Shown here: in pieces, positions 1 to 64,000 of the stretch
Layout of the letters: every line of letters starts with the position of its first letter
Position numbering within the stretch: position 1 is the first letter of the stretch
Source of the DNA: Streptomyces sp. NBC_00271
GTDB lineage: Bacteria; Actinomycetota; Actinomycetes; Streptomycetales; Streptomycetaceae
Direction: 5' to 3'
NCBI RefSeq assembly: GCF_036178845.1
Contig: NZ_CP108070.1
Span: 2,418,001 to 2,482,000 of the forward strand
DNA length: 64,000 nt
The notes under the pieces: generated by a model
The model's input: the letters and a program-made list of their open reading frames with translations, nothing else
Databases searched by the model: none
What the model was told of the DNA's origin: nothing
Position numbers and translations under genes: made by a program

Positions 1-378
1 GTCGACGCGGAGGGCTGGGCGCGGGCGCTGGACGACGGTCTGGACACCGAGGTCGGCTCGGGCGGGCTCGCGCTCACCCCGGCCCAGGCTCAGCAGATCG
101 CCCTGGCCCGGCTGGTCCTCGCCGATCCGCACACCCTGGTCCTGGACGAAGCGACCTCGCTGCTCGACCCGCGCGCGGCCCGTCACCTGGAACGCTCGCT
201 GGCCCGCGTCCTCGACGGACGCACCGTCGTCGCCATCGCCCACCGGCTGCACACCGCCCACGACGCGGACGTCATCGCCGTCGTGGAGAACGGCCGGATC
301 AGTGAGCTGGGCAGTCACGACGAGCTGGTCGCGGCGGACGGCGCCTACGCGGCGCTGTGGAGGTCCTGGCACGGGTGA
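1..378 (+). CDS. ABC transporter ATP-binding protein, C-terminal fragment
   Basis: The open frame runs in from the left edge and stops with TGA at 376-378, leaving 125 residues of an ABC nucleotide-binding domain. Visible are Walker B with the catalytic glutamate (TLVLDEATS, residues 45-53), a D-loop (SLLDP) and the switch histidine in IAHRL (His81). The C-terminal NGRISELGSHDELV stretch is typical of ABCB-type exporters whose membrane and ATPase domains are fused. The signature motif, normally LSGGQ, reads LTPAQ (residues 25-29), so this half may be the degenerate partner of a heterodimeric exporter. The substrate cannot be read from this fragment. Confidence 0.85.
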   Translation, partial: VDAEGWARALDDGLDTEVGSGGLALTPAQAQQIALARLVLADPHTLVLDEATSLLDPRAARHLERSLARVLDGRTVVAIAHRLHTAHDADVIAVVENGRISELGSHDELVAADGAYAALWRSWHG

Positions 379-645
379 GGGTGCCCTGCCGGTGCGGTCC
401 GCGCTCGTGTGCGGCAGCGGTCGCACCGGCGCCCGGGACCTGCCTCCGCGGGCGGGCCCGTACCGCCTCGGACCGTGTGGCGTTGCGCAGTGCCGAACCG
501 GAGTGGAAGGCTGGATATCGGCACCGGCTCGGGGAACGCCCGGGAACCACCCGGTTCGCGAAGGGCGAAGCCTGTGTCGAGTGGCCCGCGCGCCCGCCGT
601 CGAGCGCGGTGGGATCGGGCTCGCCCGCATCACCTGGAGGTACCC

Positions 646-1116
646 GTGAACAGCGTCGACGGATGGGGAGACGACGTCTACCAGCCCGACGGATCCGAGG
701 TACAGGACGACGCGGGGCTGCTCGACTCCGAGGACACCCTGCTCTCCGACGGTGTCGGTGACCCGCTCGACCGGGGTTGGTCCCCGCCGGAGCGGCCGTG
801 GGCGGTGGAGCACTCCGGGGTGACCGCCGCGGAGCGCCGCCAGGGCGAGACCCTGGACCAGCGCCTCGCGGAGGAGATGCCCGACGTCGCGGAGCCGGAC
901 GGGGACGGCATCGGAGACTGCCAGGGCACCGACGGCGAAGCCTGGGACAACGAAGTGGGCGCGAGCCGCTCCGGTCGTCTCGTCGCCCCCAATGAGGGAG
1001 CGCACGAGGACGACGAGAGCGGGCTGATCGCCACCGACGTCGGCATCGACGGGGCCGCGGCCTCGGCCGAGGAGGCCGCGATGCACATCGTCGACGAGGA
1101 CACCGCGTCCGGCTGA
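646..1116 (+). CDS. Acidic hypothetical protein, DUF5709-like
   Basis: A 156-residue, strongly acidic protein. The GTG start at 646 follows a GGAGG at 636-640; the frame is open further upstream but has no comparable ribosome-binding site. The protein is rich in Asp, Glu and Gly, has no membrane segment or signal peptide, and ends in an Ala/Glu-rich stretch. The pattern (DDVYQPDGSEVQDDAGLLD near the N terminus, ERRQGETLDQRLAEE in the middle) matches the actinobacterial DUF5709 family, of unknown function. It lies 33 bp upstream of the L31 gene and may be cotranscribed with it. Confidence 0.75.
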   Translation: MNSVDGWGDDVYQPDGSEVQDDAGLLDSEDTLLSDGVGDPLDRGWSPPERPWAVEHSGVTAAERRQGETLDQRLAEEMPDVAEPDGDGIGDCQGTDGEAWDNEVGASRSGRLVAPNEGAHEDDESGLIATDVGIDGAAASAEEAAMHIVDEDTASG

Positions 1117-1149
1117 CCGGCCCCCGCCCCTCTCCCCCAAGGAGCACCC

Positions 1150-1425
1150 ATGCAGCAGGACAAGCACCCCGACTACCACTCCGTCGTCTTCCGCGACCGC
1201 GCCGCCGGGTACGCGTTCCTCACCCGGTCCACCGCGACGAGCGACCAGACCATCGAGTGGGACGACGGCGAGACCTACCCGGTCGTCGACGTCGAGATCT
1301 CCTCGGAGAGCCACCCCTTCTACACGGGCAAGGCCCGGACCGTGGACTCGGAGGGCCGGATCGCACAGTTCGAGAGGCGGTACGGGGGTGCGGGGCAGGG
1401 AGCGGACAAGGACGGGTCGGCTTGA
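1150..1425 (+). CDS. rpmE2: 50S ribosomal protein L31 type B
   Basis: A 91-residue protein beginning [16 protein letters not shown], diagnostic for type B L31, with the [11 protein letters not shown] and ERRYG segments of the family. It has no cysteine pairs, so it is the zinc-free paralog that replaces the zinc-binding L31 on the large subunit when zinc is scarce. In Streptomyces such genes are usually repressed by Zur, but no Zur box is visible in the 33 bp upstream, so any operator would lie before the preceding gene. The ATG is preceded by AAGGAG at 1138-1143. The C terminus is slightly extended and Gly/Asp-rich. Confidence 0.93.
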
Positions 1426-1455
1426 GGGGTTGCCCTCCGCGCTCGGGCGCAAGGA

Positions 1456-1522
1456 GCTGACGCTCCTCCTCGGGCCTGCGGGGCTGACGCTCCTCCTCGG
1501 GCGTGCGGGGCTGACGCGCTGG
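1456..1522. repeat. 27-bp tandem direct repeat
   Basis: Two adjacent 27-bp copies (1456-1482 and 1483-1509) differ at one base, and a partial third copy (1510-1522) follows. Each copy starts GCTGACGCTCCTCCTCGGGC. The array fills the gap between the L31 gene and the convergent membrane-protein gene, ending next to the latter's stop codon. No stem-loop is obvious. Confidence 0.85.
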
Positions 1523-1523
1523 C

Positions 1524-2318
1524 TCAGATGACGTTGAGCGCCGCCGCGCAGCCCACTCCTCCGAGCAGCATGAAGACCGGCATGAGCACCTTGAGCTCGA
1601 CCCAACTGCCGGCGCGGAAGCGCATCGCCTTGGGCGGGCCGATCGGGTACCAGCGCTTGCGGCCGATCGGGATGGGCCACAGGACCGGGCAGCCGGACAC
1701 CGTGAGCGCGTCGCCGATGTCGTGCACCAGAGCGCCCAGGACGATCGGCAGGCCGAGCCACAGGTACTCCTGGCCCGGCGCGGTGAACAGCCAGTCCGAA
1801 CCGTTGCCCGGCTTGTCCAGGACTCCGGCGAGGATCCAGGCGCTGGTCGCGGCCAGCAGCCAGACCAGGACGTCGCTGCTGGAGCCGCGGGCGGCCCGCC
1901 ACAGCAGTCCCTCGATCGCGAGCACCATGTGCACGAAGAGGATGGCCAGGACCGCCCAGCGGCCACCTGTGATCGCGAGGACCGCGGTGCCCGCGCCGAT
2001 CATCACCGCCCACAGCCAGGTGTGCGTCAGCGTGCGATGGCCACCGTTGCGCCGTGGGTCGCCCGGCTTGCGGGTCGACTTGTAGACGGCGTACGAGAGC
2101 TTGTCGACGATCTCGCACAAGGTCCGTGAGACGGGCCCGAAGGCCCGCGAGATCGTCGCCGCCTTGTGGTCCAGGTCGGGGGCGAGCGCGGCACCCGCGC
2201 AGATCAGGGCGCCGACGAGAAGAACCGGCCAGGGCATCGTGTGACCGGTGGCGGCCGCTGCCGCTCCGACGCCGAGCCAGGCCGCGGCTCCCGAGAGTGA
2301 GTGTGCTGGTCCCATCAT
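1524..2318 (-). CDS. Membrane-bound metal-dependent hydrolase, YdjM/DUF457 family
   Basis: A 264-residue membrane protein with five or more hydrophobic segments. It carries the family's scattered metal-ligand motifs: PAHSLSG near the N terminus, APDLDHK (about residue 50), GHRTLTHTW (about residue 95) and a late LVHDIGDAL. The family is annotated as putative inner-membrane metal hydrolases; YdjM of E. coli is LexA-regulated, but no LexA box is evident here. Two adjacent ATG codons at 2318 and 2315 are the likely starts; an ATG 18 bp further out is possible. The gene is divergent from the helicase gene at 2464. The substrate is unknown. Confidence 0.75.
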   Translation of the reverse strand: MMGPAHSLSGAAAWLGVGAAAAATGHTMPWPVLLVGALICAGAALAPDLDHKAATISRAFGPVSRTLCEIVDKLSYAVYKSTRKPGDPRRNGGHRTLTHTWLWAVMIGAGTAVLAITGGRWAVLAILFVHMVLAIEGLLWRAARGSSSDVLVWLLAATSAWILAGVLDKPGNGSDWLFTAPGQEYLWLGLPIVLGALVHDIGDALTVSGCPVLWPIPIGRKRWYPIGPPKAMRFRAGSWVELKVLMPVFMLLGGVGCAAALNVI

Positions 2319-2463
2319 GGCCGTTCCCCGCCCCATTCTTCTTCAGCCGCTGTCCAGTTGCCCGCATACGCTGACGCTTCGTCGGCGCCACAGCGTAACG
2401 GTCGTGATCTTCGGACGAGCATCCGATTCCCCCATCGAGCGGGTCGACAGGCAAGATGGGGGC

Positions 2464-4977
2464 GTGACCCTCATCGATCAGCTGCCGCAGACCCCAGATC
2501 CCGACGCCCTCTACGAAGCCTTCGAGTCGTGGGCCGGGGAACGCGGTCTCACGCTCTACCCGCATCAGGAGGAGGCGCTGATCGAGGTGGTCTCGGGTGC
2601 GAACGTGATCGTCTCGACGCCCACCGGCTCGGGCAAGAGCATGATCGCCGCGGGCGCCCACTTCGCCGCGCTCGCCCGCGACGAGGTCACCTTCTACACG
2701 GCGCCGATCAAGGCACTGGTCTCGGAGAAGTTCTTCGAGCTGTGCAAGATCTTCGGCACCGAGAACGTCGGCATGCTGACCGGCGACGCCTCCGTGAACT
2801 CCGACGCCCCCGTCATCTGCTGCACCGCCGAGGTGCTGGCGTCCATCGCGCTGCGGGACGGCAAGCACGCCGACGTCGGCCAGGTCGTCATGGACGAGTT
2901 CCACTTCTACGCGGAAGCCGACCGCGGCTGGGCGTGGCAGATCCCGATCCTGGAACTGCCGCAGGCGCAGTTCATCCTGATGTCGGCGACGCTCGGCGAC
3001 GTCGCGATGTTCGAGAAGGACCTCACCCGGCGCACCGGAAGGCCCACGTCGGTGGTCCGCTCGGCAACCCGGCCCGTGCCGCTCTCCTACGAATACGTGC
3101 TGACCCCGCTGACGGAGACGCTCACCGAGCTGCTCGCGACCAAGCAGGCTCCGGTCTACATCGTCCACTTCACTCAGGCGCAGGCCGTGGAGCGGGCGCA
3201 GGCACTGATGAGCATCAACATGTGCACGCGCGAGGAGAAGGACCAGATCGCCGAGCTGATCGGCAACTTCCGCTTCACCACCAAGTTCGGCCGCAACCTC
3301 TCCCGGTACGTACGCCACGGCATCGGCGTGCACCACGCGGGCATGCTGCCCAAGTACCGGCGACTGGTGGAGAAGCTGGCCCAGGCCGGTCTGCTGAAGG
3401 TCATCTGTGGCACGGACACCCTCGGTGTCGGCGTCAACGTCCCGATCCGCACCGTGCTGTTCACGGCGCTGACGAAGTACGACGGCAACCGGGTGCGCAC
3501 GCTCCGTGCCCGTGAGTTCCACCAGATCGCCGGCCGCGCCGGGCGCGCCGGATTCGACACGGCGGGATTCGTCGTGGCGCAGGCGCCCGAGCACGTCATC
3601 GAGAACGAGAAGGCGCTCGCCAAGGCGGGCGACGACCCGAAGAAGCGTCGCAAGGTGGTCCGCAAGAAGGCTCCCGAGGGCTTCGTCGGCTGGACGGACA
3701 ACACGTTCGAGAAGCTCATCGCCTCCGATCCCGAGCCGCTCACCTCCCGCTTCCGGGTCACCCACACCATGCTCCTGGCAGTGATCGCCCGGCCCGGGAA
3801 CGCCTTCGAGGCGATGCGGCATCTGCTGGAGGACAACCACGAGCCGCGCAAGCAGCAGCTGCGGCACATCCGGCGGGCGATCGCGATCTACCGCTCGCTC
3901 CTCGACGGCGGCATCGTCGAGAAGCTCGACGAGCCGGACGCCACGGGTCGCATCGTGCGCCTCACCGTGGATCTGCAACAGGACTTCGCGCTCAACCAGC
4001 CGCTGTCGACCTTCGCGCTCGCCGCCTTCGAGCTGCTGGACCCCGAGTCGCCCTCCTACGCCCTGGACATGGTGTCCGTCGTGGAGTCCACCCTGGACGA
4101 CCCGCGGCAGATCCTCGCGGCCCAGCAGAACAAGGCGCGCGGCGAGGCCGTGGCGGCGATGAAGGCGGACGGCGTCGAGTACGAGGAGCGCATGGAGCGG
4201 CTCCAGGACGTGTCGTACCCCAAGCCGCTGGAGGAGCTGCTCTTCCACGCCTACAACACCTACCGCAAGAGCCACCCGTGGGTCGGCGACCACCCGTTGT
4301 CGCCGAAGTCCGTCATCCGTGACATGTACGAACGCGCCATGTCCTTCACGGAGTTCGTCTCCCACTACGAGCTCGCCCGTACTGAGGGCATTGTCCTGCG
4401 CTACCTCGCGAGTGCCTACAAGGCGCTTGAACACACCGTCCCGGACGACCTCAAGTCCGAGGACCTGGAGGACCTGATCGCCTGGCTGGGCGAGCTGGTC
4501 CGCCAGGTCGACTCGAGTCTCCTCGACGAGTGGGAGCAGCTCGCCAACCCCGAGGAGATGACGGCCGAGGAGGCCCAGGAGAGGGCCGACCAGGTCAAGC
4601 CGGTCACGTCGAACGCCCGCGCCTTCCGTGTCCTCGTCCGCAACGCGATGTTCCGCCGTGTCGAACTCGCCGCACTCGACAACGTCGACGAGCTCGGCGA
4701 GATGGACGGCGAGTCCGGCTGGGACGCCGATGCCTGGGGCGAGGCGATGGACAAGTACTGGGACGAGTACGAGGACCTCGGCACGGGCCCCGACGCCCGT
4801 GGCCCCAAGCTGCTGTCGATCGTGGAGGAGCCGCAGAACGGTCTGTGGCGCGTCCGTCAGACCTTCGCCGACCCGAACGGCGATCACGACTGGGGCATCA
4901 GCGCGGAGGTCGACCTGGTGGCCTCCGACGCGGAGGGCCGTGCCATCGTCAAGGTCACCGACGTCGGCCAGTTGTGA
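2464..4977 (+). CDS. DEAD/DEAH-box superfamily 2 RNA/DNA helicase
   Basis: An 837-residue superfamily 2 helicase. From the GTG at 2464 it shows Walker A STPTGSGKS (residues 51-58), a DEFH box (144-147), motif III SATLGD and motif VI QIAGRAGRAGFDT. Between them lies HHAGMLPKYRR, typical of Ski2-like enzymes. A long helical C-terminal region, rich in Glu and Arg, follows the helicase core. An in-frame extension reaches back to 2248 but overlaps the divergent membrane-protein gene and has non-coding character, so 2464 was chosen. Related proteins are found across actinomycetes as single-copy predicted helicases; the physiological substrate is not established. It ends 19 bp before tesB and probably shares its transcript. 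Confidence 0.92.
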   Translation: MTLIDQLPQTPDPDALYEAFESWAGERGLTLYPHQEEALIEVVSGANVIVSTPTGSGKSMIAAGAHFAALARDEVTFYTAPIKALVSEKFFELCKIFGTENVGMLTGDASVNSDAPVICCTAEVLASIALRDGKHADVGQVVMDEFHFYAEADRGWAWQIPILELPQAQFILMSATLGDVAMFEKDLTRRTGRPTSVVRSATRPVPLSYEYVLTPLTETLTELLATKQAPVYIVHFTQAQAVERAQALMSINMCTREEKDQIAELIGNFRFTTKFGRNLSRYVRHGIGVHHAGMLPKYRRLVEKLAQAGLLKVICGTDTLGVGVNVPIRTVLFTALTKYDGNRVRTLRAREFHQIAGRAGRAGFDTAGFVVAQAPEHVIENEKALAKAGDDPKKRRKVVRKKAPEGFVGWTDNTFEKLIASDPEPLTSRFRVTHTMLLAVIARPGNAFEAMRHLLEDNHEPRKQQLRHIRRAIAIYRSLLDGGIVEKLDEPDATGRIVRLTVDLQQDFALNQPLSTFALAAFELLDPESPSYALDMVSVVESTLDDPRQILAAQQNKARGEAVAAMKADGVEYEERMERLQDVSYPKPLEELLFHAYNTYRKSHPWVGDHPLSPKSVIRDMYERAMSFTEFVSHYELARTEGIVLRYLASAYKALEHTVPDDLKSEDLEDLIAWLGELVRQVDSSLLDEWEQLANPEEMTAEEAQERADQVKPVTSNARAFRVLVRNAMFRRVELAALDNVDELGEMDGESGWDADAWGEAMDKYWDEYEDLGTGPDARGPKLLSIVEEPQNGLWRVRQTFADPNGDHDWGISAEVDLVASDAEGRAIVKVTDVGQL

Positions 4978-4996
4978 GCACAGGAGAATCCCACAC

Positions 4997-5863
4997 ATGA
5001 CGAACCCAGCCGAGAGGCTCGTCGACCTGCTCGACCTGGAGCAGATCGAGGTCAACATCTTCCGTGGCCGCAGCCCGGACGAATCACTGCAGCGGGTCTT
5101 CGGCGGCCAGGTGGCGGGCCAAGCCCTGGTGGCGGCCGGGCGCACCGCCGAGGCCGACCGGCCGGTGCACTCACTGCACGCGTACTTCCTGCGCCCGGGC
5201 CGGCCGGGCGTGCCGATCGTGTACCAGGTCGAACGGGTCAGGGACGGGCGGTCGTTCACCACCCGTCGCGTCACCGCCGTGCAGCAGGGGCGCACGATCT
5301 TCAATCTGACCGCCTCCTTTCACAAGCCTGAGGATGGGAGCTTCGAGCACCAGTTGCCGCCGGCCCGCGAGATACCGCACCCGGAGTCGCTGCCGACGGT
5401 CTCGCAGGAGATCACCGAGCATCTGGGCGCGCTTCCCGAGTCGCTGGAGCGCATGGCACGCCGCCAGCCGTTCGACATCCGGTACGTGGACGGACTGCGC
5501 TGGACCCCGGAGGAGATAAAGGACGCGGAGCCGCGCAGCGCGGTGTGGATGCGTGCCGTCGGGCCACTGGGCGACGACCCGCTCGTGCACACCTGCGCCC
5601 TCACCTACGCGAGCGACATGACCCTCCTGGACGCCGTCCGCATCCCGGTGGAGCCGCTGTGGGGTCAGCGCGGCTTCGACATGGCCTCGCTCGACCACGC
5701 GATGTGGTTCCACCGGCCCTTCCGCGCGGACGAGTGGTTCCTGTACGACCAGGAGTCGCCGATCGCGACGGGCGGTCGCGGGCTGGCCCGCGGGCGCATC
5801 TACGACCTGGAGGGACGCCTGCTCGTCTCGGTCGTCCAGGAGGGGCTTTTCCGGGCGCTGTAG
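4997..5863 (+). CDS. tesB: Acyl-CoA thioesterase II
   Basis: A 288-residue double-hotdog acyl-CoA thioesterase that would hydrolyse medium- and long-chain acyl-CoA to fatty acid and CoA. The N-terminal hotdog has FGGQVAGQALVAA and HAYFLRPG; the second has YASDMTLLD, carrying the catalytic Asp, then DHAMWFHRPFRADEW and QESPIATGGRGLARG, all hallmarks of TesB. Length matches the family (about 285-290). The ATG at 4997 follows CAGGAG at 4981-4986. It is cytoplasmic and lies directly downstream of the helicase gene. Confidence 0.95.
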   Translation: MTNPAERLVDLLDLEQIEVNIFRGRSPDESLQRVFGGQVAGQALVAAGRTAEADRPVHSLHAYFLRPGRPGVPIVYQVERVRDGRSFTTRRVTAVQQGRTIFNLTASFHKPEDGSFEHQLPPAREIPHPESLPTVSQEITEHLGALPESLERMARRQPFDIRYVDGLRWTPEEIKDAEPRSAVWMRAVGPLGDDPLVHTCALTYASDMTLLDAVRIPVEPLWGQRGFDMASLDHAMWFHRPFRADEWFLYDQESPIATGGRGLARGRIYDLEGRLLVSVVQEGLFRAL

Positions 5864-5879
5864 GGATGCAGGAAGAGGG

Positions 5880-6857
5880 TCAGGGGCTTCTGCGGCGCAG
5901 CCACCCGAGGAGCCTGCGTGGCCGCTCGGGCTCCACGCTCGGTGCCGGGTCGTCGAGGGCGGCTTCCCGCGGTCGCGAGGCCGCCGGAGCCGCCGCGCTC
6001 AAGGAGGAGACCGGCGTCGGCGATGCCTTCGGCGTCGGGCGGGGCGCGGGGCGGAGCTCTCGAGCCTCGACGAGTGCTTGGCCAAGGTCCGCACGGAGCC
6101 AGCTGATCTCGTCGGGATCCTCGGCCGTCATGATGCGCGTGACGAGGTGCGCGGCGGGCGTGTCCGGCGCGGCGCCGTGGGCGGCCCGCTCGGGCCGGAA
6201 GCGGTTCAGATACGCGCGCTCGTAGGGGTCCCTGACGATCTCGGCCACCTGAACGGGTTCGAGCAGGGAGGCCACGATCGCGGCTCGCGCCCAGGGGTCC
6301 TCGGTCTGCCGCAGCAGGAATCCCATGTGCCGGCCCCGCCAGTTGCGGGGGCGGAGGTCCAGGCCGGCTTCCAGCTGGTCGCGGAGTCCCTCGGGGGTAC
6401 GGCCCTTCAGCAGCGGGGCGTTCTGCTCGTCCGCCCCGAACTGGCGCAGTTCTTCTGCCAGGTACAGCCAGACCACAGCCCTGTACCGGTTCAGGTAAAA
6501 CTTCACGGGCACCACCAAACCCAGGCGCGCGAAGCGCGTGAACCTGGCGGCCGTCACGCCCATGAGCGCCGCACCCTCCGTGGTGCCGACGGCCTTCACG
6601 CGTTCCCGCAATGCCTCGGGGAAGCCGTCCTCGGAGCGCACCCGCTCGATCTCCGCACGATTGACGCGGCGTCCGCCTCCCCCCTCGTCGGGAGCGGTGC
6701 GGACGCATCCGAGATGCAGGGCGAGGTCGAACTCGCCGCGCTTGAGCTCCAGTTCTCGCGCGGCGCGGGCGAGCGACGATGTGGCGGACCTCGATGCGGT
6801 GGACTGTGAGGCGGTGGACTGCGGGGCGGTGGACTGCGTGATGGTGTTGCCGGACAT
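5880..6857 (-). CDS. Hypothetical protein, DUF6397-like
   Basis: A 325-residue protein conserved in Streptomyces. The ATG at 6857 has a strong GGGGGAG ribosome-binding site. The N terminus contains a serine/threonine/glutamine-rich repeat (QSTAPQSTASQSTASRSAT), then a region resembling excisionase or helix-turn-helix proteins (VNRAEIERVRSEDGFPEALR, then TTEGAALMGVTAARFTRFAR). A conserved middle follows (RPRNWRGRHMGFLLRQTEDP), and the Pro/Ala-rich tail ends in RRLLGWLRRR. No catalytic motif is recognised and the function is unknown. It converges on tesB with a 16-bp gap. Confidence 0.7.
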   Translation of the reverse strand: MSGNTITQSTAPQSTASQSTASRSATSSLARAARELELKRGEFDLALHLGCVRTAPDEGGGGRRVNRAEIERVRSEDGFPEALRERVKAVGTTEGAALMGVTAARFTRFARLGLVVPVKFYLNRYRAVVWLYLAEELRQFGADEQNAPLLKGRTPEGLRDQLEAGLDLRPRNWRGRHMGFLLRQTEDPWARAAIVASLLEPVQVAEIVRDPYERAYLNRFRPERAAHGAAPDTPAAHLVTRIMTAEDPDEISWLRADLGQALVEARELRPAPRPTPKASPTPVSSLSAAAPAASRPREAALDDPAPSVEPERPRRLLGWLRRRSP

Positions 6858-6985
6858 GACGGTTCTCCCCCGTGGAGTGAGGTGCTCGCGCCGTCGGGCG
6901 CTTGCTTCGAGAAAAACCGTAGCCGGTTCGGCGGATCTCGCGGCGAGCCTGTGGATAACTCTGACCGCGATGACGTATCCGCAGG

Positions 6986-7399
6986 TCAGAGATCTACGGA
7001 AGACGAACGCTCCGGTTGGCGTACGTCCACGCCGAGGTGTTCGCCGACACGGTTGACGAGCAGTGTCATCTCGTAGGCGACCTGGCCGATGTCGGCTTCC
7101 GCGGCGCTGAGGACACACAGACAGCTGCCCGAGCCCGCCGCGGTGACGAAAAGTACCGCGTCGTCGAACTCGATCATCGTCTGGCGCACCTGACCGGTGC
7201 CGAAGTACCGACCTGAGCCCTTCGCCAGGCTGTGCAGGCCCGACGAGACCGCCGCGAGGTGCTCGGCGTCCTCACGTCGAAGTCCCGTGCTCGCGCCGGT
7301 CACCAGCCCGTCGTTGGACAACACCAACGCGTGCCGTACGTGTTCGACGCGCTCGGTCAGATCGTCGAGCAGCCAGCCGAGCCCCGTGTTCTGCGCCAT
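6986..7399 (-). CDS. Roadblock/LC7 domain protein (orphan CvnB-like)
   Basis: A 137-residue roadblock/LC7 protein. In conservons such proteins act with a sensor kinase and a small GTPase in signalling at the membrane. It begins GLGWLLDDLTERVEHVRHAL and contains LSNDGLVTGASTGLRREDAE and FDDAVLFVTAAG, very similar to CvnB encoded at 9139-9576. It stands alone: no kinase, DUF742 or GTPase gene adjoins it. It could be a duplicated subunit of the neighbouring conservon. The ATG at 7399 is preceded by a GGGGAGATGGAGC region. Confidence 0.88.
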   Translation of the reverse strand: MAQNTGLGWLLDDLTERVEHVRHALVLSNDGLVTGASTGLRREDAEHLAAVSSGLHSLAKGSGRYFGTGQVRQTMIEFDDAVLFVTAAGSGSCLCVLSAAEADIGQVAYEMTLLVNRVGEHLGVDVRQPERSSSVDL

Positions 7400-7492
7400 G
7401 CTCCATCTCCCCGTGATTCTTTTCCCCCTGGCTGGAGGATCCGACCAGCCAGCCTTCCCCACGGCCGCCCTCCGGGCAAGGAGGATGGGCGC

Positions 7493-7921
7493 ATGGCACA
7501 GAAGATGACCGATGAGCAATGGCGGGCCTTCGTCTCGCAGGGCACCCGCACCGGAAAGCTGTCGACCGTCCGCGCCGACGGAAGTCCGCACGTGGCGCCG
7601 ATCTGGTTTCTGCTGGACGGCGACCACGTGCTCTTCAACACCGCGAAGGACACTGTGAAGGGTCGGAATCTGGCCCGCGACGGGCGAGTCGCCCTCTGCG
7701 TGGACGACGACCAGCCGCCGTTCGAGTTCGTGGTTCTGGAGGGTCGTGCCGAGTTGTCGGAGGATCTGGACGAGCTGCGTCACTGGGCAGCTCGGATCGG
7801 CGCACGCTACATGGGCGAGGATCGGGCCGAGGAGTTCGGGAAGCGCAACGGCGTCCCGGGTGAACTCCTCGTCCGCGTGCGTATCGAGAAGGTCGTGGCT
7901 TGGGCCTCGGTGTCGGACTAG
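7493..7921 (+). CDS. PPOX-class (pyridoxamine-phosphate-oxidase-fold) flavin/F420-dependent enzyme
   Basis: A 142-residue split-barrel flavin-binding protein. Family features include GTRTGKLSTVRADGSPHVAP, an IWFLLDGDHVLFNTAKDT strand pair and a LVRVRIEKVVAWA end. Members bind FMN or, often in actinobacteria, deazaflavin F420 and reduce diverse substrates; the reaction here is not predictable. The ATG at 7493 follows AAGGAGG at 7479-7485. The gene is divergent from the orphan roadblock gene and convergent with the conservon GTPase gene. Confidence 0.88.
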   Translation: MAQKMTDEQWRAFVSQGTRTGKLSTVRADGSPHVAPIWFLLDGDHVLFNTAKDTVKGRNLARDGRVALCVDDDQPPFEFVVLEGRAELSEDLDELRHWAARIGARYMGEDRAEEFGKRNGVPGELLVRVRIEKVVAWASVSD

Positions 7922-7961
7922 GTCTCTCCTTCGGAGGCCTCGGTCCGATGTTTCCGTGGCC

Positions 7962-8567
7962 TCAGCCGACGGAGTCGAGCAGCCGGGCGGTGTGCACCCG
8001 CCCGGCGTACTCCACGAGCCGGATGAGTACCTCCTTCCCGGAGTCGCGGTCCCTGGCGTCGCAGAGCACCACGGGCGTGCCGCGGTCGAGGTCGAGGGCG
8101 CGGGACACGTCCTGGGCGCCGTAGGCGCGGGCGCCCGTGAAGCAGTTGACGGCCACCACGAACGGGATGTGCCGGTGCTCGAAGTAGTCCACCGCGGGGA
8201 AGCAGTCCTCGAGCCTGCGGGTGTCCGCGAGGACGACGGCCCCCAGCGCGCCCTGCGACAGCTCGTCCCACAGGAACCAGAACCGGTCCTGGCCCGGCGT
8301 GCCGAAGAGGTAGAGGGAGAGGCCGGACCGGATGGTGATGCGTCCGAAGTCCATGGCGACGGTCGTCGTGACCTTGCGGTCCACGCCGTCGGTGTCGTCC
8401 ACCGACTGACCCGCCTCGCTGAGCAGTTCCTCGGTGCGCAGCGGCCTGATCTCGCTGACCGCGCCCACCAGGGTGGTCTTGCCCACGCCGAACCCGCCGG
8501 CGACCAGTATCTTCAACGCCAGGGCGGTCGTTTCGTCGGCCGAGGCGTCGGAGTTCTCGGAGACCAT
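7962..8567 (-). CDS. cvnD: Conservon small GTPase (CvnD type)
   Basis: A 201-residue Ras/Arf-like GTPase. Motifs: P-loop AGGFGVGKTTL (residues 23-33), a threonine-rich switch before MDFGR, G3 GTPGQDRFWF, an altered G4 (AVNCF instead of NKxD) and CDARD near the G5 position. In S. coelicolor, CvnD proteins form a membrane-associated complex with the kinase CvnA, roadblock CvnB and DUF742 CvnC. The gene is last in the cvnA-B-C-D order and is separated from cvnC by 156 bp containing three tandem 27-bp repeats. The ATG at 8567 follows GAGAAG. Confidence 0.92.
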   Translation of the reverse strand: MVSENSDASADETTALALKILVAGGFGVGKTTLVGAVSEIRPLRTEELLSEAGQSVDDTDGVDRKVTTTVAMDFGRITIRSGLSLYLFGTPGQDRFWFLWDELSQGALGAVVLADTRRLEDCFPAVDYFEHRHIPFVVAVNCFTGARAYGAQDVSRALDLDRGTPVVLCDARDRDSGKEVLIRLVEYAGRVHTARLLDSVG

Positions 8568-8642
8568 CGATCACTTCTCTCGGGAGTGGCGGCAGCGGTC
8601 GGCGTCGGTCGCACGGTGCCGGGTATGCGTCGGTGCATGTGT

Positions 8643-8723
8643 GAGCGTGTGTGGAATCGCGTCGTTCATCTGGGTGTGCGGAGTCGCGTGGTTCACCTGG
8701 ATGTGTGGAGTCGCGTCGTTCAT
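8643..8723. repeat. Three tandem 27-bp repeats between cvnC and cvnD
   Basis: Three contiguous 27-bp units (8643-8669, 8670-8696, 8697-8723) lie in the cvnC-cvnD spacer. On the minus strand each begins ATGAAC or GTGAAC, followed by a CACGCGACTCC-like core, so each unit is nine codons starting with a possible start codon. The last unit abuts the cvnC stop codon. The units differ from each other at about 3-6 positions. Confidence 0.85.
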
Positions 8724-9119
8724 CTAGAGCGCCCTCAGTCCCTCGATCACCTCGCGGAGGATCCGCTCGTCGGGCAGTTGTGCGGGCGGCACCGGGCGGC
8801 TGATGGTGACGCAGCCCAGTTCCAGCAGGTCGCCGAGCAGCACTCTGACCACGCCCACCGGCAGATCCGCGCCCGCGGCGAGTTCGGCCACGGACTGCGT
8901 CTCCGTGCGGCACAGGTCGATGAGGGCTCGGTGTTCCGGCCCGAGCAGGGAGTCCTCGTCGACTCCGGGTGCACCCTTGTCGAGGGTGACCAGGGCGATC
9001 AGATCGAAGCGCACTCCGGTGGGGCCCGGCTTGGTGCGGCCGCCCGTCATCGCGTAGGGACGGACGAGCGGTCCCGCATCGCTGTCGTACCACTGGCTGC
9101 CCGCGAGGTCCTCGGTCAT
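8724..9119 (-). CDS. cvnC: Conservon DUF742 protein (CvnC type)
   Basis: A 131-residue DUF742 protein. It begins MTEDLAGSQWYDSDAGPLVRPYAMTGGRT and contains the family's winged-helix-like core (LCRTETQSVAELAAGADLPVG, then VRVLLGDLLELG), ending REVIEGLRAL. It is the third conservon component and probably couples the roadblock protein to the kinase or GTPase. The start lies 19 bp after the cvnB stop, consistent with translational coupling; the ribosome-binding site is weak (GAGGG). Confidence 0.9.
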   Translation of the reverse strand: MTEDLAGSQWYDSDAGPLVRPYAMTGGRTKPGPTGVRFDLIALVTLDKGAPGVDEDSLLGPEHRALIDLCRTETQSVAELAAGADLPVGVVRVLLGDLLELGCVTISRPVPPAQLPDERILREVIEGLRAL

Positions 9120-9138
9120 CTGCTCGGCCCGCCCTCGG

Positions 9139-9576
9139 TCATCCGACGGCGGGCGGCTGCGCGGCGACCCGCGGCGGCGTGTAGAGGTGCTCGCCGACGC
9201 GCTTGACCAGCCGCGCCATCTCATAGGCCACCAGACCGATGTCGGCCGTGACCGCGGTGAGGACGGCGAGGCACGAGCCGTCGCCCGCTGCCGCGACGAA
9301 CAGGAAGCCGTCGTCCATCTCCACCATCGTCTGGCGTACGCCCCCGGCGCCGAAGTGGCGACCCGCGCCCTTGGCCAGACTGTGAAAGCCCGAGGCGACA
9401 GCGGCCAGGTGTTCCGCGTCCTCGCGCCTGAGGCCGGTGGAGGAACCCACCGCCAGTCCGTCGTTCGACAGCACCACCGCATGCCGCACTTCGGTGACGC
9501 GCAGCACCAAGTCGTCCAGCAGCCAGTCGAGTTCGCCGGATCGCTGGGCTGCCCTCATGCTCGGGTCCTGGATCAC
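9139..9576 (-). CDS. cvnB: Conservon roadblock/LC7 protein (CvnB type)
   Basis: A 145-residue roadblock/LC7 protein. The GTG at 9576 overlaps the cvnA stop codon (GTGA), so translation is coupled, and a GAAGGAG sits upstream. It carries ELDWLLDDLVLRVTEVRHAV, SNDGLAVGSSTGLRREDAEH and MDDGFLFVAAAGDGSCLA. It would act as the small scaffold between the sensor kinase CvnA and the GTPase CvnD. The C-terminal tail YTPPRVAAQPPAVG is unique to this copy compared with the orphan at 6986-7399. Confidence 0.92.
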   Translation of the reverse strand: MIQDPSMRAAQRSGELDWLLDDLVLRVTEVRHAVVLSNDGLAVGSSTGLRREDAEHLAAVASGFHSLAKGAGRHFGAGGVRQTMVEMDDGFLFVAAAGDGSCLAVLTAVTADIGLVAYEMARLVKRVGEHLYTPPRVAAQPPAVG

Positions 9577-12155
9577 GCGGGGTCTCCTTCACTGCTGTCG
9601 CTGCCCGCATCGGGGTCTGAGGTGGCGCCGCGACCGGATGTTCTGCCGCCGCCGCGCGCCCAGCCGTCGCGGTAGGCCGCCATCCGGTCCCGTACGAGTT
9701 CGGGGGTGCGCGTGTCGTCGTGCTGATGGGCCGCCACTTGGGTCGGCTCCTCGGTTCGCTGTGCGCGCAGTTGGGGCGCGAGGCTCGCCTGCCGTACGCG
9801 CCGTGGGAGGTCGTCGGACCCCTCGGAGTCGTCCGGAGGGCGGTGCAGCCGCAAAGTGGTGACTCCAGGTGGTGTCGTTTCCGGCGAGCCGTTCACAGGG
9901 GTTTCGGACGAGACGTTCACGGGGGCTTCCGGCGAGCCGTGCGCTGGGGGTTCGACAGCGGTCTGCACGAGGGGCACGAGTGCGGGCCGCTCGATGGGCG
10001 CCTGGACGGAGTCGTGCTCCGGGGCGGCCGACACACGAGCGTACTCGCGTTCGTCGGGCCTTTCGTTGTCTGTCTTGCGCGGGGAACGTTCCGTCGCGCC
10101 TGCGTGCAGCAGCGCGGTCGGCAACAGGACGACGGCGGTGGTGCCCCCGTAGGGCGAGGTGCGCAGGTGCACCTTGATGCCGTGCCGGGCCGCGAGCCTG
10201 CTGACCACGAAGAGACCGAGCCGATCGCTGTCGAACAGGTCGAGCGCCTCGGACTGTTCGATGCGCCGATTCGCCTCGTCGAGTGTCTCCTTGCCCATGC
10301 CGAGCCCTCGGTCCTCGACCTCCACGGCGTAGCCGTTGCCGACCGGTTCGCCGGTGATGCGGACGCGGGTGTGCGGCGGGGAGAACTGGGCGGCGTTCTC
10401 GACGATCTCCGCCAGGAGGTGGGTGAGGTCGGCCACGGCGGCGCCCCCCACCGCTGCCTCGGGCAGCTGTCGTACCTCCACGCGCGCGTAGTCCTCGACT
10501 TCGGACACGGCCGCGCGGACCACGTTCGTCAGCGAGACCGGCATGCGCCAGGCCCGTCCGGGTGCGGCGCCGGAAAGGATGATCAGGCTCTCCGCGTGGC
10601 GCCGCATCCGGGTGGTGAGGTGGTCGAGCCGGAAGAGGTCACTCAGTTCGTTCGGGTCCTCGGACCTGCGCTCCATGCTGTCCAGCAGGCTCAGTTGGCG
10701 GTGCACGAGGACCTGGCTGCGCCGGGCGAGATTGACGAAGACCCCCGAGATCCCGCTGGCCAGTTCCGCGCGTTCGACGGCGGCGCGCAGGGCGGCCCGG
10801 TGCACGGTGCCCAGGGCCTCCGCGACCTGTCCGGTCTCGTCCTCCGAGGGAGGTCCAGGCGGAGCCTCCGCGCGGACGTCGATCTCCTCCCCCGCGCGCA
10901 GCTTGCGCATCGCCTCGGGCAGCTTGCGTCGAGCGATCTCGAGGGCGCTGTTGCGCAGGAGCACCAGCTCGACGACAAGGCCGCGTCCGATGCGTACGGA
11001 GATCACGAGCGAGGCGGCGACGGCGGCGAGGCCGAACACGACAGCGGCGCCGGCGGGTGTCAGCAGACCGCGGGTCAAGGGGTCGGCCCGGTCCGCGACA
11101 CCCCGGCCCGCCTTCGCCTCGATGGCGCGCATGGCGTCCTGCACGCGCGCGTGGGCGGTGTTCCAGTCGGCTTCCGGCGCGGCGTCGACGGCGTTTCCGC
11201 CGGGCCTCGACGCGAGCACCTTGTCCTCGACGGCTCGTACGTCGGCGTACGCGCTCCCCGTCACGAGGTCGCGCCAGGAGGCCTGTTCGGGTCCACGCAG
11301 ATCCGCGACGGCGGCGTCGGTCAGGGCGCGGCGGGTGGCGACCGCCCCGGTGAACTGCCGCAGTCGCTCACCGTCCAGGGTGTGGGCGAGCCGGGCACCG
11401 GACAGCACGGTGTCCTCCTGGGCCAACGCCTCGCCGGCTCGGGAGAATTCGAGGAGTACGCGCGCGTCGGAGCCCAGGTCGGCGTCCTGGATGCCGGTGA
11501 GGGCGCCCCCGACCGCGAAGGCCGCCGAAATGGTCCTGGTGTACTGCCCGTACGCCTCGTCCCATCCGGTACGGCGCTCCAGCACGGCGGTGCGCAGGGG
11601 CCCCAGGCTCTCGGCCCCGTTGACGAAGGCGTCGAGCCGTCCGGCCACTCCGGCGGGCAGGTCGGCGCCGTCGGCGACGGTGTTGTGGTCGCCCAGTCGC
11701 AGCTTCGCCACCGCGCGGTCGGTGCGTTCCGCCAGCGTCTTGAGATCGCTCTGTGGCTCGGAGGTCGGGTCGGTCGCATGGCGGACGGCGGCCGCGCGTT
11801 CGGCCTGGAGCGCGGCGACGGCGTCGTCGACCGGGGCTCGGACGGTGGAGTCCACACGCTGCAACTGCCGCAGCCGCGCGACGTCCTGGGCGGTACTCAC
11901 CGTGGCGTACGCCCACAGGGCGAGCAGCGAGACGACCGGCACCATGAGCAGGCAGACGATCTTGGCCCGCACTGTACGAGGACGTAGGCGCCATCGTCCC
12001 GCGCGCGCGGATGCCTCCGGCGACGACTCTGTGGCGTCCTCGTCGGGGTCGGTGTACTCGTCGGCGGGCGGTCCCGCGTGGGCGCGGCGGCCGCGCTGCG
12101 GGGGTGGGGCCGACGGCTCGGCGCCGGCTGCAGGGGTCCTACGGGGTGTACGCAT
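9573..12155 (-). CDS. cvnA: Conservon sensor histidine kinase (CvnA type, nitrate/nitrite-sensor-like)
   Basis: An 860-residue membrane sensor. The start was set at the ATG at 12155 because GAGGAGG lies just upstream; the longer open frame runs through the MHYT gene on the same strand and is not coding. A basic, Pro-rich cytoplasmic N terminus is followed by TM1 (about residues 66-84), a large extracytoplasmic NIT-like helical sensor, TM2 (AAVVFGLAAVAASLVISVRI) and a HAMP-like linker. The ATPase domain has an N box (EIVENAAQFSP), G1 (DRGLGMG) and G2 (DRLGLFVVSRLA). No canonical HxE phosphoacceptor box is seen, as usual for CvnA. The disordered C-terminal tail contains short PVN-SPET repeats. 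Confidence 0.92.
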   Translation of the reverse strand: MRTPRRTPAAGAEPSAPPPQRGRRAHAGPPADEYTDPDEDATESSPEASARAGRWRLRPRTVRAKIVCLLMVPVVSLLALWAYATVSTAQDVARLRQLQRVDSTVRAPVDDAVAALQAERAAAVRHATDPTSEPQSDLKTLAERTDRAVAKLRLGDHNTVADGADLPAGVAGRLDAFVNGAESLGPLRTAVLERRTGWDEAYGQYTRTISAAFAVGGALTGIQDADLGSDARVLLEFSRAGEALAQEDTVLSGARLAHTLDGERLRQFTGAVATRRALTDAAVADLRGPEQASWRDLVTGSAYADVRAVEDKVLASRPGGNAVDAAPEADWNTAHARVQDAMRAIEAKAGRGVADRADPLTRGLLTPAGAAVVFGLAAVAASLVISVRIGRGLVVELVLLRNSALEIARRKLPEAMRKLRAGEEIDVRAEAPPGPPSEDETGQVAEALGTVHRAALRAAVERAELASGISGVFVNLARRSQVLVHRQLSLLDSMERRSEDPNELSDLFRLDHLTTRMRRHAESLIILSGAAPGRAWRMPVSLTNVVRAAVSEVEDYARVEVRQLPEAAVGGAAVADLTHLLAEIVENAAQFSPPHTRVRITGEPVGNGYAVEVEDRGLGMGKETLDEANRRIEQSEALDLFDSDRLGLFVVSRLAARHGIKVHLRTSPYGGTTAVVLLPTALLHAGATERSPRKTDNERPDEREYARVSAAPEHDSVQAPIERPALVPLVQTAVEPPAHGSPEAPVNVSSETPVNGSPETTPPGVTTLRLHRPPDDSEGSDDLPRRVRQASLAPQLRAQRTEEPTQVAAHQHDDTRTPELVRDRMAAYRDGWARGGGRTSGRGATSDPDAGSDSSEGDPA

Positions 12156-12217
12156 GGCCTCCTCGCTCGGAGTGGTTCGGGGCGTGTCGTCCGAGCCGTC
12201 GTGGCTCGGGCCCGCCC

Positions 12218-12991
12218 CTAGCGGGCGACGCTCTCGACCGGCCGCTGGGCCGATGCGGATGCCTCGCGCTCGCGGGCCGTCGGGGACAGCGCGACGAATG
12301 CCGAGGTCAGGAAGAGATAGGACCCGAGGCCGACGGCGAGGGGGAAGATGAACTGCATCGCCGTGGCCCCGGGAAGGGCCTCCCCGGAGGGGCTGACATG
12401 CACCCTCACCGCCATCATTCCGGTGTAGTGCATGCTGCTCACCGCCCCGCCCATGACGAGGGAGGCGACGGCGACCGCGACGGGCGACCTGATGTTGAGT
12501 GCCGCCCACAGGGCCGCGGTGGCCGCGACCACGGCGATCACGACGGAGAGCCCGACGAGCACCGGGTCGTAGCGCACGGCGCCGTGCAGCCGCAGCGCCG
12601 CCATGCCCAGGTAGTGCATGCTCGCGACGCCGAGTCCGGTGGTGAGCCCGCCCAGGACGAGCGCACGGCCCCGGTCGCGGCCGTAGCCGACGGCGAAGAC
12701 GCCCGCGCCGACGACGACCATCGCGACGAGCAGACTGAGGATGGTCAGCGGCACGTTGTAGCGGATTTCCGTACCGCTGACACTGAAGCCGAGCATCGCC
12801 ACGAAGTGCATCGTCCAGATGCCGGTGCCGATCGCGGAGGCCGCGGTGAGCAGCCAGTTGCGGCGCGAGCGCCCGGTGGCGCCGAGCGCCCGGACCGTGC
12901 AGCGCAGCCCCAGGGCGGCGCCTATACAGGCCATCACGTACGACAGCACGGGGGTCAGCCAGCCGAAGGCGGCGTGGTCCAGGTGTCCCAT
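12218..12991 (-). CDS. MHYT-domain integral membrane sensor
   Basis: A 257-residue protein with about seven membrane helices. Three MHYT-type motifs lie near the outer face of alternate helices: TMHFVAML, SMHYLGM and SMHYTGM. The MHYT domain is proposed to coordinate copper through Met and His residues and to sense oxygen, CO or NO. There is no attached GGDEF, EAL or kinase output domain, so the signal probably passes to a partner. The gene is 62 bp upstream of cvnA on the same strand, which suggests it feeds the conservon sensor; that link is inferred from position only. Confidence 0.9.
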   Translation of the reverse strand: MGHLDHAAFGWLTPVLSYVMACIGAALGLRCTVRALGATGRSRRNWLLTAASAIGTGIWTMHFVAMLGFSVSGTEIRYNVPLTILSLLVAMVVVGAGVFAVGYGRDRGRALVLGGLTTGLGVASMHYLGMAALRLHGAVRYDPVLVGLSVVIAVVAATAALWAALNIRSPVAVAVASLVMGGAVSSMHYTGMMAVRVHVSPSGEALPGATAMQFIFPLAVGLGSYLFLTSAFVALSPTAREREASASAQRPVESVAR

Positions 12992-13134
12992 GGCCCAGGG
13001 ACGCTAGTCCGGTCAGGGGCGCACAAAGGGAGCGCATTTCGAAAGGTGTTGAAATATGACAGAGACAGGTACGTGACCGATCACGTGACGCTCGAACGTG
13101 TGCACAGCGTCGCACTTCGTGTCGGTGAGAGATC

Positions 13135-13743
13135 ATGCGGAACATGAGCGACGACCACACACACGTCCAGGAGTTCTTCACGGCGCGCGCGGCCGACTGG
13201 GACGCGCGCTTCCCCGACGACGGGCCGGCCTATGCGGCGGCGATCGGCGAACTCGGGCTGCGCGAGGGGGACCGCGTACTCGACGCGGGCTGCGGTACCG
13301 GGCGGGCGCTGCCGCCGCTGCGCGCGGCCGTGGGGCCCTCCGGAGTGGTCGTCGCGGCCGATCTGACCCCGGCCATGCTGGCGGCCGCGGTACGGGCCGG
13401 ACGGCACCGCGACGGGCAGTTGCTGCTCGCCGACGTGGCTGCGCTGCCGCTGCGCACGGAGTCGCTGGACGCCGTCCTCGGGGCGGGGCTGATCGCGCAT
13501 CTGCCCAACCCCGCCGAGAATCTCCGGGAGTTGGCGCGGGTGGTGCGGCCCGGCGGCACGCTGGCGCTGTTCCATCCGATCGGCCGGGCCGCGCTCGCCG
13601 CGCGCCAGGGACGCCGGATCACACCGGACGACCTGAGGGCGGAGGCCAATCTCCGCCCTCTGCTGGCCGCTTCCGGCTGGGACATGACCTCGTACGTCGA
13701 CGAGGACGCCCGCTTCCTGGCGCTGGCCACACGGCGGGGCTGA
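13135..13743 (+). CDS. Class I SAM-dependent methyltransferase
   Basis: A protein of about 200 residues with a Rossmann methyltransferase fold: motif I VLDAGCGTGRALP, motif II VVVAADLTPAMLAAA, motif III LLLADVAALPLR and a post-I LARVVRPGGTLALFHP, close to the UbiE/Methyltransf_11 group. Two ATG codons (13135 and 13144) fit; GGTGAGAG lies before the first. The substrate is unknown. It converges on the alpha/beta hydrolase gene, leaving 4 bp between the stops. Confidence 0.88.
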   Translation: MRNMSDDHTHVQEFFTARAADWDARFPDDGPAYAAAIGELGLREGDRVLDAGCGTGRALPPLRAAVGPSGVVVAADLTPAMLAAAVRAGRHRDGQLLLADVAALPLRTESLDAVLGAGLIAHLPNPAENLRELARVVRPGGTLALFHPIGRAALAARQGRRITPDDLRAEANLRPLLAASGWDMTSYVDEDARFLALATRRG

Positions 13744-13747
13744 GGTC

Positions 13748-14506
13748 TCAGACCATTCCGGCGACCTCGGCCACGAAGGCGTCGGGGTTGTCGAACATGA
13801 CGTTGTGCCCCGCACCGGGAACGCTCACCACCCGGACCCCGGCGGCCTCCAGCCCCTCCCTGTTCGCCAGTTCACCGCTCAGTGCCCCCTGAAGGTAGAC
13901 ACGGTCCGCCGTCACGTCTTCGAGCAGGTGGCGCATCGTGGGGACCGTGCCGCGCGCAAGGCCGATCGCGGTGCGGTGCAGCGCACGCGGGTCGGCGAGC
14001 CGCATGGTCGCCGCCCAGGAGGGGCCGACTTTGTCGAGCACGCGCGCGTGACCACCGTTTTCGACGTACTCCTCCTCCGTGTACGAGGCGATGCCGCTAC
14101 TGCCCGCCTTGACCGGTGGATACGGGTCGAGGTTCGCCTCCACGAGGACCAGCCTGGACACGAGCTCGGGACGCCGATGGGCGAGCACGATGGCCACCGC
14201 GCCGCCCATGCTGTGCGCGACCAGCTCCGCCGCCGTGACACCGGCCTCGTCCAGGGCAGCCGCCAGCGCGTCCGCGTGGTCCTCCAGCGTGTAGCCGAAG
14301 TCCGCGGGCCGATCACTGATGCCGTGACCGGGCAGATCGACGAACAGGGTCCGGCGCCCTGCCAGTTCGGGCCGGGCCGCGATGTGGGCGTTGTAGACCG
14401 TCGAGGCCGACCCCAGTCCGTGTACGTACACCCGGGCCGGTTCAGCGCCCGTCGCCTCCGTCCAGCGGATGCAGCTTCCCTTGCCGTCGAACTCGGCCTG
14501 CCTCAT
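13748..14506 (-). CDS. Alpha/beta hydrolase
   Basis: A 252-residue alpha/beta hydrolase. Features are YVHGLGSAS (oxyanion loop), DLPGHGISDRP, nucleophile elbow AHSMGGAV (Ser99) and a late GAGHNVMFDNP with the catalytic His. It has no signal peptide and is probably cytosolic. It is divergent from the padR gene; the 123-bp intergenic region carries candidate PadR operators, so it is a plausible target of that repressor. The substrate is not predictable; esterase, lipase or epoxide-hydrolase chemistry is possible. Confidence 0.88.
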   Translation of the reverse strand: MRQAEFDGKGSCIRWTEATGAEPARVYVHGLGSASTVYNAHIAARPELAGRRTLFVDLPGHGISDRPADFGYTLEDHADALAAALDEAGVTAAELVAHSMGGAVAIVLAHRRPELVSRLVLVEANLDPYPPVKAGSSGIASYTEEEYVENGGHARVLDKVGPSWAATMRLADPRALHRTAIGLARGTVPTMRHLLEDVTADRVYLQGALSGELANREGLEAAGVRVVSVPGAGHNVMFDNPDAFVAEVAGMV

Positions 14507-14551
14507 CGCTCTCCCTCAGGTCTGCGTCATCGTTTCTCGTGCTCCAGGAGG

Positions 14552-14602
14552 ATACCTCGGATTCGATGTATAGAGGAAGCGATGTACCAAGGTAGTGATG
14601 TA
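14552..14602. promoter_or_regulatory. Candidate PadR operator region
   Basis: An imperfect inverted repeat ATACCTCG-n4-CGATGTAT (14552-14571; 7 of 8 positions pair) lies between the divergent hydrolase and padR genes. GATGTA recurs exactly 16 bp apart at 14565, 14581 and 14597. ATGTA/TACAT-type dyads are common in PadR operators; occupancy here is inferred. Confidence 0.5.
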
Positions 14603-14629
14603 CACCGCTGGTGCGGCAGAATGCGGAGC

Positions 14630-15214
14630 ATGCTTGAGCTGGCCATCCTCGGTTTTCTGTACGACGCCCCGCTGCACGGCTACGAGCTGCGCAAGCGCAT
14701 CACCGCGCTGACCGGCCATGTGAAGCCCGTCGCGGAGAGCACGCTCTACCCCGCGATCAAGCGGCTGGAGAAGGCGGGGTCGCTGGCGCGGGCGACGCAG
14801 CCCGGCTCCGTGGCTGCCCCTCGTCACGTCCTGACGCTCACCGAGGAGGGGAGAAGCGAGTTGCGCCGCCGGCTCGCGGACCCCGTGCAGCGCGACATCA
14901 CCGACGAGAACCGCTGGTTCACGGTGCTCGCCTTCCTCAGGCACCTGGCCGACCCCGCGGCGCAGGCCGCGGTACTGCGCCGCAGGCTCGCCTTCCTGGA
15001 GGAGCCCGCGAGCTTCTTCTACGAAGGCGACCGGCCGTTGCGCGCCGAAGAGCTCGACGACCCCTTCCGGCAGGGCATTCTCACCATCGCCCGGGCCACG
15101 AGCCGGGCCGAACTCACCTGGCTGCGGGCCACGATCGACTCACTCGAAGGGAACGTTCGCGACGCTTCACCGGACCGTCCCTCTTCTGCCGCCGGGCCTT
15201 CAACTCTACGTTGA
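14630..15214 (+). CDS. PadR-family transcriptional regulator
   Basis: A 194-residue regulator. It begins MLELAILGFLYDAPLHGYELRKR, the typical PadR winged helix, with AESTLYPAIKRLEKAGSL forming the recognition and wing segments, then a C-terminal helical dimerisation region (FLRHLADPAAQAAVLRRRL). The ATG at 14630 is the usual PadR start and has GCGGAG just before it; ATG codons at 14621 and 14582 are alternatives. PadR proteins are mostly ligand-responsive repressors of adjacent detoxification genes, here most simply the divergent hydrolase and padR itself. The effector is unknown. Confidence 0.9.
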   Translation: MLELAILGFLYDAPLHGYELRKRITALTGHVKPVAESTLYPAIKRLEKAGSLARATQPGSVAAPRHVLTLTEEGRSELRRRLADPVQRDITDENRWFTVLAFLRHLADPAAQAAVLRRRLAFLEEPASFFYEGDRPLRAEELDDPFRQGILTIARATSRAELTWLRATIDSLEGNVRDASPDRPSSAAGPSTLR

Positions 15215-15403
15215 GGAGAATTAACACAGCCCTATCACCTGCGTAAACATGCAGGATGCCCCCTCCATGGCTACTGAAGTTGAATATGTGATGTCGGTCA
15301 GCCATGTGTGATCAGGGGGCGTCTTGGTTCCAGCTGCGACTCGGTCCATGACTGCGCCGTCTACGTCGAGCCCAACGTCTGGGTCCGCACTACCTCTGAC
15401 GGG

Positions 15404-16501
15404 TCAGCATCCTCGGTCGTAGATCGCCCGCAGCCACGGCTCCCTGACGGCGGGCATCCGCGCGAGCGTGTACCGGAACGCCTCCCTGGACGGCTGGAAC
15501 GGGTACCACGGGTGCGGCGGCAGCGGGTCGTCCCGCTCCACGCCTGCCGGCAGCCCGCCGACCATCGGCAGCCGAGTCCGGTGTAGCGGGAACGCGAGTT
15601 CGGCCCAGAGCGCGGCATCCATAGGTACCGGCACTGCCCCGGCACGCGGCTGCCACGTGCCTCCGGTCTGCGGATGGACCGGCACCAGCACCAGGTCAGC
15701 GGCCGGGTCGCCGAACCCCGGCCCCGCCAGGTCCAGCCGCTTCGCGGCTTCCCCGGCGGGCAGCAGCGCGCCGAGTGCCCGGCCGAGGAGCTCCGCGACC
15801 GGCCCGGGCGCCACCTCGACCGGCGCGCCCCCGGCGGCCACCACCACCTGGGCGAGGGTCACGCCCGCCGGGATGTCCCGGTACTCGCTCAGCCGTTGCC
15901 ACAGCGCGCCGGTGGCCAGCAGCTCCGCCCAATCCATGACTGGCCGCTCCGGCGGGCAGGGCAGCCGGACCACCGCCTGCGGGACGAGCCGGACGACCTG
16001 CCAGCACCCGCAGTCGTCCATCCTCGTTCCAATCGGCAGATCGCAGCCCAGGCAGGCGAGGTTCGGCCCCTCTCTCCCGTCGATTCCCATGCAGTAGCCC
16101 CCGGTCCGCTCGATGATCAGCCCAGTGCCACGCATGTCGCCGGGCGCGAGGAGGACGGTGTCCGACGGTCCGTCGGACAGCGCACCGAACGGCGCGAAGC
16201 GCCCCCGCTCCGCCGCCTCGCGCGCCCCGACCTCGTCCCACTGGCGCCACGGCGGCCCGTACGGCGCGGGGTCGACGGCGTAGGACCCGGCCTCCAGCAG
16301 TGGCGGGTGCAGCGTCTCCCAGTGGGTGTCGGCCAGGTGGATCGGCAACGCCACCTCCGACACCGCCGCCGTCAGGACCGCACCGCACCCCGCACACCCG
16401 AACACCGCCAAGCTGTCCCCTCCCGCCGTCGAAGCCCCTGCATCCCACCAAGCAGGCGGACCGGGGAGCAAGGGGTTTTCAGACGACGCCAGACGCCCCA
16501 C
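15404..16501 (-). CDS. Hypothetical protein with N-terminal CxxC pair
   Basis: A 365-residue protein without a recognised catalytic motif. Near the N terminus is FGCAGCGAVLT, a CxxC that resembles half of a zinc ribbon, and later CLGCDLPIGTRMDDCGCW supplies four more cysteines, so a bound metal is possible. The C-terminal half is rich in Pro, Trp and Ala (HPWYPFQPSREAF). No membrane segment is visible. It resembles large uncharacterised Streptomyces proteins, but its role is unknown. The 189 bp after padR hold no gene and are comparatively AT-rich; the upstream side abuts the IS630 remnant. Confidence 0.65.
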   Translation of the reverse strand: MGRLASSENPLLPGPPAWWDAGASTAGGDSLAVFGCAGCGAVLTAAVSEVALPIHLADTHWETLHPPLLEAGSYAVDPAPYGPPWRQWDEVGAREAAERGRFAPFGALSDGPSDTVLLAPGDMRGTGLIIERTGGYCMGIDGREGPNLACLGCDLPIGTRMDDCGCWQVVRLVPQAVVRLPCPPERPVMDWAELLATGALWQRLSEYRDIPAGVTLAQVVVAAGGAPVEVAPGPVAELLGRALGALLPAGEAAKRLDLAGPGFGDPAADLVLVPVHPQTGGTWQPRAGAVPVPMDAALWAELAFPLHRTRLPMVGGLPAGVERDDPLPPHPWYPFQPSREAFRYTLARMPAVREPWLRAIYDRGC

Positions 16502-16595
16502 CGAAAGGCAGAGCGGGCCTCGACGTCCCCGTCACAGCCTCAGGAAGCCGGAAGCCGCGCCGGACTGAGCCGCTGGACGTGATTCGTACCGCTGG

Positions 16596-17666
16596 TCAGC
16601 CGGCCACGATTAGGCCTGTGCTGACGAGACAGCCATCGACCAGGTCCGGGCGGTACTGGATCTGCTTGAGTCGACGCTTCACGACCCGCGTGATCTGGCC
16701 CAGGTCGGCTGCGGCGAGGTTGGCGATGTCGCGCTTGACCGGCGCCCAGATGCCCTCCTGCGGGTTCAGGTCCGGGTGCGTAGGCGGGCAACTGGAACAC
16801 ACTGAGCCAGGCGGCGTTCGCGTCGATGAACTCCCGCAGCGGCTTGGTGAGGCGAAGACGGACGTTGTCCCAGACCAACACGACCGAGCCGCCGAGCTGG
16901 ATGCGCGCGCGGACGAGCAGGTCACGGAAGTCCCGCCAGCCGAAGCCCTTCGGCTCGTCCTTGCGGCCCCGATACTCGCGGACGGCGTAGATCAGCCGGG
17001 ACCTCTCACCGGGCCTGTAGCAGGTCATGCCCGCAATCGACACTCGTCCGGAGCCCCGGCCGCGAACCCGGACAACCGGGGCCCGGCCGACCCGGCCCCA
17101 AGTTCTGGCACGCGGCGGCGTCATCGACTGGCCGGCTTCGTCCTCAAAGACGATCCAGCCGTTGCATGCCGCCGCGGTGCTCCTACCCGCGGCCAGACGT
17201 CCCTCTTCCACAGCTCCACGGCCGCGTCATCGCGTTCGATGGCTCGGCGGATCGGCTGTTGCCACAACCTGCCGTGCCGCTTCAGCAGCCGCCATGTGCC
17301 CTCCACCGTGTAGCTCACGTGGAACAAACGGCCGATCAGCGTCTTCACCCGTGCCAGCGTCCACCTCTGGTCGACCCAACCATGGACCAGCGGACCGCGT
17401 TCCAACTCCCATTCGAGTCTCGCGATCTGCTTCTCGCCGAGCCTCAGTCGCCCCGGCGAGCCCTTCGACAGGACCCCGGCCTCGCCGCGCTCGCGCCACT
17501 GGCGGCGCCACCGCTCCACCGATCGCTCGCTGAGCCGCAGCGCAGTAGCGATCTCCCAGTTCTTCTCCCGGCCCTCAAAGCGTTCCACGGCCTGCAACCG
17601 GATTCGCTCCCGCGCGGCCCTCTCTGCATCAGTCAACCCACCACCTCTCGCGTATCTCACGCCCAA
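16596..17666 (-). pseudogene. IS630-family transposase, frame-disrupted
   Basis: The helix-turn-helix N-terminal part reads from 17666 to about 17190 (TALRLSERSVERWRRQWRERG). The DDE domain continues in a second frame from about 17190 to 16775 (FEDEAGQS and VLVWDNVRL give the first two Asp). The last part, with the catalytic Glu in DLNPQEGIW, is in a third frame ending at 16596. Near 16772 one extra base in a run (CCGGACC where CCGACC restores the frame) explains the second break exactly. The first break may be a mutation or programmed frameshifting; no A-rich slippery run is seen there. The element is very probably inactive. Confidence 0.88.
16596..17666 (-). mobile_element. IS630-family insertion sequence (coding span; ends not resolved)
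   Basis: The transposase remnant defines an IS630-type element. Terminal inverted repeats and the expected TA target duplication could not be fixed by eye in the flanks around 16530-16595 and 17667-17740. It separates core-like DNA from the stress island. Confidence 0.7.
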
Positions 17667-17759
17667 CGGCTACCGAAGCCGTGGTGCCGCTGTCAGGCAA
17701 ACGGCTCCGACATCACTCAATCAAGTTCAGCAGCAGCCAGCGCAGCGGCCACCTCGTCC

Positions 17760-18746
17760 TCACTCGCCCGTGACGGCAGGGATCCGGGCGGCCAGCACGT
17801 TGGGGTCATTGTCGGTGGAGTAGGCGCCACTGGCGACGTAGGCCGTGGTGCCGCGCACGGCGAGAGATGTCGGGTTCTCCAGCCCGTCAGCGGCGGTCAG
17901 CACGATGGTGTGACTGCCGTCCGGCCTGACCAGGGCGACCTCGTTGTCCGCGTTGATCGCGGCCAGCAAGGTGTCGTCGCGGCCGGTGAACGCGAAGTCG
18001 TCGATGTTGACGAGGTCGGTGGCGCGGGTCTCCACCGGACCGGCGCCGCCCCGGCAGGTGATCGGGATGCGCAGCACGGTGCCCTTGTCCAGGTTGGACA
18101 CCCAGGCCGCACCATTGTGGATCTTGATGCCGTTGGCTCCCAGGAACCCGTGGGGTGCCAGCTCGGGTGCGGTGGCCCACTTGGTTGCGGTGCCCCCGGC
18201 GGTGGACACACGCCAGACAGTGCCAAGGACCGAGTCGGCGATGTACAGAAGACCACTGCGCTGGTCGAGGGCGAGGCCGTTGGGCAGGCTGTCGGCCGGG
18301 AGCGCGGCGATGCGCTGCGGAGTGCCGCCCGGCCGCAGGCGCCACAGGCCGGTCAGGTCGCTGCTGCCGGTGGCGTAGAGGAAGTACAGCGTGCCGTCGT
18401 GCGCGCGGACGATCCCGCCGAGAAACGGTGAGGACAGGGCGGGGGTGGCGGCGCCGGCCGGGGGCTCGGGCAAGGCGGCGAGGACGCGCACTGCGCCATC
18501 CGGGCTTATGCGGGCGACCTGACGGCTGAAGGCGAAGGTGACGTCGGCGCCACCGCCGGGTTCCAGGGCGATGTTCTCCGGGCGCTGCCCGTCCGCCTTG
18601 TTCAGATGCGCTACGAAGTGCACGTCCGGTCCGAGGGCGGCGGCCGGGACCGCGGCGGCCATGGCCAGGGTCGCCGCCAGTGCCGTGACCAGGCGCCCGG
18701 TGTACTGCTTGCTCGTGATTCCCGATATTTTCGACATTCTCGACAT
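17760..18746 (-). CDS. Secreted SMP-30/gluconolactonase-like beta-propeller protein
   Basis: A 328-residue protein with an N-terminal signal peptide (basic start, hydrophobic LVTALAATLAMAAAVPAAALG). It has repeated propeller-blade motifs (PNGLALDQRSGLLYIADS, FLGANGIKIHNGAAWVSN, NPTSLAVRGTTAYVAS), as in SMP-30/gluconolactonase and NHL proteins. Secreted members bind or hydrolyse lactones or act as structural propellers; the substrate is not known. The ATG at 18746 follows AAGGAAG. It is last in the minus-strand run that starts at the epoxide-hydrolase-like gene. Confidence 0.85.
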   Translation of the reverse strand: MSRMSKISGITSKQYTGRLVTALAATLAMAAAVPAAALGPDVHFVAHLNKADGQRPENIALEPGGGADVTFAFSRQVARISPDGAVRVLAALPEPPAGAATPALSSPFLGGIVRAHDGTLYFLYATGSSDLTGLWRLRPGGTPQRIAALPADSLPNGLALDQRSGLLYIADSVLGTVWRVSTAGGTATKWATAPELAPHGFLGANGIKIHNGAAWVSNLDKGTVLRIPITCRGGAGPVETRATDLVNIDDFAFTGRDDTLLAAINADNEVALVRPDGSHTIVLTAADGLENPTSLAVRGTTAYVASGAYSTDNDPNVLAARIPAVTGE

Positions 18747-18838
18747 GGGTTCTTGCTTCTTCCTTCTGGCACGAAATTTCTGGTGGGAGATTTCTGGTGG
18801 GGAAAGGACTTCCCCTGCTGGGAGCTCGAAAGGGAAAT

Positions 18839-19681
18839 TCAGCTGACGAATCGTTGCCGCAGTTCGCCTATGCCTTCGATGGAGCTGACCAACTCGTCCC
18901 CTGCGGACAGCCAGCGCTGCGGGCTGCGGCCGAGGCCGACGCCTGCCGGGGTGCCGGTGAAGATGACGTCGCCGGGAAGCAGCGGAAGCACCGTGGACAG
19001 CTTGGCGACGAGGGTGGACACCGGGAAGATGAGCTGCCGGGTCCGGCCGCGCTGCATCTCCTCGCCGTTGACGGCGCAGGTCAGCTCCAGGTCGTCGGGG
19101 TCGTCGAACTCGTCCGGAGTCACCAGGCAGGGACCTGTCGGAGCGAACCCCGGATAGGACTTGCCGAGGCTGAACTGGGGTGCCGGGAGGTCCATCTGGA
19201 CGATGCGCTCCGAGATGTCCTGACCGGCCGTCAGGCCCGCCACGTGACTCCAGGCGTCGGCCTCGGACACCTGGTACGCCCTCCGCCCGACGACCACGAC
19301 CAGTTCCACCTCCCAGTCGGTGTGACCGCCCTTCGGCAGCGCCACCTCCGTGACCGGTCCGGTGAGGCTGGTCGCGAACTTGGTGAAGACCGGTGGCATG
19401 CCCTCGGGTGTGGTGAACCCCGCCTCGGTGACGTGCTCGCGGTAGTTCAGACCGATGGCGAGGAGTTGCTGCGGCTGCGGTGCCGGTGCACCGAGGTCCG
19501 CCGGGTCGCAGGGGACCCCGCCGCCGAGGTCGGCCCGATCGGCCCATGCGCGGAATTCCGTCCAACGGGAGTAGACCGCCTGCGGGTCGGAGGAGAAGAG
19601 GCCGGCACTGGCTTTCTGGACGTCGACCGCCAGGTTGGCGGTGACGACTACGAGGCGGCCGGCGAGGTTGGCGATACGCAA
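18839..19681 (-). CDS. Fumarylacetoacetate hydrolase (FAH) family protein
   Basis: A 280-residue FAH-fold enzyme. Family motifs are LLAIGLNYREHVTEAG, the metal-binding acidic residues in DWEVELVVVVG, then GLTAGQDISERIVQ, FSLGKSYPGFAPTGP and FTGTPAGVGLG. Members cleave C-C bonds in acylpyruvates or hydrate and decarboxylate 2-oxo acids with Mg or Mn. It sits 33 bp downstream of the FAD/Fe-S dehydrogenase gene, so the pair may oxidise a 2-hydroxy acid and then process the resulting 2-oxo acid; this is an inference from context. Confidence 0.9.
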   Translation of the reverse strand: MRIANLAGRLVVVTANLAVDVQKASAGLFSSDPQAVYSRWTEFRAWADRADLGGGVPCDPADLGAPAPQPQQLLAIGLNYREHVTEAGFTTPEGMPPVFTKFATSLTGPVTEVALPKGGHTDWEVELVVVVGRRAYQVSEADAWSHVAGLTAGQDISERIVQMDLPAPQFSLGKSYPGFAPTGPCLVTPDEFDDPDDLELTCAVNGEEMQRGRTRQLIFPVSTLVAKLSTVLPLLPGDVIFTGTPAGVGLGRSPQRWLSAGDELVSSIEGIGELRQRFVS

Positions 19682-19714
19682 GGTGTGCTCCCTGTGCGAG
19701 GGGGTGGGCCGCTG

Positions 19715-22651
19715 TCAGGCGGATGCGGTGGGGCGGGTGGCGCGTTCCAGTGCGAGCAGCACGGACTGGTACGGGCGGCCCGTGACGTGCTCCATGCCGA
19801 TCTCGCACGTGCGGTTGGCCGACAGATAGGCGTCGAACGCGCCCTCGTCGACCTCCGCGGCCTCGTGCGCGGTAGCCGCTTCGGGCAGCTCCTTGTGCAG
19901 CAGACCCCGGTCCCCGGCGAACCCGCAGCACTCCGCACAGACAGGCACGTGGACGTCCTGTGCGATGAACCGGGCGACGGCGCTGAGCTGTTCGACGTCG
20001 CCGAGGTGCCGCATCGAGCAGGTGGGGTGTAGTACCGCGCTGTCGATCCGGTCCGTCACCGTCAGGCGCGGCAGCAGTTCGGTGGCGGCCCACTCGATCG
20101 AGTCCACAATGGTGAGGGCCCGGTGCTTCTGTTCGTTCTCGGGGGTCAGATACGGGCCGATCTCGTGCCCGATGCCCAGCGTGCAGGACGAGGCGTCGAC
20201 GATGAGCGGCAGACGTCCCCCGTCGGTCCACTGCCATGCCCGCTCGACGATGCGGTTCGCCATGACCGTGTTGCCTTCGTCGTATCCCTTGGAATGCCAG
20301 ATGGTCGCGCAGCACGACCCGGCCATGTCCTGAGGTATCCAGACCGGCCGCCCGGCCCTGCGGGAGACTTCGACGACCGCCTCGGGCAGGGACGGGCCCT
20401 TCCCGCCGTCAGGTCCCGCGAAGATCCGGTTGACGCAGGCGACGTAGTAGACGGCGCGGGCGGTCCTCCGGTCCGTGTCGGGCAGGCGTGGACGGGCGGG
20501 GGACGGTATGCCGGAGATCCATTCCGGCACCAGGTCGGGTGAGATCGCTTTGCGTGCCGCAGAGGTGACGCGACCCAGGACACGGTCGCTGACGTGGTCC
20601 GCAACGCCTAGAGCCACCCGCACCGACGACTCGGCGAGGGAGAACCGCCGCGCGACACGGGCCGCGTTCCGCTCCTCCCGCTCGGAGTGCCGCTGGTGCC
20701 GGAACCTCTTCATCATGGCGCCGGTGTCGATGCCCACCGGGCAGGCGATCTTGCAGGTCGAGTCGCCGGCACAGGTGTCGACCGCGTCGTAGCCGTAGGA
20801 CTCCAGGAGGCTGTTCATGGCGGGGGAATCGACGGCCTGACGCATCATCTCCCGCCGCAGCACGATCCGTTGGCGAGGAGTGGTGGTGAGGTCCCGGCTC
20901 GGGCAGACGGGCTCGCAGAACCCGCACTCGATACAGGAATCGGCGACCGCCTCGATGGTGGGGATGGTCTTCAGGCCCTGCAGGTGAGCTCGGGGATCAC
21001 GGTTGAGCACCACGTCCGGGGCGAGGACCCCCGCGGGGTCGAGGGTCTCCTTGACCCGCCACATCAACTCGACGGCGTGCGCGCCCCATTCGAGGTCGAG
21101 GAACGGCGTCATGTTACGGCCGGTGGCATGCTCTGCCTTGAGTGAGCCGTCGAAGCGGCGGACCACCATGGTGCAGAACTCATCCATGAAAGCCGCGTAC
21201 CGCTGGACGTCCTCCGGGCGCGCGGCGTCGAAGGCGAGCAGGAAGTGCAGGTTGCCGTGCGCCGTGTGACCCGCGACCGCCGCATCGAAGCCATGCCGGC
21301 GCTGCAGTTCGGACAGGGCCTCGCAGGCTTCCGCCAACCGCGAGGGCGGCACCGCGAAGTCCTCGGTGATCAGCGTCGAACCGGCAGGCCTTGCCTTGCC
21401 CACCGCCGTCATGAACGCCTCACGGGCGTGCCAGTACGTTCTGATCGTGCCCGGGTCCTCGATGAAACGGTTGCTGACGGACGCCACCGGGGCCACCAGC
21501 GTCAGCTTTTCAAGAACACCGGCGGCGGCCTGCCGGTTGGCCTGGTGAGCCGATTCGTCCGGGGCGCGGAACTCCACCAGCAGAGCGGCGGTCTCCCGGG
21601 GCAGGTCGGCCCAGTCCGCGGGAACGCCATCGACGCTCGCGCAGGCGCGGAGGATGTTTCCGTCCATCAGCTCGACGGCTCGGGCCCCGGCGCCGTTGAA
21701 CAGCGGTACCGCCGCCGCGGCAGCCGCGAGGTCGGGGAAGAACAGCAGCGCCGTGTGGGTGAGACGGTCCAGGGAGACCGTCCTGAACACTGTCTCGGCG
21801 ATGAAGCCCAGAGTGCCCTGGGAGCCGACCATCAGCCCGCGCAGGATCTCCACCGGGGTGGATCCGTCCAGGAAGGCGTCGAGACGGTAGCCGTTGGTGT
21901 TCTTCAGCTCGTACTTGGCGCGGATCCGGGCGACGAGCACGTTGTCCGACTCGATCTCGGATTTCAGCGCCAGCAGGCCCTCGCACAGTTCGGGCTCGGC
22001 TTTCCGCAGCATTGCGTCGGCGTCCGGAGCCGCGGTGTCGACGACGGTGCCCGACGGCAGAACGACAGTGGCGGAGGAGAGCAGACGGTAGGAGTTGCGG
22101 GTGACGCCGGCGGTCATGCCCGAGGCGTTGTTGGCGACGACCCCTCCGACGGTGCACGCACTGGAACTGGCCGGGTCGGGGCCCATCAGCCGGCCGTACC
22201 GGGACAGCGTGATATTGGCGCGTCCCACGGTCGTGCCGGGTTTGATCCGCGCCCGGGCACCCTCGTCGAGCACCTCGACGCCGGTCCAGTGGCGGCGCAC
22301 GTCGACCAGGATGTCCTTGCCCTGCGCCTGACCGTTCAGCGAGGTTCCGGCCGCCCGGAAGACGATCTCACGCCGGTGCTCATGCGCGTACCGCAGGACC
22401 GTGGCCACGTCCTCGACGTTCTCGGCGATCACGCCCACCTGGGGCACGAAACGGTAGGGGCTGGCGTCCGAGGCGTACTTCACCAGGTCGGAGAGCGAGT
22501 GCAGCACCTTCCGGGAACCCAGCAGCCGAACCAGGTCCTCCCGCAATGCCCCGGGTGTGCCCGAGGCTCTGTCTTCCGGCACCCGGTCGGCGGCCGGGCC
22601 CAGGGTTCTCGGCGGTCGCAGCTTTTCCGGATCCGGCTCGAGCAGTGCCAT
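19715..22651 (-). CDS. FAD-linked oxidase fused to Fe-S (GlpC-like) domain; D-2-hydroxyacid dehydrogenase type
   Basis: A 978-residue two-part enzyme. The N-terminal PCMH-type FAD domain has FRAAGTSLNGQAQGKD, GPDPASSSACTVGGVVANNASG and a C-terminal oxidase cap. Two 4Fe-4S motifs follow: CIECGFCEPVCP (about residue 572) and CAGDSTCKIACPVG (about 625). The end contains CCG-type cysteine clusters (CCATIWHSKG, CAECCGFAGD, about 780-905). The layout matches YdiJ/Dld-II-like D-lactate or D-2-hydroxyglutarate dehydrogenases that pass electrons to the respiratory chain. The ATG at 22651 is chosen for its GGAGAG; one 12 bp upstream is less well placed. Confidence 0.9.
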   Translation of the reverse strand: MALLEPDPEKLRPPRTLGPAADRVPEDRASGTPGALREDLVRLLGSRKVLHSLSDLVKYASDASPYRFVPQVGVIAENVEDVATVLRYAHEHRREIVFRAAGTSLNGQAQGKDILVDVRRHWTGVEVLDEGARARIKPGTTVGRANITLSRYGRLMGPDPASSSACTVGGVVANNASGMTAGVTRNSYRLLSSATVVLPSGTVVDTAAPDADAMLRKAEPELCEGLLALKSEIESDNVLVARIRAKYELKNTNGYRLDAFLDGSTPVEILRGLMVGSQGTLGFIAETVFRTVSLDRLTHTALLFFPDLAAAAAAVPLFNGAGARAVELMDGNILRACASVDGVPADWADLPRETAALLVEFRAPDESAHQANRQAAAGVLEKLTLVAPVASVSNRFIEDPGTIRTYWHAREAFMTAVGKARPAGSTLITEDFAVPPSRLAEACEALSELQRRHGFDAAVAGHTAHGNLHFLLAFDAARPEDVQRYAAFMDEFCTMVVRRFDGSLKAEHATGRNMTPFLDLEWGAHAVELMWRVKETLDPAGVLAPDVVLNRDPRAHLQGLKTIPTIEAVADSCIECGFCEPVCPSRDLTTTPRQRIVLRREMMRQAVDSPAMNSLLESYGYDAVDTCAGDSTCKIACPVGIDTGAMMKRFRHQRHSEREERNAARVARRFSLAESSVRVALGVADHVSDRVLGRVTSAARKAISPDLVPEWISGIPSPARPRLPDTDRRTARAVYYVACVNRIFAGPDGGKGPSLPEAVVEVSRRAGRPVWIPQDMAGSCCATIWHSKGYDEGNTVMANRIVERAWQWTDGGRLPLIVDASSCTLGIGHEIGPYLTPENEQKHRALTIVDSIEWAATELLPRLTVTDRIDSAVLHPTCSMRHLGDVEQLSAVARFIAQDVHVPVCAECCGFAGDRGLLHKELPEAATAHEAAEVDEGAFDAYLSANRTCEIGMEHVTGRPYQSVLLALERATRPTASA

Positions 22652-22693
22652 GCAACTCTCCATGTTTCCCGGCGGACGGGTGCCGGTGCGGGC

Positions 22694-22753
22694 GAGAAGG
22701 AGGCCGGGCTCCCCAGCCTCCTTCTCCGGCCGCGGAGCAGTCCGCGGCCGGAG
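22694..22753. terminator. Two consecutive stem-loops between operon genes
   Basis: An 11-bp stem (22694-22704 with 22716-22726) is followed immediately by a perfect 13-bp stem with a GCAG loop (22724-22736 with 22741-22753). They share three bases, so they are mutually exclusive in part. They lie between the alpha/beta hydrolase and the dehydrogenase genes on the minus-strand transcript and could reduce downstream expression. No long U-tract follows. Confidence 0.6.
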
Positions 22754-22760
22754 CGACGGA

Positions 22761-23486
22761 TCAGTGGGAGGTGCTCCGGACGGCTTCCTCGATCAGGTCG
22801 GCGACGCGCCCGGGGTGGGCGAGCATCACCAGGTGCGAGGAGTCGACCTCGACGGTGGTCATACCGGCCCGCTGGTAGCCGAAGCGCTCCACTTCGGGGT
22901 TGATGGTGCGGTCGGACGAGGAGACCAGGCCCCAGGAAGGCTTGGTCTTCCAGGCCGCGTCCGGGGCCTCCTCGCCGAAGGCCTGTGCGGCCAGCGGACG
23001 CTGGGACACGGCGAGGACGGCGGCGAGATCGGGGTCCACGTCAGCGGCGAAGATGGACGGGAACTTGTCGATCTGGACCGAGACATCGGTGCCGGGAGTG
23101 GTGGAGCCCTCGATCGGGAACGGCGTGTAAACCAGCGCGGAGGCGAGGTCGGAGTCCGGGAAGCGGCCCTGCAGTTCCCCCAGGCTCTCGCCCTTCTCCA
23201 GGGCGTAGCCGGCGAGGTAGACCAGCGCCTTGACGTTGTCCTCCACACCGGCGACGGTGATGACGGCGCCGCCGTAGGAGTGCCCCACCAGGACGACCGG
23301 GCCGGGTATCTGCCGGACGATGGAGGCGGTGTAGGCGGCGTCCCCGATCAGGCTGCGGTTGGGCACGGCCGGGGCCACCACGTCCAGACCGCGGGCCATC
23401 AGTTCGGGGATGACACGGGCATAGCTGGACGCGTCGGCGAAGGCGCCGTGGACCAGGACGACGGTCGGGTTGTCGGAACCGGACAT
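22761..23486 (-). CDS. Alpha/beta fold hydrolase
   Basis: A 241-residue hydrolase without a signal peptide. It has VVLVHGAFADASS (oxyanion loop), nucleophile VGHSYGGAV (Ser70) and SSHLVMLAHP with the catalytic His near the C terminus. It belongs to the group often annotated as salicylate esterase-like or RutD-like hydrolases. The ATG at 23486 follows AAAGGAGAG. It is second in the minus-strand operon and resembles the secreted enzyme at 50187-51071 and the remnant at 44343-44564. Confidence 0.9.
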   Translation of the reverse strand: MSGSDNPTVVLVHGAFADASSYARVIPELMARGLDVVAPAVPNRSLIGDAAYTASIVRQIPGPVVLVGHSYGGAVITVAGVEDNVKALVYLAGYALEKGESLGELQGRFPDSDLASALVYTPFPIEGSTTPGTDVSVQIDKFPSIFAADVDPDLAAVLAVSQRPLAAQAFGEEAPDAAWKTKPSWGLVSSSDRTINPEVERFGYQRAGMTTVEVDSSHLVMLAHPGRVADLIEEAVRSTSH

Positions 23487-23596
23487 GAGTAACTCTCCTT
23501 TCGTTGGTGTGTGTTCGGCTGATGCGGGGCCGGTCGGCGGATGGGGGCCGGTCCGGAATTCAGGGCGAGGACTTGTGCCTCGGTCGGCCGCTGGGG

Positions 23597-24472
23597 TCAG
23601 CCGCTCCAACCCGCCAGGAAGTCGAGGAGCTCGGCGTTGACGACGTCGGGACGTTCTTCCTGGCAGAGGTGTCCGCACTGGGGAATGGCCACACCGCGGA
23701 CGTCGCTGGCCATCCCCTTCCAGACGTCCAGGACGTCGTAGGCCTGTCCGACGGCGCTGAAAACCTTCCCCCAGATGGTCAGCACCGGGCAGTCGATGAG
23801 TTGGTCGGCGTCCTCGCTGTCCTGGGCGACGTCCTGGGCCGCCGCACGGTAGTCCATGCAGGATCCGCGCACCGCCCCAGGCTGCTGGTAAGCGCGCACG
23901 TAGACCGCGATCTCCTCAGGCGTGAGCATGTCGGGGTTGTACGACCAGCTGCGGTAGAAGTGGGTCAGCCAGATCTCCTCGCGCCCGGCGATCAACGCCT
24001 CAGGCAGGTCGGGCACACCGAGGAAGGTGAAGAACCAGTAGCCCTGCCGGGCGAGCGTCACGTCGCATGTGTCCGCGACGATCCGGGTGGGGATGTTGTC
24101 CATGGTCACGAACCGGTCGATCCGGTCGCGATGGTCCTTGGCGAACCTGGTGCCGACACGGGCCCCGCGGTCGTGGCCGATCAGCGCGATCCGCTCATGC
24201 CCCAGGTGGTCCATCAACGCGACGAGATCGTTGGCCATGGTCCGCTTGTCATAGCCGGACGCGGGCTTGTCCGTGTCGCCGTAGTCCCGAAGGTCCGGTG
24301 CGATCACGGTGAACTGCCCGGCCAGTACGGGAATCTGTTTCCGCCAGCCGTACCAGGTCTCGGGGAAGCCGTGGAGCAGGTAGACCGGCGGCCCCTGCCC
24401 CGCGCTGACCCAGTGCTGCCTGATTCCGTTGAGTTCGGCGGTGTGGTGGGTGATGCCTGTCAGTTCCGTCGT
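23597..24472 (-). CDS. Epoxide hydrolase/haloacetate-dehalogenase-like alpha/beta hydrolase, no canonical start codon
   Basis: About 291 residues are open. HGFPETWYGWR forms the oxyanion motif, GHDRGARVG carries the nucleophilic Asp (about residue 101) and IPQCGHLCQEERP the catalytic His, as in epoxide hydrolases and fluoroacetate dehalogenases. Homology clearly begins at TELTGITHHTAELNGI, yet no ATG, GTG or TTG precedes it in frame; the upstream stop TGA is about 20 codons away. The 24472 boundary is the first of two ACG codons where a start would be expected. The first GTG lies at 24307, inside the fold. Either a rare ACG/CTG start is used or the start codon has mutated. The gene is first in the operon driven by the 24568-24631 promoter. 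Confidence 0.7.
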   Translation of the reverse strand, partial: TTELTGITHHTAELNGIRQHWVSAGQGPPVYLLHGFPETWYGWRKQIPVLAGQFTVIAPDLRDYGDTDKPASGYDKRTMANDLVALMDHLGHERIALIGHDRGARVGTRFAKDHRDRIDRFVTMDNIPTRIVADTCDVTLARQGYWFFTFLGVPDLPEALIAGREEIWLTHFYRSWSYNPDMLTPEEIAVYVRAYQQPGAVRGSCMDYRAAAQDVAQDSEDADQLIDCPVLTIWGKVFSAVGQAYDVLDVWKGMASDVRGVAIPQCGHLCQEERPDVVNAELLDFLAGWSG

Positions 24473-24567
24473 GGGTACTCGCTCGTGAAGTCGAAGGGGA
24501 CGGGCGGAGCGCAGGGGGCGGCCCTGCCGTCACCCCAGGCCGCAGAGGCGGCGGATCCCTGCATTCG

Positions 24568-24631
24568 AACCTAGGACCCAGTCGCGGTGCGGCTTGTCCG
24601 GGAGCGCACGGGCCAAGGTCCGCGAAGGAAC
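24568..24631 (-). promoter_or_regulatory. 22-bp direct-repeat operator and promoter, catabolic operon
   Basis: On the minus strand the first half-site begins GTTCCTTCGCGGAC (outer end 24631). The second, GTGCGCTCCCGGACAAGCC (24609-24591), starts exactly 22 bp later. TAGGTT (24573-24568) follows 17 nt on as a -10 box. It points to the five-gene run 24472-17760. Confidence 0.72.
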
Positions 24632-24655
24632 CCGGCGACGGGAGAGCCGGGACGA

Positions 24656-24719
24656 GTGCGCTGTCGGGCACCGAGCCGTGCTCTGGCGGACAAGCCGCCG
24701 GAGCGGCGCCTCCTCGCCT
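24656..24719 (+). promoter_or_regulatory. 22-bp direct-repeat operator and promoter, poxB
   Basis: The first half-site begins GTGCGCTGTCGGGC (24656); the second, GTGCTCTGGCGGACAAGCC (24678-24696), starts 22 bp later. A weak -10, TCGCCT (24714-24719), lies 17 nt downstream. It is back-to-back with the operator at 24591-24631, with 24 bp between them. Confidence 0.72.
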
Positions 24720-24756
24720 GACTGGGGACTCAGGACAGAGCGCTTCGAGGAGAGTC

Positions 24757-26499
24757 ATGCCCAAGCAGACCGTTGCCGAGCAGTACGTCGACCTCCTGGC
24801 CCGCGCCGGGGTGCGCCGGATGTACGGCGTCGTCGGCGACAGCCTGAACCCGGTCGTCGACGCGGTCAGGCGGCACGACGCCCTCGAATGGATCCAGGTC
24901 CGGCACGAGGAGGTCGCCGCCTTCGCCGCCGGCGCAGAGGCACAGCTCACCGGCCGGCTGGCCGCGTGCGCGGGATCCTGCGGCCCGGGCAATCTGCACC
25001 TGGTCAACGGCCTGTTCGACGCACACCGTTCGATGGCACCGGTGCTGGCGCTGGCCGCGCAGATCCCCAGCAGCGAGATCGGCACCGGGTACTTCCAGGA
25101 GACGCATCCGGACCGGTTGTTCGAAGAGTGCAGTCACTACTCGGAACTGGTTTCCTCGCGCCATCAGATGCCCCGCGTGGTGCAGACTGCGATCCAGCAC
25201 GCGGTCGGCAGGCGAGGCGTGTCGGTCGTGGCCATGCCCGGAGACATCGCCGCCCAGGAGTCCCCGGACAACGTCGCCGAACTGGCGATTCCGCTGGACC
25301 GGCCCGCCGTCCGTCCCGGCAACGAGGAACTGGCGCGTCTGGTCCAGCTCGTGGACGCCGCCGAGAAGGTGACGGTCTTCTGCGGCCGGGGCGTCGAGGG
25401 CGCCCATGCGGAGGTGATGGCCTTCGCCGAGAAGGTCAAGGCCCCGGTGGGCCACGCGCTGCGCGGCAAGGAGCACATCCAGTACGACAACCCGTACGAC
25501 GTCGGGATGTCCGGCCTCCTGGGATACGGCGCCGCCTACCAGGCGATGCACGAGTGCGACCTGCTGCTGCTCCTGGGAACCGACTTCCCCTACACGGAGT
25601 TCCTGCCCCGCGACGTGCGGACCGTCCAGATCGACATCCAGCCCGAACGGCTGGGCCGACGAACACAGTTGGACCTCGCGGTGTGGGGGGACGTCCGCGA
25701 GACACTCAAGTGCCTAACCCCGGAGGTCCGGGAGAAGCCGTCCCGCCGGTTCCTCGACCGCATGCTGGACCGGCACCTGCACGCGCTCGAAGGCGCGGTG
25801 GGCGCCTACACGCACAACGTCGAGAACTACATCCCGATCCACCCCGAGTACGTGGCGTCCGCGCTGGACGAGGAGGCCGCCGACGACGCGGTGTTCACCG
25901 TGGACACCGGCATGTGCTGCGTCTGGGCCGCCCGGTACCTGACGCCGAACGGACGCCGCCGTATCCTCGGTTCCTTCGTCCACGGCTCGATGGCCAACGC
26001 ACTGCCCCAGGCCATCGGCGCGCAGTTCCTCGACCGCGGCCGACAGGTGGTCTCCCTCTCGGGCGACGGCGGGTTCTCCATGCTGATGGGCGACTTCCTG
26101 ACCCTCGTCCAGTACGGCCTGCCGGTGAAGGTGGTCGTCTTCAACAACTCGTCCCTGGGCATGGTCGACCTGGAGATGATGGTCGACGGTCTCCCTCCGT
26201 ACGGCACCGGGTACCCGCACACCGACTACGCGGCCATCGCCACCGCCGCCGGCGCACGCGGCATCCGGGTCGACAAGCCCGGGGACGTGCGCGGCGCCCT
26301 GCGCGAGGCCTTCGCTCACGAAGGGCCGGCACTGGTCGATGTGGTCACGGACCCCAACGCCCTTGCAGTACCCCCCAAGATCACCTCTGAACAGGTGACC
26401 GGCTTCGCCCTGTCCGCCAGCCGGACCGTCCTCAGCGGAGGAGTGGGGCGGATGATCCATCTGGCACGGACGAACCTGCGGAACATTCCGCGCCCCTGA
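24757..26499 (+). CDS. poxB: Thiamine-diphosphate pyruvate oxidase/dehydrogenase (quinone), PoxB type
   Basis: A 580-residue ThDP enzyme. The cofactor-activating Glu51 is in QVRHEEVAAF, a central FAD/dehydratase-like domain follows, and the ThDP-Mg motif runs from SLSGDGGFSMLMGD to FNNSSLGM (about residues 433-467). PoxB oxidises pyruvate to acetate and CO2, passing electrons via FAD to quinones at the membrane. The C-terminal tail is basic (MIHLARTNLRNIPRP), consistent with membrane association. Acetolactate synthase is less likely given the PoxB-like PGDIAAQE and HTDYAAIA contexts. It is expressed from the 24656-24719 promoter and would supply electrons to the cytochrome bd oxidase encoded 6 kb away. 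Confidence 0.9.
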   Translation: MPKQTVAEQYVDLLARAGVRRMYGVVGDSLNPVVDAVRRHDALEWIQVRHEEVAAFAAGAEAQLTGRLAACAGSCGPGNLHLVNGLFDAHRSMAPVLALAAQIPSSEIGTGYFQETHPDRLFEECSHYSELVSSRHQMPRVVQTAIQHAVGRRGVSVVAMPGDIAAQESPDNVAELAIPLDRPAVRPGNEELARLVQLVDAAEKVTVFCGRGVEGAHAEVMAFAEKVKAPVGHALRGKEHIQYDNPYDVGMSGLLGYGAAYQAMHECDLLLLLGTDFPYTEFLPRDVRTVQIDIQPERLGRRTQLDLAVWGDVRETLKCLTPEVREKPSRRFLDRMLDRHLHALEGAVGAYTHNVENYIPIHPEYVASALDEEAADDAVFTVDTGMCCVWAARYLTPNGRRRILGSFVHGSMANALPQAIGAQFLDRGRQVVSLSGDGGFSMLMGDFLTLVQYGLPVKVVVFNNSSLGMVDLEMMVDGLPPYGTGYPHTDYAAIATAAGARGIRVDKPGDVRGALREAFAHEGPALVDVVTDPNALAVPPKITSEQVTGFALSASRTVLSGGVGRMIHLARTNLRNIPRP

Positions 26500-26570
26500 C
26501 CGACGAAGGCGTGTCCGGCAGGGGCAGCGGCAACCGTCCCGAGCCAGGGCACCAGCAGGAGGAGCTTGCG

Positions 26571-26819
26571 ATGAGCAAGGACGAATCGAACTCGGATCCG
26601 CAGCACGGGCACGTCCGGAATCTGGCGGAGCGGCTGGCCAGGCATCACGAGCAGGTCGAAAGCCGACGCGAGGAAGAGGAGCTGGCCGACGCCATCGGCA
26701 CGGCCGCCTTCGACCTGGGTTCCGACATCGGGCACCCGACGCCGACCGAGGGGCCGGTCGGCTATGACGTGGATCGTGACCTCGGCCTCGAGAAGGAGCC
26801 GCCGAATCTGCACGGCTAG
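26571..26819 (+). CDS. Small acidic hypothetical protein
   Basis: An 82-residue polar protein. The ATG at 26571 follows AGGAGGAG. The centre is a charged helix (HHEQVESRREEEELADAIG); no membrane segment, cysteine or known domain is seen. It begins 71 bp after poxB and probably shares its transcript. Its TAG stop lies inside the CTAG that borders a MITE-like element, so the insertion happened exactly at the end of the gene. Confidence 0.65.
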   Translation: MSKDESNSDPQHGHVRNLAERLARHHEQVESRREEEELADAIGTAAFDLGSDIGHPTPTEGPVGYDVDRDLGLEKEPPNLHG

Positions 26820-27074
26820 GGCCTGTCCGGCGGATCAGGTCGCAGGAAACGGGCGGTTCCTCGTCGACGCTGGTGAGCGGGGCTTGGTGCGTTCAGCTGC
26901 ACGGCGGAGGAGGGCGTCGGCGCGATGGGGGTCCCCCCTGCTCGAGCGAAGCCGAGAGCTTGGGGGAGTCGGCAACCGACGACAACACCGCCGGGGGCAC
27001 CCCCTGCTCGAAGTGCTTGGGGGAGGGCGTGCCAAGCCCCGCGTCTGCGGCATGATCCGCCGGACAGGCCCTAG
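26816..27074. mobile_element. MITE-like element with 18-bp perfect terminal inverted repeats
   Basis: The 259-bp segment starts CTAG then GGCCTGTCCGGCGGATCA and ends with the exact reverse complement followed by CTAG: an 18-bp perfect terminal repeat plus a 4-bp CTAG flank that reads as a target duplication. It encodes no transposase. Inside are two copies of a C-rich/G-rich hairpin module (about 26936-26979 and 26993-27026), each with CCCCCTGCTCGA near one side and CTTGGGGGA on the other. It is probably mobilised in trans by an IS with matching ends, which is not present in the window. Confidence 0.82.
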
Positions 27075-27228
27075 CCTCCCGGGTGCTCGGTGACAGCGGT
27101 AAGAAGCCAGGCTTGACGCATCCGACCGCTTCGGTCGGCTCGGCGGTCACGACAGCGCCGACTTCTCCCGCCTCCGCATGCCATCACCTCGTCGCGCAGG
27201 AACCCGACGCGCCGCTGAAAGGCCCACG

Positions 27229-27570
27229 ATGACACAGCACGAAGCCGCTCCCACCGTCCGGCGAGTGGACGCCAAACACCGGTACGAAATCCTGGTCGTC
27301 GGCGAAACCGCCGGCCTCACCGCATACCGTGACCGCGATGACCAGCGCGTCTTCTATCACACCGAAATCGGCGACGCCTTCGCCGGTCAGGGCCTGGCCT
27401 CGCTCCTCGTCCAGCAGGCGCTGACCGACACACGCGCCGCCGGGAAACGCATCGTGCCGGTCTGCCCGTACGTGGCGAAGTTCCTCAAGAAGCACGACGA
27501 GTTCGCCGACCTGGCCGACCCCGTGACCCCAGAAGTCCTGCTGTGGCTGGAGACCGTTCATACGCGGTGA
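27229..27570 (+). CDS. GNAT-like N-acetyltransferase (YjdJ type)
   Basis: A 113-residue protein of the small GNAT-like group. It contains YHTEIGDAFAGQGLASLLVQQAL, with the acetyl-CoA pyrophosphate-binding loop (GQGLAS), and VCPYVAKFLKKHDEFADL near the C terminus. Members are stand-alone acetyltransferases often linked to stress, with unknown acceptors. The ATG at 27229 is preceded by GAAAGG. The 150 bp upstream contain no recognised operator. Confidence 0.85.
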   Translation: MTQHEAAPTVRRVDAKHRYEILVVGETAGLTAYRDRDDQRVFYHTEIGDAFAGQGLASLLVQQALTDTRAAGKRIVPVCPYVAKFLKKHDEFADLADPVTPEVLLWLETVHTR

Positions 27571-27794
27571 CCGCCGGCTTCGGCGCCGCCGCCGTGGCGG
27601 GCGATTTCGACGCCGACGGACTGCTCGCCCCATACAAGATGGATCCCTGAAGTCGGCGCTCAGTTCTTTCTCATACCGCGTTCCGTGCATTCCGCGACAA
27701 ATTCCCCAGCTATGGAATTTTAGCGTCGTTCCCAGGAAATCTGCTTCTGCAGCCATTGTGGGGGACGAAATTGATCCAGCCTCTTCCGTCGGTC

Positions 27795-28196
27795 ATGTGC
27801 ATGGTGACAGTACTTGTGAGCGTTCCGAACGAGCTGTCGACGCCGCTGCCCGCGGAGCTGCACTACGACATGAGCGACCCATACGCCGTCCGACTCTCCA
27901 TCGGCGCGCCCGCGGCCAGACCCGTGGACTGGGTGTTCGCCCGCTCGCTGCTCACGGAAGGCCTGCACCGGCCCACCGGCACCGGAGACGTGCTGGTGAT
28001 TCCCCGGCATCGCTGCCATCCCGGCTCCGTACGCATTGTGTTGAGGTCGGGCGCCGGTGTGGCGCAGGTCGACATCGCGGCGTCCGCGGTCGCCGCGTTC
28101 CTGCGGCGGACGGTGTCGCTCGTGCCCCCGGGGGCCGAGAGCCTTCACGTCGACTTGGACCGTGTCCTCGACGAGCTCACCGACAGGCAGGACTGA
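27795..28196 (+). CDS. SsgA-like sporulation/cell-division regulator
   Basis: About 133 residues with the SsgA-like signature: LVSVPNELSTPLPAELHYD, SDPYAVRLSIGAPAARPVDW, FARSLLTEGLHRPTGTGDV and VAAFLRRTVSLVPPG. SALPs are found only in sporulating actinomycetes and control septum placement and spore maturation. The start is uncertain: ATG at 27795 or 27801, or a TTG at 27756. The ribosome-binding sites are weak, and comparison with SsgA proteins favours 27795 or 27801. It converges on the MFS gene. Confidence 0.85.
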   Translation: MCMVTVLVSVPNELSTPLPAELHYDMSDPYAVRLSIGAPAARPVDWVFARSLLTEGLHRPTGTGDVLVIPRHRCHPGSVRIVLRSGAGVAQVDIAASAVAAFLRRTVSLVPPGAESLHVDLDRVLDELTDRQD

Positions 28197-28236
28197 GATG
28201 CGCCTGGAACTCGGCCTCTGAGACCGCCGGTGTTCA

Positions 28237-29931
28237 CTATGGCGTGTTGCCGAGCGGGGCATCGGGCTTGACCTGGTCGGCAGCGGTGGCGCCAGTCTCT
28301 GCCTCCGTCTCGGGCACGACAGGACCCTCGGCGGCATCGAAGGCATGGGTCACCTCCGGGACAGTGCCCGGTACGAGCAGGCTGCGGGCCCGTTCTTCGT
28401 GACGGCGGTCGGTGGCCGTGACCCGGCTGTGGTGCTGGGCGAGGTGCTCCGCCCATGAGGCGACCAGGTAGTTCTCGATGAACCGGTCCGGATCGTTGCC
28501 GTCCTGGTAGAGGCCCCAGGTAAGGGCTCCCGTGCGGCGGCGCGAGCGGGCCACATTGTCCATGCAGTCGGTGAAAGCGGCCCTGTTCCCGGGGCCGACC
28601 CGGTAGGCGACGGAGACCAGCACGGGGCCGTCGGCGGGGCCGGGTTCGAACAGCAGGGGCGGAACCGGCCAGTGGTCGGACGGAGTCGGATCGATGGCGT
28701 CCGTGCCGTGCAGCGGCCAGCGGCGCACGGTCACCGCGCCGGCCACGAGCAGTCCGCTGCCGACCAGGAGCGAGACGGTCAGGCCCAGCCCATCGGCCAG
28801 CGCGCCCCACAGGGGTGCCGCCAGTGCCTGCCCGCCCTGGAAGACCAGGAGGTAGACGGCGAGTCCCCGGGCCCTGACCCAGCCGGGCAGCCGCGTCTGG
28901 AGGGCCGTGTTGAGGGTGGACAGTACGCCGATCCAGGCCAGTCCGGCGGGCAGTAGCGCGCCCACCGCGAGCCAGGGGAGCCGGGTGGTGGCCAGCACCG
29001 CGAGCACGGCGGCGAAGACGAGGGCCCCCGCGGCCAGAGTGCCGTTGGCGCCGAGAGCGCGGCGGACGGCAGGCAGTACGAAGGCCCCGCCGACGGCTCC
29101 GGCACCGACCGCGCCGAGCAGCAGCCCGTACCCTCCCGAGCCCAGGCCCAGGGAACGGCTCGCGACCAGGGGAAGCAGTGACCACAGCGCGGCGCCGCCG
29201 GGTATGAACAGCAGCGTACGCAGCAGGACTCGGCGGACTCCGGGCGCATTCCACACGTAGCGGCGGCCCGCGTGCAGAGCCGTCAGAAGCTTCTCGCCCT
29301 GAGCCGTGGGCGCTTGGGTCCTGGGCCGCCGCCAGAACATGAGAACGGCCGCGATACCGAGGTAGGACGCGGCGTTGAAGGCGAATACCCAGCCCGCGCC
29401 CGCCGCCGCGACCACCGCTCCACCGATTGCCGGACCGACGGCGCGTGCCAGGTTCATGTTCACGGCGCCGAGCGCGGCCGCCTGTCCCAACTGGCGGCGC
29501 TCCACGAGCTCCGGCTGGATCGCCTGCCAGGCCGGGCCCATCAGCGCGGTGCCGCATCCCAACAGGAAGGTGAGGCCGAGCAGCAGCTCCGGGGTGAGCG
29601 CGTCCGCGAACGCCAGGACGGTCAGCGCGGTGGAGACGGCGAGCATGGCGAACTGGGCGACCAGCAGCACCGTACGACGGTCGTAGCGGTCGGCCAGCAC
29701 GCCCGAGGGCAGGGCCAGCAGTACAACGGGGAGACTGGAGGCGGTCTGGACGAGCGTCACCAGCGCGGCGCCGTGCCCGACCAGCAGCCACTGGGCGCCC
29801 ACCGTCTGCATCCAACTGCCGATATTGGAAACCAGTTGCGCGATCCACAGCGCGCGGAAGACGCGCGCCGCGAGCGGGGCCCAGGGCGAATCCGCATCTG
29901 GGCGGTCTTTCGGTGACGGTGCAGTGCTCAT
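28237..29931 (-). CDS. MFS exporter with C-terminal ABM-like domain
   Basis: A 564-residue MFS_3/EntS-type exporter with about 12 membrane helices. It shows LVSNIGSWMQTVGAQWLL near TM1 and GVLADRYDRRTVLL as the loop 2-3 motif. After the last helix there is a soluble region of roughly 120 residues (PVLVSVAYRVGPGNRAAF, TWGLYQDGNDPDRFIENYL, SWAEHLAQHH) resembling an antibiotic-biosynthesis-monooxygenase dimeric barrel. The ATG at 29931 starts about 80 nt downstream of a predicted -10 (30012-30017). The substrate is unknown; drug or siderophore-like export is possible. Confidence 0.88.
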   Translation of the reverse strand: MSTAPSPKDRPDADSPWAPLAARVFRALWIAQLVSNIGSWMQTVGAQWLLVGHGAALVTLVQTASSLPVVLLALPSGVLADRYDRRTVLLVAQFAMLAVSTALTVLAFADALTPELLLGLTFLLGCGTALMGPAWQAIQPELVERRQLGQAAALGAVNMNLARAVGPAIGGAVVAAAGAGWVFAFNAASYLGIAAVLMFWRRPRTQAPTAQGEKLLTALHAGRRYVWNAPGVRRVLLRTLLFIPGGAALWSLLPLVASRSLGLGSGGYGLLLGAVGAGAVGGAFVLPAVRRALGANGTLAAGALVFAAVLAVLATTRLPWLAVGALLPAGLAWIGVLSTLNTALQTRLPGWVRARGLAVYLLVFQGGQALAAPLWGALADGLGLTVSLLVGSGLLVAGAVTVRRWPLHGTDAIDPTPSDHWPVPPLLFEPGPADGPVLVSVAYRVGPGNRAAFTDCMDNVARSRRRTGALTWGLYQDGNDPDRFIENYLVASWAEHLAQHHSRVTATDRRHEERARSLLVPGTVPEVTHAFDAAEGPVVPETEAETGATAADQVKPDAPLGNTP

Positions 29932-30011
29932 GCTGGTCCATACCGGATCGAGAACGCAGGCGCCTCGCATCCGACAATGTCTCAGGCGCCGTGTGGGCAT
30001 AGCCGGTGCTC

Positions 30012-30076
30012 ACGGTAGGGCGCTCCGGTGTACCCCTGTTGCCCGCCAGTGCACTGTCTTCGGCCCGGAAGCGAAC
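30012..30076 (-). promoter_or_regulatory. 22-bp direct-repeat operator and promoter, MFS exporter
   Basis: On the minus strand GTTCGCTTCCGGGC (outer end 30076) and GTGCACTGGCGGGCAACAG (30054-30036) start 22 bp apart. TACCGT (30017-30012) follows after 18 nt. The orientation is toward the exporter at 29931. Confidence 0.72.
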
Positions 30077-30100
30077 TGCGGTCGCGCTGCGTCCCGCGAA

Positions 30101-30165
30101 GTGCGCTGCGGGGACACGAGCGATGCGCACAGGGGCAAAGGGTGCCCACCGGCCGACCCTACGGT
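30101..30165 (+). promoter_or_regulatory. 22-bp direct-repeat operator and promoter, cydABDC
   Basis: GTGCGCTGCGGGGA (30101) and the weaker ATGCGCACAGGGGCAAAGG (30123-30141) start 22 bp apart; TACGGT (30160-30165) follows after 18 nt. The operator is back-to-back with the exporter operator, 24 bp away. The remaining sequence to the cydA start (about 200 bp) is a leader with no Rex-type TGTGAA dyad visible. Confidence 0.68.
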
Positions 30166-30363
30166 GGCCTCGGAAGCCGGGGAAACGCCGGGACGAAATG
30201 CCGACCGCTACAAGCCGCTACCGGCGGAGGAGCTCGGTCATCGTTCACGCCCACGGGGCCTCGCGCCCTGTCGTGGTGTCACCGCCGGAGGGCCAATGGC
30301 CCAACCTCGTAGGCAATTCCGCCAGGGTTGCCGGACCGACCCGAATCGACCAGAGGAGACCCC

Positions 30364-31728
30364 GTGGCCTCGCCCGCAGTGGTGGAGATCTCGCGATGGC
30401 AGTTCGCCATCACAGCGGTCTTTCACATGAGCTTTCCCGCGCTGACTGTCGGACTCTCCGTCTTCTTGGCCGTGATGTACACGGCCCACCTCAGGACCGG
30501 AAATCCGCTGTACCTTCAGATATTCCGTTTCTGGAAGAAGATATTCGCCGTCGGATTCGGCCTCGGTGTAGTCGCCGGAACCGTCATGACCTTCGAATTC
30601 GGTCTCAACTGGGGAAGCTACGCTCACGCGGTCGGCCCGATCCTCGGTGTCACGATCGGAATGGAGGTCATCACGGCCTTCTTCCTGGAGGCCGGGTTCA
30701 TCGGCATCATGCTGTACGGCGACGGCCGGGTGCGTCCTCGGACCATGGCGCTGGCCTGCTGGATGCTCGTCCTCGGCACGCTGCTGTCCACGACGTGGAT
30801 CCTCTCCGCCAACAGCTGGATGCAGGACCCCGTGGGGTTCACCGAGGTCAACGGCCAGTTCCGGGCGAGCAACTGGTGGCACGTGCTGTTCAACCCGGCG
30901 TTCTCCTACCGGTATCCGCACATCCTGTTGGCGGTACTGATCAGTGCCGGTTGGTTCATCGGCGGGATCGCCGCCTGGTACCTGGTCAAGCGGCGAGCGC
31001 TGCCCTTCGCGCGTCGCACGCTGTCGATCGCTCTCGGGGTGCTGGCCGTCCTGATGCCCGTACAGCTGTACGTGGGCGATGCCACCGCCGCGTTCATGGG
31101 TGCACACCAGCCCGCGAAACTCGAAGCCTTCGAGGGCAACTGGAAGACCGACAACAACGGCTACAACCTGCTCGTGGTGCCCGACACGGACAAGGGCGAG
31201 AACAAGTTCCATGTCGAGATACCGCACCTGGGCGCCGTCATCGGCAAGGACCTGTCCGGCAAGGCAGAAGTCCCCGGACTGCTGCAGACGCCGAAGGACG
31301 ACCGCCCCAACATGTGGTCCGCCTTCTACGGCTTCCGGGCGATGTACTTCACCGCGCTGGCGATGTTCGGCATGGCCTTCGCCGGGCTGGTGTTGCGGCT
31401 GCGCGGCAGGCTGTACACGGCCCGGCGGTTTCTCCGGCTGATGGTCTGGATGGCCCCCGCCGGTGTCGTGGCCATCAGCGGCGGCTGGATCACCGCGGAG
31501 ACGGGCCGACAGCCCTGGGTCGTCTACGGCCTGATCCGGACCAGTGACGCCGTCTCGCACCTCTCCCTCGGCGCGGCGCTCGCGAGCCTCATCGGCTTCG
31601 TCACCGTCTACGCGCTGCTGCTCGGGCTGTGGATCCGCTACATCGTCCGCACGGTGCGGACCGGCCCCGAGCACCTGGTGACCGACGCCGACACCACTGT
31701 CCACCCCCCGGAGGTCAGCCATGCTTGA
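30364..31728 (+). CDS. cydA: Cytochrome bd ubiquinol oxidase subunit I
   Basis: A 454-residue membrane protein. Heme-ligand and quinol motifs: RWQFAITAVFHMSFPALTVG with the heme b595 His (His21), FGLNWGSYAHAVGPILG, GMEVITAFFLEAGFIGIM, SANSWMQDPVGF and the Q-loop end GWITAETGRQPWVVYG. It oxidises quinol and reduces O2 to water with high affinity, helping survival under low oxygen or oxidative stress. The GTG at 30364 is preceded by GAGGAG. It overlaps cydB by 8 bp. Confidence 0.96.
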   Translation: MASPAVVEISRWQFAITAVFHMSFPALTVGLSVFLAVMYTAHLRTGNPLYLQIFRFWKKIFAVGFGLGVVAGTVMTFEFGLNWGSYAHAVGPILGVTIGMEVITAFFLEAGFIGIMLYGDGRVRPRTMALACWMLVLGTLLSTTWILSANSWMQDPVGFTEVNGQFRASNWWHVLFNPAFSYRYPHILLAVLISAGWFIGGIAAWYLVKRRALPFARRTLSIALGVLAVLMPVQLYVGDATAAFMGAHQPAKLEAFEGNWKTDNNGYNLLVVPDTDKGENKFHVEIPHLGAVIGKDLSGKAEVPGLLQTPKDDRPNMWSAFYGFRAMYFTALAMFGMAFAGLVLRLRGRLYTARRFLRLMVWMAPAGVVAISGGWITAETGRQPWVVYGLIRTSDAVSHLSLGAALASLIGFVTVYALLLGLWIRYIVRTVRTGPEHLVTDADTTVHPPEVSHA

Positions 31729-32998
31729 GTACGCGTCATACGGCTTGGTCCTGCTCGCACTCGGCGCCTATGTGCTACTCGACGGCTACGACCTGGGCAT
31801 CGGCATCCTGAGCCTGTTCGACCGCAGCGACCGGCGGCGCAAGGAGGACAACGAGCTGATCGCGACCGCCTGGGACGCCAACGAGAGCTGGATCATCCTG
31901 GCGGGCGTGGCTCTGTGGGCGGGCCTGCCCGGTGTCTACGCCACTGTGCTGCCGGGCGTCTACCTGCCGCTCGTGGTCATGCTGCTGGCGATCGTGCTGC
32001 GCGGCACGGCCATCGAGCTGCAGAGCGCCGCCCCCGGCTATCGGCGCGGCTGGGGCCTCGTCTTCGGAATCTCGTCCCTGGTGGCCACTGTGTGCCAGGG
32101 CCTCGTGGCCGGAGGCGTCCTGTCCGGACTGTCCCACCGCGGTGGGGTGTTCACCGGGGGCACCTGGGACTGGCTGACGCCCTACAGCGTGCTGTGCGCC
32201 CTGGGGCTGGTGGCCGTCTACCTGCTTGCAGGTGCCGCATGGCTGCAGGACAAGACCACGGGCACCGCCCACGACCGCGCGGGCCGACTGGGCCGACCGC
32301 TGCTCGTGGCGGTCGCGGCGGCCGGCCTGGTCCTGGGATTCGGGCTCCGCGTCGCCGACCCGCAGCATCTGCGCTTCGACCAGCCGCTCCGCGCGGGCCT
32401 GTTCGGGCTCGCGGTGGCGGTGGCGGTGGTCTGTGCGGCGATCGCCTGGTACGGCTTCGGCCGCCGGCCGGACTGGCGTCCGTTCGTCGCCGTGGCCGGT
32501 ACGGAGGCCGCAGGGCTGCTCGCGATCGTCGCCGCCACCGCACCCGTCGTCGTCCCGCCCGACCTGACCGTGCACGCCGCGGCCAGCCCGCACGGTTCGC
32601 AGCTGTTCCTGCTCATCGGGGTGGGCGGCTGCATGCCGGTCGTCCTCACCTACAACATCTACGCGTGGTGGGTCTTCCGCGGGAAGTTCGCCCAGCCAAC
32701 GGCCGACACCGAAGCGGCGGTCCCGTCCGACAGCACGACTGCCGCGGAGCGGCCCACGGCGGTGGCGTCGGCCACGGGAGACGGTCCGTGGGCGGCCGTC
32801 GTCGTCCGGCGCGTGCTTCTGACCCTCCTGGCCGTCGCGGTGGCCGCCGTCTCCCAGGACATCTTCGGTGACGTGCGCGCCTGGATCGACCCGGCCGGTG
32901 TCGCCGTCTTCTCCGTCACCGCACTCGCCCTCTGGATCCGGTCCGACCGCCGCTCCGCAGCCGCAGGTGATTTCAACCTCCAGGCAGCCGAGAAGTGA
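31721..32998 (+). CDS. cydB: Cytochrome bd ubiquinol oxidase subunit II
   Basis: A 425-residue subunit with eight or nine helices. It begins MLEYASYGLVLLALGAYVLLDGYDLGIGIL, and the conserved DGYDLG is typical. NESWIILAGVALW and LPLVVMLLAIVLRGTAIEL follow. The loop after TYNIYAWWVFRGKF is long, Ser/Thr/Ala-rich and probably cytoplasmic, and a final helix pair ends at ALWIRSDRR. It pairs with CydA; start and stop overlap cydA and cydD, implying translational coupling. Confidence 0.95.
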   Translation: MLEYASYGLVLLALGAYVLLDGYDLGIGILSLFDRSDRRRKEDNELIATAWDANESWIILAGVALWAGLPGVYATVLPGVYLPLVVMLLAIVLRGTAIELQSAAPGYRRGWGLVFGISSLVATVCQGLVAGGVLSGLSHRGGVFTGGTWDWLTPYSVLCALGLVAVYLLAGAAWLQDKTTGTAHDRAGRLGRPLLVAVAAAGLVLGFGLRVADPQHLRFDQPLRAGLFGLAVAVAVVCAAIAWYGFGRRPDWRPFVAVAGTEAAGLLAIVAATAPVVVPPDLTVHAAASPHGSQLFLLIGVGGCMPVVLTYNIYAWWVFRGKFAQPTADTEAAVPSDSTTAAERPTAVASATGDGPWAAVVVRRVLLTLLAVAVAAVSQDIFGDVRAWIDPAGVAVFSVTALALWIRSDRRSAAAGDFNLQAAEK

Positions 32999-34764
32999 CC
33001 GACATCCCCGACCAGCTCGCCCGGCTCGGCCGGGACGACGAAGGTCAGCAGCGGACAGCCGGGCTGCTGACCGCATGGGCAGCAGTCGGCGAACCGGCGT
33101 TCCGGCGAGCCGGCACACTGCGGGGACTCGCGGCCGCGGGGCATGTCCTGTGGGCCGCTGGGCTGGGCAGGGCGGCCCAGGCCGCCCTGCGCGCCCCGCA
33201 CGGGGGCGTTGCCCTGGCTCCGGTGCTCTCCGGTACGGCGCTGGTCGCCGCGGGTCTGCTGCTGCGCGCGGTCCTGCTGGCGTCGGCCGACCGGGTCGCC
33301 GACGAGGGAGCGGCCGCCGTCCAGGACCACCTGCGTGCCCGCCTTCTCCAGGCCGCGCTTCCGACAGTCGGCGCGCCCCGCGCGGAGATGTCCGACGCCG
33401 CTCTCGGTGAGGCGCTCGACAGCGAGGTGGGCAGGCTGAACCAGTGGTTGACGACGTACGTCCCCGCCCGGCGGGCGATGCTGCTGGGCAGCGGCATCGT
33501 CCTGGCCGCCGTGACGGCCGGCAGTTGGGCCGTGGCGCTGATGCTGGTGCTGGCGACCCCGCTTCTGCCGTTCAACCTGAAGGTGATCGGCCTGGGCACC
33601 CGCGCCGCCGTGCACGCCCAGCTCACCGCAACCCGCACGCTGAGCACCCACCTGCTGGACCAACTGCGCGGACTGCCCACACTTGTCGGCCTCGGGGCCG
33701 GCGAGGAAGCAGTACGGGCAACCGAAGCAGCCGACAGGGAACTGGCCGGGCGCACTCAGACCGTACTGCGGGTGGCCTTCCTTTCGACCGCCTGGATCGA
33801 GCTCCTCATCACGGTGGCCATGGCTGTCGTCGCGACGTACTGCGGGCTCGCCCTACTCGGCTACCTCGACCTGCCGGTGGTCCCGTCCAGCATGAGTCTG
33901 GGCACCGCGCTGTTCGTGCTCGTCCTGACACCGGCGTACTTCGCCCCCGCCCGGGAACTCGCCCGCGGCTACCACGCCCGTGCCGAGGCAGCCGCGGCTG
34001 CCGAGCTGCTCTCGGAGATCGTCGACCACGCTCCGGTTGCGGCGGTCGACGGTCCCCCGGCGCGAGTACCCGCCTCACACCGTCCGAGTCGGCCGGGTCC
34101 GGCCGGTGTGATCCTGGACGACGTCGGGGTTCGGTACCCGGGTCGCGACGAAGCGGCCCTGGACAGCGTCACCCTGACGGTCCGGCCGGGTTCGATCGTG
34201 GCCATCGGCGGGCCCAGCGGCGCCGGCAAGACCACCCTGCTCTCCGTTGCGGCAGGCCTGCGCGAACCGGACCGCGGGCGGTGCCTGCACACCACCGGTT
34301 CCGAAGTCCTGCCCGCCTCAACCGCTCTGACAGTGTGGGCCGGCCAGCCCTCCTACCTCCTCCCGGGAACGCTCCGCGACAACTTGCTGCTGGCCCGCCG
34401 TAACGCCGGCGACGAGCAACTGACCGCGGCATTCGCGGCACTGGGCTTCGAGGACCTACTGGCCGCACTCCCCCAGGGCCTGGCGACCCGGGTCGGGGAG
34501 CGCGGCTGGGGACTGTCCTCCGGACAGATGCAGCAGCTGGTGCTGGTCCGCGCGCTGCTCCGCGACACGCCACTGCTGTGCCTGGACGAACCCACGGCCC
34601 ATCTGGACCCGGGCGGCGAGGCCCGCGTCATCGCCGCCATTCGGACACTTTCGCGCAGTCGCACCGTGCTGCTCACGACACACAGCCCGGCGCTGCTCGA
34701 AATCGCCGACGACATCGTTCGGTTGAACCAGGGACGGGCGTCCCGGATCAGGGAGACGGTGTGA
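32995..34764 (+). CDS. cydD: ABC transporter for cytochrome bd assembly, CydD
   Basis: A 589-residue half-transporter with a six-helix membrane domain followed by an ATPase: Walker A GGPSGAGKTTLLS, signature LSSGQMQQLVLVRALL, Walker B LLCLDEPTAHLD, H-loop TTHS. CydDC exports glutathione/cysteine-type thiols in E. coli and is needed to assemble cytochrome bd; in actinomycetes the thiol may differ. The GTG at 32995 overlaps the cydB stop (GTGA). The N terminus is soluble and charged. Confidence 0.93.
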   Translation: MTDIPDQLARLGRDDEGQQRTAGLLTAWAAVGEPAFRRAGTLRGLAAAGHVLWAAGLGRAAQAALRAPHGGVALAPVLSGTALVAAGLLLRAVLLASADRVADEGAAAVQDHLRARLLQAALPTVGAPRAEMSDAALGEALDSEVGRLNQWLTTYVPARRAMLLGSGIVLAAVTAGSWAVALMLVLATPLLPFNLKVIGLGTRAAVHAQLTATRTLSTHLLDQLRGLPTLVGLGAGEEAVRATEAADRELAGRTQTVLRVAFLSTAWIELLITVAMAVVATYCGLALLGYLDLPVVPSSMSLGTALFVLVLTPAYFAPARELARGYHARAEAAAAAELLSEIVDHAPVAAVDGPPARVPASHRPSRPGPAGVILDDVGVRYPGRDEAALDSVTLTVRPGSIVAIGGPSGAGKTTLLSVAAGLREPDRGRCLHTTGSEVLPASTALTVWAGQPSYLLPGTLRDNLLLARRNAGDEQLTAAFAALGFEDLLAALPQGLATRVGERGWGLSSGQMQQLVLVRALLRDTPLLCLDEPTAHLDPGGEARVIAAIRTLSRSRTVLLTTHSPALLEIADDIVRLNQGRASRIRETV

Positions 34765-36425
34765 CCGCGTTCAGGCTGCTGTGGACGGCGGCGGACCGCG
34801 GGGTACGGCGCGACCTGCTGTTCGCGGCGGTGCTCGCCGGGACCGCCGAACTCTGCGCCGCCGGCCTGCTGGGCGTGTCCGGCTGGTTCCTCACCTCCTG
34901 CGCGGTGGTCACCGCACAGGCGAACACCACCTGGTCGTGGATGTACCCCTCGGGGACGGTCCGCGCGCTCGCCCTGGGCCGCACCGGTCTGCGCTACTCG
35001 GAGCGCCTGGTCAGCCATGGCGCCCTGCTCGGCGCGACCGTCTCGCTGCGCTCACGGCTGGTCCGCGCCGCGACCACCGTGCCGACGCGCGAACTGCGCA
35101 ACCAACGTGACGGCGCCCTGATGACCCGGCTCACCAGCGACGTCGGCGCCGTGGGCGGGATGGCCGGCCAGGTCGTCCCGCCGCTGGCCGGCATCGGCCT
35201 GACCGCCACCGTCGTCGTCACTCTGCTCCTGGTGGCGAGTCCGCCGGCAGGCGCGGCCGAACTGCTGCTGCTCGCGCTCTCCGCAGCCACGGCAGTGGCC
35301 GCCGAGCGGCGGACCCGCGGCCATCAGCAGACGGCCGCAGAAGCGTGGGCCACTGCACGCACCGCGCTGCTCAGCGGGCGCTCCGCACTTCCGGAACTGC
35401 GCTGCCTGGACGCGGTCGATCTGGTCCGCGATCAGGTCGCGCACGCGGTCGGCCGGGCCCGGCGGGCCGAGGACGCGGTCGCGTCGGTGATGCGCCGGGC
35501 CCGGCTCCGGCTGCGGCTGCTCGCCATGGCCGGCCAGACGGCGGTGCTGCTCCTGGCTCTGTCAGGTGCTGTGTTCACCCAGCCGACTGCCGACGCCATC
35601 GGCGAGGTGCTGCTGGTCGCGGCCGCGTACGAGCTGATGGAGACGCTCCCTCAGGTGCTCCGCGACCAAGGCCTGGCAACCGACTCCGCCCTGCGGCTGA
35701 CGGATCTGGCCGGCGGCACGCTCCCCGAGGGGCCGGGGACCGCATCCCCTGCGACGCCGCAGCGTGCCGGGCCGAAAAGTGCCCTGGTGGCCCACGAGCT
35801 GCCCGTGGGCGTAGGCCAAGACCGCACCCTGTGGTCCGCGGTGATCGCGCCCCGCAGCGTCGTTGTGGTCACCGGGCCCAACGGCAGCGGGAAAAGCACC
35901 GTGTTGGAGACCCTGGCGGGACGCATCACCCCTGCCGCCCCCGGGGCGGTGCTCCTCGGTGGCGTGCCCATCGAGTCCCTGCCCGCCGGCGCGATCGCCG
36001 ATACGCTCACCCTCGTCGAGGCGGAAGACTGGATCGCCGAAGCGACCATCGCCGAGAACCTGCGGCAGGCCGCCCCCGGCGCGGACGACGACACACTCCG
36101 GGCCGCGCTGGCGGCCGCGGCCCTGGAGCTTCTCCCCCTCCACACCCCGACGGGCCCGCTGGGCAGTGCTCTCTCTCAGGGCCAGCGACGCCGGCTGGTG
36201 ATCGCGAGAGCGATCCTGCGGGCACCCGCGGTCCTCCTGCTCGACGAACCGACGGCCGGCCTCGACGTCCGAACGGCGGTACGGATGCTGAAGGGTGTCC
36301 GCCTCGCCCTGCCGGACAGCGCCCTGGTGATCGCCCTGCCGGACCGGCACCACGACCTGATGCCCTTTGCCGCCACCCGCATTCTGCGGCTGAAGCCCAC
36401 TTCTCAGGCAGCAACCGTCGAGTAG
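34761..36425 (+). CDS. cydC: ABC transporter for cytochrome bd assembly, CydC
   Basis: A 554-residue partner of CydD. The membrane domain begins LFAAVLAGTAELCAAGLLGVSGWFLTS, the CydC-type first helix. The ATPase has Walker A GPNGSGKSTVLE, signature LSQGQRRRLVIARAIL and Walker B LLLDEPTAGLD. The H-loop region is atypical (ALPDRHHDLM). Its GTG start overlaps the cydD stop. A strong stem-loop at 36447-36487 ends the operon. Confidence 0.93.
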   Translation: MTAFRLLWTAADRGVRRDLLFAAVLAGTAELCAAGLLGVSGWFLTSCAVVTAQANTTWSWMYPSGTVRALALGRTGLRYSERLVSHGALLGATVSLRSRLVRAATTVPTRELRNQRDGALMTRLTSDVGAVGGMAGQVVPPLAGIGLTATVVVTLLLVASPPAGAAELLLLALSAATAVAAERRTRGHQQTAAEAWATARTALLSGRSALPELRCLDAVDLVRDQVAHAVGRARRAEDAVASVMRRARLRLRLLAMAGQTAVLLLALSGAVFTQPTADAIGEVLLVAAAYELMETLPQVLRDQGLATDSALRLTDLAGGTLPEGPGTASPATPQRAGPKSALVAHELPVGVGQDRTLWSAVIAPRSVVVVTGPNGSGKSTVLETLAGRITPAAPGAVLLGGVPIESLPAGAIADTLTLVEAEDWIAEATIAENLRQAAPGADDDTLRAALAAAALELLPLHTPTGPLGSALSQGQRRRLVIARAILRAPAVLLLDEPTAGLDVRTAVRMLKGVRLALPDSALVIALPDRHHDLMPFAATRILRLKPTSQAATVE

Positions 36426-36446
36426 CCGGGGCCGGAGAGCGATGTG

Positions 36447-36487
36447 CCGCCCCGGGCGAAGACGGTGACAGTCATCGCCCGGGGCGG
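36447..36487. terminator. Bidirectional terminator between cydC and VOC gene
   Basis: A perfect 13-bp stem (CCGCCCCGGGCGA with TCGCCCGGGGCGG) with a 15-nt loop lies between the two convergent genes, 22 bp after the cydC stop and 17 bp from the VOC stop. No strong T-tract follows on either side. Confidence 0.75.
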
Positions 36488-36503
36488 CGGCTGCTGCCGA
36501 GGA

Positions 36504-37436
36504 TCAGCGGTCGTCGCCCTGGTGGAGTTCGGCCACGTAGCCGCCGGGGAACTGCACCATCGCGCTGGTGCGGGCCCGGGAGGTGTACGGGCCCCACAGC
36601 ACCTTCGCGCCCGCGGCCTCGGCCTTGTGCACGGTCGACGTGAGGTCCTTCACCGCGTAGCCGGTGGTCTCCCGCCCGAACGGGTACGGCAGATGCCCAT
36701 CGGTCACGCTGACCACCGTGTTGCCGAAGGGCGAGCCGATGGCGATGCGGCGGTACGTCTCGTCGGGGATACCGATCCGACCACCGTCGGCGGCCCGGTC
36801 GTCGGAGACGATCCGGCCACCGGTGAATCGCAGGTACGACGCGAGGAACGCACGCGCCGAGTCCCGTGTCAGGTAGAGGCGGTTGTCCGGCACCGTCTCC
36901 AGCGGTGCGTAGGACGGAGCCTTGGTGTGCCAGTACAGCTGGGCGTTGACGCCGCCCGGGAACTGGACGACCGCGTCCCGGCCGATGGGGTCGTCGAAGG
37001 GCGCGACGACGACGTCCGCCCCGCTCTCCCGGGCCAGCCGGAGGCCCTTGTCGAAGTCGCTCATGAGCCATCCGGTGCGTTCGGCACCGAACGGGTAGGG
37101 AACCGGCGTCTGGAAGTCGAAGACGGACAGGGTGCCGACAGATGAGAGAACCAGTTCCGACAGCGTGGTGCTCGGCGTCGGCGTGACGTCCGTGACCGCC
37201 TTGGCCGTGTTGGTGCCGCCGAAGGTCGCCTCCCAGCAGGTGACGAACGCATCCATCGCGCCGGGGGTGACATAGACGTGCGTGGTGTCGTACTGCGGAC
37301 CGACCGCCGTGGTCACGACTGGGAGCACGGCAGCGGCGGGCCGGTTCTGAGCCGACGACGGAGCCGCGAATCCCCCAACGCCCACCACCAGCAATAACGC
37401 GGGCAGCAGCCGCACGATCGCCCTGCGCTTCTTCAT
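36504..37436 (-). CDS. Secreted VOC (glyoxalase/bleomycin-resistance fold) protein
   Basis: A 310-residue protein with a signal peptide (MKKRRAIVRLLPALLLVVGVGGFAAPSSA) and two VOC modules. The second has SSVTDGHLPYPFG-like and GAKVLWGPYTSRAR segments, ending MVQFPGGYVAELHQGDDR; the first repeats VPYPFGAERTGW and AVVQFPGGVNAQLYWHTK. It probably binds a metal or small molecule outside the cell; the reaction is unknown. The ATG at 37436 follows GAGAGGAACG. It has its own operator-promoter at 37481-37545. Confidence 0.82.
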   Translation of the reverse strand: MKKRRAIVRLLPALLLVVGVGGFAAPSSAQNRPAAAVLPVVTTAVGPQYDTTHVYVTPGAMDAFVTCWEATFGGTNTAKAVTDVTPTPSTTLSELVLSSVGTLSVFDFQTPVPYPFGAERTGWLMSDFDKGLRLARESGADVVVAPFDDPIGRDAVVQFPGGVNAQLYWHTKAPSYAPLETVPDNRLYLTRDSARAFLASYLRFTGGRIVSDDRAADGGRIGIPDETYRRIAIGSPFGNTVVSVTDGHLPYPFGRETTGYAVKDLTSTVHKAEAAGAKVLWGPYTSRARTSAMVQFPGGYVAELHQGDDR

Positions 37437-37480
37437 CTGTCGTTCCTCTCCATCGAGTTCGTCGGGAATGAACCGAAGGA

Positions 37481-37545
37481 AAAATAGGCACCGAGGGCGG
37501 CAGCGGTTGTTCTCACAGCGCACCGGGCCTCGACTGTCCGGGCAC
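37481..37545 (-). promoter_or_regulatory. 22-bp direct-repeat operator and promoter, VOC gene
   Basis: On the minus strand GTGCCCGGACAGTC (outer end 37545) and GTGCGCTGTGAGAACAACC (37523-37505) start 22 bp apart. TATTTT (37486-37481) follows after 18 nt. This copy is more divergent but keeps the spacing. Confidence 0.62.
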
Positions 37546-37578
37546 GGCCCACCTGCTTGCCCGCGAGGTGCGCCGTAC

Positions 37579-37643
37579 GGGCGCTACCGGGCAGGAGGCG
37601 GTGCGCTGGAGGACAACGGGCGGTGGGAGGTCCGCTCTACCGT
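37579..37643 (+). promoter_or_regulatory. 22-bp direct-repeat operator and promoter, MIP channel
   Basis: GGGCGCTACCGGGC (37579) and GTGCGCTGGAGGACAACGG (37601-37619) start 22 bp apart; TACCGT (37638-37643) follows after 18 nt. The ATG of the channel gene lies 43 bp beyond. It is back-to-back with the VOC operator, 33 bp away (one helical turn more than the other pairs). Confidence 0.7.
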
Positions 37644-37685
37644 GCTGATCCGCACCCATGTCACTCAAAGAGAACGTCGAGACTC

Positions 37686-38503
37686 ATGACTGAAGCCGCA
37701 CCCGGCCGACGGCCGACCGGAACCGTGCCACCCCGACTCCGGCAGCGATCGCAGGACACAGCGCCCTTGAGTGCCTTCTCACGGCGGTGTTGCTCTTTGG
37801 TGTGGTGACGATTGTCCGCTGGGTCGCGGGGCCCTCTCCGGTCTCCGACGCGATCCCGCAGATCCACCAGAAACTGCTGATCATCGGTCTGTGTGTGGGC
37901 CTGCTTCTCGTGGCGCTCATCCGCAGCCGACCGGGGCGGATCTCGGGAGGGCACCTCAACCCGGCGCTCTCCCTGGCCATGTGGCGCCTCGGAGTCTTCC
38001 GAGGCGCGTCGGTCCTTCCGTACATCGCGGCCCAGCTCGTCGGGTCCGTGGTCGGGGTGTCCGCCGCGCGCGCACTGTGGGGTCCGACGGTCGGAATCCC
38101 GCCGGTGAGGGATGCCGCGTTGCAACCCGGCCCCGGCTGGTCCGCGGGCGGGCTGTTCGTGGCCGAGGCCGTCAGCGTGGGGGTCCTCGTCTACCTCGTC
38201 GGGCTGTTCCTGCGGTTCCCAAAACTGGCCCCCCTGGGTCCCTGGTTGGTCGGCTTCCTGATCTGCGCTGCGATCGCCCTGCTGGGAACCCTCACAGGAG
38301 GATCGGAAAACCCGGCACGCCAGTTCGGGCCGGCCGTGGTCTCCGGGCGGGTCGGTTTCCTGTGGGTCTACCTGCTCGCCCCCATGATGGGGGCCGCGGT
38401 TGCCGCCGAAGTCCTGAACAGGGCGCACAGCCGTCACACCGTGCTGACCCACCGGCTCTGCGGCACCCACGCCGACGGCTCCGCTCTGCGCGGGTCGGGA
38501 TGA
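37686..38503 (+). CDS. MIP (aquaporin/glycerol facilitator) family channel, apparent 5' frameshift
   Basis: The body, read from about 37742, has six helices and both pore motifs: SGGHLNPALSLAM (first NPA) and GSENPARQFGPAV (second NPA with the following Arg). The first helix (ALECLLTAVLLFGVVTIVRW) lacks a proper start in its own frame; the only inner start, GTG 37787, cuts into that helix. An ATG at 37686 opens MTEAAPGRRPTGTVPPRLR in the other frame, which joins naturally if one base is missing near 37739-37742. Either the gene is a recent pseudogene, it uses a frameshift, or the read has an error. It would conduct water or small uncharged solutes. Confidence 0.72.
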
Positions 38504-38965
38504 CATGAGGTGCGGTGGCGGCGGCTCGCGCCCCGACCGGACGAGCGTGCGGCCGTGGAGCAACAACCGGACGCAGGCGGCCTCGGCCACCGCCCGAGCG
38601 AGCCCCCACCCAACGGCGATCACTGGCCCGAAGAGCGCGTTCGAGGAGTACCTCACGGACTGGCGGTTCGGCGAAGACTGGCGGCCGGTGGTCGAGCGTC
38701 CAGGCCCGCGTCACGAGCCGGCCCATTGGGGTGCCGGCGCCTGAGGACTTTCGCGTGGACTTCCCTGTCGACGTCCTGCGGGCGGACGGCCTTCTGGTGT
38801 GGGATCAGCACCTGCCTGGGCGGCCGGATCGACCGTGCGGGTCTGCGCTGCGGCACCCTGAACCCCCACAAGCCAGGAGACCATCTCGACGGCCGCTTCG
38901 TCCTTCTTGGCGAAGGAAGATCCCTTTCTGACCACGCGGGGCGACGCGGCCAGTGCTGATGTACG
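38504..38965. other. Non-coding or unrecognised stretch
   Basis: About 460 bp between the channel gene and the strong terminator. Several short overlapping frames on both strands have no recognisable product, no good ribosome-binding site and shadow-like composition. No repeat or operator motif was seen. Confidence 0.5.
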
Positions 38966-39004
38966 CGTCGGCCCCTCGTCCGTGATTCGGACGAGGGGCC
39001 GACG
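38966..39004. terminator. Strong bidirectional terminator
   Basis: A perfect 17-bp stem (CGTCGGCCCCTCGTCCG with its complement) and a TGATT loop lie 6 bp beyond the DUF1275 stop codon. It closes the minus-strand run that starts at the amidohydrolase gene. Confidence 0.85.
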
Positions 39005-39010
39005 CCCCGT

Positions 39011-39748
39011 TCATGACTGCGGTCTGATCCAGGCGGCGTCCGAGGCCGAAAGGCGTTGGGTGACCAGGGAGGTCACCGAGAGCAGCACCAGCGCCAGGCC
39101 CAGGGTGAGGGCGAGTTCGGCGTGTAGCAGGAGCGCGGCACCGGCGAGGGCTCCGAGGAACATGGCCAGCACGGACAGGATCCGTCGCCCGGGCCGCGGT
39201 GCCGTCCCGCCGGCCAGGGCGGAGTCCGCGGCCAGTCCCGTCAGGGTGAGGGTCAGGACGGTCGTGGTCAGGTCGGGGACGCCGAGGCGCCGGGCGACCG
39301 CGTTCTGTTGTCCCATGGCGAGGCCGAGGAGCACGATCAGGGTGTACTGGACCGTGGTGGTCACTCTGCCGTGGGTCGCCGCGGCCGTGACGACGGCAGC
39401 GGCGACGAGCACGACCTGCAGCGCCGTGGCAATGGTCAGCAGCCGCCCGCGGTGTGCCGCGAACCGGGTGCCGAGCCGTCCACCCGCCAGCGCGCCGACG
39501 AGGAACGCGGCCATCGCCACGACGGAGGCGAGCTCGGACAGACCCTTGGCCCCCGCCAGCGCGAACCCGAGGAAGACCACGTTGCCGGTCATGTTGGCGA
39601 CGAAGACGTGCCCGAGCGCCAGATAGCTCACGGCGTCGACGAGACCGGTCACCGCGGTCAGCGTCAGCATGAGAGGTGGCAGCGGGCCGTGCCGGTCTCC
39701 CCGGGGCGGGGCCAACGTGCGGGCCGCGTCAGTCAGCAGCTTGTACAT
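39011..39748 (-). CDS. DUF1275 (YoaK-like) membrane protein
   Basis: A 245-residue protein with about six helices. It has the family motifs TAVTGLVDAVSYLALGHVFVANMTGN and GLAMGQQNAVARRLGVPDLTTTVLT. YoaK-like proteins have no defined function. The start overlaps the end of the doxX-like gene by 20 bp, suggesting coupled translation. Confidence 0.9.
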   Translation of the reverse strand: MYKLLTDAARTLAPPRGDRHGPLPPLMLTLTAVTGLVDAVSYLALGHVFVANMTGNVVFLGFALAGAKGLSELASVVAMAAFLVGALAGGRLGTRFAAHRGRLLTIATALQVVLVAAAVVTAAATHGRVTTTVQYTLIVLLGLAMGQQNAVARRLGVPDLTTTVLTLTLTGLAADSALAGGTAPRPGRRILSVLAMFLGALAGAALLLHAELALTLGLALVLLSVTSLVTQRLSASDAAWIRPQS

Positions 39749-40253
39749 GCGGGGGCCTCCTGCCGGGAGCGGGCGGGCGGTGCAGTACCACCCGGGTGAG
39801 CAGTCCGCTGGCCGGGCCGATCACGATCACCGCGACGGAGACCCACAGCGGCCAAGGGGTCAAGCCGAGGACGTGGTCGACCGACCAGCGCCCGGGACCG
39901 GTGAGCGCCAGCACCGCGGAGACGACGACGAGGATCATCGGGTACTCGTAGCCGTCGTTCTGCACCCAGAGCCCGTTGTGCCACTTGACCGTGCCCGCGA
40001 CCGTCATCACCCCCATGGCGGCCATCGCCGCCGCGGGACTGAGCAGACCGGCCGCCAGGAACAGGCCGGCGCCGACCTGGCTGCCGCCCGCAGCGAGCGC
40101 GGTGAGCCGGCCGCCGCGGAAGCCGTCGTGCCTGAACTCCTCGGTTCCGCCCGCCAAGCCGTTGCCCCCCAGCCAGAAGCTGACCTTCTGCACTCCATGC
40201 CCCGCGATGAGAAGACCCGCCACCAGCCGGAGCACCAACAGTCCGGTATCCAC
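39729..40253 (-). CDS. DoxX family membrane protein
   Basis: A 174-residue four-helix protein. It begins LLVLRLVAGLLIAGHGVQKVSFWLGG and contains AGLFLAAGLLSPAAAMAAMGVM and WHNGLWVQNDGYEYPMIL, as in DoxX/DoxD-like proteins. In mycobacteria DoxX takes part in a membrane oxidoreductase complex that protects thiols against oxidative stress; here that role is inferred. It lies 49 bp downstream of the isochorismatase-like gene. Confidence 0.88.
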   Translation of the reverse strand: MDTGLLVLRLVAGLLIAGHGVQKVSFWLGGNGLAGGTEEFRHDGFRGGRLTALAAGGSQVGAGLFLAAGLLSPAAAMAAMGVMTVAGTVKWHNGLWVQNDGYEYPMILVVVSAVLALTGPGRWSVDHVLGLTPWPLWVSVAVIVIGPASGLLTRVVLHRPPAPGRRPPHVQAAD

Positions 40254-40302
40254 TACGTTCCTGCCTGTTCCTGACGTTCCGTCAATGGCCTGAGTGAAGA
40301 GG

Positions 40303-40965
40303 TCAGCCGGCCGCGTGAGCGCCGATGACCGCCTGGGCGTAGACGAGGCCGAGGCCGTAGGCGCCGCCGTGCTCCTTGACCACGTCGCCCACGGCGGCGT
40401 ACGTCTCGGTGCGAGCCCAGTCGCGCTGGAGCTCCAGCAGCACCTGCACCCAGGTCACCGGGACCGCGCCGCCCTGGACCATGCGCTGGATCGCGTGCTC
40501 GTGGGCCTGCGGGCTGACACCGCCGGACGCGTCGGTGACCACGTAGACCTCGTAGCCCTGGGCGATGGCGGAGAGCGCCGGCAGGACGACGCATACCTCG
40601 GTCCACAGGCCGGCGATGACGAGCTTCTTGCGGCCGGTCGCCTTGACCGCCTCGACGAAGGCGAGGTCCTCCCAGGCGTTCATCGTGCTGCGGTCGATGA
40701 TCTTCTTCTCGGGGAAGACGGCCGCCAGCTGCGGCATGATCGGACCGGAGAAGGACTCGGCGGCCACCGTGCTCAGCACGACCGGCACGTCGAACACCCT
40801 TGCGGACTTCGCCAGGCCCAAGGTGGAGTTGATGATGGCGGTGCGATCGCCGCTGCCCGTGCCGAAGAACATCTGCGGCTGGTGGTCCACGAACAACACC
40901 GCGCAGTTGTCCGGGGTGAGCAGGTCCGGGCTGGGGGCGGCGGTGACCTCGGCGATGTTGGCCAT
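40303..40965 (-). CDS. Isochorismatase-family (YcaC-like) hydrolase
   Basis: A 220-residue cysteine hydrolase. The catalytic triad is visible: Asp27 in LFVDHQPQMFF, a Lys in PEKKIID and Cys125 in GLWTEVCVV. YcaC-like enzymes are octameric hydrolases of unknown substrate. The ATG at 40965 is preceded at moderate distance by AAAGG; an ATG at 40983 is an alternative. It is 131 bp after the amidohydrolase gene and could be cotranscribed. Confidence 0.9.
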   Translation of the reverse strand: MANIAEVTAAPSPDLLTPDNCAVLFVDHQPQMFFGTGSGDRTAIINSTLGLAKSARVFDVPVVLSTVAAESFSGPIMPQLAAVFPEKKIIDRSTMNAWEDLAFVEAVKATGRKKLVIAGLWTEVCVVLPALSAIAQGYEVYVVTDASGGVSPQAHEHAIQRMVQGGAVPVTWVQVLLELQRDWARTETYAAVGDVVKEHGGAYGLGLVYAQAVIGAHAAG

Positions 40966-41096
40966 GAGAGTGAGCCTTTCCATGTGCGACGTGATCGCGG
41001 ACGGACGTCCGGTGGTGAGAGCAACCGTCCGGTGGACGGCGCGAGTTGGGGTGGTGTCCCGGGAGGGGCGGCTCATGGCCGGCCCCTCCCGGGAGA

Positions 41097-42974
41097 TCAG
41101 AGCGAGAAGCAGGGGTCGAAGAACGAGCTCGCGGATTCGGGGGTGAGCCCTCGTCGGGCGCGCCACTGGCGGTGCTGCTCCGACTCGGCGACGGCCTGTC
41201 CGAGCAGTTCGGCCTGGCGGGCGCCCGACAGGCCCGTGCCGGGCGAGGCCTGGTAGCCGCCGAAGTGCGCCACCGGGCTCCACTCGGGGCTGACCGGCGG
41301 CAGCTCCTCGTCCAGGCCCTCGTACTCGGCGGTGGCATAGACGATCCGGCCGCCGACTACCGTCAGCAGGGACTCGATGTGCGCGATGTCCGGCTCGGGC
41401 ACGGTGAAGTAGTCCTCGGACAGGACGGCCAGGTCTCCGAAGCAGCCCGGCCGCAGGATGCCCTTGAGTCCCTCCTCGCCGCTCAGCGCGGCACCCGCTT
41501 CGGTGAACATCGCCAGCGCGGTCCGGCGGTCCACCCGGTTGTGCGGCGGGCGGACGACCAGGTCTCCGACGGTGCGGCCGGTGACCAGCCAGTGCAGGGC
41601 GACCCAGGGGTTGTAGGTGGAGACCCGGGTGGCGTCGGTGCCGGCGCCGACGGTCAGGCCGCGTTCCAGCATGGCCCGGATCGGCGGGGCGTCCGCGGCG
41701 GCACCGGGACCGTAGCGGCGTACGAACGCCTCGCCCTGGAAGGACAGCCGGTTCTGCACGGACATGGCGCCGCCGAGGGCGGCGATGCGGTCCAGGCTGT
41801 CCGCGGAGACGGTTTCCGCATGGTCGAACAGCCACCTGTTTCCGGCCGGGAAGAGCCCCTCCGCGGCGAGCTTCTCGAACACCGCGAGGTCCCTGCGGAT
41901 GGTCTCGTCATAGGTGGCGTGCAGCCGGAAACCCCAGCCGCTCTCCATGAGGAGGCGCACGGCCTTCTCGAATTCCGCCTCGTAGTCGCCGTGTTCCGGG
42001 CGCGGCTGGGCGAAGTTCTCGAAATCCGCCGCCGCCCAGGTGAGGTTCTCGCCCGCGCCGTTGAGGCGCAGCCATTCGTCCCCGTCCTCGGGGTCGGCCA
42101 TTTCGATCCAGCGGGTCAGGTCGTCGATTTCCTGACCGGCGGTCTGCGGGAAGAGGTGGTAGGCGATGCGCAGCGACAGTTGACCCGTCTTCGCCAGTTC
42201 GACGACGGTGCTGTAGTTGTCGGGGAAGTTCTGGAATCCCCCGGCCGCGTCGATCGCCGATGTGAGTCCGAACCTGTTCAGTTCCCGCAGGAAGTGACGG
42301 GTGGAGGTCTTCTTGTCCTCGCCCTCCAGCACCGGGGCCTTGGCCAGGGTCGAGTAGAGGATCAGGGCGCTGGGTGCGGCCAGCAGCATGCCCGTGGGTT
42401 CACCGTCCCTGCCCCGTACTATCTGACCGCCTCTGGGGTCGGGGGTGTCCCGCGTGAATCCGGCGGCCTTGAGCGCCGCCCGGTTGAGGACCGCCGACTG
42501 GTACAGGTGCAGGACGAACACCGGGGTGTCCGGCGCGGCGGCGTTCAGCTCGGCGACGGTCGGCAGCCGCCGTTCGGCGAACTGCTCGGCCGACCATCCG
42601 CCCACAACCCGCACCCACTGGCCCTTGGGCGTGCGTGCGGCCTGCTCACGCAGCATCGCCAGGCCCTGGCGCAGCGTGGAGACACCGTCCCAGCGCAATT
42701 CCAGTACGTAGTTGAGCCCGCCTCGGATGACATGCAGGTGCGCGTCGTTGAGGCCGGGTATCAGTCGGCGGCCCAGGGCGTCGACCACCTTCGTCGCCGG
42801 GCCGACCTGGGGAGCGACGTCGTTGTCGTCGCCGACAACCGTGATGACACCGTCGCGGACGGCGATCGCTTCGGCCTGTGGGCGGACCGGGTCTCCGGTG
42901 TGGATCTTCGCGTTGCGGACGACCAGGTCCGCGGCGTCGTCGGTGGCGCGGGGAACCAGCCCACCGACCGGCAT
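41097..42974 (-). CDS. Amidohydrolase family 3 (YtcJ-like) metal-dependent hydrolase
   Basis: A 625-residue amidohydrolase. The metal motif is GLNDAHLHVIRGG; a middle ELRWDGVSTLRQG, late LFDHAETVSADSL and GAGTDATRVSTYNPW give the His and Asp ligands, and GRIVYATAEYEGL closes the small beta domain. YtcJ-like enzymes cleave amides or imidates; the substrate is unknown. The ATG at 42974 follows GAAAGG. It is driven by the 43185-43249 promoter and is first in a four-gene minus-strand run. Confidence 0.9.
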   Translation of the reverse strand: MPVGGLVPRATDDAADLVVRNAKIHTGDPVRPQAEAIAVRDGVITVVGDDNDVAPQVGPATKVVDALGRRLIPGLNDAHLHVIRGGLNYVLELRWDGVSTLRQGLAMLREQAARTPKGQWVRVVGGWSAEQFAERRLPTVAELNAAAPDTPVFVLHLYQSAVLNRAALKAAGFTRDTPDPRGGQIVRGRDGEPTGMLLAAPSALILYSTLAKAPVLEGEDKKTSTRHFLRELNRFGLTSAIDAAGGFQNFPDNYSTVVELAKTGQLSLRIAYHLFPQTAGQEIDDLTRWIEMADPEDGDEWLRLNGAGENLTWAAADFENFAQPRPEHGDYEAEFEKAVRLLMESGWGFRLHATYDETIRRDLAVFEKLAAEGLFPAGNRWLFDHAETVSADSLDRIAALGGAMSVQNRLSFQGEAFVRRYGPGAAADAPPIRAMLERGLTVGAGTDATRVSTYNPWVALHWLVTGRTVGDLVVRPPHNRVDRRTALAMFTEAGAALSGEEGLKGILRPGCFGDLAVLSEDYFTVPEPDIAHIESLLTVVGGRIVYATAEYEGLDEELPPVSPEWSPVAHFGGYQASPGTGLSGARQAELLGQAVAESEQHRQWRARRGLTPESASSFFDPCFSL

Positions 42975-43575
42975 CGTGGACACCTTTCGACAACCTCCTG
43001 CGGGATGAACGGCGTCGATTTCATCGAATCGACTTTCCATGTGAACGACAGCGGCGGGTGGAAGAGAACCGGGGATGCGCGTTACCGCGCCCACGCTGAA
43101 CCGACGCACCGATCCGAATTGCGGGTGGGATTTCTACGCGATGCACAGGTCCAGACCCAGGCGCCCCGCGACTGCTTCGCCGCCAGGCTATTTCGAGCCG
43201 AAGTGCCCCTGTATCCCGGCAGTGCACTGGCTGCGTCCCGACAGTGCACTGCCTCTCCGTGCACCCTGAGGCCAAGTCCGGTGCGCTCGTGGATAATTTC
43301 CACCGCCTCTGTTCCGGCCGTTCGCGGGCCGTGGGGAGTCGGCCGTGCGACGTGGGCAACGAACTGTGGGCATTGGCCGAGCCGTTGCTCCGCGTCCGTC
43401 ACTCGGAGCCCGCAGGGATCCGAAGTGCCGATCTCCTCGCGATACTTGCCCTCGGGAGCGTCCGCTTCACCGGCGAAGACACCGCCCAATGACGCGGGCC
43501 CAAGCCGGGATTGGCCGCGAACCGGCAATCGAAACACACCCGTCCCGGCCGCAGGCCGAGGCGAGGGTTGCTGTG
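42975..43575. other. Intergenic decay zone with operator and IS5-like trace
   Basis: About 600 bp between the amidohydrolase gene and the SDR remnant. It holds the operator-promoter at 43185-43249 and, on the plus strand at about 43350-43440, a short segment VGNELWALAEPLLRVRHSEP that resembles the start of IS5-type transposases. No intact gene is supported. Confidence 0.45.
43185..43249 (-). promoter_or_regulatory. 22-bp direct-repeat operator and promoter, amidohydrolase run
   Basis: On the minus strand GTGCACTGTCGGGA (outer end 43249) and GTGCACTGCCGGGATACAG (43227-43209) start 22 bp apart; TAGCCT (43190-43185) follows after 18 nt. An extra GTGCAC lies 15 bp further upstream. The leader to 42974 is about 200 nt. 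Confidence 0.7.
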
Positions 43576-43890
43576 TCACAAGGCGCCTTCCTGCATCTTC
43601 TCCAGGAAGCGCGACGTCTCGTCCCACAACTCGCGCTGGATGTCAGCGCCCCGGCCCGGCGGCGGACACTGCAATGGCCTTGCATCCTTCACTGAGTAGT
43701 AGCCGCCGGTGAGAGTGGCGAAGGCCGGATCCGTGGCCAGCCGGACGATGATGCCGGCCCCGCGCCGGGGGTCCCCGATGCCCGCGCGGGTGAGCACCGT
43801 TGCCAGGACGTTGGCTCCTGGCAGATCCCGTCCGAGACCAGTGGCATTGAAGCCCGGGTCGCAGGAGGTATTGATGAGGTACCTCAACAT
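43576..43890 (-). pseudogene. Short-chain dehydrogenase/reductase, C-terminal remnant
   Basis: About 105 residues match the end of an SDR of the retinol-dehydrogenase-like group: CDPGFNATGLGRDLPGANVLA, then TLTGGYYSVKDARP and LWDETSRFLEKMQEG. The Rossmann half with the NAD(P) glycine motif and the YxxxK catalytic residues is missing, replaced by the start of the marR gene on the opposite strand. MarR-SDR divergent pairs are common, so this is probably a decayed regulatory target. Confidence 0.75.
43875..43886. promoter_or_regulatory. Palindrome upstream of marR
   Basis: The perfect 12-bp palindrome TGAGGTACCTCA lies 25 bp before the MarR start codon, where an autoregulatory operator would be expected. 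Binding is inferred. Confidence 0.4.
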
Positions 43891-43911
43891 TAAGCTGCGC
43901 AAGGAGTTCGG

Positions 43912-44337
43912 ATGGGCGACACGGTGGGACCCGAAGAGTTGGGAATGCGCTTCTTGACCTTGTCGCATCGGGTGCGGCGGGTCGTCGACGACCGGATGGC
44001 CGACGGAGGGCTTTCCCTGGCGCGGACCAAGCTGCTGCAGGTGCTCGCCGAACAAGGCCCGACCCGCCAGTCGTCGCTGGCCCTACAACTCGGCTTCGCC
44101 GCACGCACGGTCACGGAGGCGGTGGACGGCCTCGAACGTGACGGCCTCGTGGAACGGAGCCCCGATCCGACCGATCGTCGGGCCAAGCTCGTCAACATCA
44201 CCGACGCGGGGAACACGGCGTTCATCGCCGCCAGTCGGGCGGGCGGACAGGTGCTCCGGGACATCTTCGGGGTCCTCGCCGGCGATGAGCGCGAGACGCT
44301 GGCCGGTCTCCTCGAGCTGATCGACAGAGCCACCTGA
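43912..44337 (+). CDS. MarR-family transcriptional regulator
   Basis: A 141-residue winged-helix protein with RTKLLQVLAEQGPTRQSSLA and LGFAARTVTEAVDGLERDGLVER (recognition helix), then the wing PTDRRAKLVNITDAG. The ATG at 43912 follows AAGGAG. MarR proteins usually repress neighbouring efflux or redox genes and release DNA on binding phenolic ligands. Its natural target here may have been the truncated SDR gene and the hydrolase remnant that follows. Confidence 0.9.
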   Translation: MGDTVGPEELGMRFLTLSHRVRRVVDDRMADGGLSLARTKLLQVLAEQGPTRQSSLALQLGFAARTVTEAVDGLERDGLVERSPDPTDRRAKLVNITDAGNTAFIAASRAGGQVLRDIFGVLAGDERETLAGLLELIDRAT

Positions 44338-44342
44338 TCCTG

Positions 44343-44564
44343 ATGCACGCCGATAGTGCAGTTCGTCACACCGAGATGTTCGCCGGCCGCCGATTGCCCG
44401 GCGCCGTCACGGATCAGGCGATCAACCCCGAGGTGGAGCGCTGTGTCGCGAAGCGTGCCAGTGCGACGATCGTCGAGATCGAGGGCGCGTCGCACGCCGT
44501 GACCGTGTCCCAGCCCAAGGAGGTCGCTGATCTCATCCGCGACGCGGTACGCGCGACGAGCTGA
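44343..44564 (+). pseudogene. Alpha/beta hydrolase, C-terminal remnant
   Basis: A 73-codon frame starting 6 bp after marR. Its residues DQAINPEVERCVAKRA and IEGASHAVTVSQPKEVADLIRDAVRATS align with the last third of the intact hydrolase at 22761-23486, including the catalytic His. The oxyanion and nucleophile parts are absent, so it cannot be an active hydrolase. Confidence 0.75.
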
Positions 44565-44589
44565 CAAGGCGGCTGGCGGAACGGCGGCA

Positions 44590-44640
44590 GCGCGGACGGA
44601 GTCTCTGTACGGTGTCCGTCCGCGCGGCCTTTTCGTCTTT
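44590..44640. terminator. Rho-independent-like terminator
   Basis: An 11-bp stem (GCGCGGACGGA with TCCGTCCGCGC) and 14-nt loop are followed by GGCCTTTTCGTCTTT, with a T-run on the plus strand. It sits between the hydrolase remnant and the convergent ltrA-like gene. Confidence 0.8.
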
Positions 44641-44671
44641 GTCCAGGGCGGGGATCCCGACGCGGGCCTGG

Positions 44672-45835
44672 TCACCGACGTGGCACCGTGATCACGACGG
44701 CCAGGACCGCCAGTAGCGCACCGGCAAGTAGCGCGGGTGCCGGGGACCAGGTGGCCAACAGGACACCTGCCGAGGCGACGGGAAACGGTGCCCGCTCTGC
44801 CATGTTCCTTTGGTGTGGCCGGAGGTGCACCGCCCAGACCGTGATCAGGAAGACCGCTGCCGGAACAGTGACCGCGGCTCCGGCAGCCATCGGCGAGGCC
44901 CCGGTGTGCCGAGTGACGTGGTCGGCGTACGCGGCCAGGCCGGCGCCCTCGGCGGTCGCCGAGGCGAAGATCAGGTAGTGACCGTAGGCCCAGGGGAATC
45001 TCCTGCGGTGGGCCTGGTGCGTCGTGGCCAGCAGGGTGTGCGCGGGTCTGGCGAAGTACAGCCACCACATGGCGTAGGCCATGAGCAGGCCACCGGCCGC
45101 CAGTGCGTACAGCGAACCGGTGCCGTGGTGCCGGTCGAAGGCGCTACGGACGGCGACGGTGGCGGCCGCGACGGACTCGCCGAGGACGATGAGGGTGAAC
45201 AGTTCGTAGCGCTCAGCGATGTGGTGCGGATGCCAGGGCGTCATCCCGGCGGACTGTGCCCATACGGGAACGGACACTTCGGCCGCGATCATCACCACGA
45301 TGCCGGGCAGCCGCACCGGCGCCGGGAGGAAGAGCAGCCCCACCCAGCCGAACTGACACGCCGTGACCCCGGCGGCGAAGCGCAGCGTGGTGCTCCGCCG
45401 GGCAGGGTCGGACAGCGCGGCGCGCAGCCAGAGCGCGGCCAGCGCCGTACGCAGCAGGACGTAGCCGAGTGTGATGACGTGCAGATCTCCGTCCTCGAAC
45501 GCGCGGCGCACGCCGGCGGCGAGGACCAGGGAGCCGGTGATCTGGGCCAGCACTGTCAGCCGGTACGGGATGTCGTCCGGGTCGTAGGCGGAGGCGAACC
45601 AGGTGAAGTTCATCCACGCCCACCAGACGGTGAAGAAGACCAGCGCGAAGCGCAGGACTCCGGTGGCGTAGTCCCCCTCCGTCAGCGCCCCGTGCAGGCT
45701 CGTGGACGCCTGCGCCACCGCGACGACGAAGCACAGGTCGGAGAAGAGCTCCAGCGAGGTGGCGGACCTGTGCGGCTCGCCGGGGTTGCGGCCCACCATG
45801 GTGCGCCACCGCCTGGCACCCGGGTCCGCCTCCAT
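44672..45835 (-). CDS. Low temperature requirement A (LtrA) family membrane protein
   Basis: A 387-residue protein with about ten helices. Family motifs: SLELFSDLCFVVAVAQAS near the N terminus, WWAWMNFTWFASAYDPDD, then HIAERYELFTLIVLGESV. LtrA proteins were named from a Listeria cold-growth mutant; the molecular role is unknown. It starts 14 bp after the flavoprotein stop and is almost certainly cotranscribed with it. The ATG at 45835 was chosen over longer frames that lie inside the flavoprotein gene. Confidence 0.88.
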   Translation of the reverse strand: MEADPGARRWRTMVGRNPGEPHRSATSLELFSDLCFVVAVAQASTSLHGALTEGDYATGVLRFALVFFTVWWAWMNFTWFASAYDPDDIPYRLTVLAQITGSLVLAAGVRRAFEDGDLHVITLGYVLLRTALAALWLRAALSDPARRSTTLRFAAGVTACQFGWVGLLFLPAPVRLPGIVVMIAAEVSVPVWAQSAGMTPWHPHHIAERYELFTLIVLGESVAAATVAVRSAFDRHHGTGSLYALAAGGLLMAYAMWWLYFARPAHTLLATTHQAHRRRFPWAYGHYLIFASATAEGAGLAAYADHVTRHTGASPMAAGAAVTVPAAVFLITVWAVHLRPHQRNMAERAPFPVASAGVLLATWSPAPALLAGALLAVLAVVITVPRR

Positions 45836-45849
45836 GGTCGGGGCGCGGT

Positions 45850-47217
45850 TCAGCGGAGGGCTCCCAGGGCCGCCTCGATCGTCCGGTGGAAGGTGGGATA
45901 GGTGTAGATCATGTGCTGAAGCCGGTCGACGGGTACCTCGGCATGGACGGCCACGTTCAGCCCGTAAAGCACCTCGCCTCCCGCCGGCCCCGCCGAGGTC
46001 GCGCCGATCAGCACGCCCCGGTCGGCGTCCTCGACGAGCTTGATGAACCCCTCGTTGCCCGGCCCGTGGATCCAGCCGCGCGTGGAGGAGGCGATGGTCA
46101 CCACGCTGGTGCGCACGCGCAGCCCCCGCTCCCGCGCCTGGCGCTCCGTCAGTCCCACCGCGCCGATCTCCGGATCGGTGAAGGTGACACGGGGCAACGC
46201 CCGGTAGTCGGCGTCGGGACCGGGTTGCCCGAGGATGTCCCGGACGGCGATCTCCGCCTGGTACATCGACATGTGCGTGAAGGCTCCCCGGCCGGTGATG
46301 TCGCCGATCGCCCACAACCCCTCGCCGGCCCGCATCCGCCCGTCCGTGGGCACAGCTCCCGCCGTCGGATCGAGCCCCACCGTGTCGACCCCCAGGGGGG
46401 TCAGGTCGGCGTGGCGTCCGGTGGCGACCAGAAGCCGTTCGGCACTGAGCAGTTGCTCATCACCGTCAAGGCGGACGGTGAACGCGGTGCCGTCATGGCT
46501 GACTTGCCGCGCCCGTGCGCCCGTGAAGACGCTGACGCCGTCCGCCCGCAGCGCCTCCGCGGCCAACTCCCCCGCTTCCGGCTCCTCCTGCGCCAGCAGC
46601 CGGTCCTGCCCCTCGATCACTGTGACCGCGCACTTGAAACGGGCGAAGACCTGGGCGAGTTCGACGCCGATGGCGCCCCCACCGAGCACCAGCATCGACG
46701 CGGGCAGCTCCTTGGCAGCCACGGCGTCCCGGCTGGTCCAGTACGGCGTTCCTTCCAGACCCGGGACTGCGGGGATCCGCGGCCGGGTGCCGGTGGCCAG
46801 GACGACACCGCGCCGGGCCTCGAACGTGCGGTCCCCGACCATCAGCTGGCGCGGCCCGACGAGACGCCCCCTCCCCCGCACGAGCCGCCCGCCCTTCGCC
46901 GCGAAGCGGTCCGCGGCCACCTGGTCGTTCCAGTCGTCGGTGGCCTCGTCGCGGATACGTCCGGCGACCCTGGTCCAGTCCGGACTCACCACCGCCTCAC
47001 CGGCGAGGGCGGGAACCCGGCCCGCCTCGGCGAGCAGGTTCCCGGCCCGGATCATCATCTTGCTGGGCACACAAGCCCAGTACGGACATTCGCCCCCGAC
47101 AAGTTCCGCCTCGACCCCCACGACGTCCAGTCCCGCTTCGGCCAGCGTGCCGGCGACGTATTCGCCGCCCGGCCCCAGCCCGACGACCACCACATCCGCC
47201 TGCTCGTTCGCGCTCAT
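45850..47217 (-). CDS. FAD-dependent pyridine nucleotide-disulfide oxidoreductase, atypical
   Basis: A 455-residue flavoprotein with the fold of dihydrolipoyl dehydrogenase and mercuric reductase: FAD GLGPGGEYVA (residues 13-22), redox motif GGECPYWACVPSK (Cys44 and Cys49, CX4C), NAD(P) motif VLGGGAIGVELAQVF, and WAIGDITGRGAFTH. Two departures are seen: Glu43 replaces the usual Thr or Asn before the first Cys, and the C-terminal HxHPT motif reads YTYPTFHRT, so the catalytic His is absent. It is therefore unlikely to be an E3 subunit. It may reduce a small-molecule disulfide or quinone. The ATG at 47217 follows GAGGAG. Confidence 0.88.
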   Translation of the reverse strand: MSANEQADVVVVGLGPGGEYVAGTLAEAGLDVVGVEAELVGGECPYWACVPSKMMIRAGNLLAEAGRVPALAGEAVVSPDWTRVAGRIRDEATDDWNDQVAADRFAAKGGRLVRGRGRLVGPRQLMVGDRTFEARRGVVLATGTRPRIPAVPGLEGTPYWTSRDAVAAKELPASMLVLGGGAIGVELAQVFARFKCAVTVIEGQDRLLAQEEPEAGELAAEALRADGVSVFTGARARQVSHDGTAFTVRLDGDEQLLSAERLLVATGRHADLTPLGVDTVGLDPTAGAVPTDGRMRAGEGLWAIGDITGRGAFTHMSMYQAEIAVRDILGQPGPDADYRALPRVTFTDPEIGAVGLTERQARERGLRVRTSVVTIASSTRGWIHGPGNEGFIKLVEDADRGVLIGATSAGPAGGEVLYGLNVAVHAEVPVDRLQHMIYTYPTFHRTIEAALGALR

Positions 47218-47263
47218 GTCTCTCCTCGCTCCACCGGCTCTCCGGACATGGACTGTCCCGGTG

Positions 47264-47327
47264 AGGCTAGAGCGGCCCGACAACGGCCCTGGTCCGCCAG
47301 CGCACGAATACCTGCCCGAGAGCGAAC
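47264..47327 (-). promoter_or_regulatory. 22-bp direct-repeat operator and promoter, flavoprotein-ltrA
   Basis: On the minus strand GTTCGCTCTCGGGC (outer end 47327) and GTGCGCTGGCGGACCAGGG (47305-47287) start 22 bp apart; TAGCCT (47269-47264) follows after 17 nt and lies 47 bp before the start codon. Confidence 0.72.
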
Positions 47328-47350
47328 GCCGAGGACGGGCACCGGCCACA

Positions 47351-47415
47351 GTGCGCTGGCGGTCACCACCGCGTGCACTGCCGGTCAAGCCGCCCCCCGA
47401 ACGGGCACCTAGCGT
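47351..47415 (+). promoter_or_regulatory. 22-bp direct-repeat operator and promoter, dps
   Basis: GTGCGCTGGCGGTC (47351) and GTGCACTGCCGGTCAAGCC (47373-47391) start 22 bp apart; TAGCGT (47410-47415) follows after 18 nt. It is back-to-back with the flavoprotein operator at a distance of 23 bp. This is one of the best-conserved copies. Confidence 0.75.
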
Positions 47416-47455
47416 CATCGGGGTATACACAGCACAGCACCGCGGGAGGCGCGCC

Positions 47456-48034
47456 ATGACCACCAATTCCACACCCGTGAACGGCAGCCAGCCATGGCTG
47501 CACCAGAAGGGCGAGGTGATCCAGGAGTTCGGAACCGTCAAGCAGTTCCCGGTCGCCCTGTCCTATGAGGCACGGATGTACTCCTGCCAGCGACTGAACA
47601 AGGCCCTCGCGGACACGCAGATCCTCTACGGCCTCTACAAGAAGCACCACTGGCTGATGCGCGGCGCGACCTTCTACCAGCTGCACCTGGTCCTGGACAA
47701 GCACGCGGGCGAACAGCTCGAAATCATCGACACCATCGCCGAACGCGTCCAGTCCCTGGGGGGCGTCGCGGTGGGAGACCCCAGGCACGTCGCGGAGATC
47801 ACGTCGATTCCGCGGCCCCCGGACGGGGTGGAGGAGGTGCCGGCCATGCTGTCACGGCTGCTGGAGGCCCACGAGACCATCCTCATCGACGCCCACGACG
47901 CCGCCTCACGGACCGCCGAGCTGGGCGACGACGGCACCAACGACCTGCTGGTGTCCCAGGTGATCAGGACCGGTGAACGGCAGGCGTGGTTCCTGGCCGA
48001 GCACCTGGTCGACACACCGCTGGTCCGCGCCTGA
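47456..48034 (+). CDS. dps: Dps-family DNA-binding ferritin-like protein
   Basis: A 192-residue Dps. The ferroxidase region reads YKKHHWLMRGATFYQLHLVL (about residues 61-80), followed by DKHAGEQLEIIDTIAERVQ, with the shared His, Asp and Glu ligands. The N terminus is polar and extended; the C-terminal tail ends LAEHLVDTPLVRA. Dps oligomers mineralise iron with peroxide and compact DNA under stress and during sporulation. The ATG at 47456 is preceded by GGGAGG. Confidence 0.95.
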   Translation: MTTNSTPVNGSQPWLHQKGEVIQEFGTVKQFPVALSYEARMYSCQRLNKALADTQILYGLYKKHHWLMRGATFYQLHLVLDKHAGEQLEIIDTIAERVQSLGGVAVGDPRHVAEITSIPRPPDGVEEVPAMLSRLLEAHETILIDAHDAASRTAELGDDGTNDLLVSQVIRTGERQAWFLAEHLVDTPLVRA

Positions 48035-48407
48035 ACACTGGCTCGGACCGCCGCTGCTCGCCGGTGCGCGTTCGTCCCGGCCGGGCCGCCGGCCCGGCGC
48101 TGGAGCATGATGCTGTTGACCTAACCCTGGTGGCTACTCGCCGGGGCGACGCCGAACGGCGACGAGCTGGAAGATCAAGGTGGCACGACCTCCTGGCGAG
48201 GCACCTCCGGCGGTCACCACGCTGTTGCGGCACCTCACCTGACGTCGGCCGGGGGTTCCATGCGAGCGAGGCGCGGACCGCCGGTACGACGGGGTAGCGG
48301 AGGAGAACGCTGTGGGACCACTTCCCGTACACGCACAGTCCCCCCAACCGAGCAGTGGACTCCAGCCCGTTCGAGAACCATTCAATCACCTGATAAACGG
48401 AGGAACC
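48035..48407 (+). other. Upstream region of LLM gene, no gene seen
   Basis: A 373-bp gap after dps with several short GC-rich inverted repeats. Neither the shared 22-bp operator nor another recognised operator was found. The last 20 bp contain ACGGAGGAACC, the ribosome-binding site of the following gene. Confidence 0.5.
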
Positions 48408-49511
48408 GTGCAGTTCGGGATCTTCAGCGTCGGCGACGTCACACCGGACCCCACCACGGGCCGGACGCCGACCGAACGCGAGCGGATCAAGGCCATGGTC
48501 GCCATCGCGCTGAAGGCCGAGGAGGTCGGCCTGGACGTCTTCGCGACCGGCGAGCACCACAACCCGCCGTTCGTGCCCTCGTCGCCGACGACGATGCTCG
48601 GCTATGTCGCGGCGCGGACCGAGCGGCTGATCCTGTCGACGTCGACCACCCTGATCACCACCAACGACCCGGTGAAGATCGCCGAGGACTTCGCGATGCT
48701 CCAGCACCTGGCCGACGGCCGGGTGGACCTGATGATGGGGCGCGGGAACACCGGCCCGGTCTACCCCTGGTTCGGCCAGGACGTCCGTCAGGGCATCAAC
48801 CTCGCCATCGAGAACTACGCCCTGCTGCGGCGGCTGTGGCGCGAGGACGTCGTCAACTGGGAGGGCAAGTTCCGCAGCCCGCTGCAGGGCTTCACCTCCA
48901 CCCCGCGTCCGCTGGACGGGGTGCCGCCGTTCGTCTGGCACGGCTCCATCCGCTCCCCGGAGATAGCCGAGCAGGCCGCCTACTACGGCGACGGCTTCTT
49001 CCACAACAACATCTTCTGGCCCGCCGACCACACCAAGCAGATGGTCGAGCTGTACCGGGAGCGGTACGCGCACTACGGGCACGGCACGCCCGAGCAGGCG
49101 ATCGTCGGTCTCGGCGGGCAGGTGTTCATGCGGAAGAACTCCCAGGACGCCGTGCGCGAGTTCCGGCCGTACTTCGACAACGCGCCGGTCTACGGGCACG
49201 GTCCCTCCCTGGAGGAGTTCACCGACCAGACCCCGCTGACCGTCGGCTCCCCGCAGGAGGTCATCGAGAAGACCCTGGCCTTCCGCGACTACGCCGGTGA
49301 CTACCAGCGCCAGCTGTTCCTGGTGGACCACGCCGGGCTGCCGCTGAAGACGGTCCTCGAGCAGCTCGACCTGCTCGGCGAGGAGGTCGTCCCGGTGCTG
49401 CGCAAGGAGTTCGCGAACGGCCGCCCGGCGAACGTTCCGGAGGCACCGACCCACCGGTCTCTGCTCCCTTCCGCCGCAGAAGCTTCCTCGGAAGCGGTGA
49501 CCGTTGTATGA
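48408..49511 (+). CDS. LLM-class flavin-dependent oxidoreductase (CE1758 type)
   Basis: A 367-residue luciferase-like monooxygenase. It begins VQFGIFSVGDVTPDPTTG and contains FATGEHHNPPFVPSSP, LILSTSTTLITTNDPVKIAEDFAMLQ, LADGRVDLMMGRGNTGPVYPW and a late LGEEVVPVLRKEFA. Such enzymes use reduced FMN supplied by a partner reductase, and the partner is encoded immediately downstream with overlapping codons (ATGA). The GTG at 48408 has GGAGGAA before it. The substrate is unknown. Confidence 0.92.
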   Translation: MQFGIFSVGDVTPDPTTGRTPTERERIKAMVAIALKAEEVGLDVFATGEHHNPPFVPSSPTTMLGYVAARTERLILSTSTTLITTNDPVKIAEDFAMLQHLADGRVDLMMGRGNTGPVYPWFGQDVRQGINLAIENYALLRRLWREDVVNWEGKFRSPLQGFTSTPRPLDGVPPFVWHGSIRSPEIAEQAAYYGDGFFHNNIFWPADHTKQMVELYRERYAHYGHGTPEQAIVGLGGQVFMRKNSQDAVREFRPYFDNAPVYGHGPSLEEFTDQTPLTVGSPQEVIEKTLAFRDYAGDYQRQLFLVDHAGLPLKTVLEQLDLLGEEVVPVLRKEFANGRPANVPEAPTHRSLLPSAAEASSEAVTVV

Positions 49512-50122
49512 AGGTCGTAGTCGTCTCGGCGGGGCTGAGCGTCCCGTCCTCCACACGCCTGCTCGCAGACCGCCTCGCTGACACGGTCTGCGATGAACTC
49601 TCCGATCAAGGCCACAAGGTGGACGTGGATGTCATCGAGTTGCGTGCCCTGTCTGCCGCCATCGCCAACAGCCTCGTGACCGGTTTCCCCGCACCGCAAC
49701 TGGCCACCGCGATCGCAGCGGTGACGGACGCAGACAGCCTGGTCGCCGTGACACCGGTGTTCAGCGCCTCGTACAGCGGGCTGTTCAAGTCCTTCTTCGA
49801 TCTGATCGATCCGGACGCTCTCACGGGCAAACCGGTCCTGATCGCGGCGACGGGAGGCACTCCCCGCCACTCGCTGGTCCTGGATCACGCGCTGCGTCCG
49901 CTCTTCGCCTACTTGCGTGCCGTGGTCGTCCCGACCGGTGTCTACGCGGCGTCCGAGGACTGGGGAACCGGCGGCAGCGCACACACGGAAGGGCTGCCGG
50001 CACGTATACAGCGGGCCGGCCGGGAGATGGCCTCAATCCTGGTCACCAGAGCAGACGGGCCGCTCTCCGAAGACGACCCCGCCTCGTCCAGGAAACAGCT
50101 CTCCGATCTGCGCTTCGACTGA
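49508..50122 (+). CDS. NAD(P)H-dependent FMN reductase (CE1759 type)
   Basis: A 204-residue flavodoxin-fold reductase with VVSAGLSVPSSTRLLADRL (phosphate-binding loop), TPVFSASYSGLFKSFFDLID and GKPVLIAATGGTPRHSLVLD. It supplies reduced FMN to the LLM enzyme, whose gene it overlaps by 4 bp. The two-gene unit ends in a strong terminator at 50131-50168. Confidence 0.92.
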   Translation: MKVVVVSAGLSVPSSTRLLADRLADTVCDELSDQGHKVDVDVIELRALSAAIANSLVTGFPAPQLATAIAAVTDADSLVAVTPVFSASYSGLFKSFFDLIDPDALTGKPVLIAATGGTPRHSLVLDHALRPLFAYLRAVVVPTGVYAASEDWGTGGSAHTEGLPARIQRAGREMASILVTRADGPLSEDDPASSRKQLSDLRFD

Positions 50123-50130
50123 GCGCTTCC

Positions 50131-50168
50131 GGGTCAGGGGTCGCCACCTCGGTGTCGACCCCTGACCC
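50131..50168. terminator. Bidirectional terminator
   Basis: A perfect 13-bp stem (GGGTCAGGGGTCG with CGACCCCTGACCC) and a 12-nt loop sit between the FMN reductase gene and the convergent secreted hydrolase gene. Confidence 0.82.
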
Positions 50169-50186
50169 TTGCCGAAAAGCCGGGCC

Positions 50187-51071
50187 TCAGCCGGCGGACC
50201 GGGCCGCCGCGATGATCGTGTCGGCGACGGTGTCGGCACGGGTGATCAGGGACAGGTGGCCCGCCGCGACCTCGACGACGTGCGCGCCGGCCCGCTTCGC
50301 CATGAAGAGCTGCTCAGCCGGCGGGATGACATGGTCCTCGGTGCCGACGACCGCCCAGGACGGGAGCGACTTCCATGCGGGCGTCCCCGAGGGCTGCGAG
50401 CCTGCGCTGACGGCGAAGGGCCGCTGTCCTGCGGCCAGCAGTCTGGTCTGCGCGGCCGGGACGCCGTTGGCGAAGCAGCCGGTGAAGCCCCGGTAGCTGC
50501 CGTTGGGGGCGTACTTGAGGTAGGCGTCGACATCGCCGGCCGGGGCGCCCGGGTACGGCACGAGATTGAGGAAGGTCGCCGGGTCCGCGGTGACGCACGA
50601 CCCGGGCCGGGCGGCGTTGATCTGGAACACGGTCTCGCCCTCGTCGGGGATGTAGGCGTCGTCATAGACCAGAGCGCGCACGTTCGAGCTGCCGGCGGCC
50701 GCGTTGGTGATGACCATCCCACCGTAGGAGTGGCCCACCAGCACGACCGGGCCCGGGATCGAGGCGACGAAGTCACGGATCGTCTCCGCGTCGGCGCTCA
50801 CTCCGCGCAGCGGGTTCGGCGGCGCGTAGACCGTGTAGCCCGCGTGCAGCAGACGGGACATGACGGCGTTCCAGCTCGATGCGTCGGCCCAGGCGCCGTG
50901 CACGAGCACGATCGTGGGCTTGGTCTGCGCCTCGCGCTGCTCGGTGGCGGCCTGGGCCGCTGCAGTCTGCGAGGTCGCTGCCGTGACGGGCGCCGAGAAG
51001 GCCAGGGCACCGGCGGCGGCTGCCGTGCAGGTGAGGACGAGCGCCCGGCGGGCTGAGGGGAGGATACGCAT
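50187..51071 (-). CDS. Secreted alpha/beta hydrolase
   Basis: A 294-residue hydrolase with an N-terminal signal (RRALVLTCTAAAAGALAFSAPVTAATS) and a Gln/Ala-rich linker. Catalytic motifs: VLVHGAWADASSW, VGHSYGGMV (Ser115) and AAGHLSLITRAD (His). It is a secreted relative of the cytosolic enzyme at 22761-23486. The ATG at 51071 was chosen because the signal peptide begins there; longer frames overlap the whiB-like gene. The substrate is unknown. Confidence 0.88.
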   Translation of the reverse strand: MRILPSARRALVLTCTAAAAGALAFSAPVTAATSQTAAAQAATEQREAQTKPTIVLVHGAWADASSWNAVMSRLLHAGYTVYAPPNPLRGVSADAETIRDFVASIPGPVVLVGHSYGGMVITNAAAGSSNVRALVYDDAYIPDEGETVFQINAARPGSCVTADPATFLNLVPYPGAPAGDVDAYLKYAPNGSYRGFTGCFANGVPAAQTRLLAAGQRPFAVSAGSQPSGTPAWKSLPSWAVVGTEDHVIPPAEQLFMAKRAGAHVVEVAAGHLSLITRADTVADTIIAAARSAG

Positions 51072-51141
51072 GAGGACCCCTGTACTGGGACCCCGCACGG
51101 GGCGGGGCGAAGAGGTGGGCCAATAGGTGGAGGTGGGGCCT

Positions 51142-51399
51142 TCAACCGGCGTTGCGGTCGGCCTCGGTGAGGCCTCCCCACACTCCGTAGGTCTGGGCGG
51201 TCCGCAGCGCGAAGTCGGCGCAGAGCCGTTGGACCGGACAGCAGCGGCAGATGGCCTGGGCGCGCAGTTCGCGCTGCCGTCGCTTGCTGCCGCGTTCGTG
51301 GGACGAGGAGAAGAAGACGGAGCTGTCCATGCCGCGGCAGGACGCCGCACTCTGCCAGCCCCACTCGTCGAGGAGGGGCTTCGCGCCAAGTGGCTTCAT
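51142..51399 (-). CDS. WhiB-like Fe-S transcription factor
   Basis: An 85-residue Wbl protein. The four cluster cysteines are Cys21, Cys51, Cys54 and Cys60 (AICRCCPVQRLC), followed by the GVWGG turn and a short C-terminal EADRNAG. Wbl proteins bind a 4Fe-4S cluster sensitive to oxygen or NO and work with the principal sigma factor. The ATG at 51399 starts the conserved part; the longer frame upstream overlaps a dps remnant. Placement in a redox island fits a redox-sensing role, which is inferred. Confidence 0.9.
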   Translation of the reverse strand: MKPLGAKPLLDEWGWQSAASCRGMDSSVFFSSSHERGSKRRQRELRAQAICRCCPVQRLCADFALRTAQTYGVWGGLTEADRNAG

Positions 51400-51415
51400 C
51401 GCACTGCCCCTCCGC

Positions 51416-51592
51416 TCAAGTGTGGACACAAGTGGTGACGGCCAACTGCTCCGCCAGGCACCGGTCTTGGAGCTCGCCGGTGCGAATGACCTGCGCGACG
51501 AGCAGGTCCTGCGTCCCGTCGCCCCCGAACTCATCCGTGCGGGCGGTCGCGTCGCGGGCGTCGGCGAGGATGTTCTCCTGCGCTTGGCAGAT
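51416..51592 (-). pseudogene. Dps C-terminal remnant
   Basis: About 58 codons (QENILADARDATARTDEFGG, then DGTQDLLVAQVIRTGELQD) align with the last part of the intact Dps at 47456-48034 (ETILIDAHDAASRTAELG, DGTNDLLVSQVIRTGERQA). The ferroxidase half is missing. The remnant ends 17 bp before the whiB-like start codon. Confidence 0.8.
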
Positions 51593-51771
51593 GCGAGAAG
51601 CCGACCTCGTCCCTCGACGTCGGCCACGCAAGTCGCCGGGAACCAGGTGATGCCGACGGAGACGTCGGTCCCGCCCTGGCCCTCCTGCGGGAAAGGGGTG
51701 GGGACGAGGGACTTGCCACGGGAGGACGGACGGTGGCGCGTAGCCCCTCGTGGAGGCCACGATCCGGATCG

Positions 51772-52743
51772 TCAGTCCGTGTGCAGGGCGGTACGCAGGG
51801 TCTGGACCGCGAGGGTGATGGCGCCCTGGGCAGCCTGGGTGCCGCGCAGGGTGTTGAGCATCACGAAGTCGTGGATGATGCCCTGGAAGCGGACGGCGGT
51901 GACGGGCACGCCGGCCTCGCGCAGCTTGCCCGCGTAGGCCTCGCCCTCGTCGCGCAGGACGTCGGCCTCGCCGGTGATGACCAGGGCCGGGGGCAGGCCG
52001 GTGAGCTGCTCGGTGGTGGCGCGCAGCGGGGAGGCGGTGATCTGGGCGCGATCGGCCTCGTCGGTCGTGTACTGGTCCCAGAACCACTGCATGCCGTCGC
52101 GGCGCAGGAAGTAGCCGGTGGCGAACTGGTGGTAGGAGCCGGTGTCGAAGTTCGCGTCGGTGACCGGGTAGAACAGGACCTGCTGGAGCAGCGGGACATC
52201 GCCGCGCTCCTTGGCCATCAGGGTCAGCGCGGCGGTCATGTTGCCGCCGACGGAGTCGCCGGCCACCGCGAGGCGGCTGCCGTCCAGGCCCTTGGACGCG
52301 CCCTGCTGCACGACCCACCGGGCGACCGTGTAGTTCTGCTCGATGGCGACGGGGTAGCGGGCCTCGGGCGAGAGGTCGTACTCGGGGAAGACCACCGCGG
52401 CCTCGGCGCCGACGGCCAGTTCGCGGACCAGGCGGTCGTGGGTGTGGGCGTTGCCGAACACCCAGCCCGCGCCGTGGATGTAGAGGATCACCGGGAGGAT
52501 GCCGGTGACGCCGGCGGGCTTGACGATCCGGGCCCGGACGCTGCCCGTCGGACCGCCCGGGACGGTGATCCACTCCTCGTCGATGTTCGGCATCTCGATC
52601 TCGCCGGACTGCACCTCGTCGACGGCCTTGCGACCCTCCGCCGGGGCGAGGTCGAACAGGTACGGCGGGTTCGCGGTCGCCTCGGCGAAGGCCTGCGCCT
52701 CCGTCTCCAGCAAGAGGGCAACTACTGACGTGTCGTCAGACAT
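51772..52743 (-). CDS. HSL-type alpha/beta hydrolase (esterase)
   Basis: A 323-residue esterase of the hormone-sensitive-lipase family: YIHGAGWVFG (HGGxW-type oxyanion), nucleophile AGDSVGGN (Ser164), acid in ITGEADVLRDEGE and His in FQGIIHDF. The ATG at 52743 follows AAGGAG and overlaps the AraC-type gene's stop by 8 bp. Its promoter lies inside the 3' end of that regulator gene. It is a paralog of the protein encoded at 54970-55956. Confidence 0.92.
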   Translation of the reverse strand: MSDDTSVVALLLETEAQAFAEATANPPYLFDLAPAEGRKAVDEVQSGEIEMPNIDEEWITVPGGPTGSVRARIVKPAGVTGILPVILYIHGAGWVFGNAHTHDRLVRELAVGAEAAVVFPEYDLSPEARYPVAIEQNYTVARWVVQQGASKGLDGSRLAVAGDSVGGNMTAALTLMAKERGDVPLLQQVLFYPVTDANFDTGSYHQFATGYFLRRDGMQWFWDQYTTDEADRAQITASPLRATTEQLTGLPPALVITGEADVLRDEGEAYAGKLREAGVPVTAVRFQGIIHDFVMLNTLRGTQAAQGAITLAVQTLRTALHTD

Positions 52744-53839
52744 CTTCTGCTCCTTGGATGTTGTGACTGACATCGGCATTCAGGCTAGGAATCGGCGGCG
52801 CGGAGGCTTGTCCGCCCGTGCACGGCTTCCGGACCGCCAGTGCACGCGCCGCCGAGGACGCTCGTCGCCACTCGACCGGCGACATGTCGTAGGCCTCGCG
52901 GAAGACCCGGCTGAAGTGCGCGGAGCTGGCGAAGCCCCAGCGCGCCGCCACGACGGCGATCGTGCACCGGGCCGCGTCGGGCCGGGCCAGTTCCTCGCTC
53001 GCAGCCTCCAGGCGGCGGGCACGCACCCAGGAGTTGACGGTGGTCCCCTCCCGCTGGAAGAGCTGGTGCAGGTAGCGCAGGGAGACGCCGTTGCGGTGGG
53101 CGATGTCCTGCGGGGAGAGTTCCGGCTCGCCCAGGCGGGTCTCCATATGGGCCTTGATCCGGTCCAGAAGTTCTGCCCCGGGCCGCCGCTGCTCCGCCTC
53201 CTGAGCCCCCGCCTGGTGCAGCGCCAGAACCGCGACCAGGTCCGCCGTGGCGCGGGCGAGCCGCTCGCGCAGGGCCGGGGCGGCGGCGAGGGACTCCTCG
53301 GCCAGACCGGACAGCAGCGGCAGCAACAGGTCGGCCGGAGCATCCTCGGCATCGTCCAGGACCGTCGCGGTGAGGCGGCGCAGCTGCGCTTCCTCCAGCC
53401 GGAGCAGCGCCCGCGGCAGCATCAGGATCCGGGCGCGCTGGTCGGAGGTGATGACGAGCTTGAACGGTCGGCTCGCGTCGTGGAACGCCAGGCCGCCCGG
53501 GTCCAGCCGCGTAGCCCGGCCGTCCTGCAACAACAGGACGGAGCCGTGCAGCTGCTGGCGAAGCAGCACATGCGAGCGGCCGTCGGCGGCCACGGCGGCC
53601 GAGGTGCGCACGATCGTCACCGGGGCGCCGGTCTCCTCGGTGGCGATCTGAAGGGCTCCGAACCGCTCGGCGCGCAGTGTCCCCGTCCAGGGGTCGGTGC
53701 CGGGCACCGGCGACACCTCGACCTCGACGAGGACGCGGGAGAGCGCCGCCTGCCAGGCGGCCGTCCGGTCCTCGGGGGCCAGCTCCCGGGTCGAGAACAC
53801 GAGCGCATCGGCGTTTGTGGTCAGTTGGGGTTCGGCCAC
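52736..53839 (-). CDS. AraC-family transcriptional regulator (AraC-binding-like N domain)
   Basis: A 367-residue regulator. The N-terminal half resembles the AraC_binding_2 sensor domain (WQAALSRVLVEVEVSPVPG, DGRATRLDPGGLAFHD). The C-terminal double helix-turn-helix has NGVSLRYLHQLFQREGTTVNSW and VAARWGFASSAHFSRVFREAYD, then MSPVEWRR. The GTG at 53839 follows GGGGAG and overlaps the upstream regulator's stop by 19 bp. A C-terminal tail of about 40 residues coincides with the esterase promoter. It is one of two AraC candidates for the island-wide operator. Confidence 0.9.
   Translation of the reverse strand: MAEPQLTTNADALVFSTRELAPEDRTAAWQAALSRVLVEVEVSPVPGTDPWTGTLRAERFGALQIATEETGAPVTIVRTSAAVAADGRSHVLLRQQLHGSVLLLQDGRATRLDPGGLAFHDASRPFKLVITSDQRARILMLPRALLRLEEAQLRRLTATVLDDAEDAPADLLLPLLSGLAEESLAAAPALRERLARATADLVAVLALHQAGAQEAEQRRPGAELLDRIKAHMETRLGEPELSPQDIAHRNGVSLRYLHQLFQREGTTVNSWVRARRLEAASEELARPDAARCTIAVVAARWGFASSAHFSRVFREAYDMSPVEWRRASSAARALAVRKPCTGGQASAPPIPSLNADVSHNIQGAEDV
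52782..52845 (-). promoter_or_regulatory. 22-bp direct-repeat operator and promoter, esterase
   Basis: On the minus strand GTGCACTGGCGGTC (outer end 52845) and GTGCACGGGCGGACAAGCC (52823-52805) start 22 bp apart; TAGCCT (52787-52782) follows after 17 nt, 38 bp before the start codon. The site lies inside the AraC-type coding sequence. Confidence 0.73.
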
Positions 53840-54873
53840 GACTGCTCCCCACGTCCGCGCCGGGCGTGCTCGCGTCGGAGCCACTCCGTCGGGGAGAGGC
53901 CGAGGGAGGAGCGGAAGACCCGTCCCAGGTGGGCGGAGCCGCTGAACCCCCAGCGACGGGCGACCCTCCCCAGGTCGGCGGTCCCCGCGGCCGCCGTGGC
54001 GAGGTCGACGCAGCACTCCTGAAGTCGTAGGTCGCGGATCCACTGGCAGACAGTGGTGCCCTCGCCCTCGAACAGCCGGTGCAGGTAGCGGACCGAGATG
54101 CCATGGGAACGGGCCACGACCTGCGGGGTCAGGTCGGGGTCGGACAGGTGCCAGCGGATGAAGTTCTGCACGCGCAGCAGCAACACACGCCCCGCGCCAG
54201 GAAGCTCACCGGTCTCCCGTCCCGCGCACTGGGCCGCGGTGGCCGCCATCAGGTCTACGACGTTGGCCGCGAGCCGTTCGCCGACGGGGGTGCTGTAGGA
54301 GTCGGATGCGTCGGCGAGCCGGGACAGGAAAGGGGAGAGCAGCGCCGGGAGTCCCCCAGTGGGGCGCCACGCACGTGCGGTGATGTCATGCAGCTCCGCC
54401 TCCTCCTGGCAGAGCAGGATGCGAGGAACCGCGAAGATCTTCAGCTGGAACCGCTCGGGGAAGCGGGTGCGGAACGGGCGGATCGTCTCGAAGAACGCGA
54501 TGTCGCCCGGTCGCAGCTCCGTCACCCGGCCGTCCTGTTCCACCTGTGCGACGCCCCTGGCCTGTACCGCCACGAAGACCTGGCGGCCGTCGCCGGCGGC
54601 TATGAATCTCGGGGACCGGTGGACCTCGCCGGGATCACACTCGACCGTGGTGATCCGCAGCTCGGCGAGGCGATCCGTGCGCATGGTGGCGTCATAGGTC
54701 CGCCCGTCGGTGCTGATGTCCATGCCGACCAGGGTGGCGAGCACGGCGTCGTGCCAGAACTCCAGGCTCTCGTGCGGCGGAACCGAGCGGGTCGACAGCA
54801 CCTGGGCCGGCGGCCTCGCGGTGAGCCCGCGTCGCCCGGTTCCCTCGTCGATGGGGCTGATCAATGCTGACAT
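53821..54873 (-). CDS. AraC-family transcriptional regulator (AraC-binding-like N domain)
   Basis: A 350-residue regulator with the same domain layout as its downstream neighbour. The N domain has LEFWHDAVLATLVGMDIST and VTELRPGDIAFFETIRPFRT; the DNA-binding part has HGISVRYLHRLFEGEGTTVCQW and VARRWGFSGSAHLGRVFRSSLG, then LSPTEWLRREH. The two regulators are coupled by overlapping codons and may form a hetero-pair. The ligand is unknown. No copy of the shared operator was found upstream of this gene. Confidence 0.9.
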   Translation of the reverse strand: MSALISPIDEGTGRRGLTARPPAQVLSTRSVPPHESLEFWHDAVLATLVGMDISTDGRTYDATMRTDRLAELRITTVECDPGEVHRSPRFIAAGDGRQVFVAVQARGVAQVEQDGRVTELRPGDIAFFETIRPFRTRFPERFQLKIFAVPRILLCQEEAELHDITARAWRPTGGLPALLSPFLSRLADASDSYSTPVGERLAANVVDLMAATAAQCAGRETGELPGAGRVLLLRVQNFIRWHLSDPDLTPQVVARSHGISVRYLHRLFEGEGTTVCQWIRDLRLQECCVDLATAAAGTADLGRVARRWGFSGSAHLGRVFRSSLGLSPTEWLRREHARRGRGEQSWPNPN

Positions 54874-54969
54874 GGGAGCAGTCTGCTCCGAGGCCGGAAC
54901 GCGACTGAATACGTCAGCCGACTGGTTGGCGTCCCAGTCCCCGGCCGACTCGCGTCGAACGGGCCGGCT

Positions 54970-55956
54970 TCAGCTCAGCTTCGCCCGCAGGAAATCGCAT
55001 CCCTGCCGCACCGCGGCACGGGTGGGCGGGCTGTCGCGCAGGGCGTTCAGCGAGACGAAGTCGTGGACGGTTCCGAGGACTCGTACGGCCGTCACCTCGA
55101 CATCTGCGTCGCGCAGCCGTCGTGCGTACTGCTCCCCTTCGTCCCTGGCCACGTCCGCCTCCGCGGTGACCACCAACGCGGGCGGGAGTCCCGTCAGGTC
55201 CGCACGGGTCGCCCGCAGCGGGGACGCGGTGGGCTCGGCCAGCTGCCCCGGGTCCGGCGCATACTGCTGCCAGTACCCGTGGAGGGCTTGTCGGGTGAGC
55301 AGGTAGCCAGTGGCGAAACGCTGCTGGGAGTCACTGTCGCAGCGGGAGTCGGTGAGCGGGTAGTAGAGCAGCTGAGCCCGGATCGCCGACCCGCCGCGCG
55401 CTCGGGCCACCATGGTGAGCGCGGTGGCGAGGGTGGCCCCGGCGCAGTCCCCAGCCACGGCCAGCCGGCCGGGGTCCAGGTCCAGTTCCCCGGCGTGTTC
55501 GACGGTCCAGGCCAGCAGGTCGTAGCACTCCTCCAGCGCCACGGGATACCGGGCCTCGGGAGCGCGGCTGTACTCGGGAACGATGGCCGTGACTCCCAGG
55601 TCCCGGACGAACTCGCTGATCAGGCGGGCATGCGTCTGGGCGTCCCCGAGCATCCAGCGGCCACCGTGGACGTAGAACAGCGTCGGCAGCGGCCCGGTCA
55701 CACCGACGGGACGGAAGGACCAGAAGCCGACGAGCCCCGAAGGACCGACCGGGGCCACCCGGAAGACGGCGTCCATCTCAAAGTCGTCGACTCGGTCCGC
55801 CTGCGACTCGCACAGCGCCTGACGACCGAGCACCGGGCCCAGTTCGTCCAGGAAGGGCGGTGTGGCCGAGGCTGCCACCAGCCGTTCCACCGCCGGGTCG
55901 AGCACAACGACGGGCGGGAGGAACCCGGCTGCGCCGTCGCTGGAGTCCGACTGCAT
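54970..55956 (-). CDS. HSL-type alpha/beta hydrolase with Cys at the nucleophile position
   Basis: A 328-residue paralog of the esterase at 51772-52743. FYVHGGRWMLGD forms the oxyanion motif; the acid (VTAEADVARDEGEQ) and histidine (LGTVHDFVSL) are present. The nucleophile elbow reads AVAGDCAGAT, so Cys171 (TGC, 55446-55444) stands where Ser is expected. The ATG at 55956 starts MQSDSSDGAAG. The enzyme may be inactive, act with altered chemistry, or serve as a binding protein. It lies 96 bp upstream of the AraC pair, so the two esterase genes flank the two regulator genes. Confidence 0.88.
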   Translation of the reverse strand: MQSDSSDGAAGFLPPVVVLDPAVERLVAASATPPFLDELGPVLGRQALCESQADRVDDFEMDAVFRVAPVGPSGLVGFWSFRPVGVTGPLPTLFYVHGGRWMLGDAQTHARLISEFVRDLGVTAIVPEYSRAPEARYPVALEECYDLLAWTVEHAGELDLDPGRLAVAGDCAGATLATALTMVARARGGSAIRAQLLYYPLTDSRCDSDSQQRFATGYLLTRQALHGYWQQYAPDPGQLAEPTASPLRATRADLTGLPPALVVTAEADVARDEGEQYARRLRDADVEVTAVRVLGTVHDFVSLNALRDSPPTRAAVRQGCDFLRAKLS

Positions 55957-56060
55957 TCCACTCTCACCTCTCGCTCGGCCCCTGGAGGCTCTCTCCGACG
56001 CCCCAGCAGCCGGGAGACGAAGAAACCCCGGCACCCGCATCGCACCGCTGAAATACTTCG

Positions 56061-58913
56061 TCAGGCGATGTCGGTCTCCGCCGCGGACAACAGATCGCGC
56101 AGTTGGTGGCGCCGACTCACGCCGAGTTTGGGATAGACGTTGTACAGATGTGTGCCCACCGTACGCGGTGACAGAAACAGCTGCTCACCGATCTCACGAT
56201 TCGACAGGCCACTGGCCGCCAGCCGGACGATCTGCCGCTGCTGAGCAGTCAGTTCGGCCAGTGCGACATCAGGTTCGGCAGCGCAGGCCGCTCCGCTGGC
56301 GCGCAGCTCGGCCCGGACGGCCGCGGCCAGCGGATCCGCGCCGAGCTGTTCGGCCATCTCCAGGGCCGCGGTCAGCTGCTCCCGTGCCTCCAGCGGCCGG
56401 CGGCCACGCCGGAGCCAGACCGCGTAGCTGAGCCGGGCCTGGGCTCGCTCCCACGGCCATTGCTCACTCTCGGGGTTGACCACCGCTAGCTGGAAGTGCT
56501 GCTCGGGGTCACCCTCAAAGTCCACCAGTGCGGCCGCGTGGTGGAGCAGCAGCGTCATCCGCGTGGTGGGCCGCTCGCCCTGCTGCGAGCGGACCCGGGC
56601 CAGAATCCGCGCCGTCTCCTCCTCCCGCCCCGTCCGCTTGGCGGCGACGGCGAGTTCGGCGATGGCACGCGGCGACAGGAACGGGTGCAGCGGCGAGCCG
56701 TCCGCGTCGAACAGCGCCCGCCACTGGCGGAAGGCCCGGGCCCAGTCACCCTGGGCGGTTGCCGCCAGGGCACGGGCCCGCAGGATGCGCGCCTGGGTCG
56801 CGCGGTTTCCCTCAAGGTCAAGGGCACGCCAACGCGCCTCGGCCGCAGACGGATCCGGTACGGTCCCGCCGCGCAGCGCGGACAGGGTCAGGGCGAGCGC
56901 GTCGAGATCTGCCTGAACGCGGGACTGCCCCAGGACAGCGGCACCGTCGCTGCTTTCCTCGAGCAGCGCCTCCGCCTCCGTCCACCGGCCTGTCGCCAGG
57001 AGCGTGTCCGCCATCGGCGCCAGCGACCAGGCCCGCAGACCGAGCGCCTTGCGGGTGCGCAGCTGTGCGTCGGCCTTGCGGTACTGCCGCAGGCAGGCGT
57101 CGGCTTCGTCCGCCTGGTAGGCGGCCCAGGCTACGGCGAGCCGCTGGGCCAGCCTGCTCGGACTGTCCGGAAGGGCCCCGAGGCGCGGCTGTTCGAGACC
57201 GCGCAGGAGCCGGGCGGCGGAGCCCGGGGGCGTCGCCACCAGGGACACGACGGCGCGCAGGGCCGACCGCACCTCGGGGTCGTCGAGCCGTGCCAGCGAC
57301 CCGATGGACTCCGAGCCGGCCCGGGTCCTGCTCTCGGTCCGTGCGAGCAGTGCCGCCAATCGGCTGCGGTGTTGCGGCAGTGCGGACTGGTCGGCGACGG
57401 CTGCGGCCAGCGAGGCCAGGGCGAGCGTGAGGGGGCCGTCGCCGGGCAGGGTGCGCTCGCAGACGTCCAGCAACAGGTCGAAGGCTTCTTCCTGGAAGGA
57501 GGACAGCGAGAGGGCGGTGCTCATGGCGGCGGCGGCCAGAAAGGTCGTCTCGGCGTCCGCATCGATCCTGGTGAACTCCTGGTACAGGTCCCCCACCCAG
57601 TCCGGGTCCCCGACGAGGTGGGCGGCGGCCAGTGCCTCGGCCAGCCGTCGGGCGCGGTCGCGCACGCCGGGGCTGAGCCGGGCAGCCTGTTCCAGGGTGG
57701 CCGCCGCGGTGAAGGCGTCCTGCGCGTCCCAGGCGGCTCCTTCGAGCGCGACGGCGATCGACTCATCGGGTCCGAGTGCGGCCGCCGCCCGGTAGCGGGC
57801 GCGGGACGCCTGCGGGCCGGCTGCCTCAGCCAGGGCCAGGTAGGCCGTGCGGCGCAGCTGGGCGGGGTGCCGCGCTCCCGCGGAACGGCGTACCAGTGCG
57901 TGCCGGAACGAGATCCCTCCGTCGGCCACGGTGACGATGCCGGCCGCCTCCGCCGGGGCCCAGACATCGAGGTCCGGCGTGTCCAGGGCGGTCATGACTG
58001 TCCAGAGGTCCTCGCCGGGATCCGCGAGCGCCGCGTAGAGCAGCGCGTGCTGCGTAGTGGCAGGCAGGGCGGCGAGCCGGGACTCGAACTCGTCCTGAGC
58101 GAAACGAAGTTGGGGCAGCTTCCCGCCGGGGACGGCCCGGTCTGCAGCCGACCGTCCCAGTCGGCACAGTTCCAGCAACGCCTGCGGGTTTCCTCTGGCC
58201 TCCTCCAGCAGTTCCAGCCTACGGCGGCCCCGGGGTACACCAGGCTGTTCGTCCAGGAGCGCGGCGGCGGCCCTCGGCGTCAGTGGCGCCAGGTACAGCA
58301 AGCCCAGTTCCGTCGGCAGCCCCGTCGGGACGGCCTCGCCGCGCGCCGCGAGGAGCACCGACACACCGCGGCCGGGCAGGTGGCGGATGACCGAGCCGAT
58401 CACGTCCATTGAGGCCTGGTCGCAGTCCTGGATGTCGTCCACCGTCAGCAGCACCGGTGCTGAGGCGGCAAGGTGCTGAAGCAGCACCAGCACCGCCATC
58501 TGAACCGGCCGGGCATCGACCGGGGACGGCCCGGGCCTCGCGGCGACCACTGTCACCAGAGCCCGACGCTGGGGCTCGGGCAGACCGCCGGTCTCGTCCA
58601 GAACTAGGGTGAGCAACTGGCGTAGGCAGGCGTAGGGGCGGTCTCGCTCCACGGCCCAGCCGTGCGCCGACAACACCAGCGCGCCGTCCTGGGCGGCCTG
58701 CTCCCCGGCGGCGCGCAACAGCCGGCTCCTGCCTATGCCTTCCTCTCCGAGCAGCAGTAGCCCCCGGGACGGGGTGCTCTGCCCTGGCCCGGCGCTCTGG
58801 AGGATCCGCCCGAGTTCGGCCTCTCGGCCGACCAGCCCGGTACCCGCGGGCTCCCGGTGATGTGAGCCGGCAGTCGCACCAGTGGCAGTCATGCCTACTG
58901 TCTCGATCGTCAT
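56061..58913 (-). CDS. LAL-type LuxR regulator, P-loop Lys replaced by Arg
   Basis: A 950-residue large ATP-binding LuxR regulator: AAA/STAND ATPase at the N terminus, tetratricopeptide-like helical middle, LuxR helix-turn-helix at the end (LTAQQRQIVRLAASGLSNRE, then FLSPRTVGTHLYNVYPKLGV). Walker A reads GEEGIGRSRLL, with Arg62 (AGG) where Lys is expected; Walker B is VLLTVDDIQD. ATP hydrolysis may be impaired. The ATG at 58913 is likely; ATG 58892 is possible. It is divergent from a second LAL gene. Confidence 0.9.
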   Translation of the reverse strand: MTIETVGMTATGATAGSHHREPAGTGLVGREAELGRILQSAGPGQSTPSRGLLLLGEEGIGRSRLLRAAGEQAAQDGALVLSAHGWAVERDRPYACLRQLLTLVLDETGGLPEPQRRALVTVVAARPGPSPVDARPVQMAVLVLLQHLAASAPVLLTVDDIQDCDQASMDVIGSVIRHLPGRGVSVLLAARGEAVPTGLPTELGLLYLAPLTPRAAAALLDEQPGVPRGRRRLELLEEARGNPQALLELCRLGRSAADRAVPGGKLPQLRFAQDEFESRLAALPATTQHALLYAALADPGEDLWTVMTALDTPDLDVWAPAEAAGIVTVADGGISFRHALVRRSAGARHPAQLRRTAYLALAEAAGPQASRARYRAAAALGPDESIAVALEGAAWDAQDAFTAAATLEQAARLSPGVRDRARRLAEALAAAHLVGDPDWVGDLYQEFTRIDADAETTFLAAAAMSTALSLSSFQEEAFDLLLDVCERTLPGDGPLTLALASLAAAVADQSALPQHRSRLAALLARTESRTRAGSESIGSLARLDDPEVRSALRAVVSLVATPPGSAARLLRGLEQPRLGALPDSPSRLAQRLAVAWAAYQADEADACLRQYRKADAQLRTRKALGLRAWSLAPMADTLLATGRWTEAEALLEESSDGAAVLGQSRVQADLDALALTLSALRGGTVPDPSAAEARWRALDLEGNRATQARILRARALAATAQGDWARAFRQWRALFDADGSPLHPFLSPRAIAELAVAAKRTGREEETARILARVRSQQGERPTTRMTLLLHHAAALVDFEGDPEQHFQLAVVNPESEQWPWERAQARLSYAVWLRRGRRPLEAREQLTAALEMAEQLGADPLAAAVRAELRASGAACAAEPDVALAELTAQQRQIVRLAASGLSNREIGEQLFLSPRTVGTHLYNVYPKLGVSRRHQLRDLLSAAETDIA

Positions 58914-59091
58914 TCGTGTACCCCGGACATTGCACTGCACGTCTGTTCGGCCACCAACTCCGATGGAACGATCTTCAGGGCTCCGGGGGCGGTACGCATC
59001 TGTCATGTGACCAGTGGCAGTCGCCGGGCGTGGCACCGTTCGGCTGGCAGAATCCCCCCTGCAGGATCAGGCGACCGAGACGAGGACCACC

Positions 59092-61866
59092 GTGCACCCC
59101 CCTGACCGACCCGCGTCCGGCCCGGAGATCATGGGCAGGGATCGAGAGCTGTCCGGTCTGGCCCGGCTCCTCGATGCCGCGGACGGCTTGGGCCCGAAGG
59201 TCCTGGTGCTCACCGGCGAGCCGGGCTCGGGTAAGAGCACTCTGGTCGAGTGGGCCGCCGCCCAAGCCGGGTCCCGCCACCTGCGGACGCTTCGCGTACG
59301 GGGCAGCGAGGGCGAGTCCGGCCTGTGCCTCGCGGGGGTGCACCAGCTGCTGCGACCGCTGCTGGGGGCCGTGGACGAGCTGCCGGAGCGGCAGCGCGAC
59401 GCGCTGTCCGCCGCGTTCGGTCTCGGCGACGCGGACGGCGAGGAACCAGTGGATCCGCTGCTGCTGCGCCTGGGCGCACTGACCCTGCTCTCCGATGCCG
59501 CCGCCCGGCAGCCGCTGCTGCTGCTCGTGGACGACGCCCAGTGGCTAGACCTCGGCTCGCTCGACCTCCTCGCCTTCCTCGCGCGCCGCCTCGACCCCGA
59601 GCGGGCCGTGCTGCTGCTCGCCTCGCGGGAGGAGGCGGTTCCGGCCCGTTTCGACCGCGACTTCCCCCATCTGGTGGTCGGCCCGCTGGAACCCATGGCC
59701 GCCGTCCGGCTGCTGGACGCCCAGCCGTCCCCGCCGCAGGGCCGGGCGCGCACCGAGATCCTCCAGCAGGCCACGGGCAACCCGCTGGCCCTGATCGAGC
59801 TGAGCCGCGCGCTCGCCCGGGACGGCAGCACCACCGCCCACGGTCGGCCCCTTCCGCTCACCAGCCGTCTGGAAACCCTCTTCGCCGCCGACCTGCCCAC
59901 GCTTCCCCTGGAGGCACGGCGCGCCCTGCTGCTCGTCGCCACCGCGGGCACCGCCCAGCTGTCGGACATCCTGCTCGCCGCCCCCGACCTGGACGCGGCG
60001 AAGGCGCTGCTCCCGGCCGAGGAGGCAGGTCTGGTACGGGTCGAGGGCGGGCAGGTGACGCTCCGTCACCCGCTGGTGCGCTCCGCCGTCCTCCAGGCCG
60101 CCTCGTTCACCGACCGACGCGAGGCGCACCTGGCGCTGGCCGCCGCGCTGACGCACGAACCCGACCGCCGGGCCTGGCACCTGGCCGCCGCCGCGCTGGG
60201 ACCGGACCAGGAGGTGGCCGACGCCCTGGCCGAGACCGCCGAGCGCTCCCGCGACCGGGGCGGACACGCCGCCGCGGCGGCGGCCCTGGAACGCGCCGCG
60301 GAGCTGACCCCCGATCCGGCGCAGCACACCGAGCGTCTGCTGGCGGCGGCGGAATCCGCCATGTACGCAGGGCATCCGCAATGGGTCGGTGAGCTCACCG
60401 ACCGCGTCCCCGGGCTTACCGAGGACCCCGGCCTCCGCGCCCGGGCCGCGCTCCTGGGCGGCTGGGCCCTGGGTGTCACCCTGCGCCACGACGACGCGCT
60501 GGCGGTCCTGCTCCCCGTGGCCGAGTCCATGGCCGGCCCGGCGCCGGCGCTGGCCCTCGGCGCCCTGAGCACCGCAGCCACCTCCGCCTACAACTCCGGA
60601 GACCCCTTCTACCAGGGCGAGTTCGACCGCCTCTGCGCACTGGTCGGCCACGCGGACGAGCCCGTCGCACAGGCATGGATTCATGCCGCGCTCCACCCGC
60701 ACACCCGGCGAACGGACGCGCTCCACCGGCTGGAACGTGCGCTGGCCGGCAAGCCGGACGACTCGGTCGGCGTCCTCGCCGCCCTGGGCGCCGCCGCGTG
60801 GGTCCTGGACGAGAGCGAACTCGCGGTCCGCGTGCTCGGTCAGGCCATGGACCAGATGCGGCGGGCCGCGACCGCCGGCACGAACGCGACCGTCGGACAG
60901 GCCCTCGCACTCGGCCTCTTCGAGACCGGCTCCTGGACGGCCGCCCTGACCGCAGCCGAGGACGCCTACCAAGCGGCCGCGGAGGCGGGCGCCGACAACG
61001 TCACCGTCGGCTCGCCTCTGCTCCAGGCCACCCTGCACGCCGTGTGCGGCGACCACGAGGCCGCCCGCGCCCAGGCGCAGGATGCGGTCCGTGGCATCGA
61101 CCTGCGCAAGTCCCGCAGCCTGCATGTGCGTTACCGACACGCTCTGGGCCTTGCCGCCGTCGTGGCAGGCGACCACGACAACGCCTATGACCTGCTGCGG
61201 GGAACTTTCACCCGCGACTTCAAGCCGCTGCCCGTGCACTACCACGCGTCCGTGTACTGCCTGGGCGACCTCGCCGCCGCGGCCGTCCGGGCCGACCGGA
61301 CGGACGATGCCCGCTCCGTGCTGGAAGCCGCCGAGCACAGCCTCGGCGCCACGCGGTCCCCCCGCGTCCACGCCGTCGTCCGGCGTGCCGCCGCCCTGCT
61401 CGGCGACTCCGAGGACGCTGAGCAGCACTTCCTCGCCGCTCTCGCCGATCCGGCATGCGCCCGCTGGCCCTTCGAACTCGCCCTCACCCGGCTGGACTTC
61501 GGTGAGTGGCTGCGCCGCCGCCGACGTGCCACGGAGGCACGCCCGATGCTGAGCGGGGCGCTGGAGATCTTCCAGCGCTTGGGCGCTCAGCCCTGGGCCG
61601 AGCGCGCGGCGGCGGAACTCCGGGCCGCCGGTGCCCCGGTGTCCCTACCGGCCGCGAGCCCTGAGGTCGAACTCACGCCGCAGGAGCGGCAGATCGCGGA
61701 ACTGGCCGCGCAGGGCCTGACCAACCGTGACATCGCCGCCCGGCTCTACGTGTCGCCCCGGACCGTCGGCTACCACCTGCACAAGATCTTCCCCAAGCTC
61801 GGCATCAGCAGCCGGCACCAGCTGCGGGACCTCCTTTCCCCCGGCACCGGTCAACCTCCCGAATAG
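59092..61866 (+). CDS. LAL-type LuxR regulator
   Basis: A 924-residue LAL protein with an intact Walker A (TGEPGSGKSTL, Lys48) and Walker B (LLLLVDDAQWLD), a long helical-repeat middle and a C-terminal HTH (LTPQERQIAELAAQGLTNRD, IAARLYVSPRTVGYHLHKIF). LAL proteins are activators that often control secondary-metabolism or catabolic genes after binding a small molecule. The GTG at 59092 follows GACGAGGA; an in-frame GTG at 59014 is less likely. The gene is followed by an MFS gene under the shared operator. Confidence 0.9.
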   Translation: MHPPDRPASGPEIMGRDRELSGLARLLDAADGLGPKVLVLTGEPGSGKSTLVEWAAAQAGSRHLRTLRVRGSEGESGLCLAGVHQLLRPLLGAVDELPERQRDALSAAFGLGDADGEEPVDPLLLRLGALTLLSDAAARQPLLLLVDDAQWLDLGSLDLLAFLARRLDPERAVLLLASREEAVPARFDRDFPHLVVGPLEPMAAVRLLDAQPSPPQGRARTEILQQATGNPLALIELSRALARDGSTTAHGRPLPLTSRLETLFAADLPTLPLEARRALLLVATAGTAQLSDILLAAPDLDAAKALLPAEEAGLVRVEGGQVTLRHPLVRSAVLQAASFTDRREAHLALAAALTHEPDRRAWHLAAAALGPDQEVADALAETAERSRDRGGHAAAAAALERAAELTPDPAQHTERLLAAAESAMYAGHPQWVGELTDRVPGLTEDPGLRARAALLGGWALGVTLRHDDALAVLLPVAESMAGPAPALALGALSTAATSAYNSGDPFYQGEFDRLCALVGHADEPVAQAWIHAALHPHTRRTDALHRLERALAGKPDDSVGVLAALGAAAWVLDESELAVRVLGQAMDQMRRAATAGTNATVGQALALGLFETGSWTAALTAAEDAYQAAAEAGADNVTVGSPLLQATLHAVCGDHEAARAQAQDAVRGIDLRKSRSLHVRYRHALGLAAVVAGDHDNAYDLLRGTFTRDFKPLPVHYHASVYCLGDLAAAAVRADRTDDARSVLEAAEHSLGATRSPRVHAVVRRAAALLGDSEDAEQHFLAALADPACARWPFELALTRLDFGEWLRRRRRATEARPMLSGALEIFQRLGAQPWAERAAAELRAAGAPVSLPAASPEVELTPQERQIAELAAQGLTNRDIAARLYVSPRTVGYHLHKIFPKLGISSRHQLRDLLSPGTGQPPE

Positions 61867-61905
61867 CGCAGGGGTGCCCAGTCGGTCACGGTCGCGTTCC
61901 GCAGC

Positions 61906-61970
61906 GTGCGCGTAGAGGAACAAAGGAGTGCACGCACGGACTACTTGGCTGGTCCAGGCCGGTTTAGCTT
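61906..61970 (+). promoter_or_regulatory. 22-bp direct-repeat operator and promoter, second MFS gene
   Basis: GTGCGCGTAGAGGA (61906) and GTGCACGCACGGACTACTT (61928-61946) start 22 bp apart; TAGCTT (61965-61970) follows after 18 nt. The half-sites are weaker than others, but both distances match. The leader to 62153 is about 180 nt. Confidence 0.62.
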
Positions 61971-62152
61971 GATCTCACCGGCGTCCCATCACGACTGTGT
62001 CCTTCCTGACAAGCGTCGCCGACCTGAAGTCCGCGGTGTCACGTCCGCGGCCCTCCCACCGGGGGAGGACCGGGCGAACGGCACGCACTCGCACGGAACC
62101 GAACGCGGAGGCCTCGCCCCGCGCCGCGCTGCTTCGAGAGGTCGTGTGAATC

Positions 62153-63403
62153 ATGTCGAACGTCGTTCCGCCGCACGGTCACCCTGGAAACCGGGATTCC
62201 CCGGGCTCCGGCGCGGACAGGGCCATCAGGTCCGCCGCCCGTTCCACCGCGTCTCAGCCTCGGACGGCTGTGCTCCTCCCCGCGTCTCTCATGCGCGCTA
62301 TCGGCTTCCTCTCCTTCTACGACCGGTTCGCGACCGCACCCATGCTGGTGCTGCTCGCCGAAGAGGAGGGGGTGTCACTCGACGGCGCCGTGCAACTGGT
62401 GACCTCCTACGTCCTGTTGTACGCGCTGGGCCAGCCGGTATGGGGTCTGCTGGCTGATCGCCTGGGTCGGCTGAGGGTCTTGCGGCTCGCTCTGGTCGGC
62501 ACCCTGCTGGGCAGTGCGGCCAGTGTCGCCGCCCCCGGCTTTGCCGCGCTCCTGGTGATCCGAGCCATAACCGGGTTGTTCGTCGGCTCACTGTTCCCGA
62601 GCATGCTGACCATTGTCGGCGATTCCTACACCGGTGCGGCCAGGGCCCGTGAGATATCCGGCCTCCAGACCTTCACCGCCCTGGGCACGACGGCGGCGAC
62701 GCTGGCAGCGGGTGGCCTGGCCGCCTGGTTGGACTGGCGTGTCGTCTTTGCCTTGACCGCTGCCGGGGCGGCACTTTCCCTGGTGCTGCTGCGCCGTGTT
62801 CGGTTGCCGGTCGTGAAGGGAGCACGCCGCGAAGTACGGAGTGCCTTCGCCGCCTGGCCCGTGTGGACTTACGTCCTCGGGTTGTTGGAGGGCGCGATCC
62901 TGCTGGGCATCCTTACGTACATCGTCCCTGCGTTGGAGCGGGACGGCTTGTCCGCTGCCCTGGCGGGCGCCGTCGGCGCCACGTACGGCGCCGGGATCAT
63001 CGGCGGCGCCTACCTGGCCAGGCAGGTTGTGGCGCGCATAGGCCGGACCGTGATGATCGCCATAGGCAGCAGCACGCTCTTCGTGGCCTTTCTCCTTGCG
63101 AGCCTCTCGCAGGGCGTCACGGCCTTGACGGCCACCTCGGTCCTCATCGGCACGTCGAACGCCTTCCTGCACTCCTCGCTGCAGGGGTGGGCCACGGATG
63201 TCGCGCCCGGCGCACGGGCGACGACCGTCTCGTTGTTCGTCGCCTCAGTCTTCCTCGGTAGTTCCGCCGCGACCGGTCTCACTGCCGGGCTCACCCGGAA
63301 CGGCTACGGATCGGTCTTCACGGCAACCTGCGTTGCCACCGTGGTGCTGGCCGTCCTCGCGGTCGGCAGCCATGTCTTGTGGTCCCGCCGTCGCACCGAC
63401 TGA
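62153..63403 (+). CDS. MFS transporter
   Basis: A 416-residue transporter with about 12 helices. FLSFYDRFATAPMLVLLAEE near TM1 and GLLADRLGRLRVLRLALVGT in loop 2-3 give the MFS signature; GLFVGSLFPSMLTIVGDSYTG and LDWRVVFALTAAGAALSL follow, and the chain ends in ...RRRTD. It resembles drug or sugar efflux permeases; the substrate is unknown. The N terminus is polar and disordered. The ATG at 62153 is preceded by GAGAGG at longer than usual distance. Confidence 0.88.
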   Translation: MSNVVPPHGHPGNRDSPGSGADRAIRSAARSTASQPRTAVLLPASLMRAIGFLSFYDRFATAPMLVLLAEEEGVSLDGAVQLVTSYVLLYALGQPVWGLLADRLGRLRVLRLALVGTLLGSAASVAAPGFAALLVIRAITGLFVGSLFPSMLTIVGDSYTGAARAREISGLQTFTALGTTAATLAAGGLAAWLDWRVVFALTAAGAALSLVLLRRVRLPVVKGARREVRSAFAAWPVWTYVLGLLEGAILLGILTYIVPALERDGLSAALAGAVGATYGAGIIGGAYLARQVVARIGRTVMIAIGSSTLFVAFLLASLSQGVTALTATSVLIGTSNAFLHSSLQGWATDVAPGARATTVSLFVASVFLGSSAATGLTAGLTRNGYGSVFTATCVATVVLAVLAVGSHVLWSRRRTD

Positions 63404-63468
63404 CCCTTCGCCTTCGGTGTCGGTCTCCACCGTCACACCCGTTCCGGGGGAATGAGCCGGTCGCCGCC

Positions 63469-64000
63469 TCACGTGCCCTGAAGGAGATCACGCAGTTGGT
63501 GCCGGCTGCTGATGCCGAGCTTGGGGTAGACGTTGTACAGGTGGGCGCCCACGGTGCGCGGCGAGAGGAAGAGCTGTTCACCGATCTCACGATTCAAGAG
63601 GTCGCGTGCGGCCATCTCGACGATCTGCCGCTGCTGCGCCGTCAACTGCTCCAGCCGGCTTTCGTTTTCGGGGGTGGGTGCCACCCCGCTGGCGCGCAGT
63701 TCGCGTCTGGCGGCCGCCGCGAGGGGGCCGGCGCCCAGACGTTCGGCGGATTCGAGCGCCGCGGTCAGCTGCTAGCGCGCCTCGCGTGTCCGGCGGCAAC
63801 GACGCAGCCAGACACCGTAGTTGAGGCGGACATGCGCGCGCTCCCACGGCCACCGGTCCGCCTCGTGATTGACCAGCGCGAGGTGAAAGTGCTGCTCGGC
63901 GTCGTCGTCCAGGTCGACCAGTGCGGTGGCATGGTGCAGGAGCAGCGCCATCCTGGTGCTGGGGCGCGCCCCCTGCTCCGCCCGGACTCGGGCCAGAATC
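63469..64000 (-). pseudogene. LAL-type LuxR regulator, nonsense-interrupted, 5' end beyond window
   Basis: The reading frame enters from the right edge (ILARVRAEQGARPSTRMALL) and aligns with the LAL protein at 56061-58913. An in-frame TAG at 63774-63772 replaces the Glu codon of the AREQLTAALE motif. Coding similarity resumes immediately to the HTH (LTAQQRQIVEMAARDLLNRE, then FLSPRTVGAHLYNVYPKLGI), ending at 63469. A GTG at 63684 could start a free HTH fragment of 71 residues. A single substitution (GAG to TAG) explains the break. Confidence 0.85.

What the first reader, a model, noticed from the sequence alone, without database searches (positions are those of the whole stretch)
24568..61970. 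Island-wide regulon: eleven promoters share a 22-bp direct-repeat operator with fixed -10 spacing
Seen directly: at 24591-24631(-), 24656-24696(+), 30036-30076(-), 30101-30141(+), 37505-37545(-), 37579-37619(+), 43209-43249(-), 47287-47327(-), 47351-47391(+), 52805-52845(-) and 61906-61946(+), two half-sites of the form GTGCRCTGNCGGNC start exactly 22 bp apart. The second half-site (19 nt counted) is followed 17 or 18 nt later by a -10-like hexamer (TAGCCT three times, TACCGT twice, TAGCGT, TACGGT, TAGGTT, TAGCTT, TATTTT, TCGCCT). The downstream half-site overlaps the -35 position, as for class II activators. Controlled genes include poxB, cydABDC, dps, a flavoprotein, exporters, a channel and hydrolases. 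The motif was found only in the accessory island, not in the first 17 kb read here. AraC-type proteins commonly bind direct repeats about two helical turns apart; naming the activator is inference. I do not recognise it as a described regulon.
Basis: partly seen in the sequence, partly recalled or inferred. Interest (0 to 1): 0.95.

Follow-up and report, generated by a model that had tools for sequence, protein, structure and literature searches.

The report
Conserved direct-repeat stress regulon in Streptomyces
About a dozen promoters in one Streptomyces gene island carry the same two-part DNA switch, and the same switch sits before many of the same stress, respiration and hydrolase genes in other Streptomyces, pointing to a conserved regulon probably run by AraC-type activators.

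Summary
All 11 sites exist; 10 of 11 are expected at most 0.1 times per 128 kb. The 11 best hits of a model built from them in the 12.28 Mb genome are these 11 sites. A model refined on 72 sites finds 14 sites, then a gap from E 0.005 to 0.15: 12 in the island, 2 outside. In 80 public loci (77 Streptomyces, 2 Saccharopolyspora, 1 Actinacidiphila) a matrix from the window alone finds 252 sites against 0-3 in permuted controls; the 22-bp offset is strict (249 against 4-9); sites lie before amidohydrolase in 72 of 80, poxB 12 of 12, dps 37 of 44. TAnnnT starts 17-18 nt downstream in 207 of 230. Best regulator candidates: one AraC/XylS clade, in 41 of 80 loci and in 28 of 33 strong-site genomes against 32 of 166 others; LAL or SARP regulators fit worse. 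It works like XylS-type class II activation. Which protein binds, and the inducer, are unknown. About seven paralogous AraC groups lie beside one unchanged operator, the most unusual aspect.

The parts
24591..24631 (-). operator (41-mer, two half-sites 22 bp apart) facing an alpha/beta hydrolase gene (23597-24307)
   Evidence: orthologues of that gene with operator: 0 of 2
24656..24696 (+). operator before poxB-like pyruvate dehydrogenase/oxidase (24757-26499); -10 is TCGCCT
   Evidence: poxB orthologues 12 of 12 with operator
27663..27703 (+). weaker possible operator before the SsgA-like gene (27756-28196), -10 TAGCGT
   Evidence: 10.5 and 16.6 bits; sites before ssgA-like orthologues in L068 and L071, 2 of 8 in the public loci; not among the R1 or R2 genome hits
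30036..30076 (-). operator before MFS exporter (28237-30000)
   Evidence: 11 of 31 orthologues
30101..30141 (+). operator before cydABDC (30328-36425)
   Evidence: cydA orthologues 2 of 3
37505..37545 (-). operator (weakest of the eleven) before a gene without Pfam match (about 36504-37436)
   Evidence: counterpart sites in L071 and L079; 1 of 2
37579..37619 (+). operator before MIP-type channel (37787-38503)
   Evidence: the one orthologue found in the public loci has none (0 of 1)
43209..43249 (-). operator before amidohydrolase - isochorismatase-like - DoxX - DUF1275
   Evidence: amidohydrolase orthologues 72 of 80, DoxX 0 of 76, DUF1275 0 of 73
43259..43299 (+). additional operator, back to back with 43209(-); no TAnnnT at the usual place; possibly toward MarR gene 43912-44337
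   Evidence: 13.1 bits, 27.4 bits with refined matrix, E 1.6 with R1, E 0.005 with R2
47287..47327 (-). operator before flavoprotein disulfide-reductase-like gene (about 45850-47217), LtrA gene behind it
   Evidence: 9 of 20 orthologues, plus 12 sites first left unassigned
47351..47391 (+). operator before dps (about 47456-48034)
   Evidence: 37 of 44 orthologues
52805..52845 (-). operator before Abhydrolase_3 (hormone-sensitive-lipase-like) gene 51772-52779; overlaps the 3' end of the AraC gene
   Evidence: 48 of 60 orthologues
61906..61946 (+). operator before MFS transporter (62153-63403)
   Evidence: no orthologue of this gene appeared
52736..53839 (-). AraC1: AraC_binding_2 + two-HTH DNA-binding domain; leading candidate activator in the window
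   Evidence: Pfam; clade linked to operators; model pLDDT 87.3, pTM 0.61; fold matches CuxR and AraC DNA-binding domains
53821..54873 (-). AraC2: same clade, diverged second recognition helix (HLGR where most have HFSR)
   Evidence: Pfam, alignments
56061..59036 (-). LAL1: AAA_16 + LuxR-type HTH regulator; possible partner, weaker candidate for operator binding
   Evidence: Pfam; relatives in 7 of 25 strong-site genomes
59014..61866 (+). LAL2: AAA_16 + LuxR-type HTH regulator, divergent to LAL1
   Evidence: Pfam

Best explanation
The 41-bp element is an operator for activators of one AraC/XylS-family clade (AraC_binding_2 plus two-HTH domain; in the window most likely AraC1, 52736-53839). Two monomers bind head to tail, one on each half-site GTGCRCTGNCGGRCAA. 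The two boxes of a half-site (GTGC and GGRCAA, about one turn apart) would be read by the two HTHs. The downstream monomer sits at the -35 position (about -49 to -34 from the presumed start) and helps RNA polymerase, probably with the main sigma factor, at promoters with a TAnnnT -10 but no good -35. On an unknown signal it switches on about 14 promoters together: pyruvate oxidase and a cytochrome bd operon (a respiratory bypass), Dps, flavoprotein, exporters, channel and several hydrolases. Shown: the operator, its geometry, its conservation, its neighbouring genes and the linkage to the AraC clade. Inferred: binding, activation rather than repression, the sigma factor, the signal and the physiological purpose.
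For: 252 sites against 0-3 in permuted controls and strict 22-bp offset in 80 public loci. TAnnnT at +17 or +18 in 207 of 230, elsewhere twice in 53 positions tested. Half-sites and -10 conserved against little conserved flanks in orthologous promoters; flanks and -10 were not used to select the sites. Sites precede first genes, not inner operon genes: DoxX 0 of 76, DUF1275 0 of 73, FMN reductase 0 of 13. AraC-clade ORFs in 41 of 80 loci. On trees, 18 operator-linked AraC proteins group with one unlinked one, 2 changes against 12.3 shuffled, the grouping branch at 85/93 support; with 66 linked rows, 3 against 16.8. 28 of 33 strong-site genomes carry the clade against 32 of 166 others. Of 20 regions fetched around AraC_binding_2 genes mostly away from the clusters, one (L091, with two clade AraC genes) holds a site; the next best score is 9.4 bits. 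An operator lies at the 3' end of an AraC gene on its strand in 6 of 66 rows and divergently before it in 9 of 66 (13 of 64 distinct genes together). Geometry like CphR (-35 to -49 and -55 to -69) and XylS.
Against: No binding or expression data. Five strong-site genomes (G018, G112, G157, G163, G170) had no clade member over the cut-off, G170 no AraC_binding_2 gene at all at E <= 1e-5, and 20 genomes with a clade AraC had no site at E <= 0.05. One clade member on contig C2 has no operator nearby. 39 of 80 loci show no AraC within the stretch held, up to 10 kb on each side. Some window targets are weakly supported by orthologues: MIP 0 of 1, ssgA-like 2 of 8, luciferase-like 2 of 12. The half-site is not the XylS consensus TGCA-N6-GGNTA. 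Genomes are related, so Fisher p-values overstate independence.
Confidence: 0.82

Rival explanations
1. The operator is bound by the LAL regulators (AAA_16 + LuxR-type HTH) of the island; the AraC genes are passengers or act elsewhere.
For: Two LAL genes sit in the island, a further relative begins at its edge, and LAL or SARP ORFs lie within 2.5 kb of 27 of 48 AraC ORFs.
Against: LAL ORFs in 16 of 80 loci against AraC in 41. LAL1 relatives at E<=1e-80 in 7 of 25 strong-site genomes, clade AraC in 21 of the same 25; this compares one protein with a profile, so it is not like for like, and the 25 are part of 33. A half-site of about 16 bp with two boxes one turn apart suits a two-HTH protein better (inference).
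Confidence: 0.08
2. The sites are SARP boxes (direct repeats two helical turns apart).
For: SARP repeats may be 22 bp apart and overlap -35; SARP genes flank the off-island AraC locus L091.
Against: The 3' SARP repeat lies 8 bp from the -10; here the conserved block ends about 20 nt before it. SARP ORFs in 9 of 80 loci, all but one of them with a clade AraC; no BTAD match among the window proteins given to Pfam.
Confidence: 0.04
3. The operator is real but bound by an unlinked regulator elsewhere in the genome, perhaps a repressor overlapping -35.
For: No AraC in the stretch held for 39 of 80 loci; five strong-site genomes without a clade member over the cut-off.
Against: Strong linkage and co-occurrence of one AraC clade; direct-repeat geometry like AraC/XylS activators.
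Confidence: 0.06

Closest known systems
CphR-cphA2A1 promoter, Rhodococcus (AraC-type activator, PMC6205950; abstract and passages seen)
   Same: Actinobacterial AraC-type activator, two imperfect direct repeats at -35 to -69, half-site with a TGC box and a GG box, AraC gene beside target.
   Different: Repeats of 15 bp, TGCA-N6-GGNTA, starting 20 bp apart; one target promoter described. Here TGCR-N5-GGNCA(A), 22 bp apart, about 14 promoters.
XylS-Pm promoter, Pseudomonas TOL plasmid (PMC5481539; passages seen)
   Same: Two direct repeats with boxes A and B, contacted by the two HTH recognition helices; monomers bind in turn and contact RNA polymerase.
   Different: Different consensus and spacing; one operon promoter, benzoate inducers.
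CuxR, AraC-like activator (PDB 5nla)
   Different: Recalled, not read: a c-di-GMP-binding regulator of Sinorhizobium. No ligand site was tested here.
SARP/AfsR-type promoters (PMC10936776, PMC10972967; passages seen)
   Same: Streptomyces activators on direct repeats 11 or 22 bp apart overlapping -35.
   Different: Distance to -10 does not fit, and SARP genes are linked in only 9 of 80 loci.

Membership tests
AraC/XylS class II-activated promoter | Two direct-repeat half-sites about two helical turns apart | tested here: met
   Offset 22 in 249 sites against 4-9 at offsets 18-21 and 23-26
AraC/XylS class II-activated promoter | Half-site made of two short boxes about one turn apart | tested here: met
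   Conserved GTGC(R)CT and CGGRCAA blocks in 68 sites
AraC/XylS class II-activated promoter | Proximal half-site reaches -35, fixed distance to -10 | tested here: met
   TAnnnT at +17 or +18 in 207 of 230; transcription starts not mapped
AraC/XylS class II-activated promoter | AraC-family gene linked to the sites | tested here: met
   41 of 80 loci; 28 of 33 strong-site genomes against 32 of 166 others
AraC/XylS class II-activated promoter | AraC protein binds the site and activates | not testable with these tools
   needs EMSA, DAP-seq, reporter assays
XylS/CphR consensus operator | TGCA-N6-GGNTA half-site, 20-21 bp period | tested here: not met
   Here TGCR-N5-GGNCA with 22-bp period (consensus; the 21-bp figure is recalled)
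AraC family protein (AraC1) | Two-HTH C-terminal domain and beta N-terminal sensor domain | tested here: met
   PF14525, PF12833; model and fold matches
SARP box | 3' repeat 8 bp from the -10 | tested here: not met
   Conserved block ends about 20 nt before -10 (rule)
PhoP/OmpR-type box | 11-bp direct repeats (recalled) | tested here: not met
   Matrix self-correlation 0.24 at 11 bp against 0.71 at 22 bp
LAL-controlled promoter | LAL gene linked to the sites | tested here: inconclusive
   16 of 80 loci; 7 of 25 genomes

The most novel reading that the evidence does not exclude
A many-sensors-one-operator network: about seven paralogous groups of AraC/XylS activators with different sensor domains, often encoded in tandem with a large STAND regulator (LAL or SARP), all read the same operator, so species exchange the sensor while keeping one regulon for respiratory bypass, Dps protection and detoxification. 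Support: the nearby AraC belongs to different groups in different loci (groups read off the tree by me), two groups co-occur in some loci (for example L148, L169, L185), the operator consensus is alike beside each (correlations 0.91-0.97 over six sets made of 43 chosen loci; the sites were found with one matrix, which favours likeness, and other AraC genes may lie further off), and 27 of 48 AraC ORFs have a STAND-type neighbour.
Probability: 0.35. Interest if true: 0.78.

Novelty: new member of a known kind. Interest (0 to 1): 0.62.

Why it matters
It gives a sharp operator and promoter architecture for a regulon shared by many Streptomyces that joins an alternative respiratory route (PoxB, cytochrome bd), Dps, exporters and hydrolases. 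Four searches of the open-access library listed no paper describing it (listings only; subscription papers are not held). Because the operator is strict, regulon members can be listed in any genome, the binding protein can be sought in one pull-down or DAP-seq experiment, and the question whether paralogous AraC sensors converge on one operator becomes directly testable.

Tried and rejected
Random occurrence: rejected. Inverted repeat: half-site 1 resembles half-site 2 (0.71) more than its own reverse complement (0.39). 11-bp tandem boxes: 0.24. The off-island hit at C1:3489597 (E 0.022 with R1) has 21-bp spacing and is not among the R2 hits up to E 1. MarR gene 43912-44337 as regulator: no MarR hit in the 80 loci. 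Distribution outside Streptomyces: a class-wide search of 394 genomes at E <= 0.001, with stricter filters, gave 10 genomes of the window's genus and 7 with one weak hit each in other families; a follow-up in one of these families gave the same 2 of 35; those hits were not examined further. Function: Pfam and NCBIfam names suggest stress, respiration and detoxification but no single pathway; the inducer is a guess. Literature: looked for the regulon; for CuxR, for comparison systems.

Limits of the tests. In the tree tests 'near' and 'far' were set by me from position relative to operators. Five AraC_binding_2 hits of G109, G154 and G179 were not fetched, the region of one G000 hit (L094) gave no AraC ORF in my list, and the AraC genes of G111 and G020 outside the clusters were not fetched. 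The cut-off for the clade profile (about 314 bits) drops 5 of 66 linked rows (three cut by a locus end) and keeps one unlinked row that lies in the clade. One search holds two pairs of identical rows. One search counts 36 unassigned sites where one search counts 38, because the identity limit was left out.
Full report
What was checked. The window lies at 2,418,001-2,482,000 of the main contig of a 12.28 Mb genome and has 70% G+C; the SsgA-like gene and the named relatives mark it as a Streptomyces or close kin. All 11 stretches named in the finding are present, the two half-sites start 22 bp apart, and a hexamer like a -10 box starts 17 or 18 nt after the 41-mer. The half-site is more degenerate than the consensus given. 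In a leave-one-out test each site was scored with a matrix built from the other ten; against order-3 Markov sequence 10 of 11 scores are expected at most 0.1 times in 128 kb, the weakest 0.8 times.

Genome-wide specificity. A sequence model of the 41-mer without the -10 (R1) was run over the whole genome: the top 11 hits are exactly the 11 sites from which it was built, and the 12th follows closely (E 0.022 after 0.019). After refinement with 72 sites from the window and other genomes, chosen to have a TAnnnT and with the -10 included (R2), there are 14 hits up to E 0.005 and the next is at 0.15. Two lie elsewhere and were not among the 72: C1:8820414(-), before an Abhydrolase_3 gene and a second hydrolase gene and just behind an AraC gene, and C1:11176753(-), upstream of the part of an ORF that codes for DUF5709. 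A weaker site at 27663(+) before the SsgA-like gene is supported by sites before its orthologues in L068 and L071 but is not among the R1 or R2 hits.

Conservation. In 199 genomes of the genus, 72 have a match at E <= 0.05, a number of them several sites in one stretch. Twenty regions from 14 of the other genomes showed most sites before orthologues of the window's genes, in reshuffled order. A set of 80 public loci was then fetched by the amidohydrolase protein alone (77 Streptomyces, 2 Saccharopolyspora, 1 Actinacidiphila; two loci come from one genome, and at least six are contigs already seen). With the matrix of the 11 window sites at 15 bits there are 252 sites in 1.58 Mb, against 3 for the reversed matrix and 0-3 for 20 column permutations; moving the second half-site by 1 to 4 bp leaves 4-9 instead of 249. 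Sites stand before amidohydrolase 72 of 80, poxB 12 of 12, dps 37 of 44, Abhydrolase_3 48 of 60, MFS exporter 11 of 31, LtrA 10 of 27, flavoprotein 9 of 20, cydA 2 of 3, ssgA-like 2 of 8, luciferase-like 2 of 12, GNAT 2 of 22, the hydrolase behind Abhydrolase_3 1 of 44, the gene 36504-37436 1 of 2; none before MIP (0 of 1), the hydrolase 23597-24307 (0 of 2), DoxX (0 of 76), DUF1275 (0 of 73), FMN reductase (0 of 13), cydB, cydC, cydD (0 of 4 each), AraC1, AraC2, LAL1 and LAL2 (0 of 1 each). The zeros for inner operon genes act as a control; those for MIP and the hydrolase are against, or too few. The flavoprotein figure is too low, since 12 sites left unassigned precede it. Of 230 sites of at least 18 bits, TAnnnT starts 17 nt (37) or 18 nt (170) after the 41-mer, and at two other places once each in the 53 positions tested; TAGCGT is commonest. 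In orthologous promoters the flanks carry little information and the half-sites and -10 much (for amidohydrolase 0.11 against 1.28 and 1.05 bits per column; the half-site value is raised by selection, the other two are not).

How it works. Taking the start 6-7 nt after the -10, the half-sites lie at about -71 to -56 and -49 to -34. CphR sites are at -69 to -55 and -49 to -35 (PMC6205950, abstract and passages), and XylS uses two direct repeats with boxes A and B read by two HTHs (PMC5481539, passages). Class II activation by two head-to-tail AraC monomers is therefore the best reading. SARP boxes need the 3' repeat 8 bp from the -10 (PMC10936776, passages), which is not the case. The targets suggest a switch to pyruvate oxidase and cytochrome bd with protection and export; the signal is unknown and I give this physiological reading perhaps 40%.

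What is new. Four searches of the open library listed no paper describing this operator or regulon (listings only). As a kind it is a new AraC/XylS-type regulon. Its unusual side is that the AraC beside the operator belongs to different paralogous groups in different loci while the operator consensus stays alike, and that 27 of 48 AraC ORFs have a LAL or SARP neighbour within 2.5 kb. Whether these paralogues really share one operator needs binding experiments.

Noticed in passing
G000:C1:2481475-2484156 (begins at about window 63475 and runs off the window): A further LAL-type regulator, 54% identical to LAL1, one stop inside the aligned stretch, just past the MFS gene; the island's regulator block extends beyond the window.
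   Followed up: no
L091:4629-13286 (G000:C1, about 8.82 Mb): Second operator locus in the same genome: SARP - AraC - SARP - AraC - operator - Abhydrolase_3 - hydrolase on one strand; the first AraC lacks the first 56 profile positions.
   Followed up: partly
80 loci L108-L187: 27 of 48 clade AraC ORFs have a LAL- or SARP-like ORF within 2.5 kb, on the same strand in 25 of the 27; AraC-STAND tandems may act together.
   Followed up: partly
L089 (contig C2, 310 kb, of the same genome): A clade AraC gene next to a LAL gene without any operator in the fetched 19 kb.
   Followed up: no
window 23597-24307: The alpha/beta hydrolase behind operator 24591(-) matches Abhydrolase_1 only from profile position 31, so its start is missing or out of frame in my gene call.
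   Followed up: no
window 40303-41835(-): The gene between amidohydrolase and DoxX is an isochorismatase-like hydrolase; the ORF list also offers a conserved but wrong frame there (40253-41338).
   Followed up: yes
window 39011-43109(-) and orthologues: Amidohydrolase - isochorismatase-like - DoxX - DUF1275 looks like an operon of unknown function; its first protein is 79-93% identical in the 80 loci kept (best 80 of 244).
   Followed up: no
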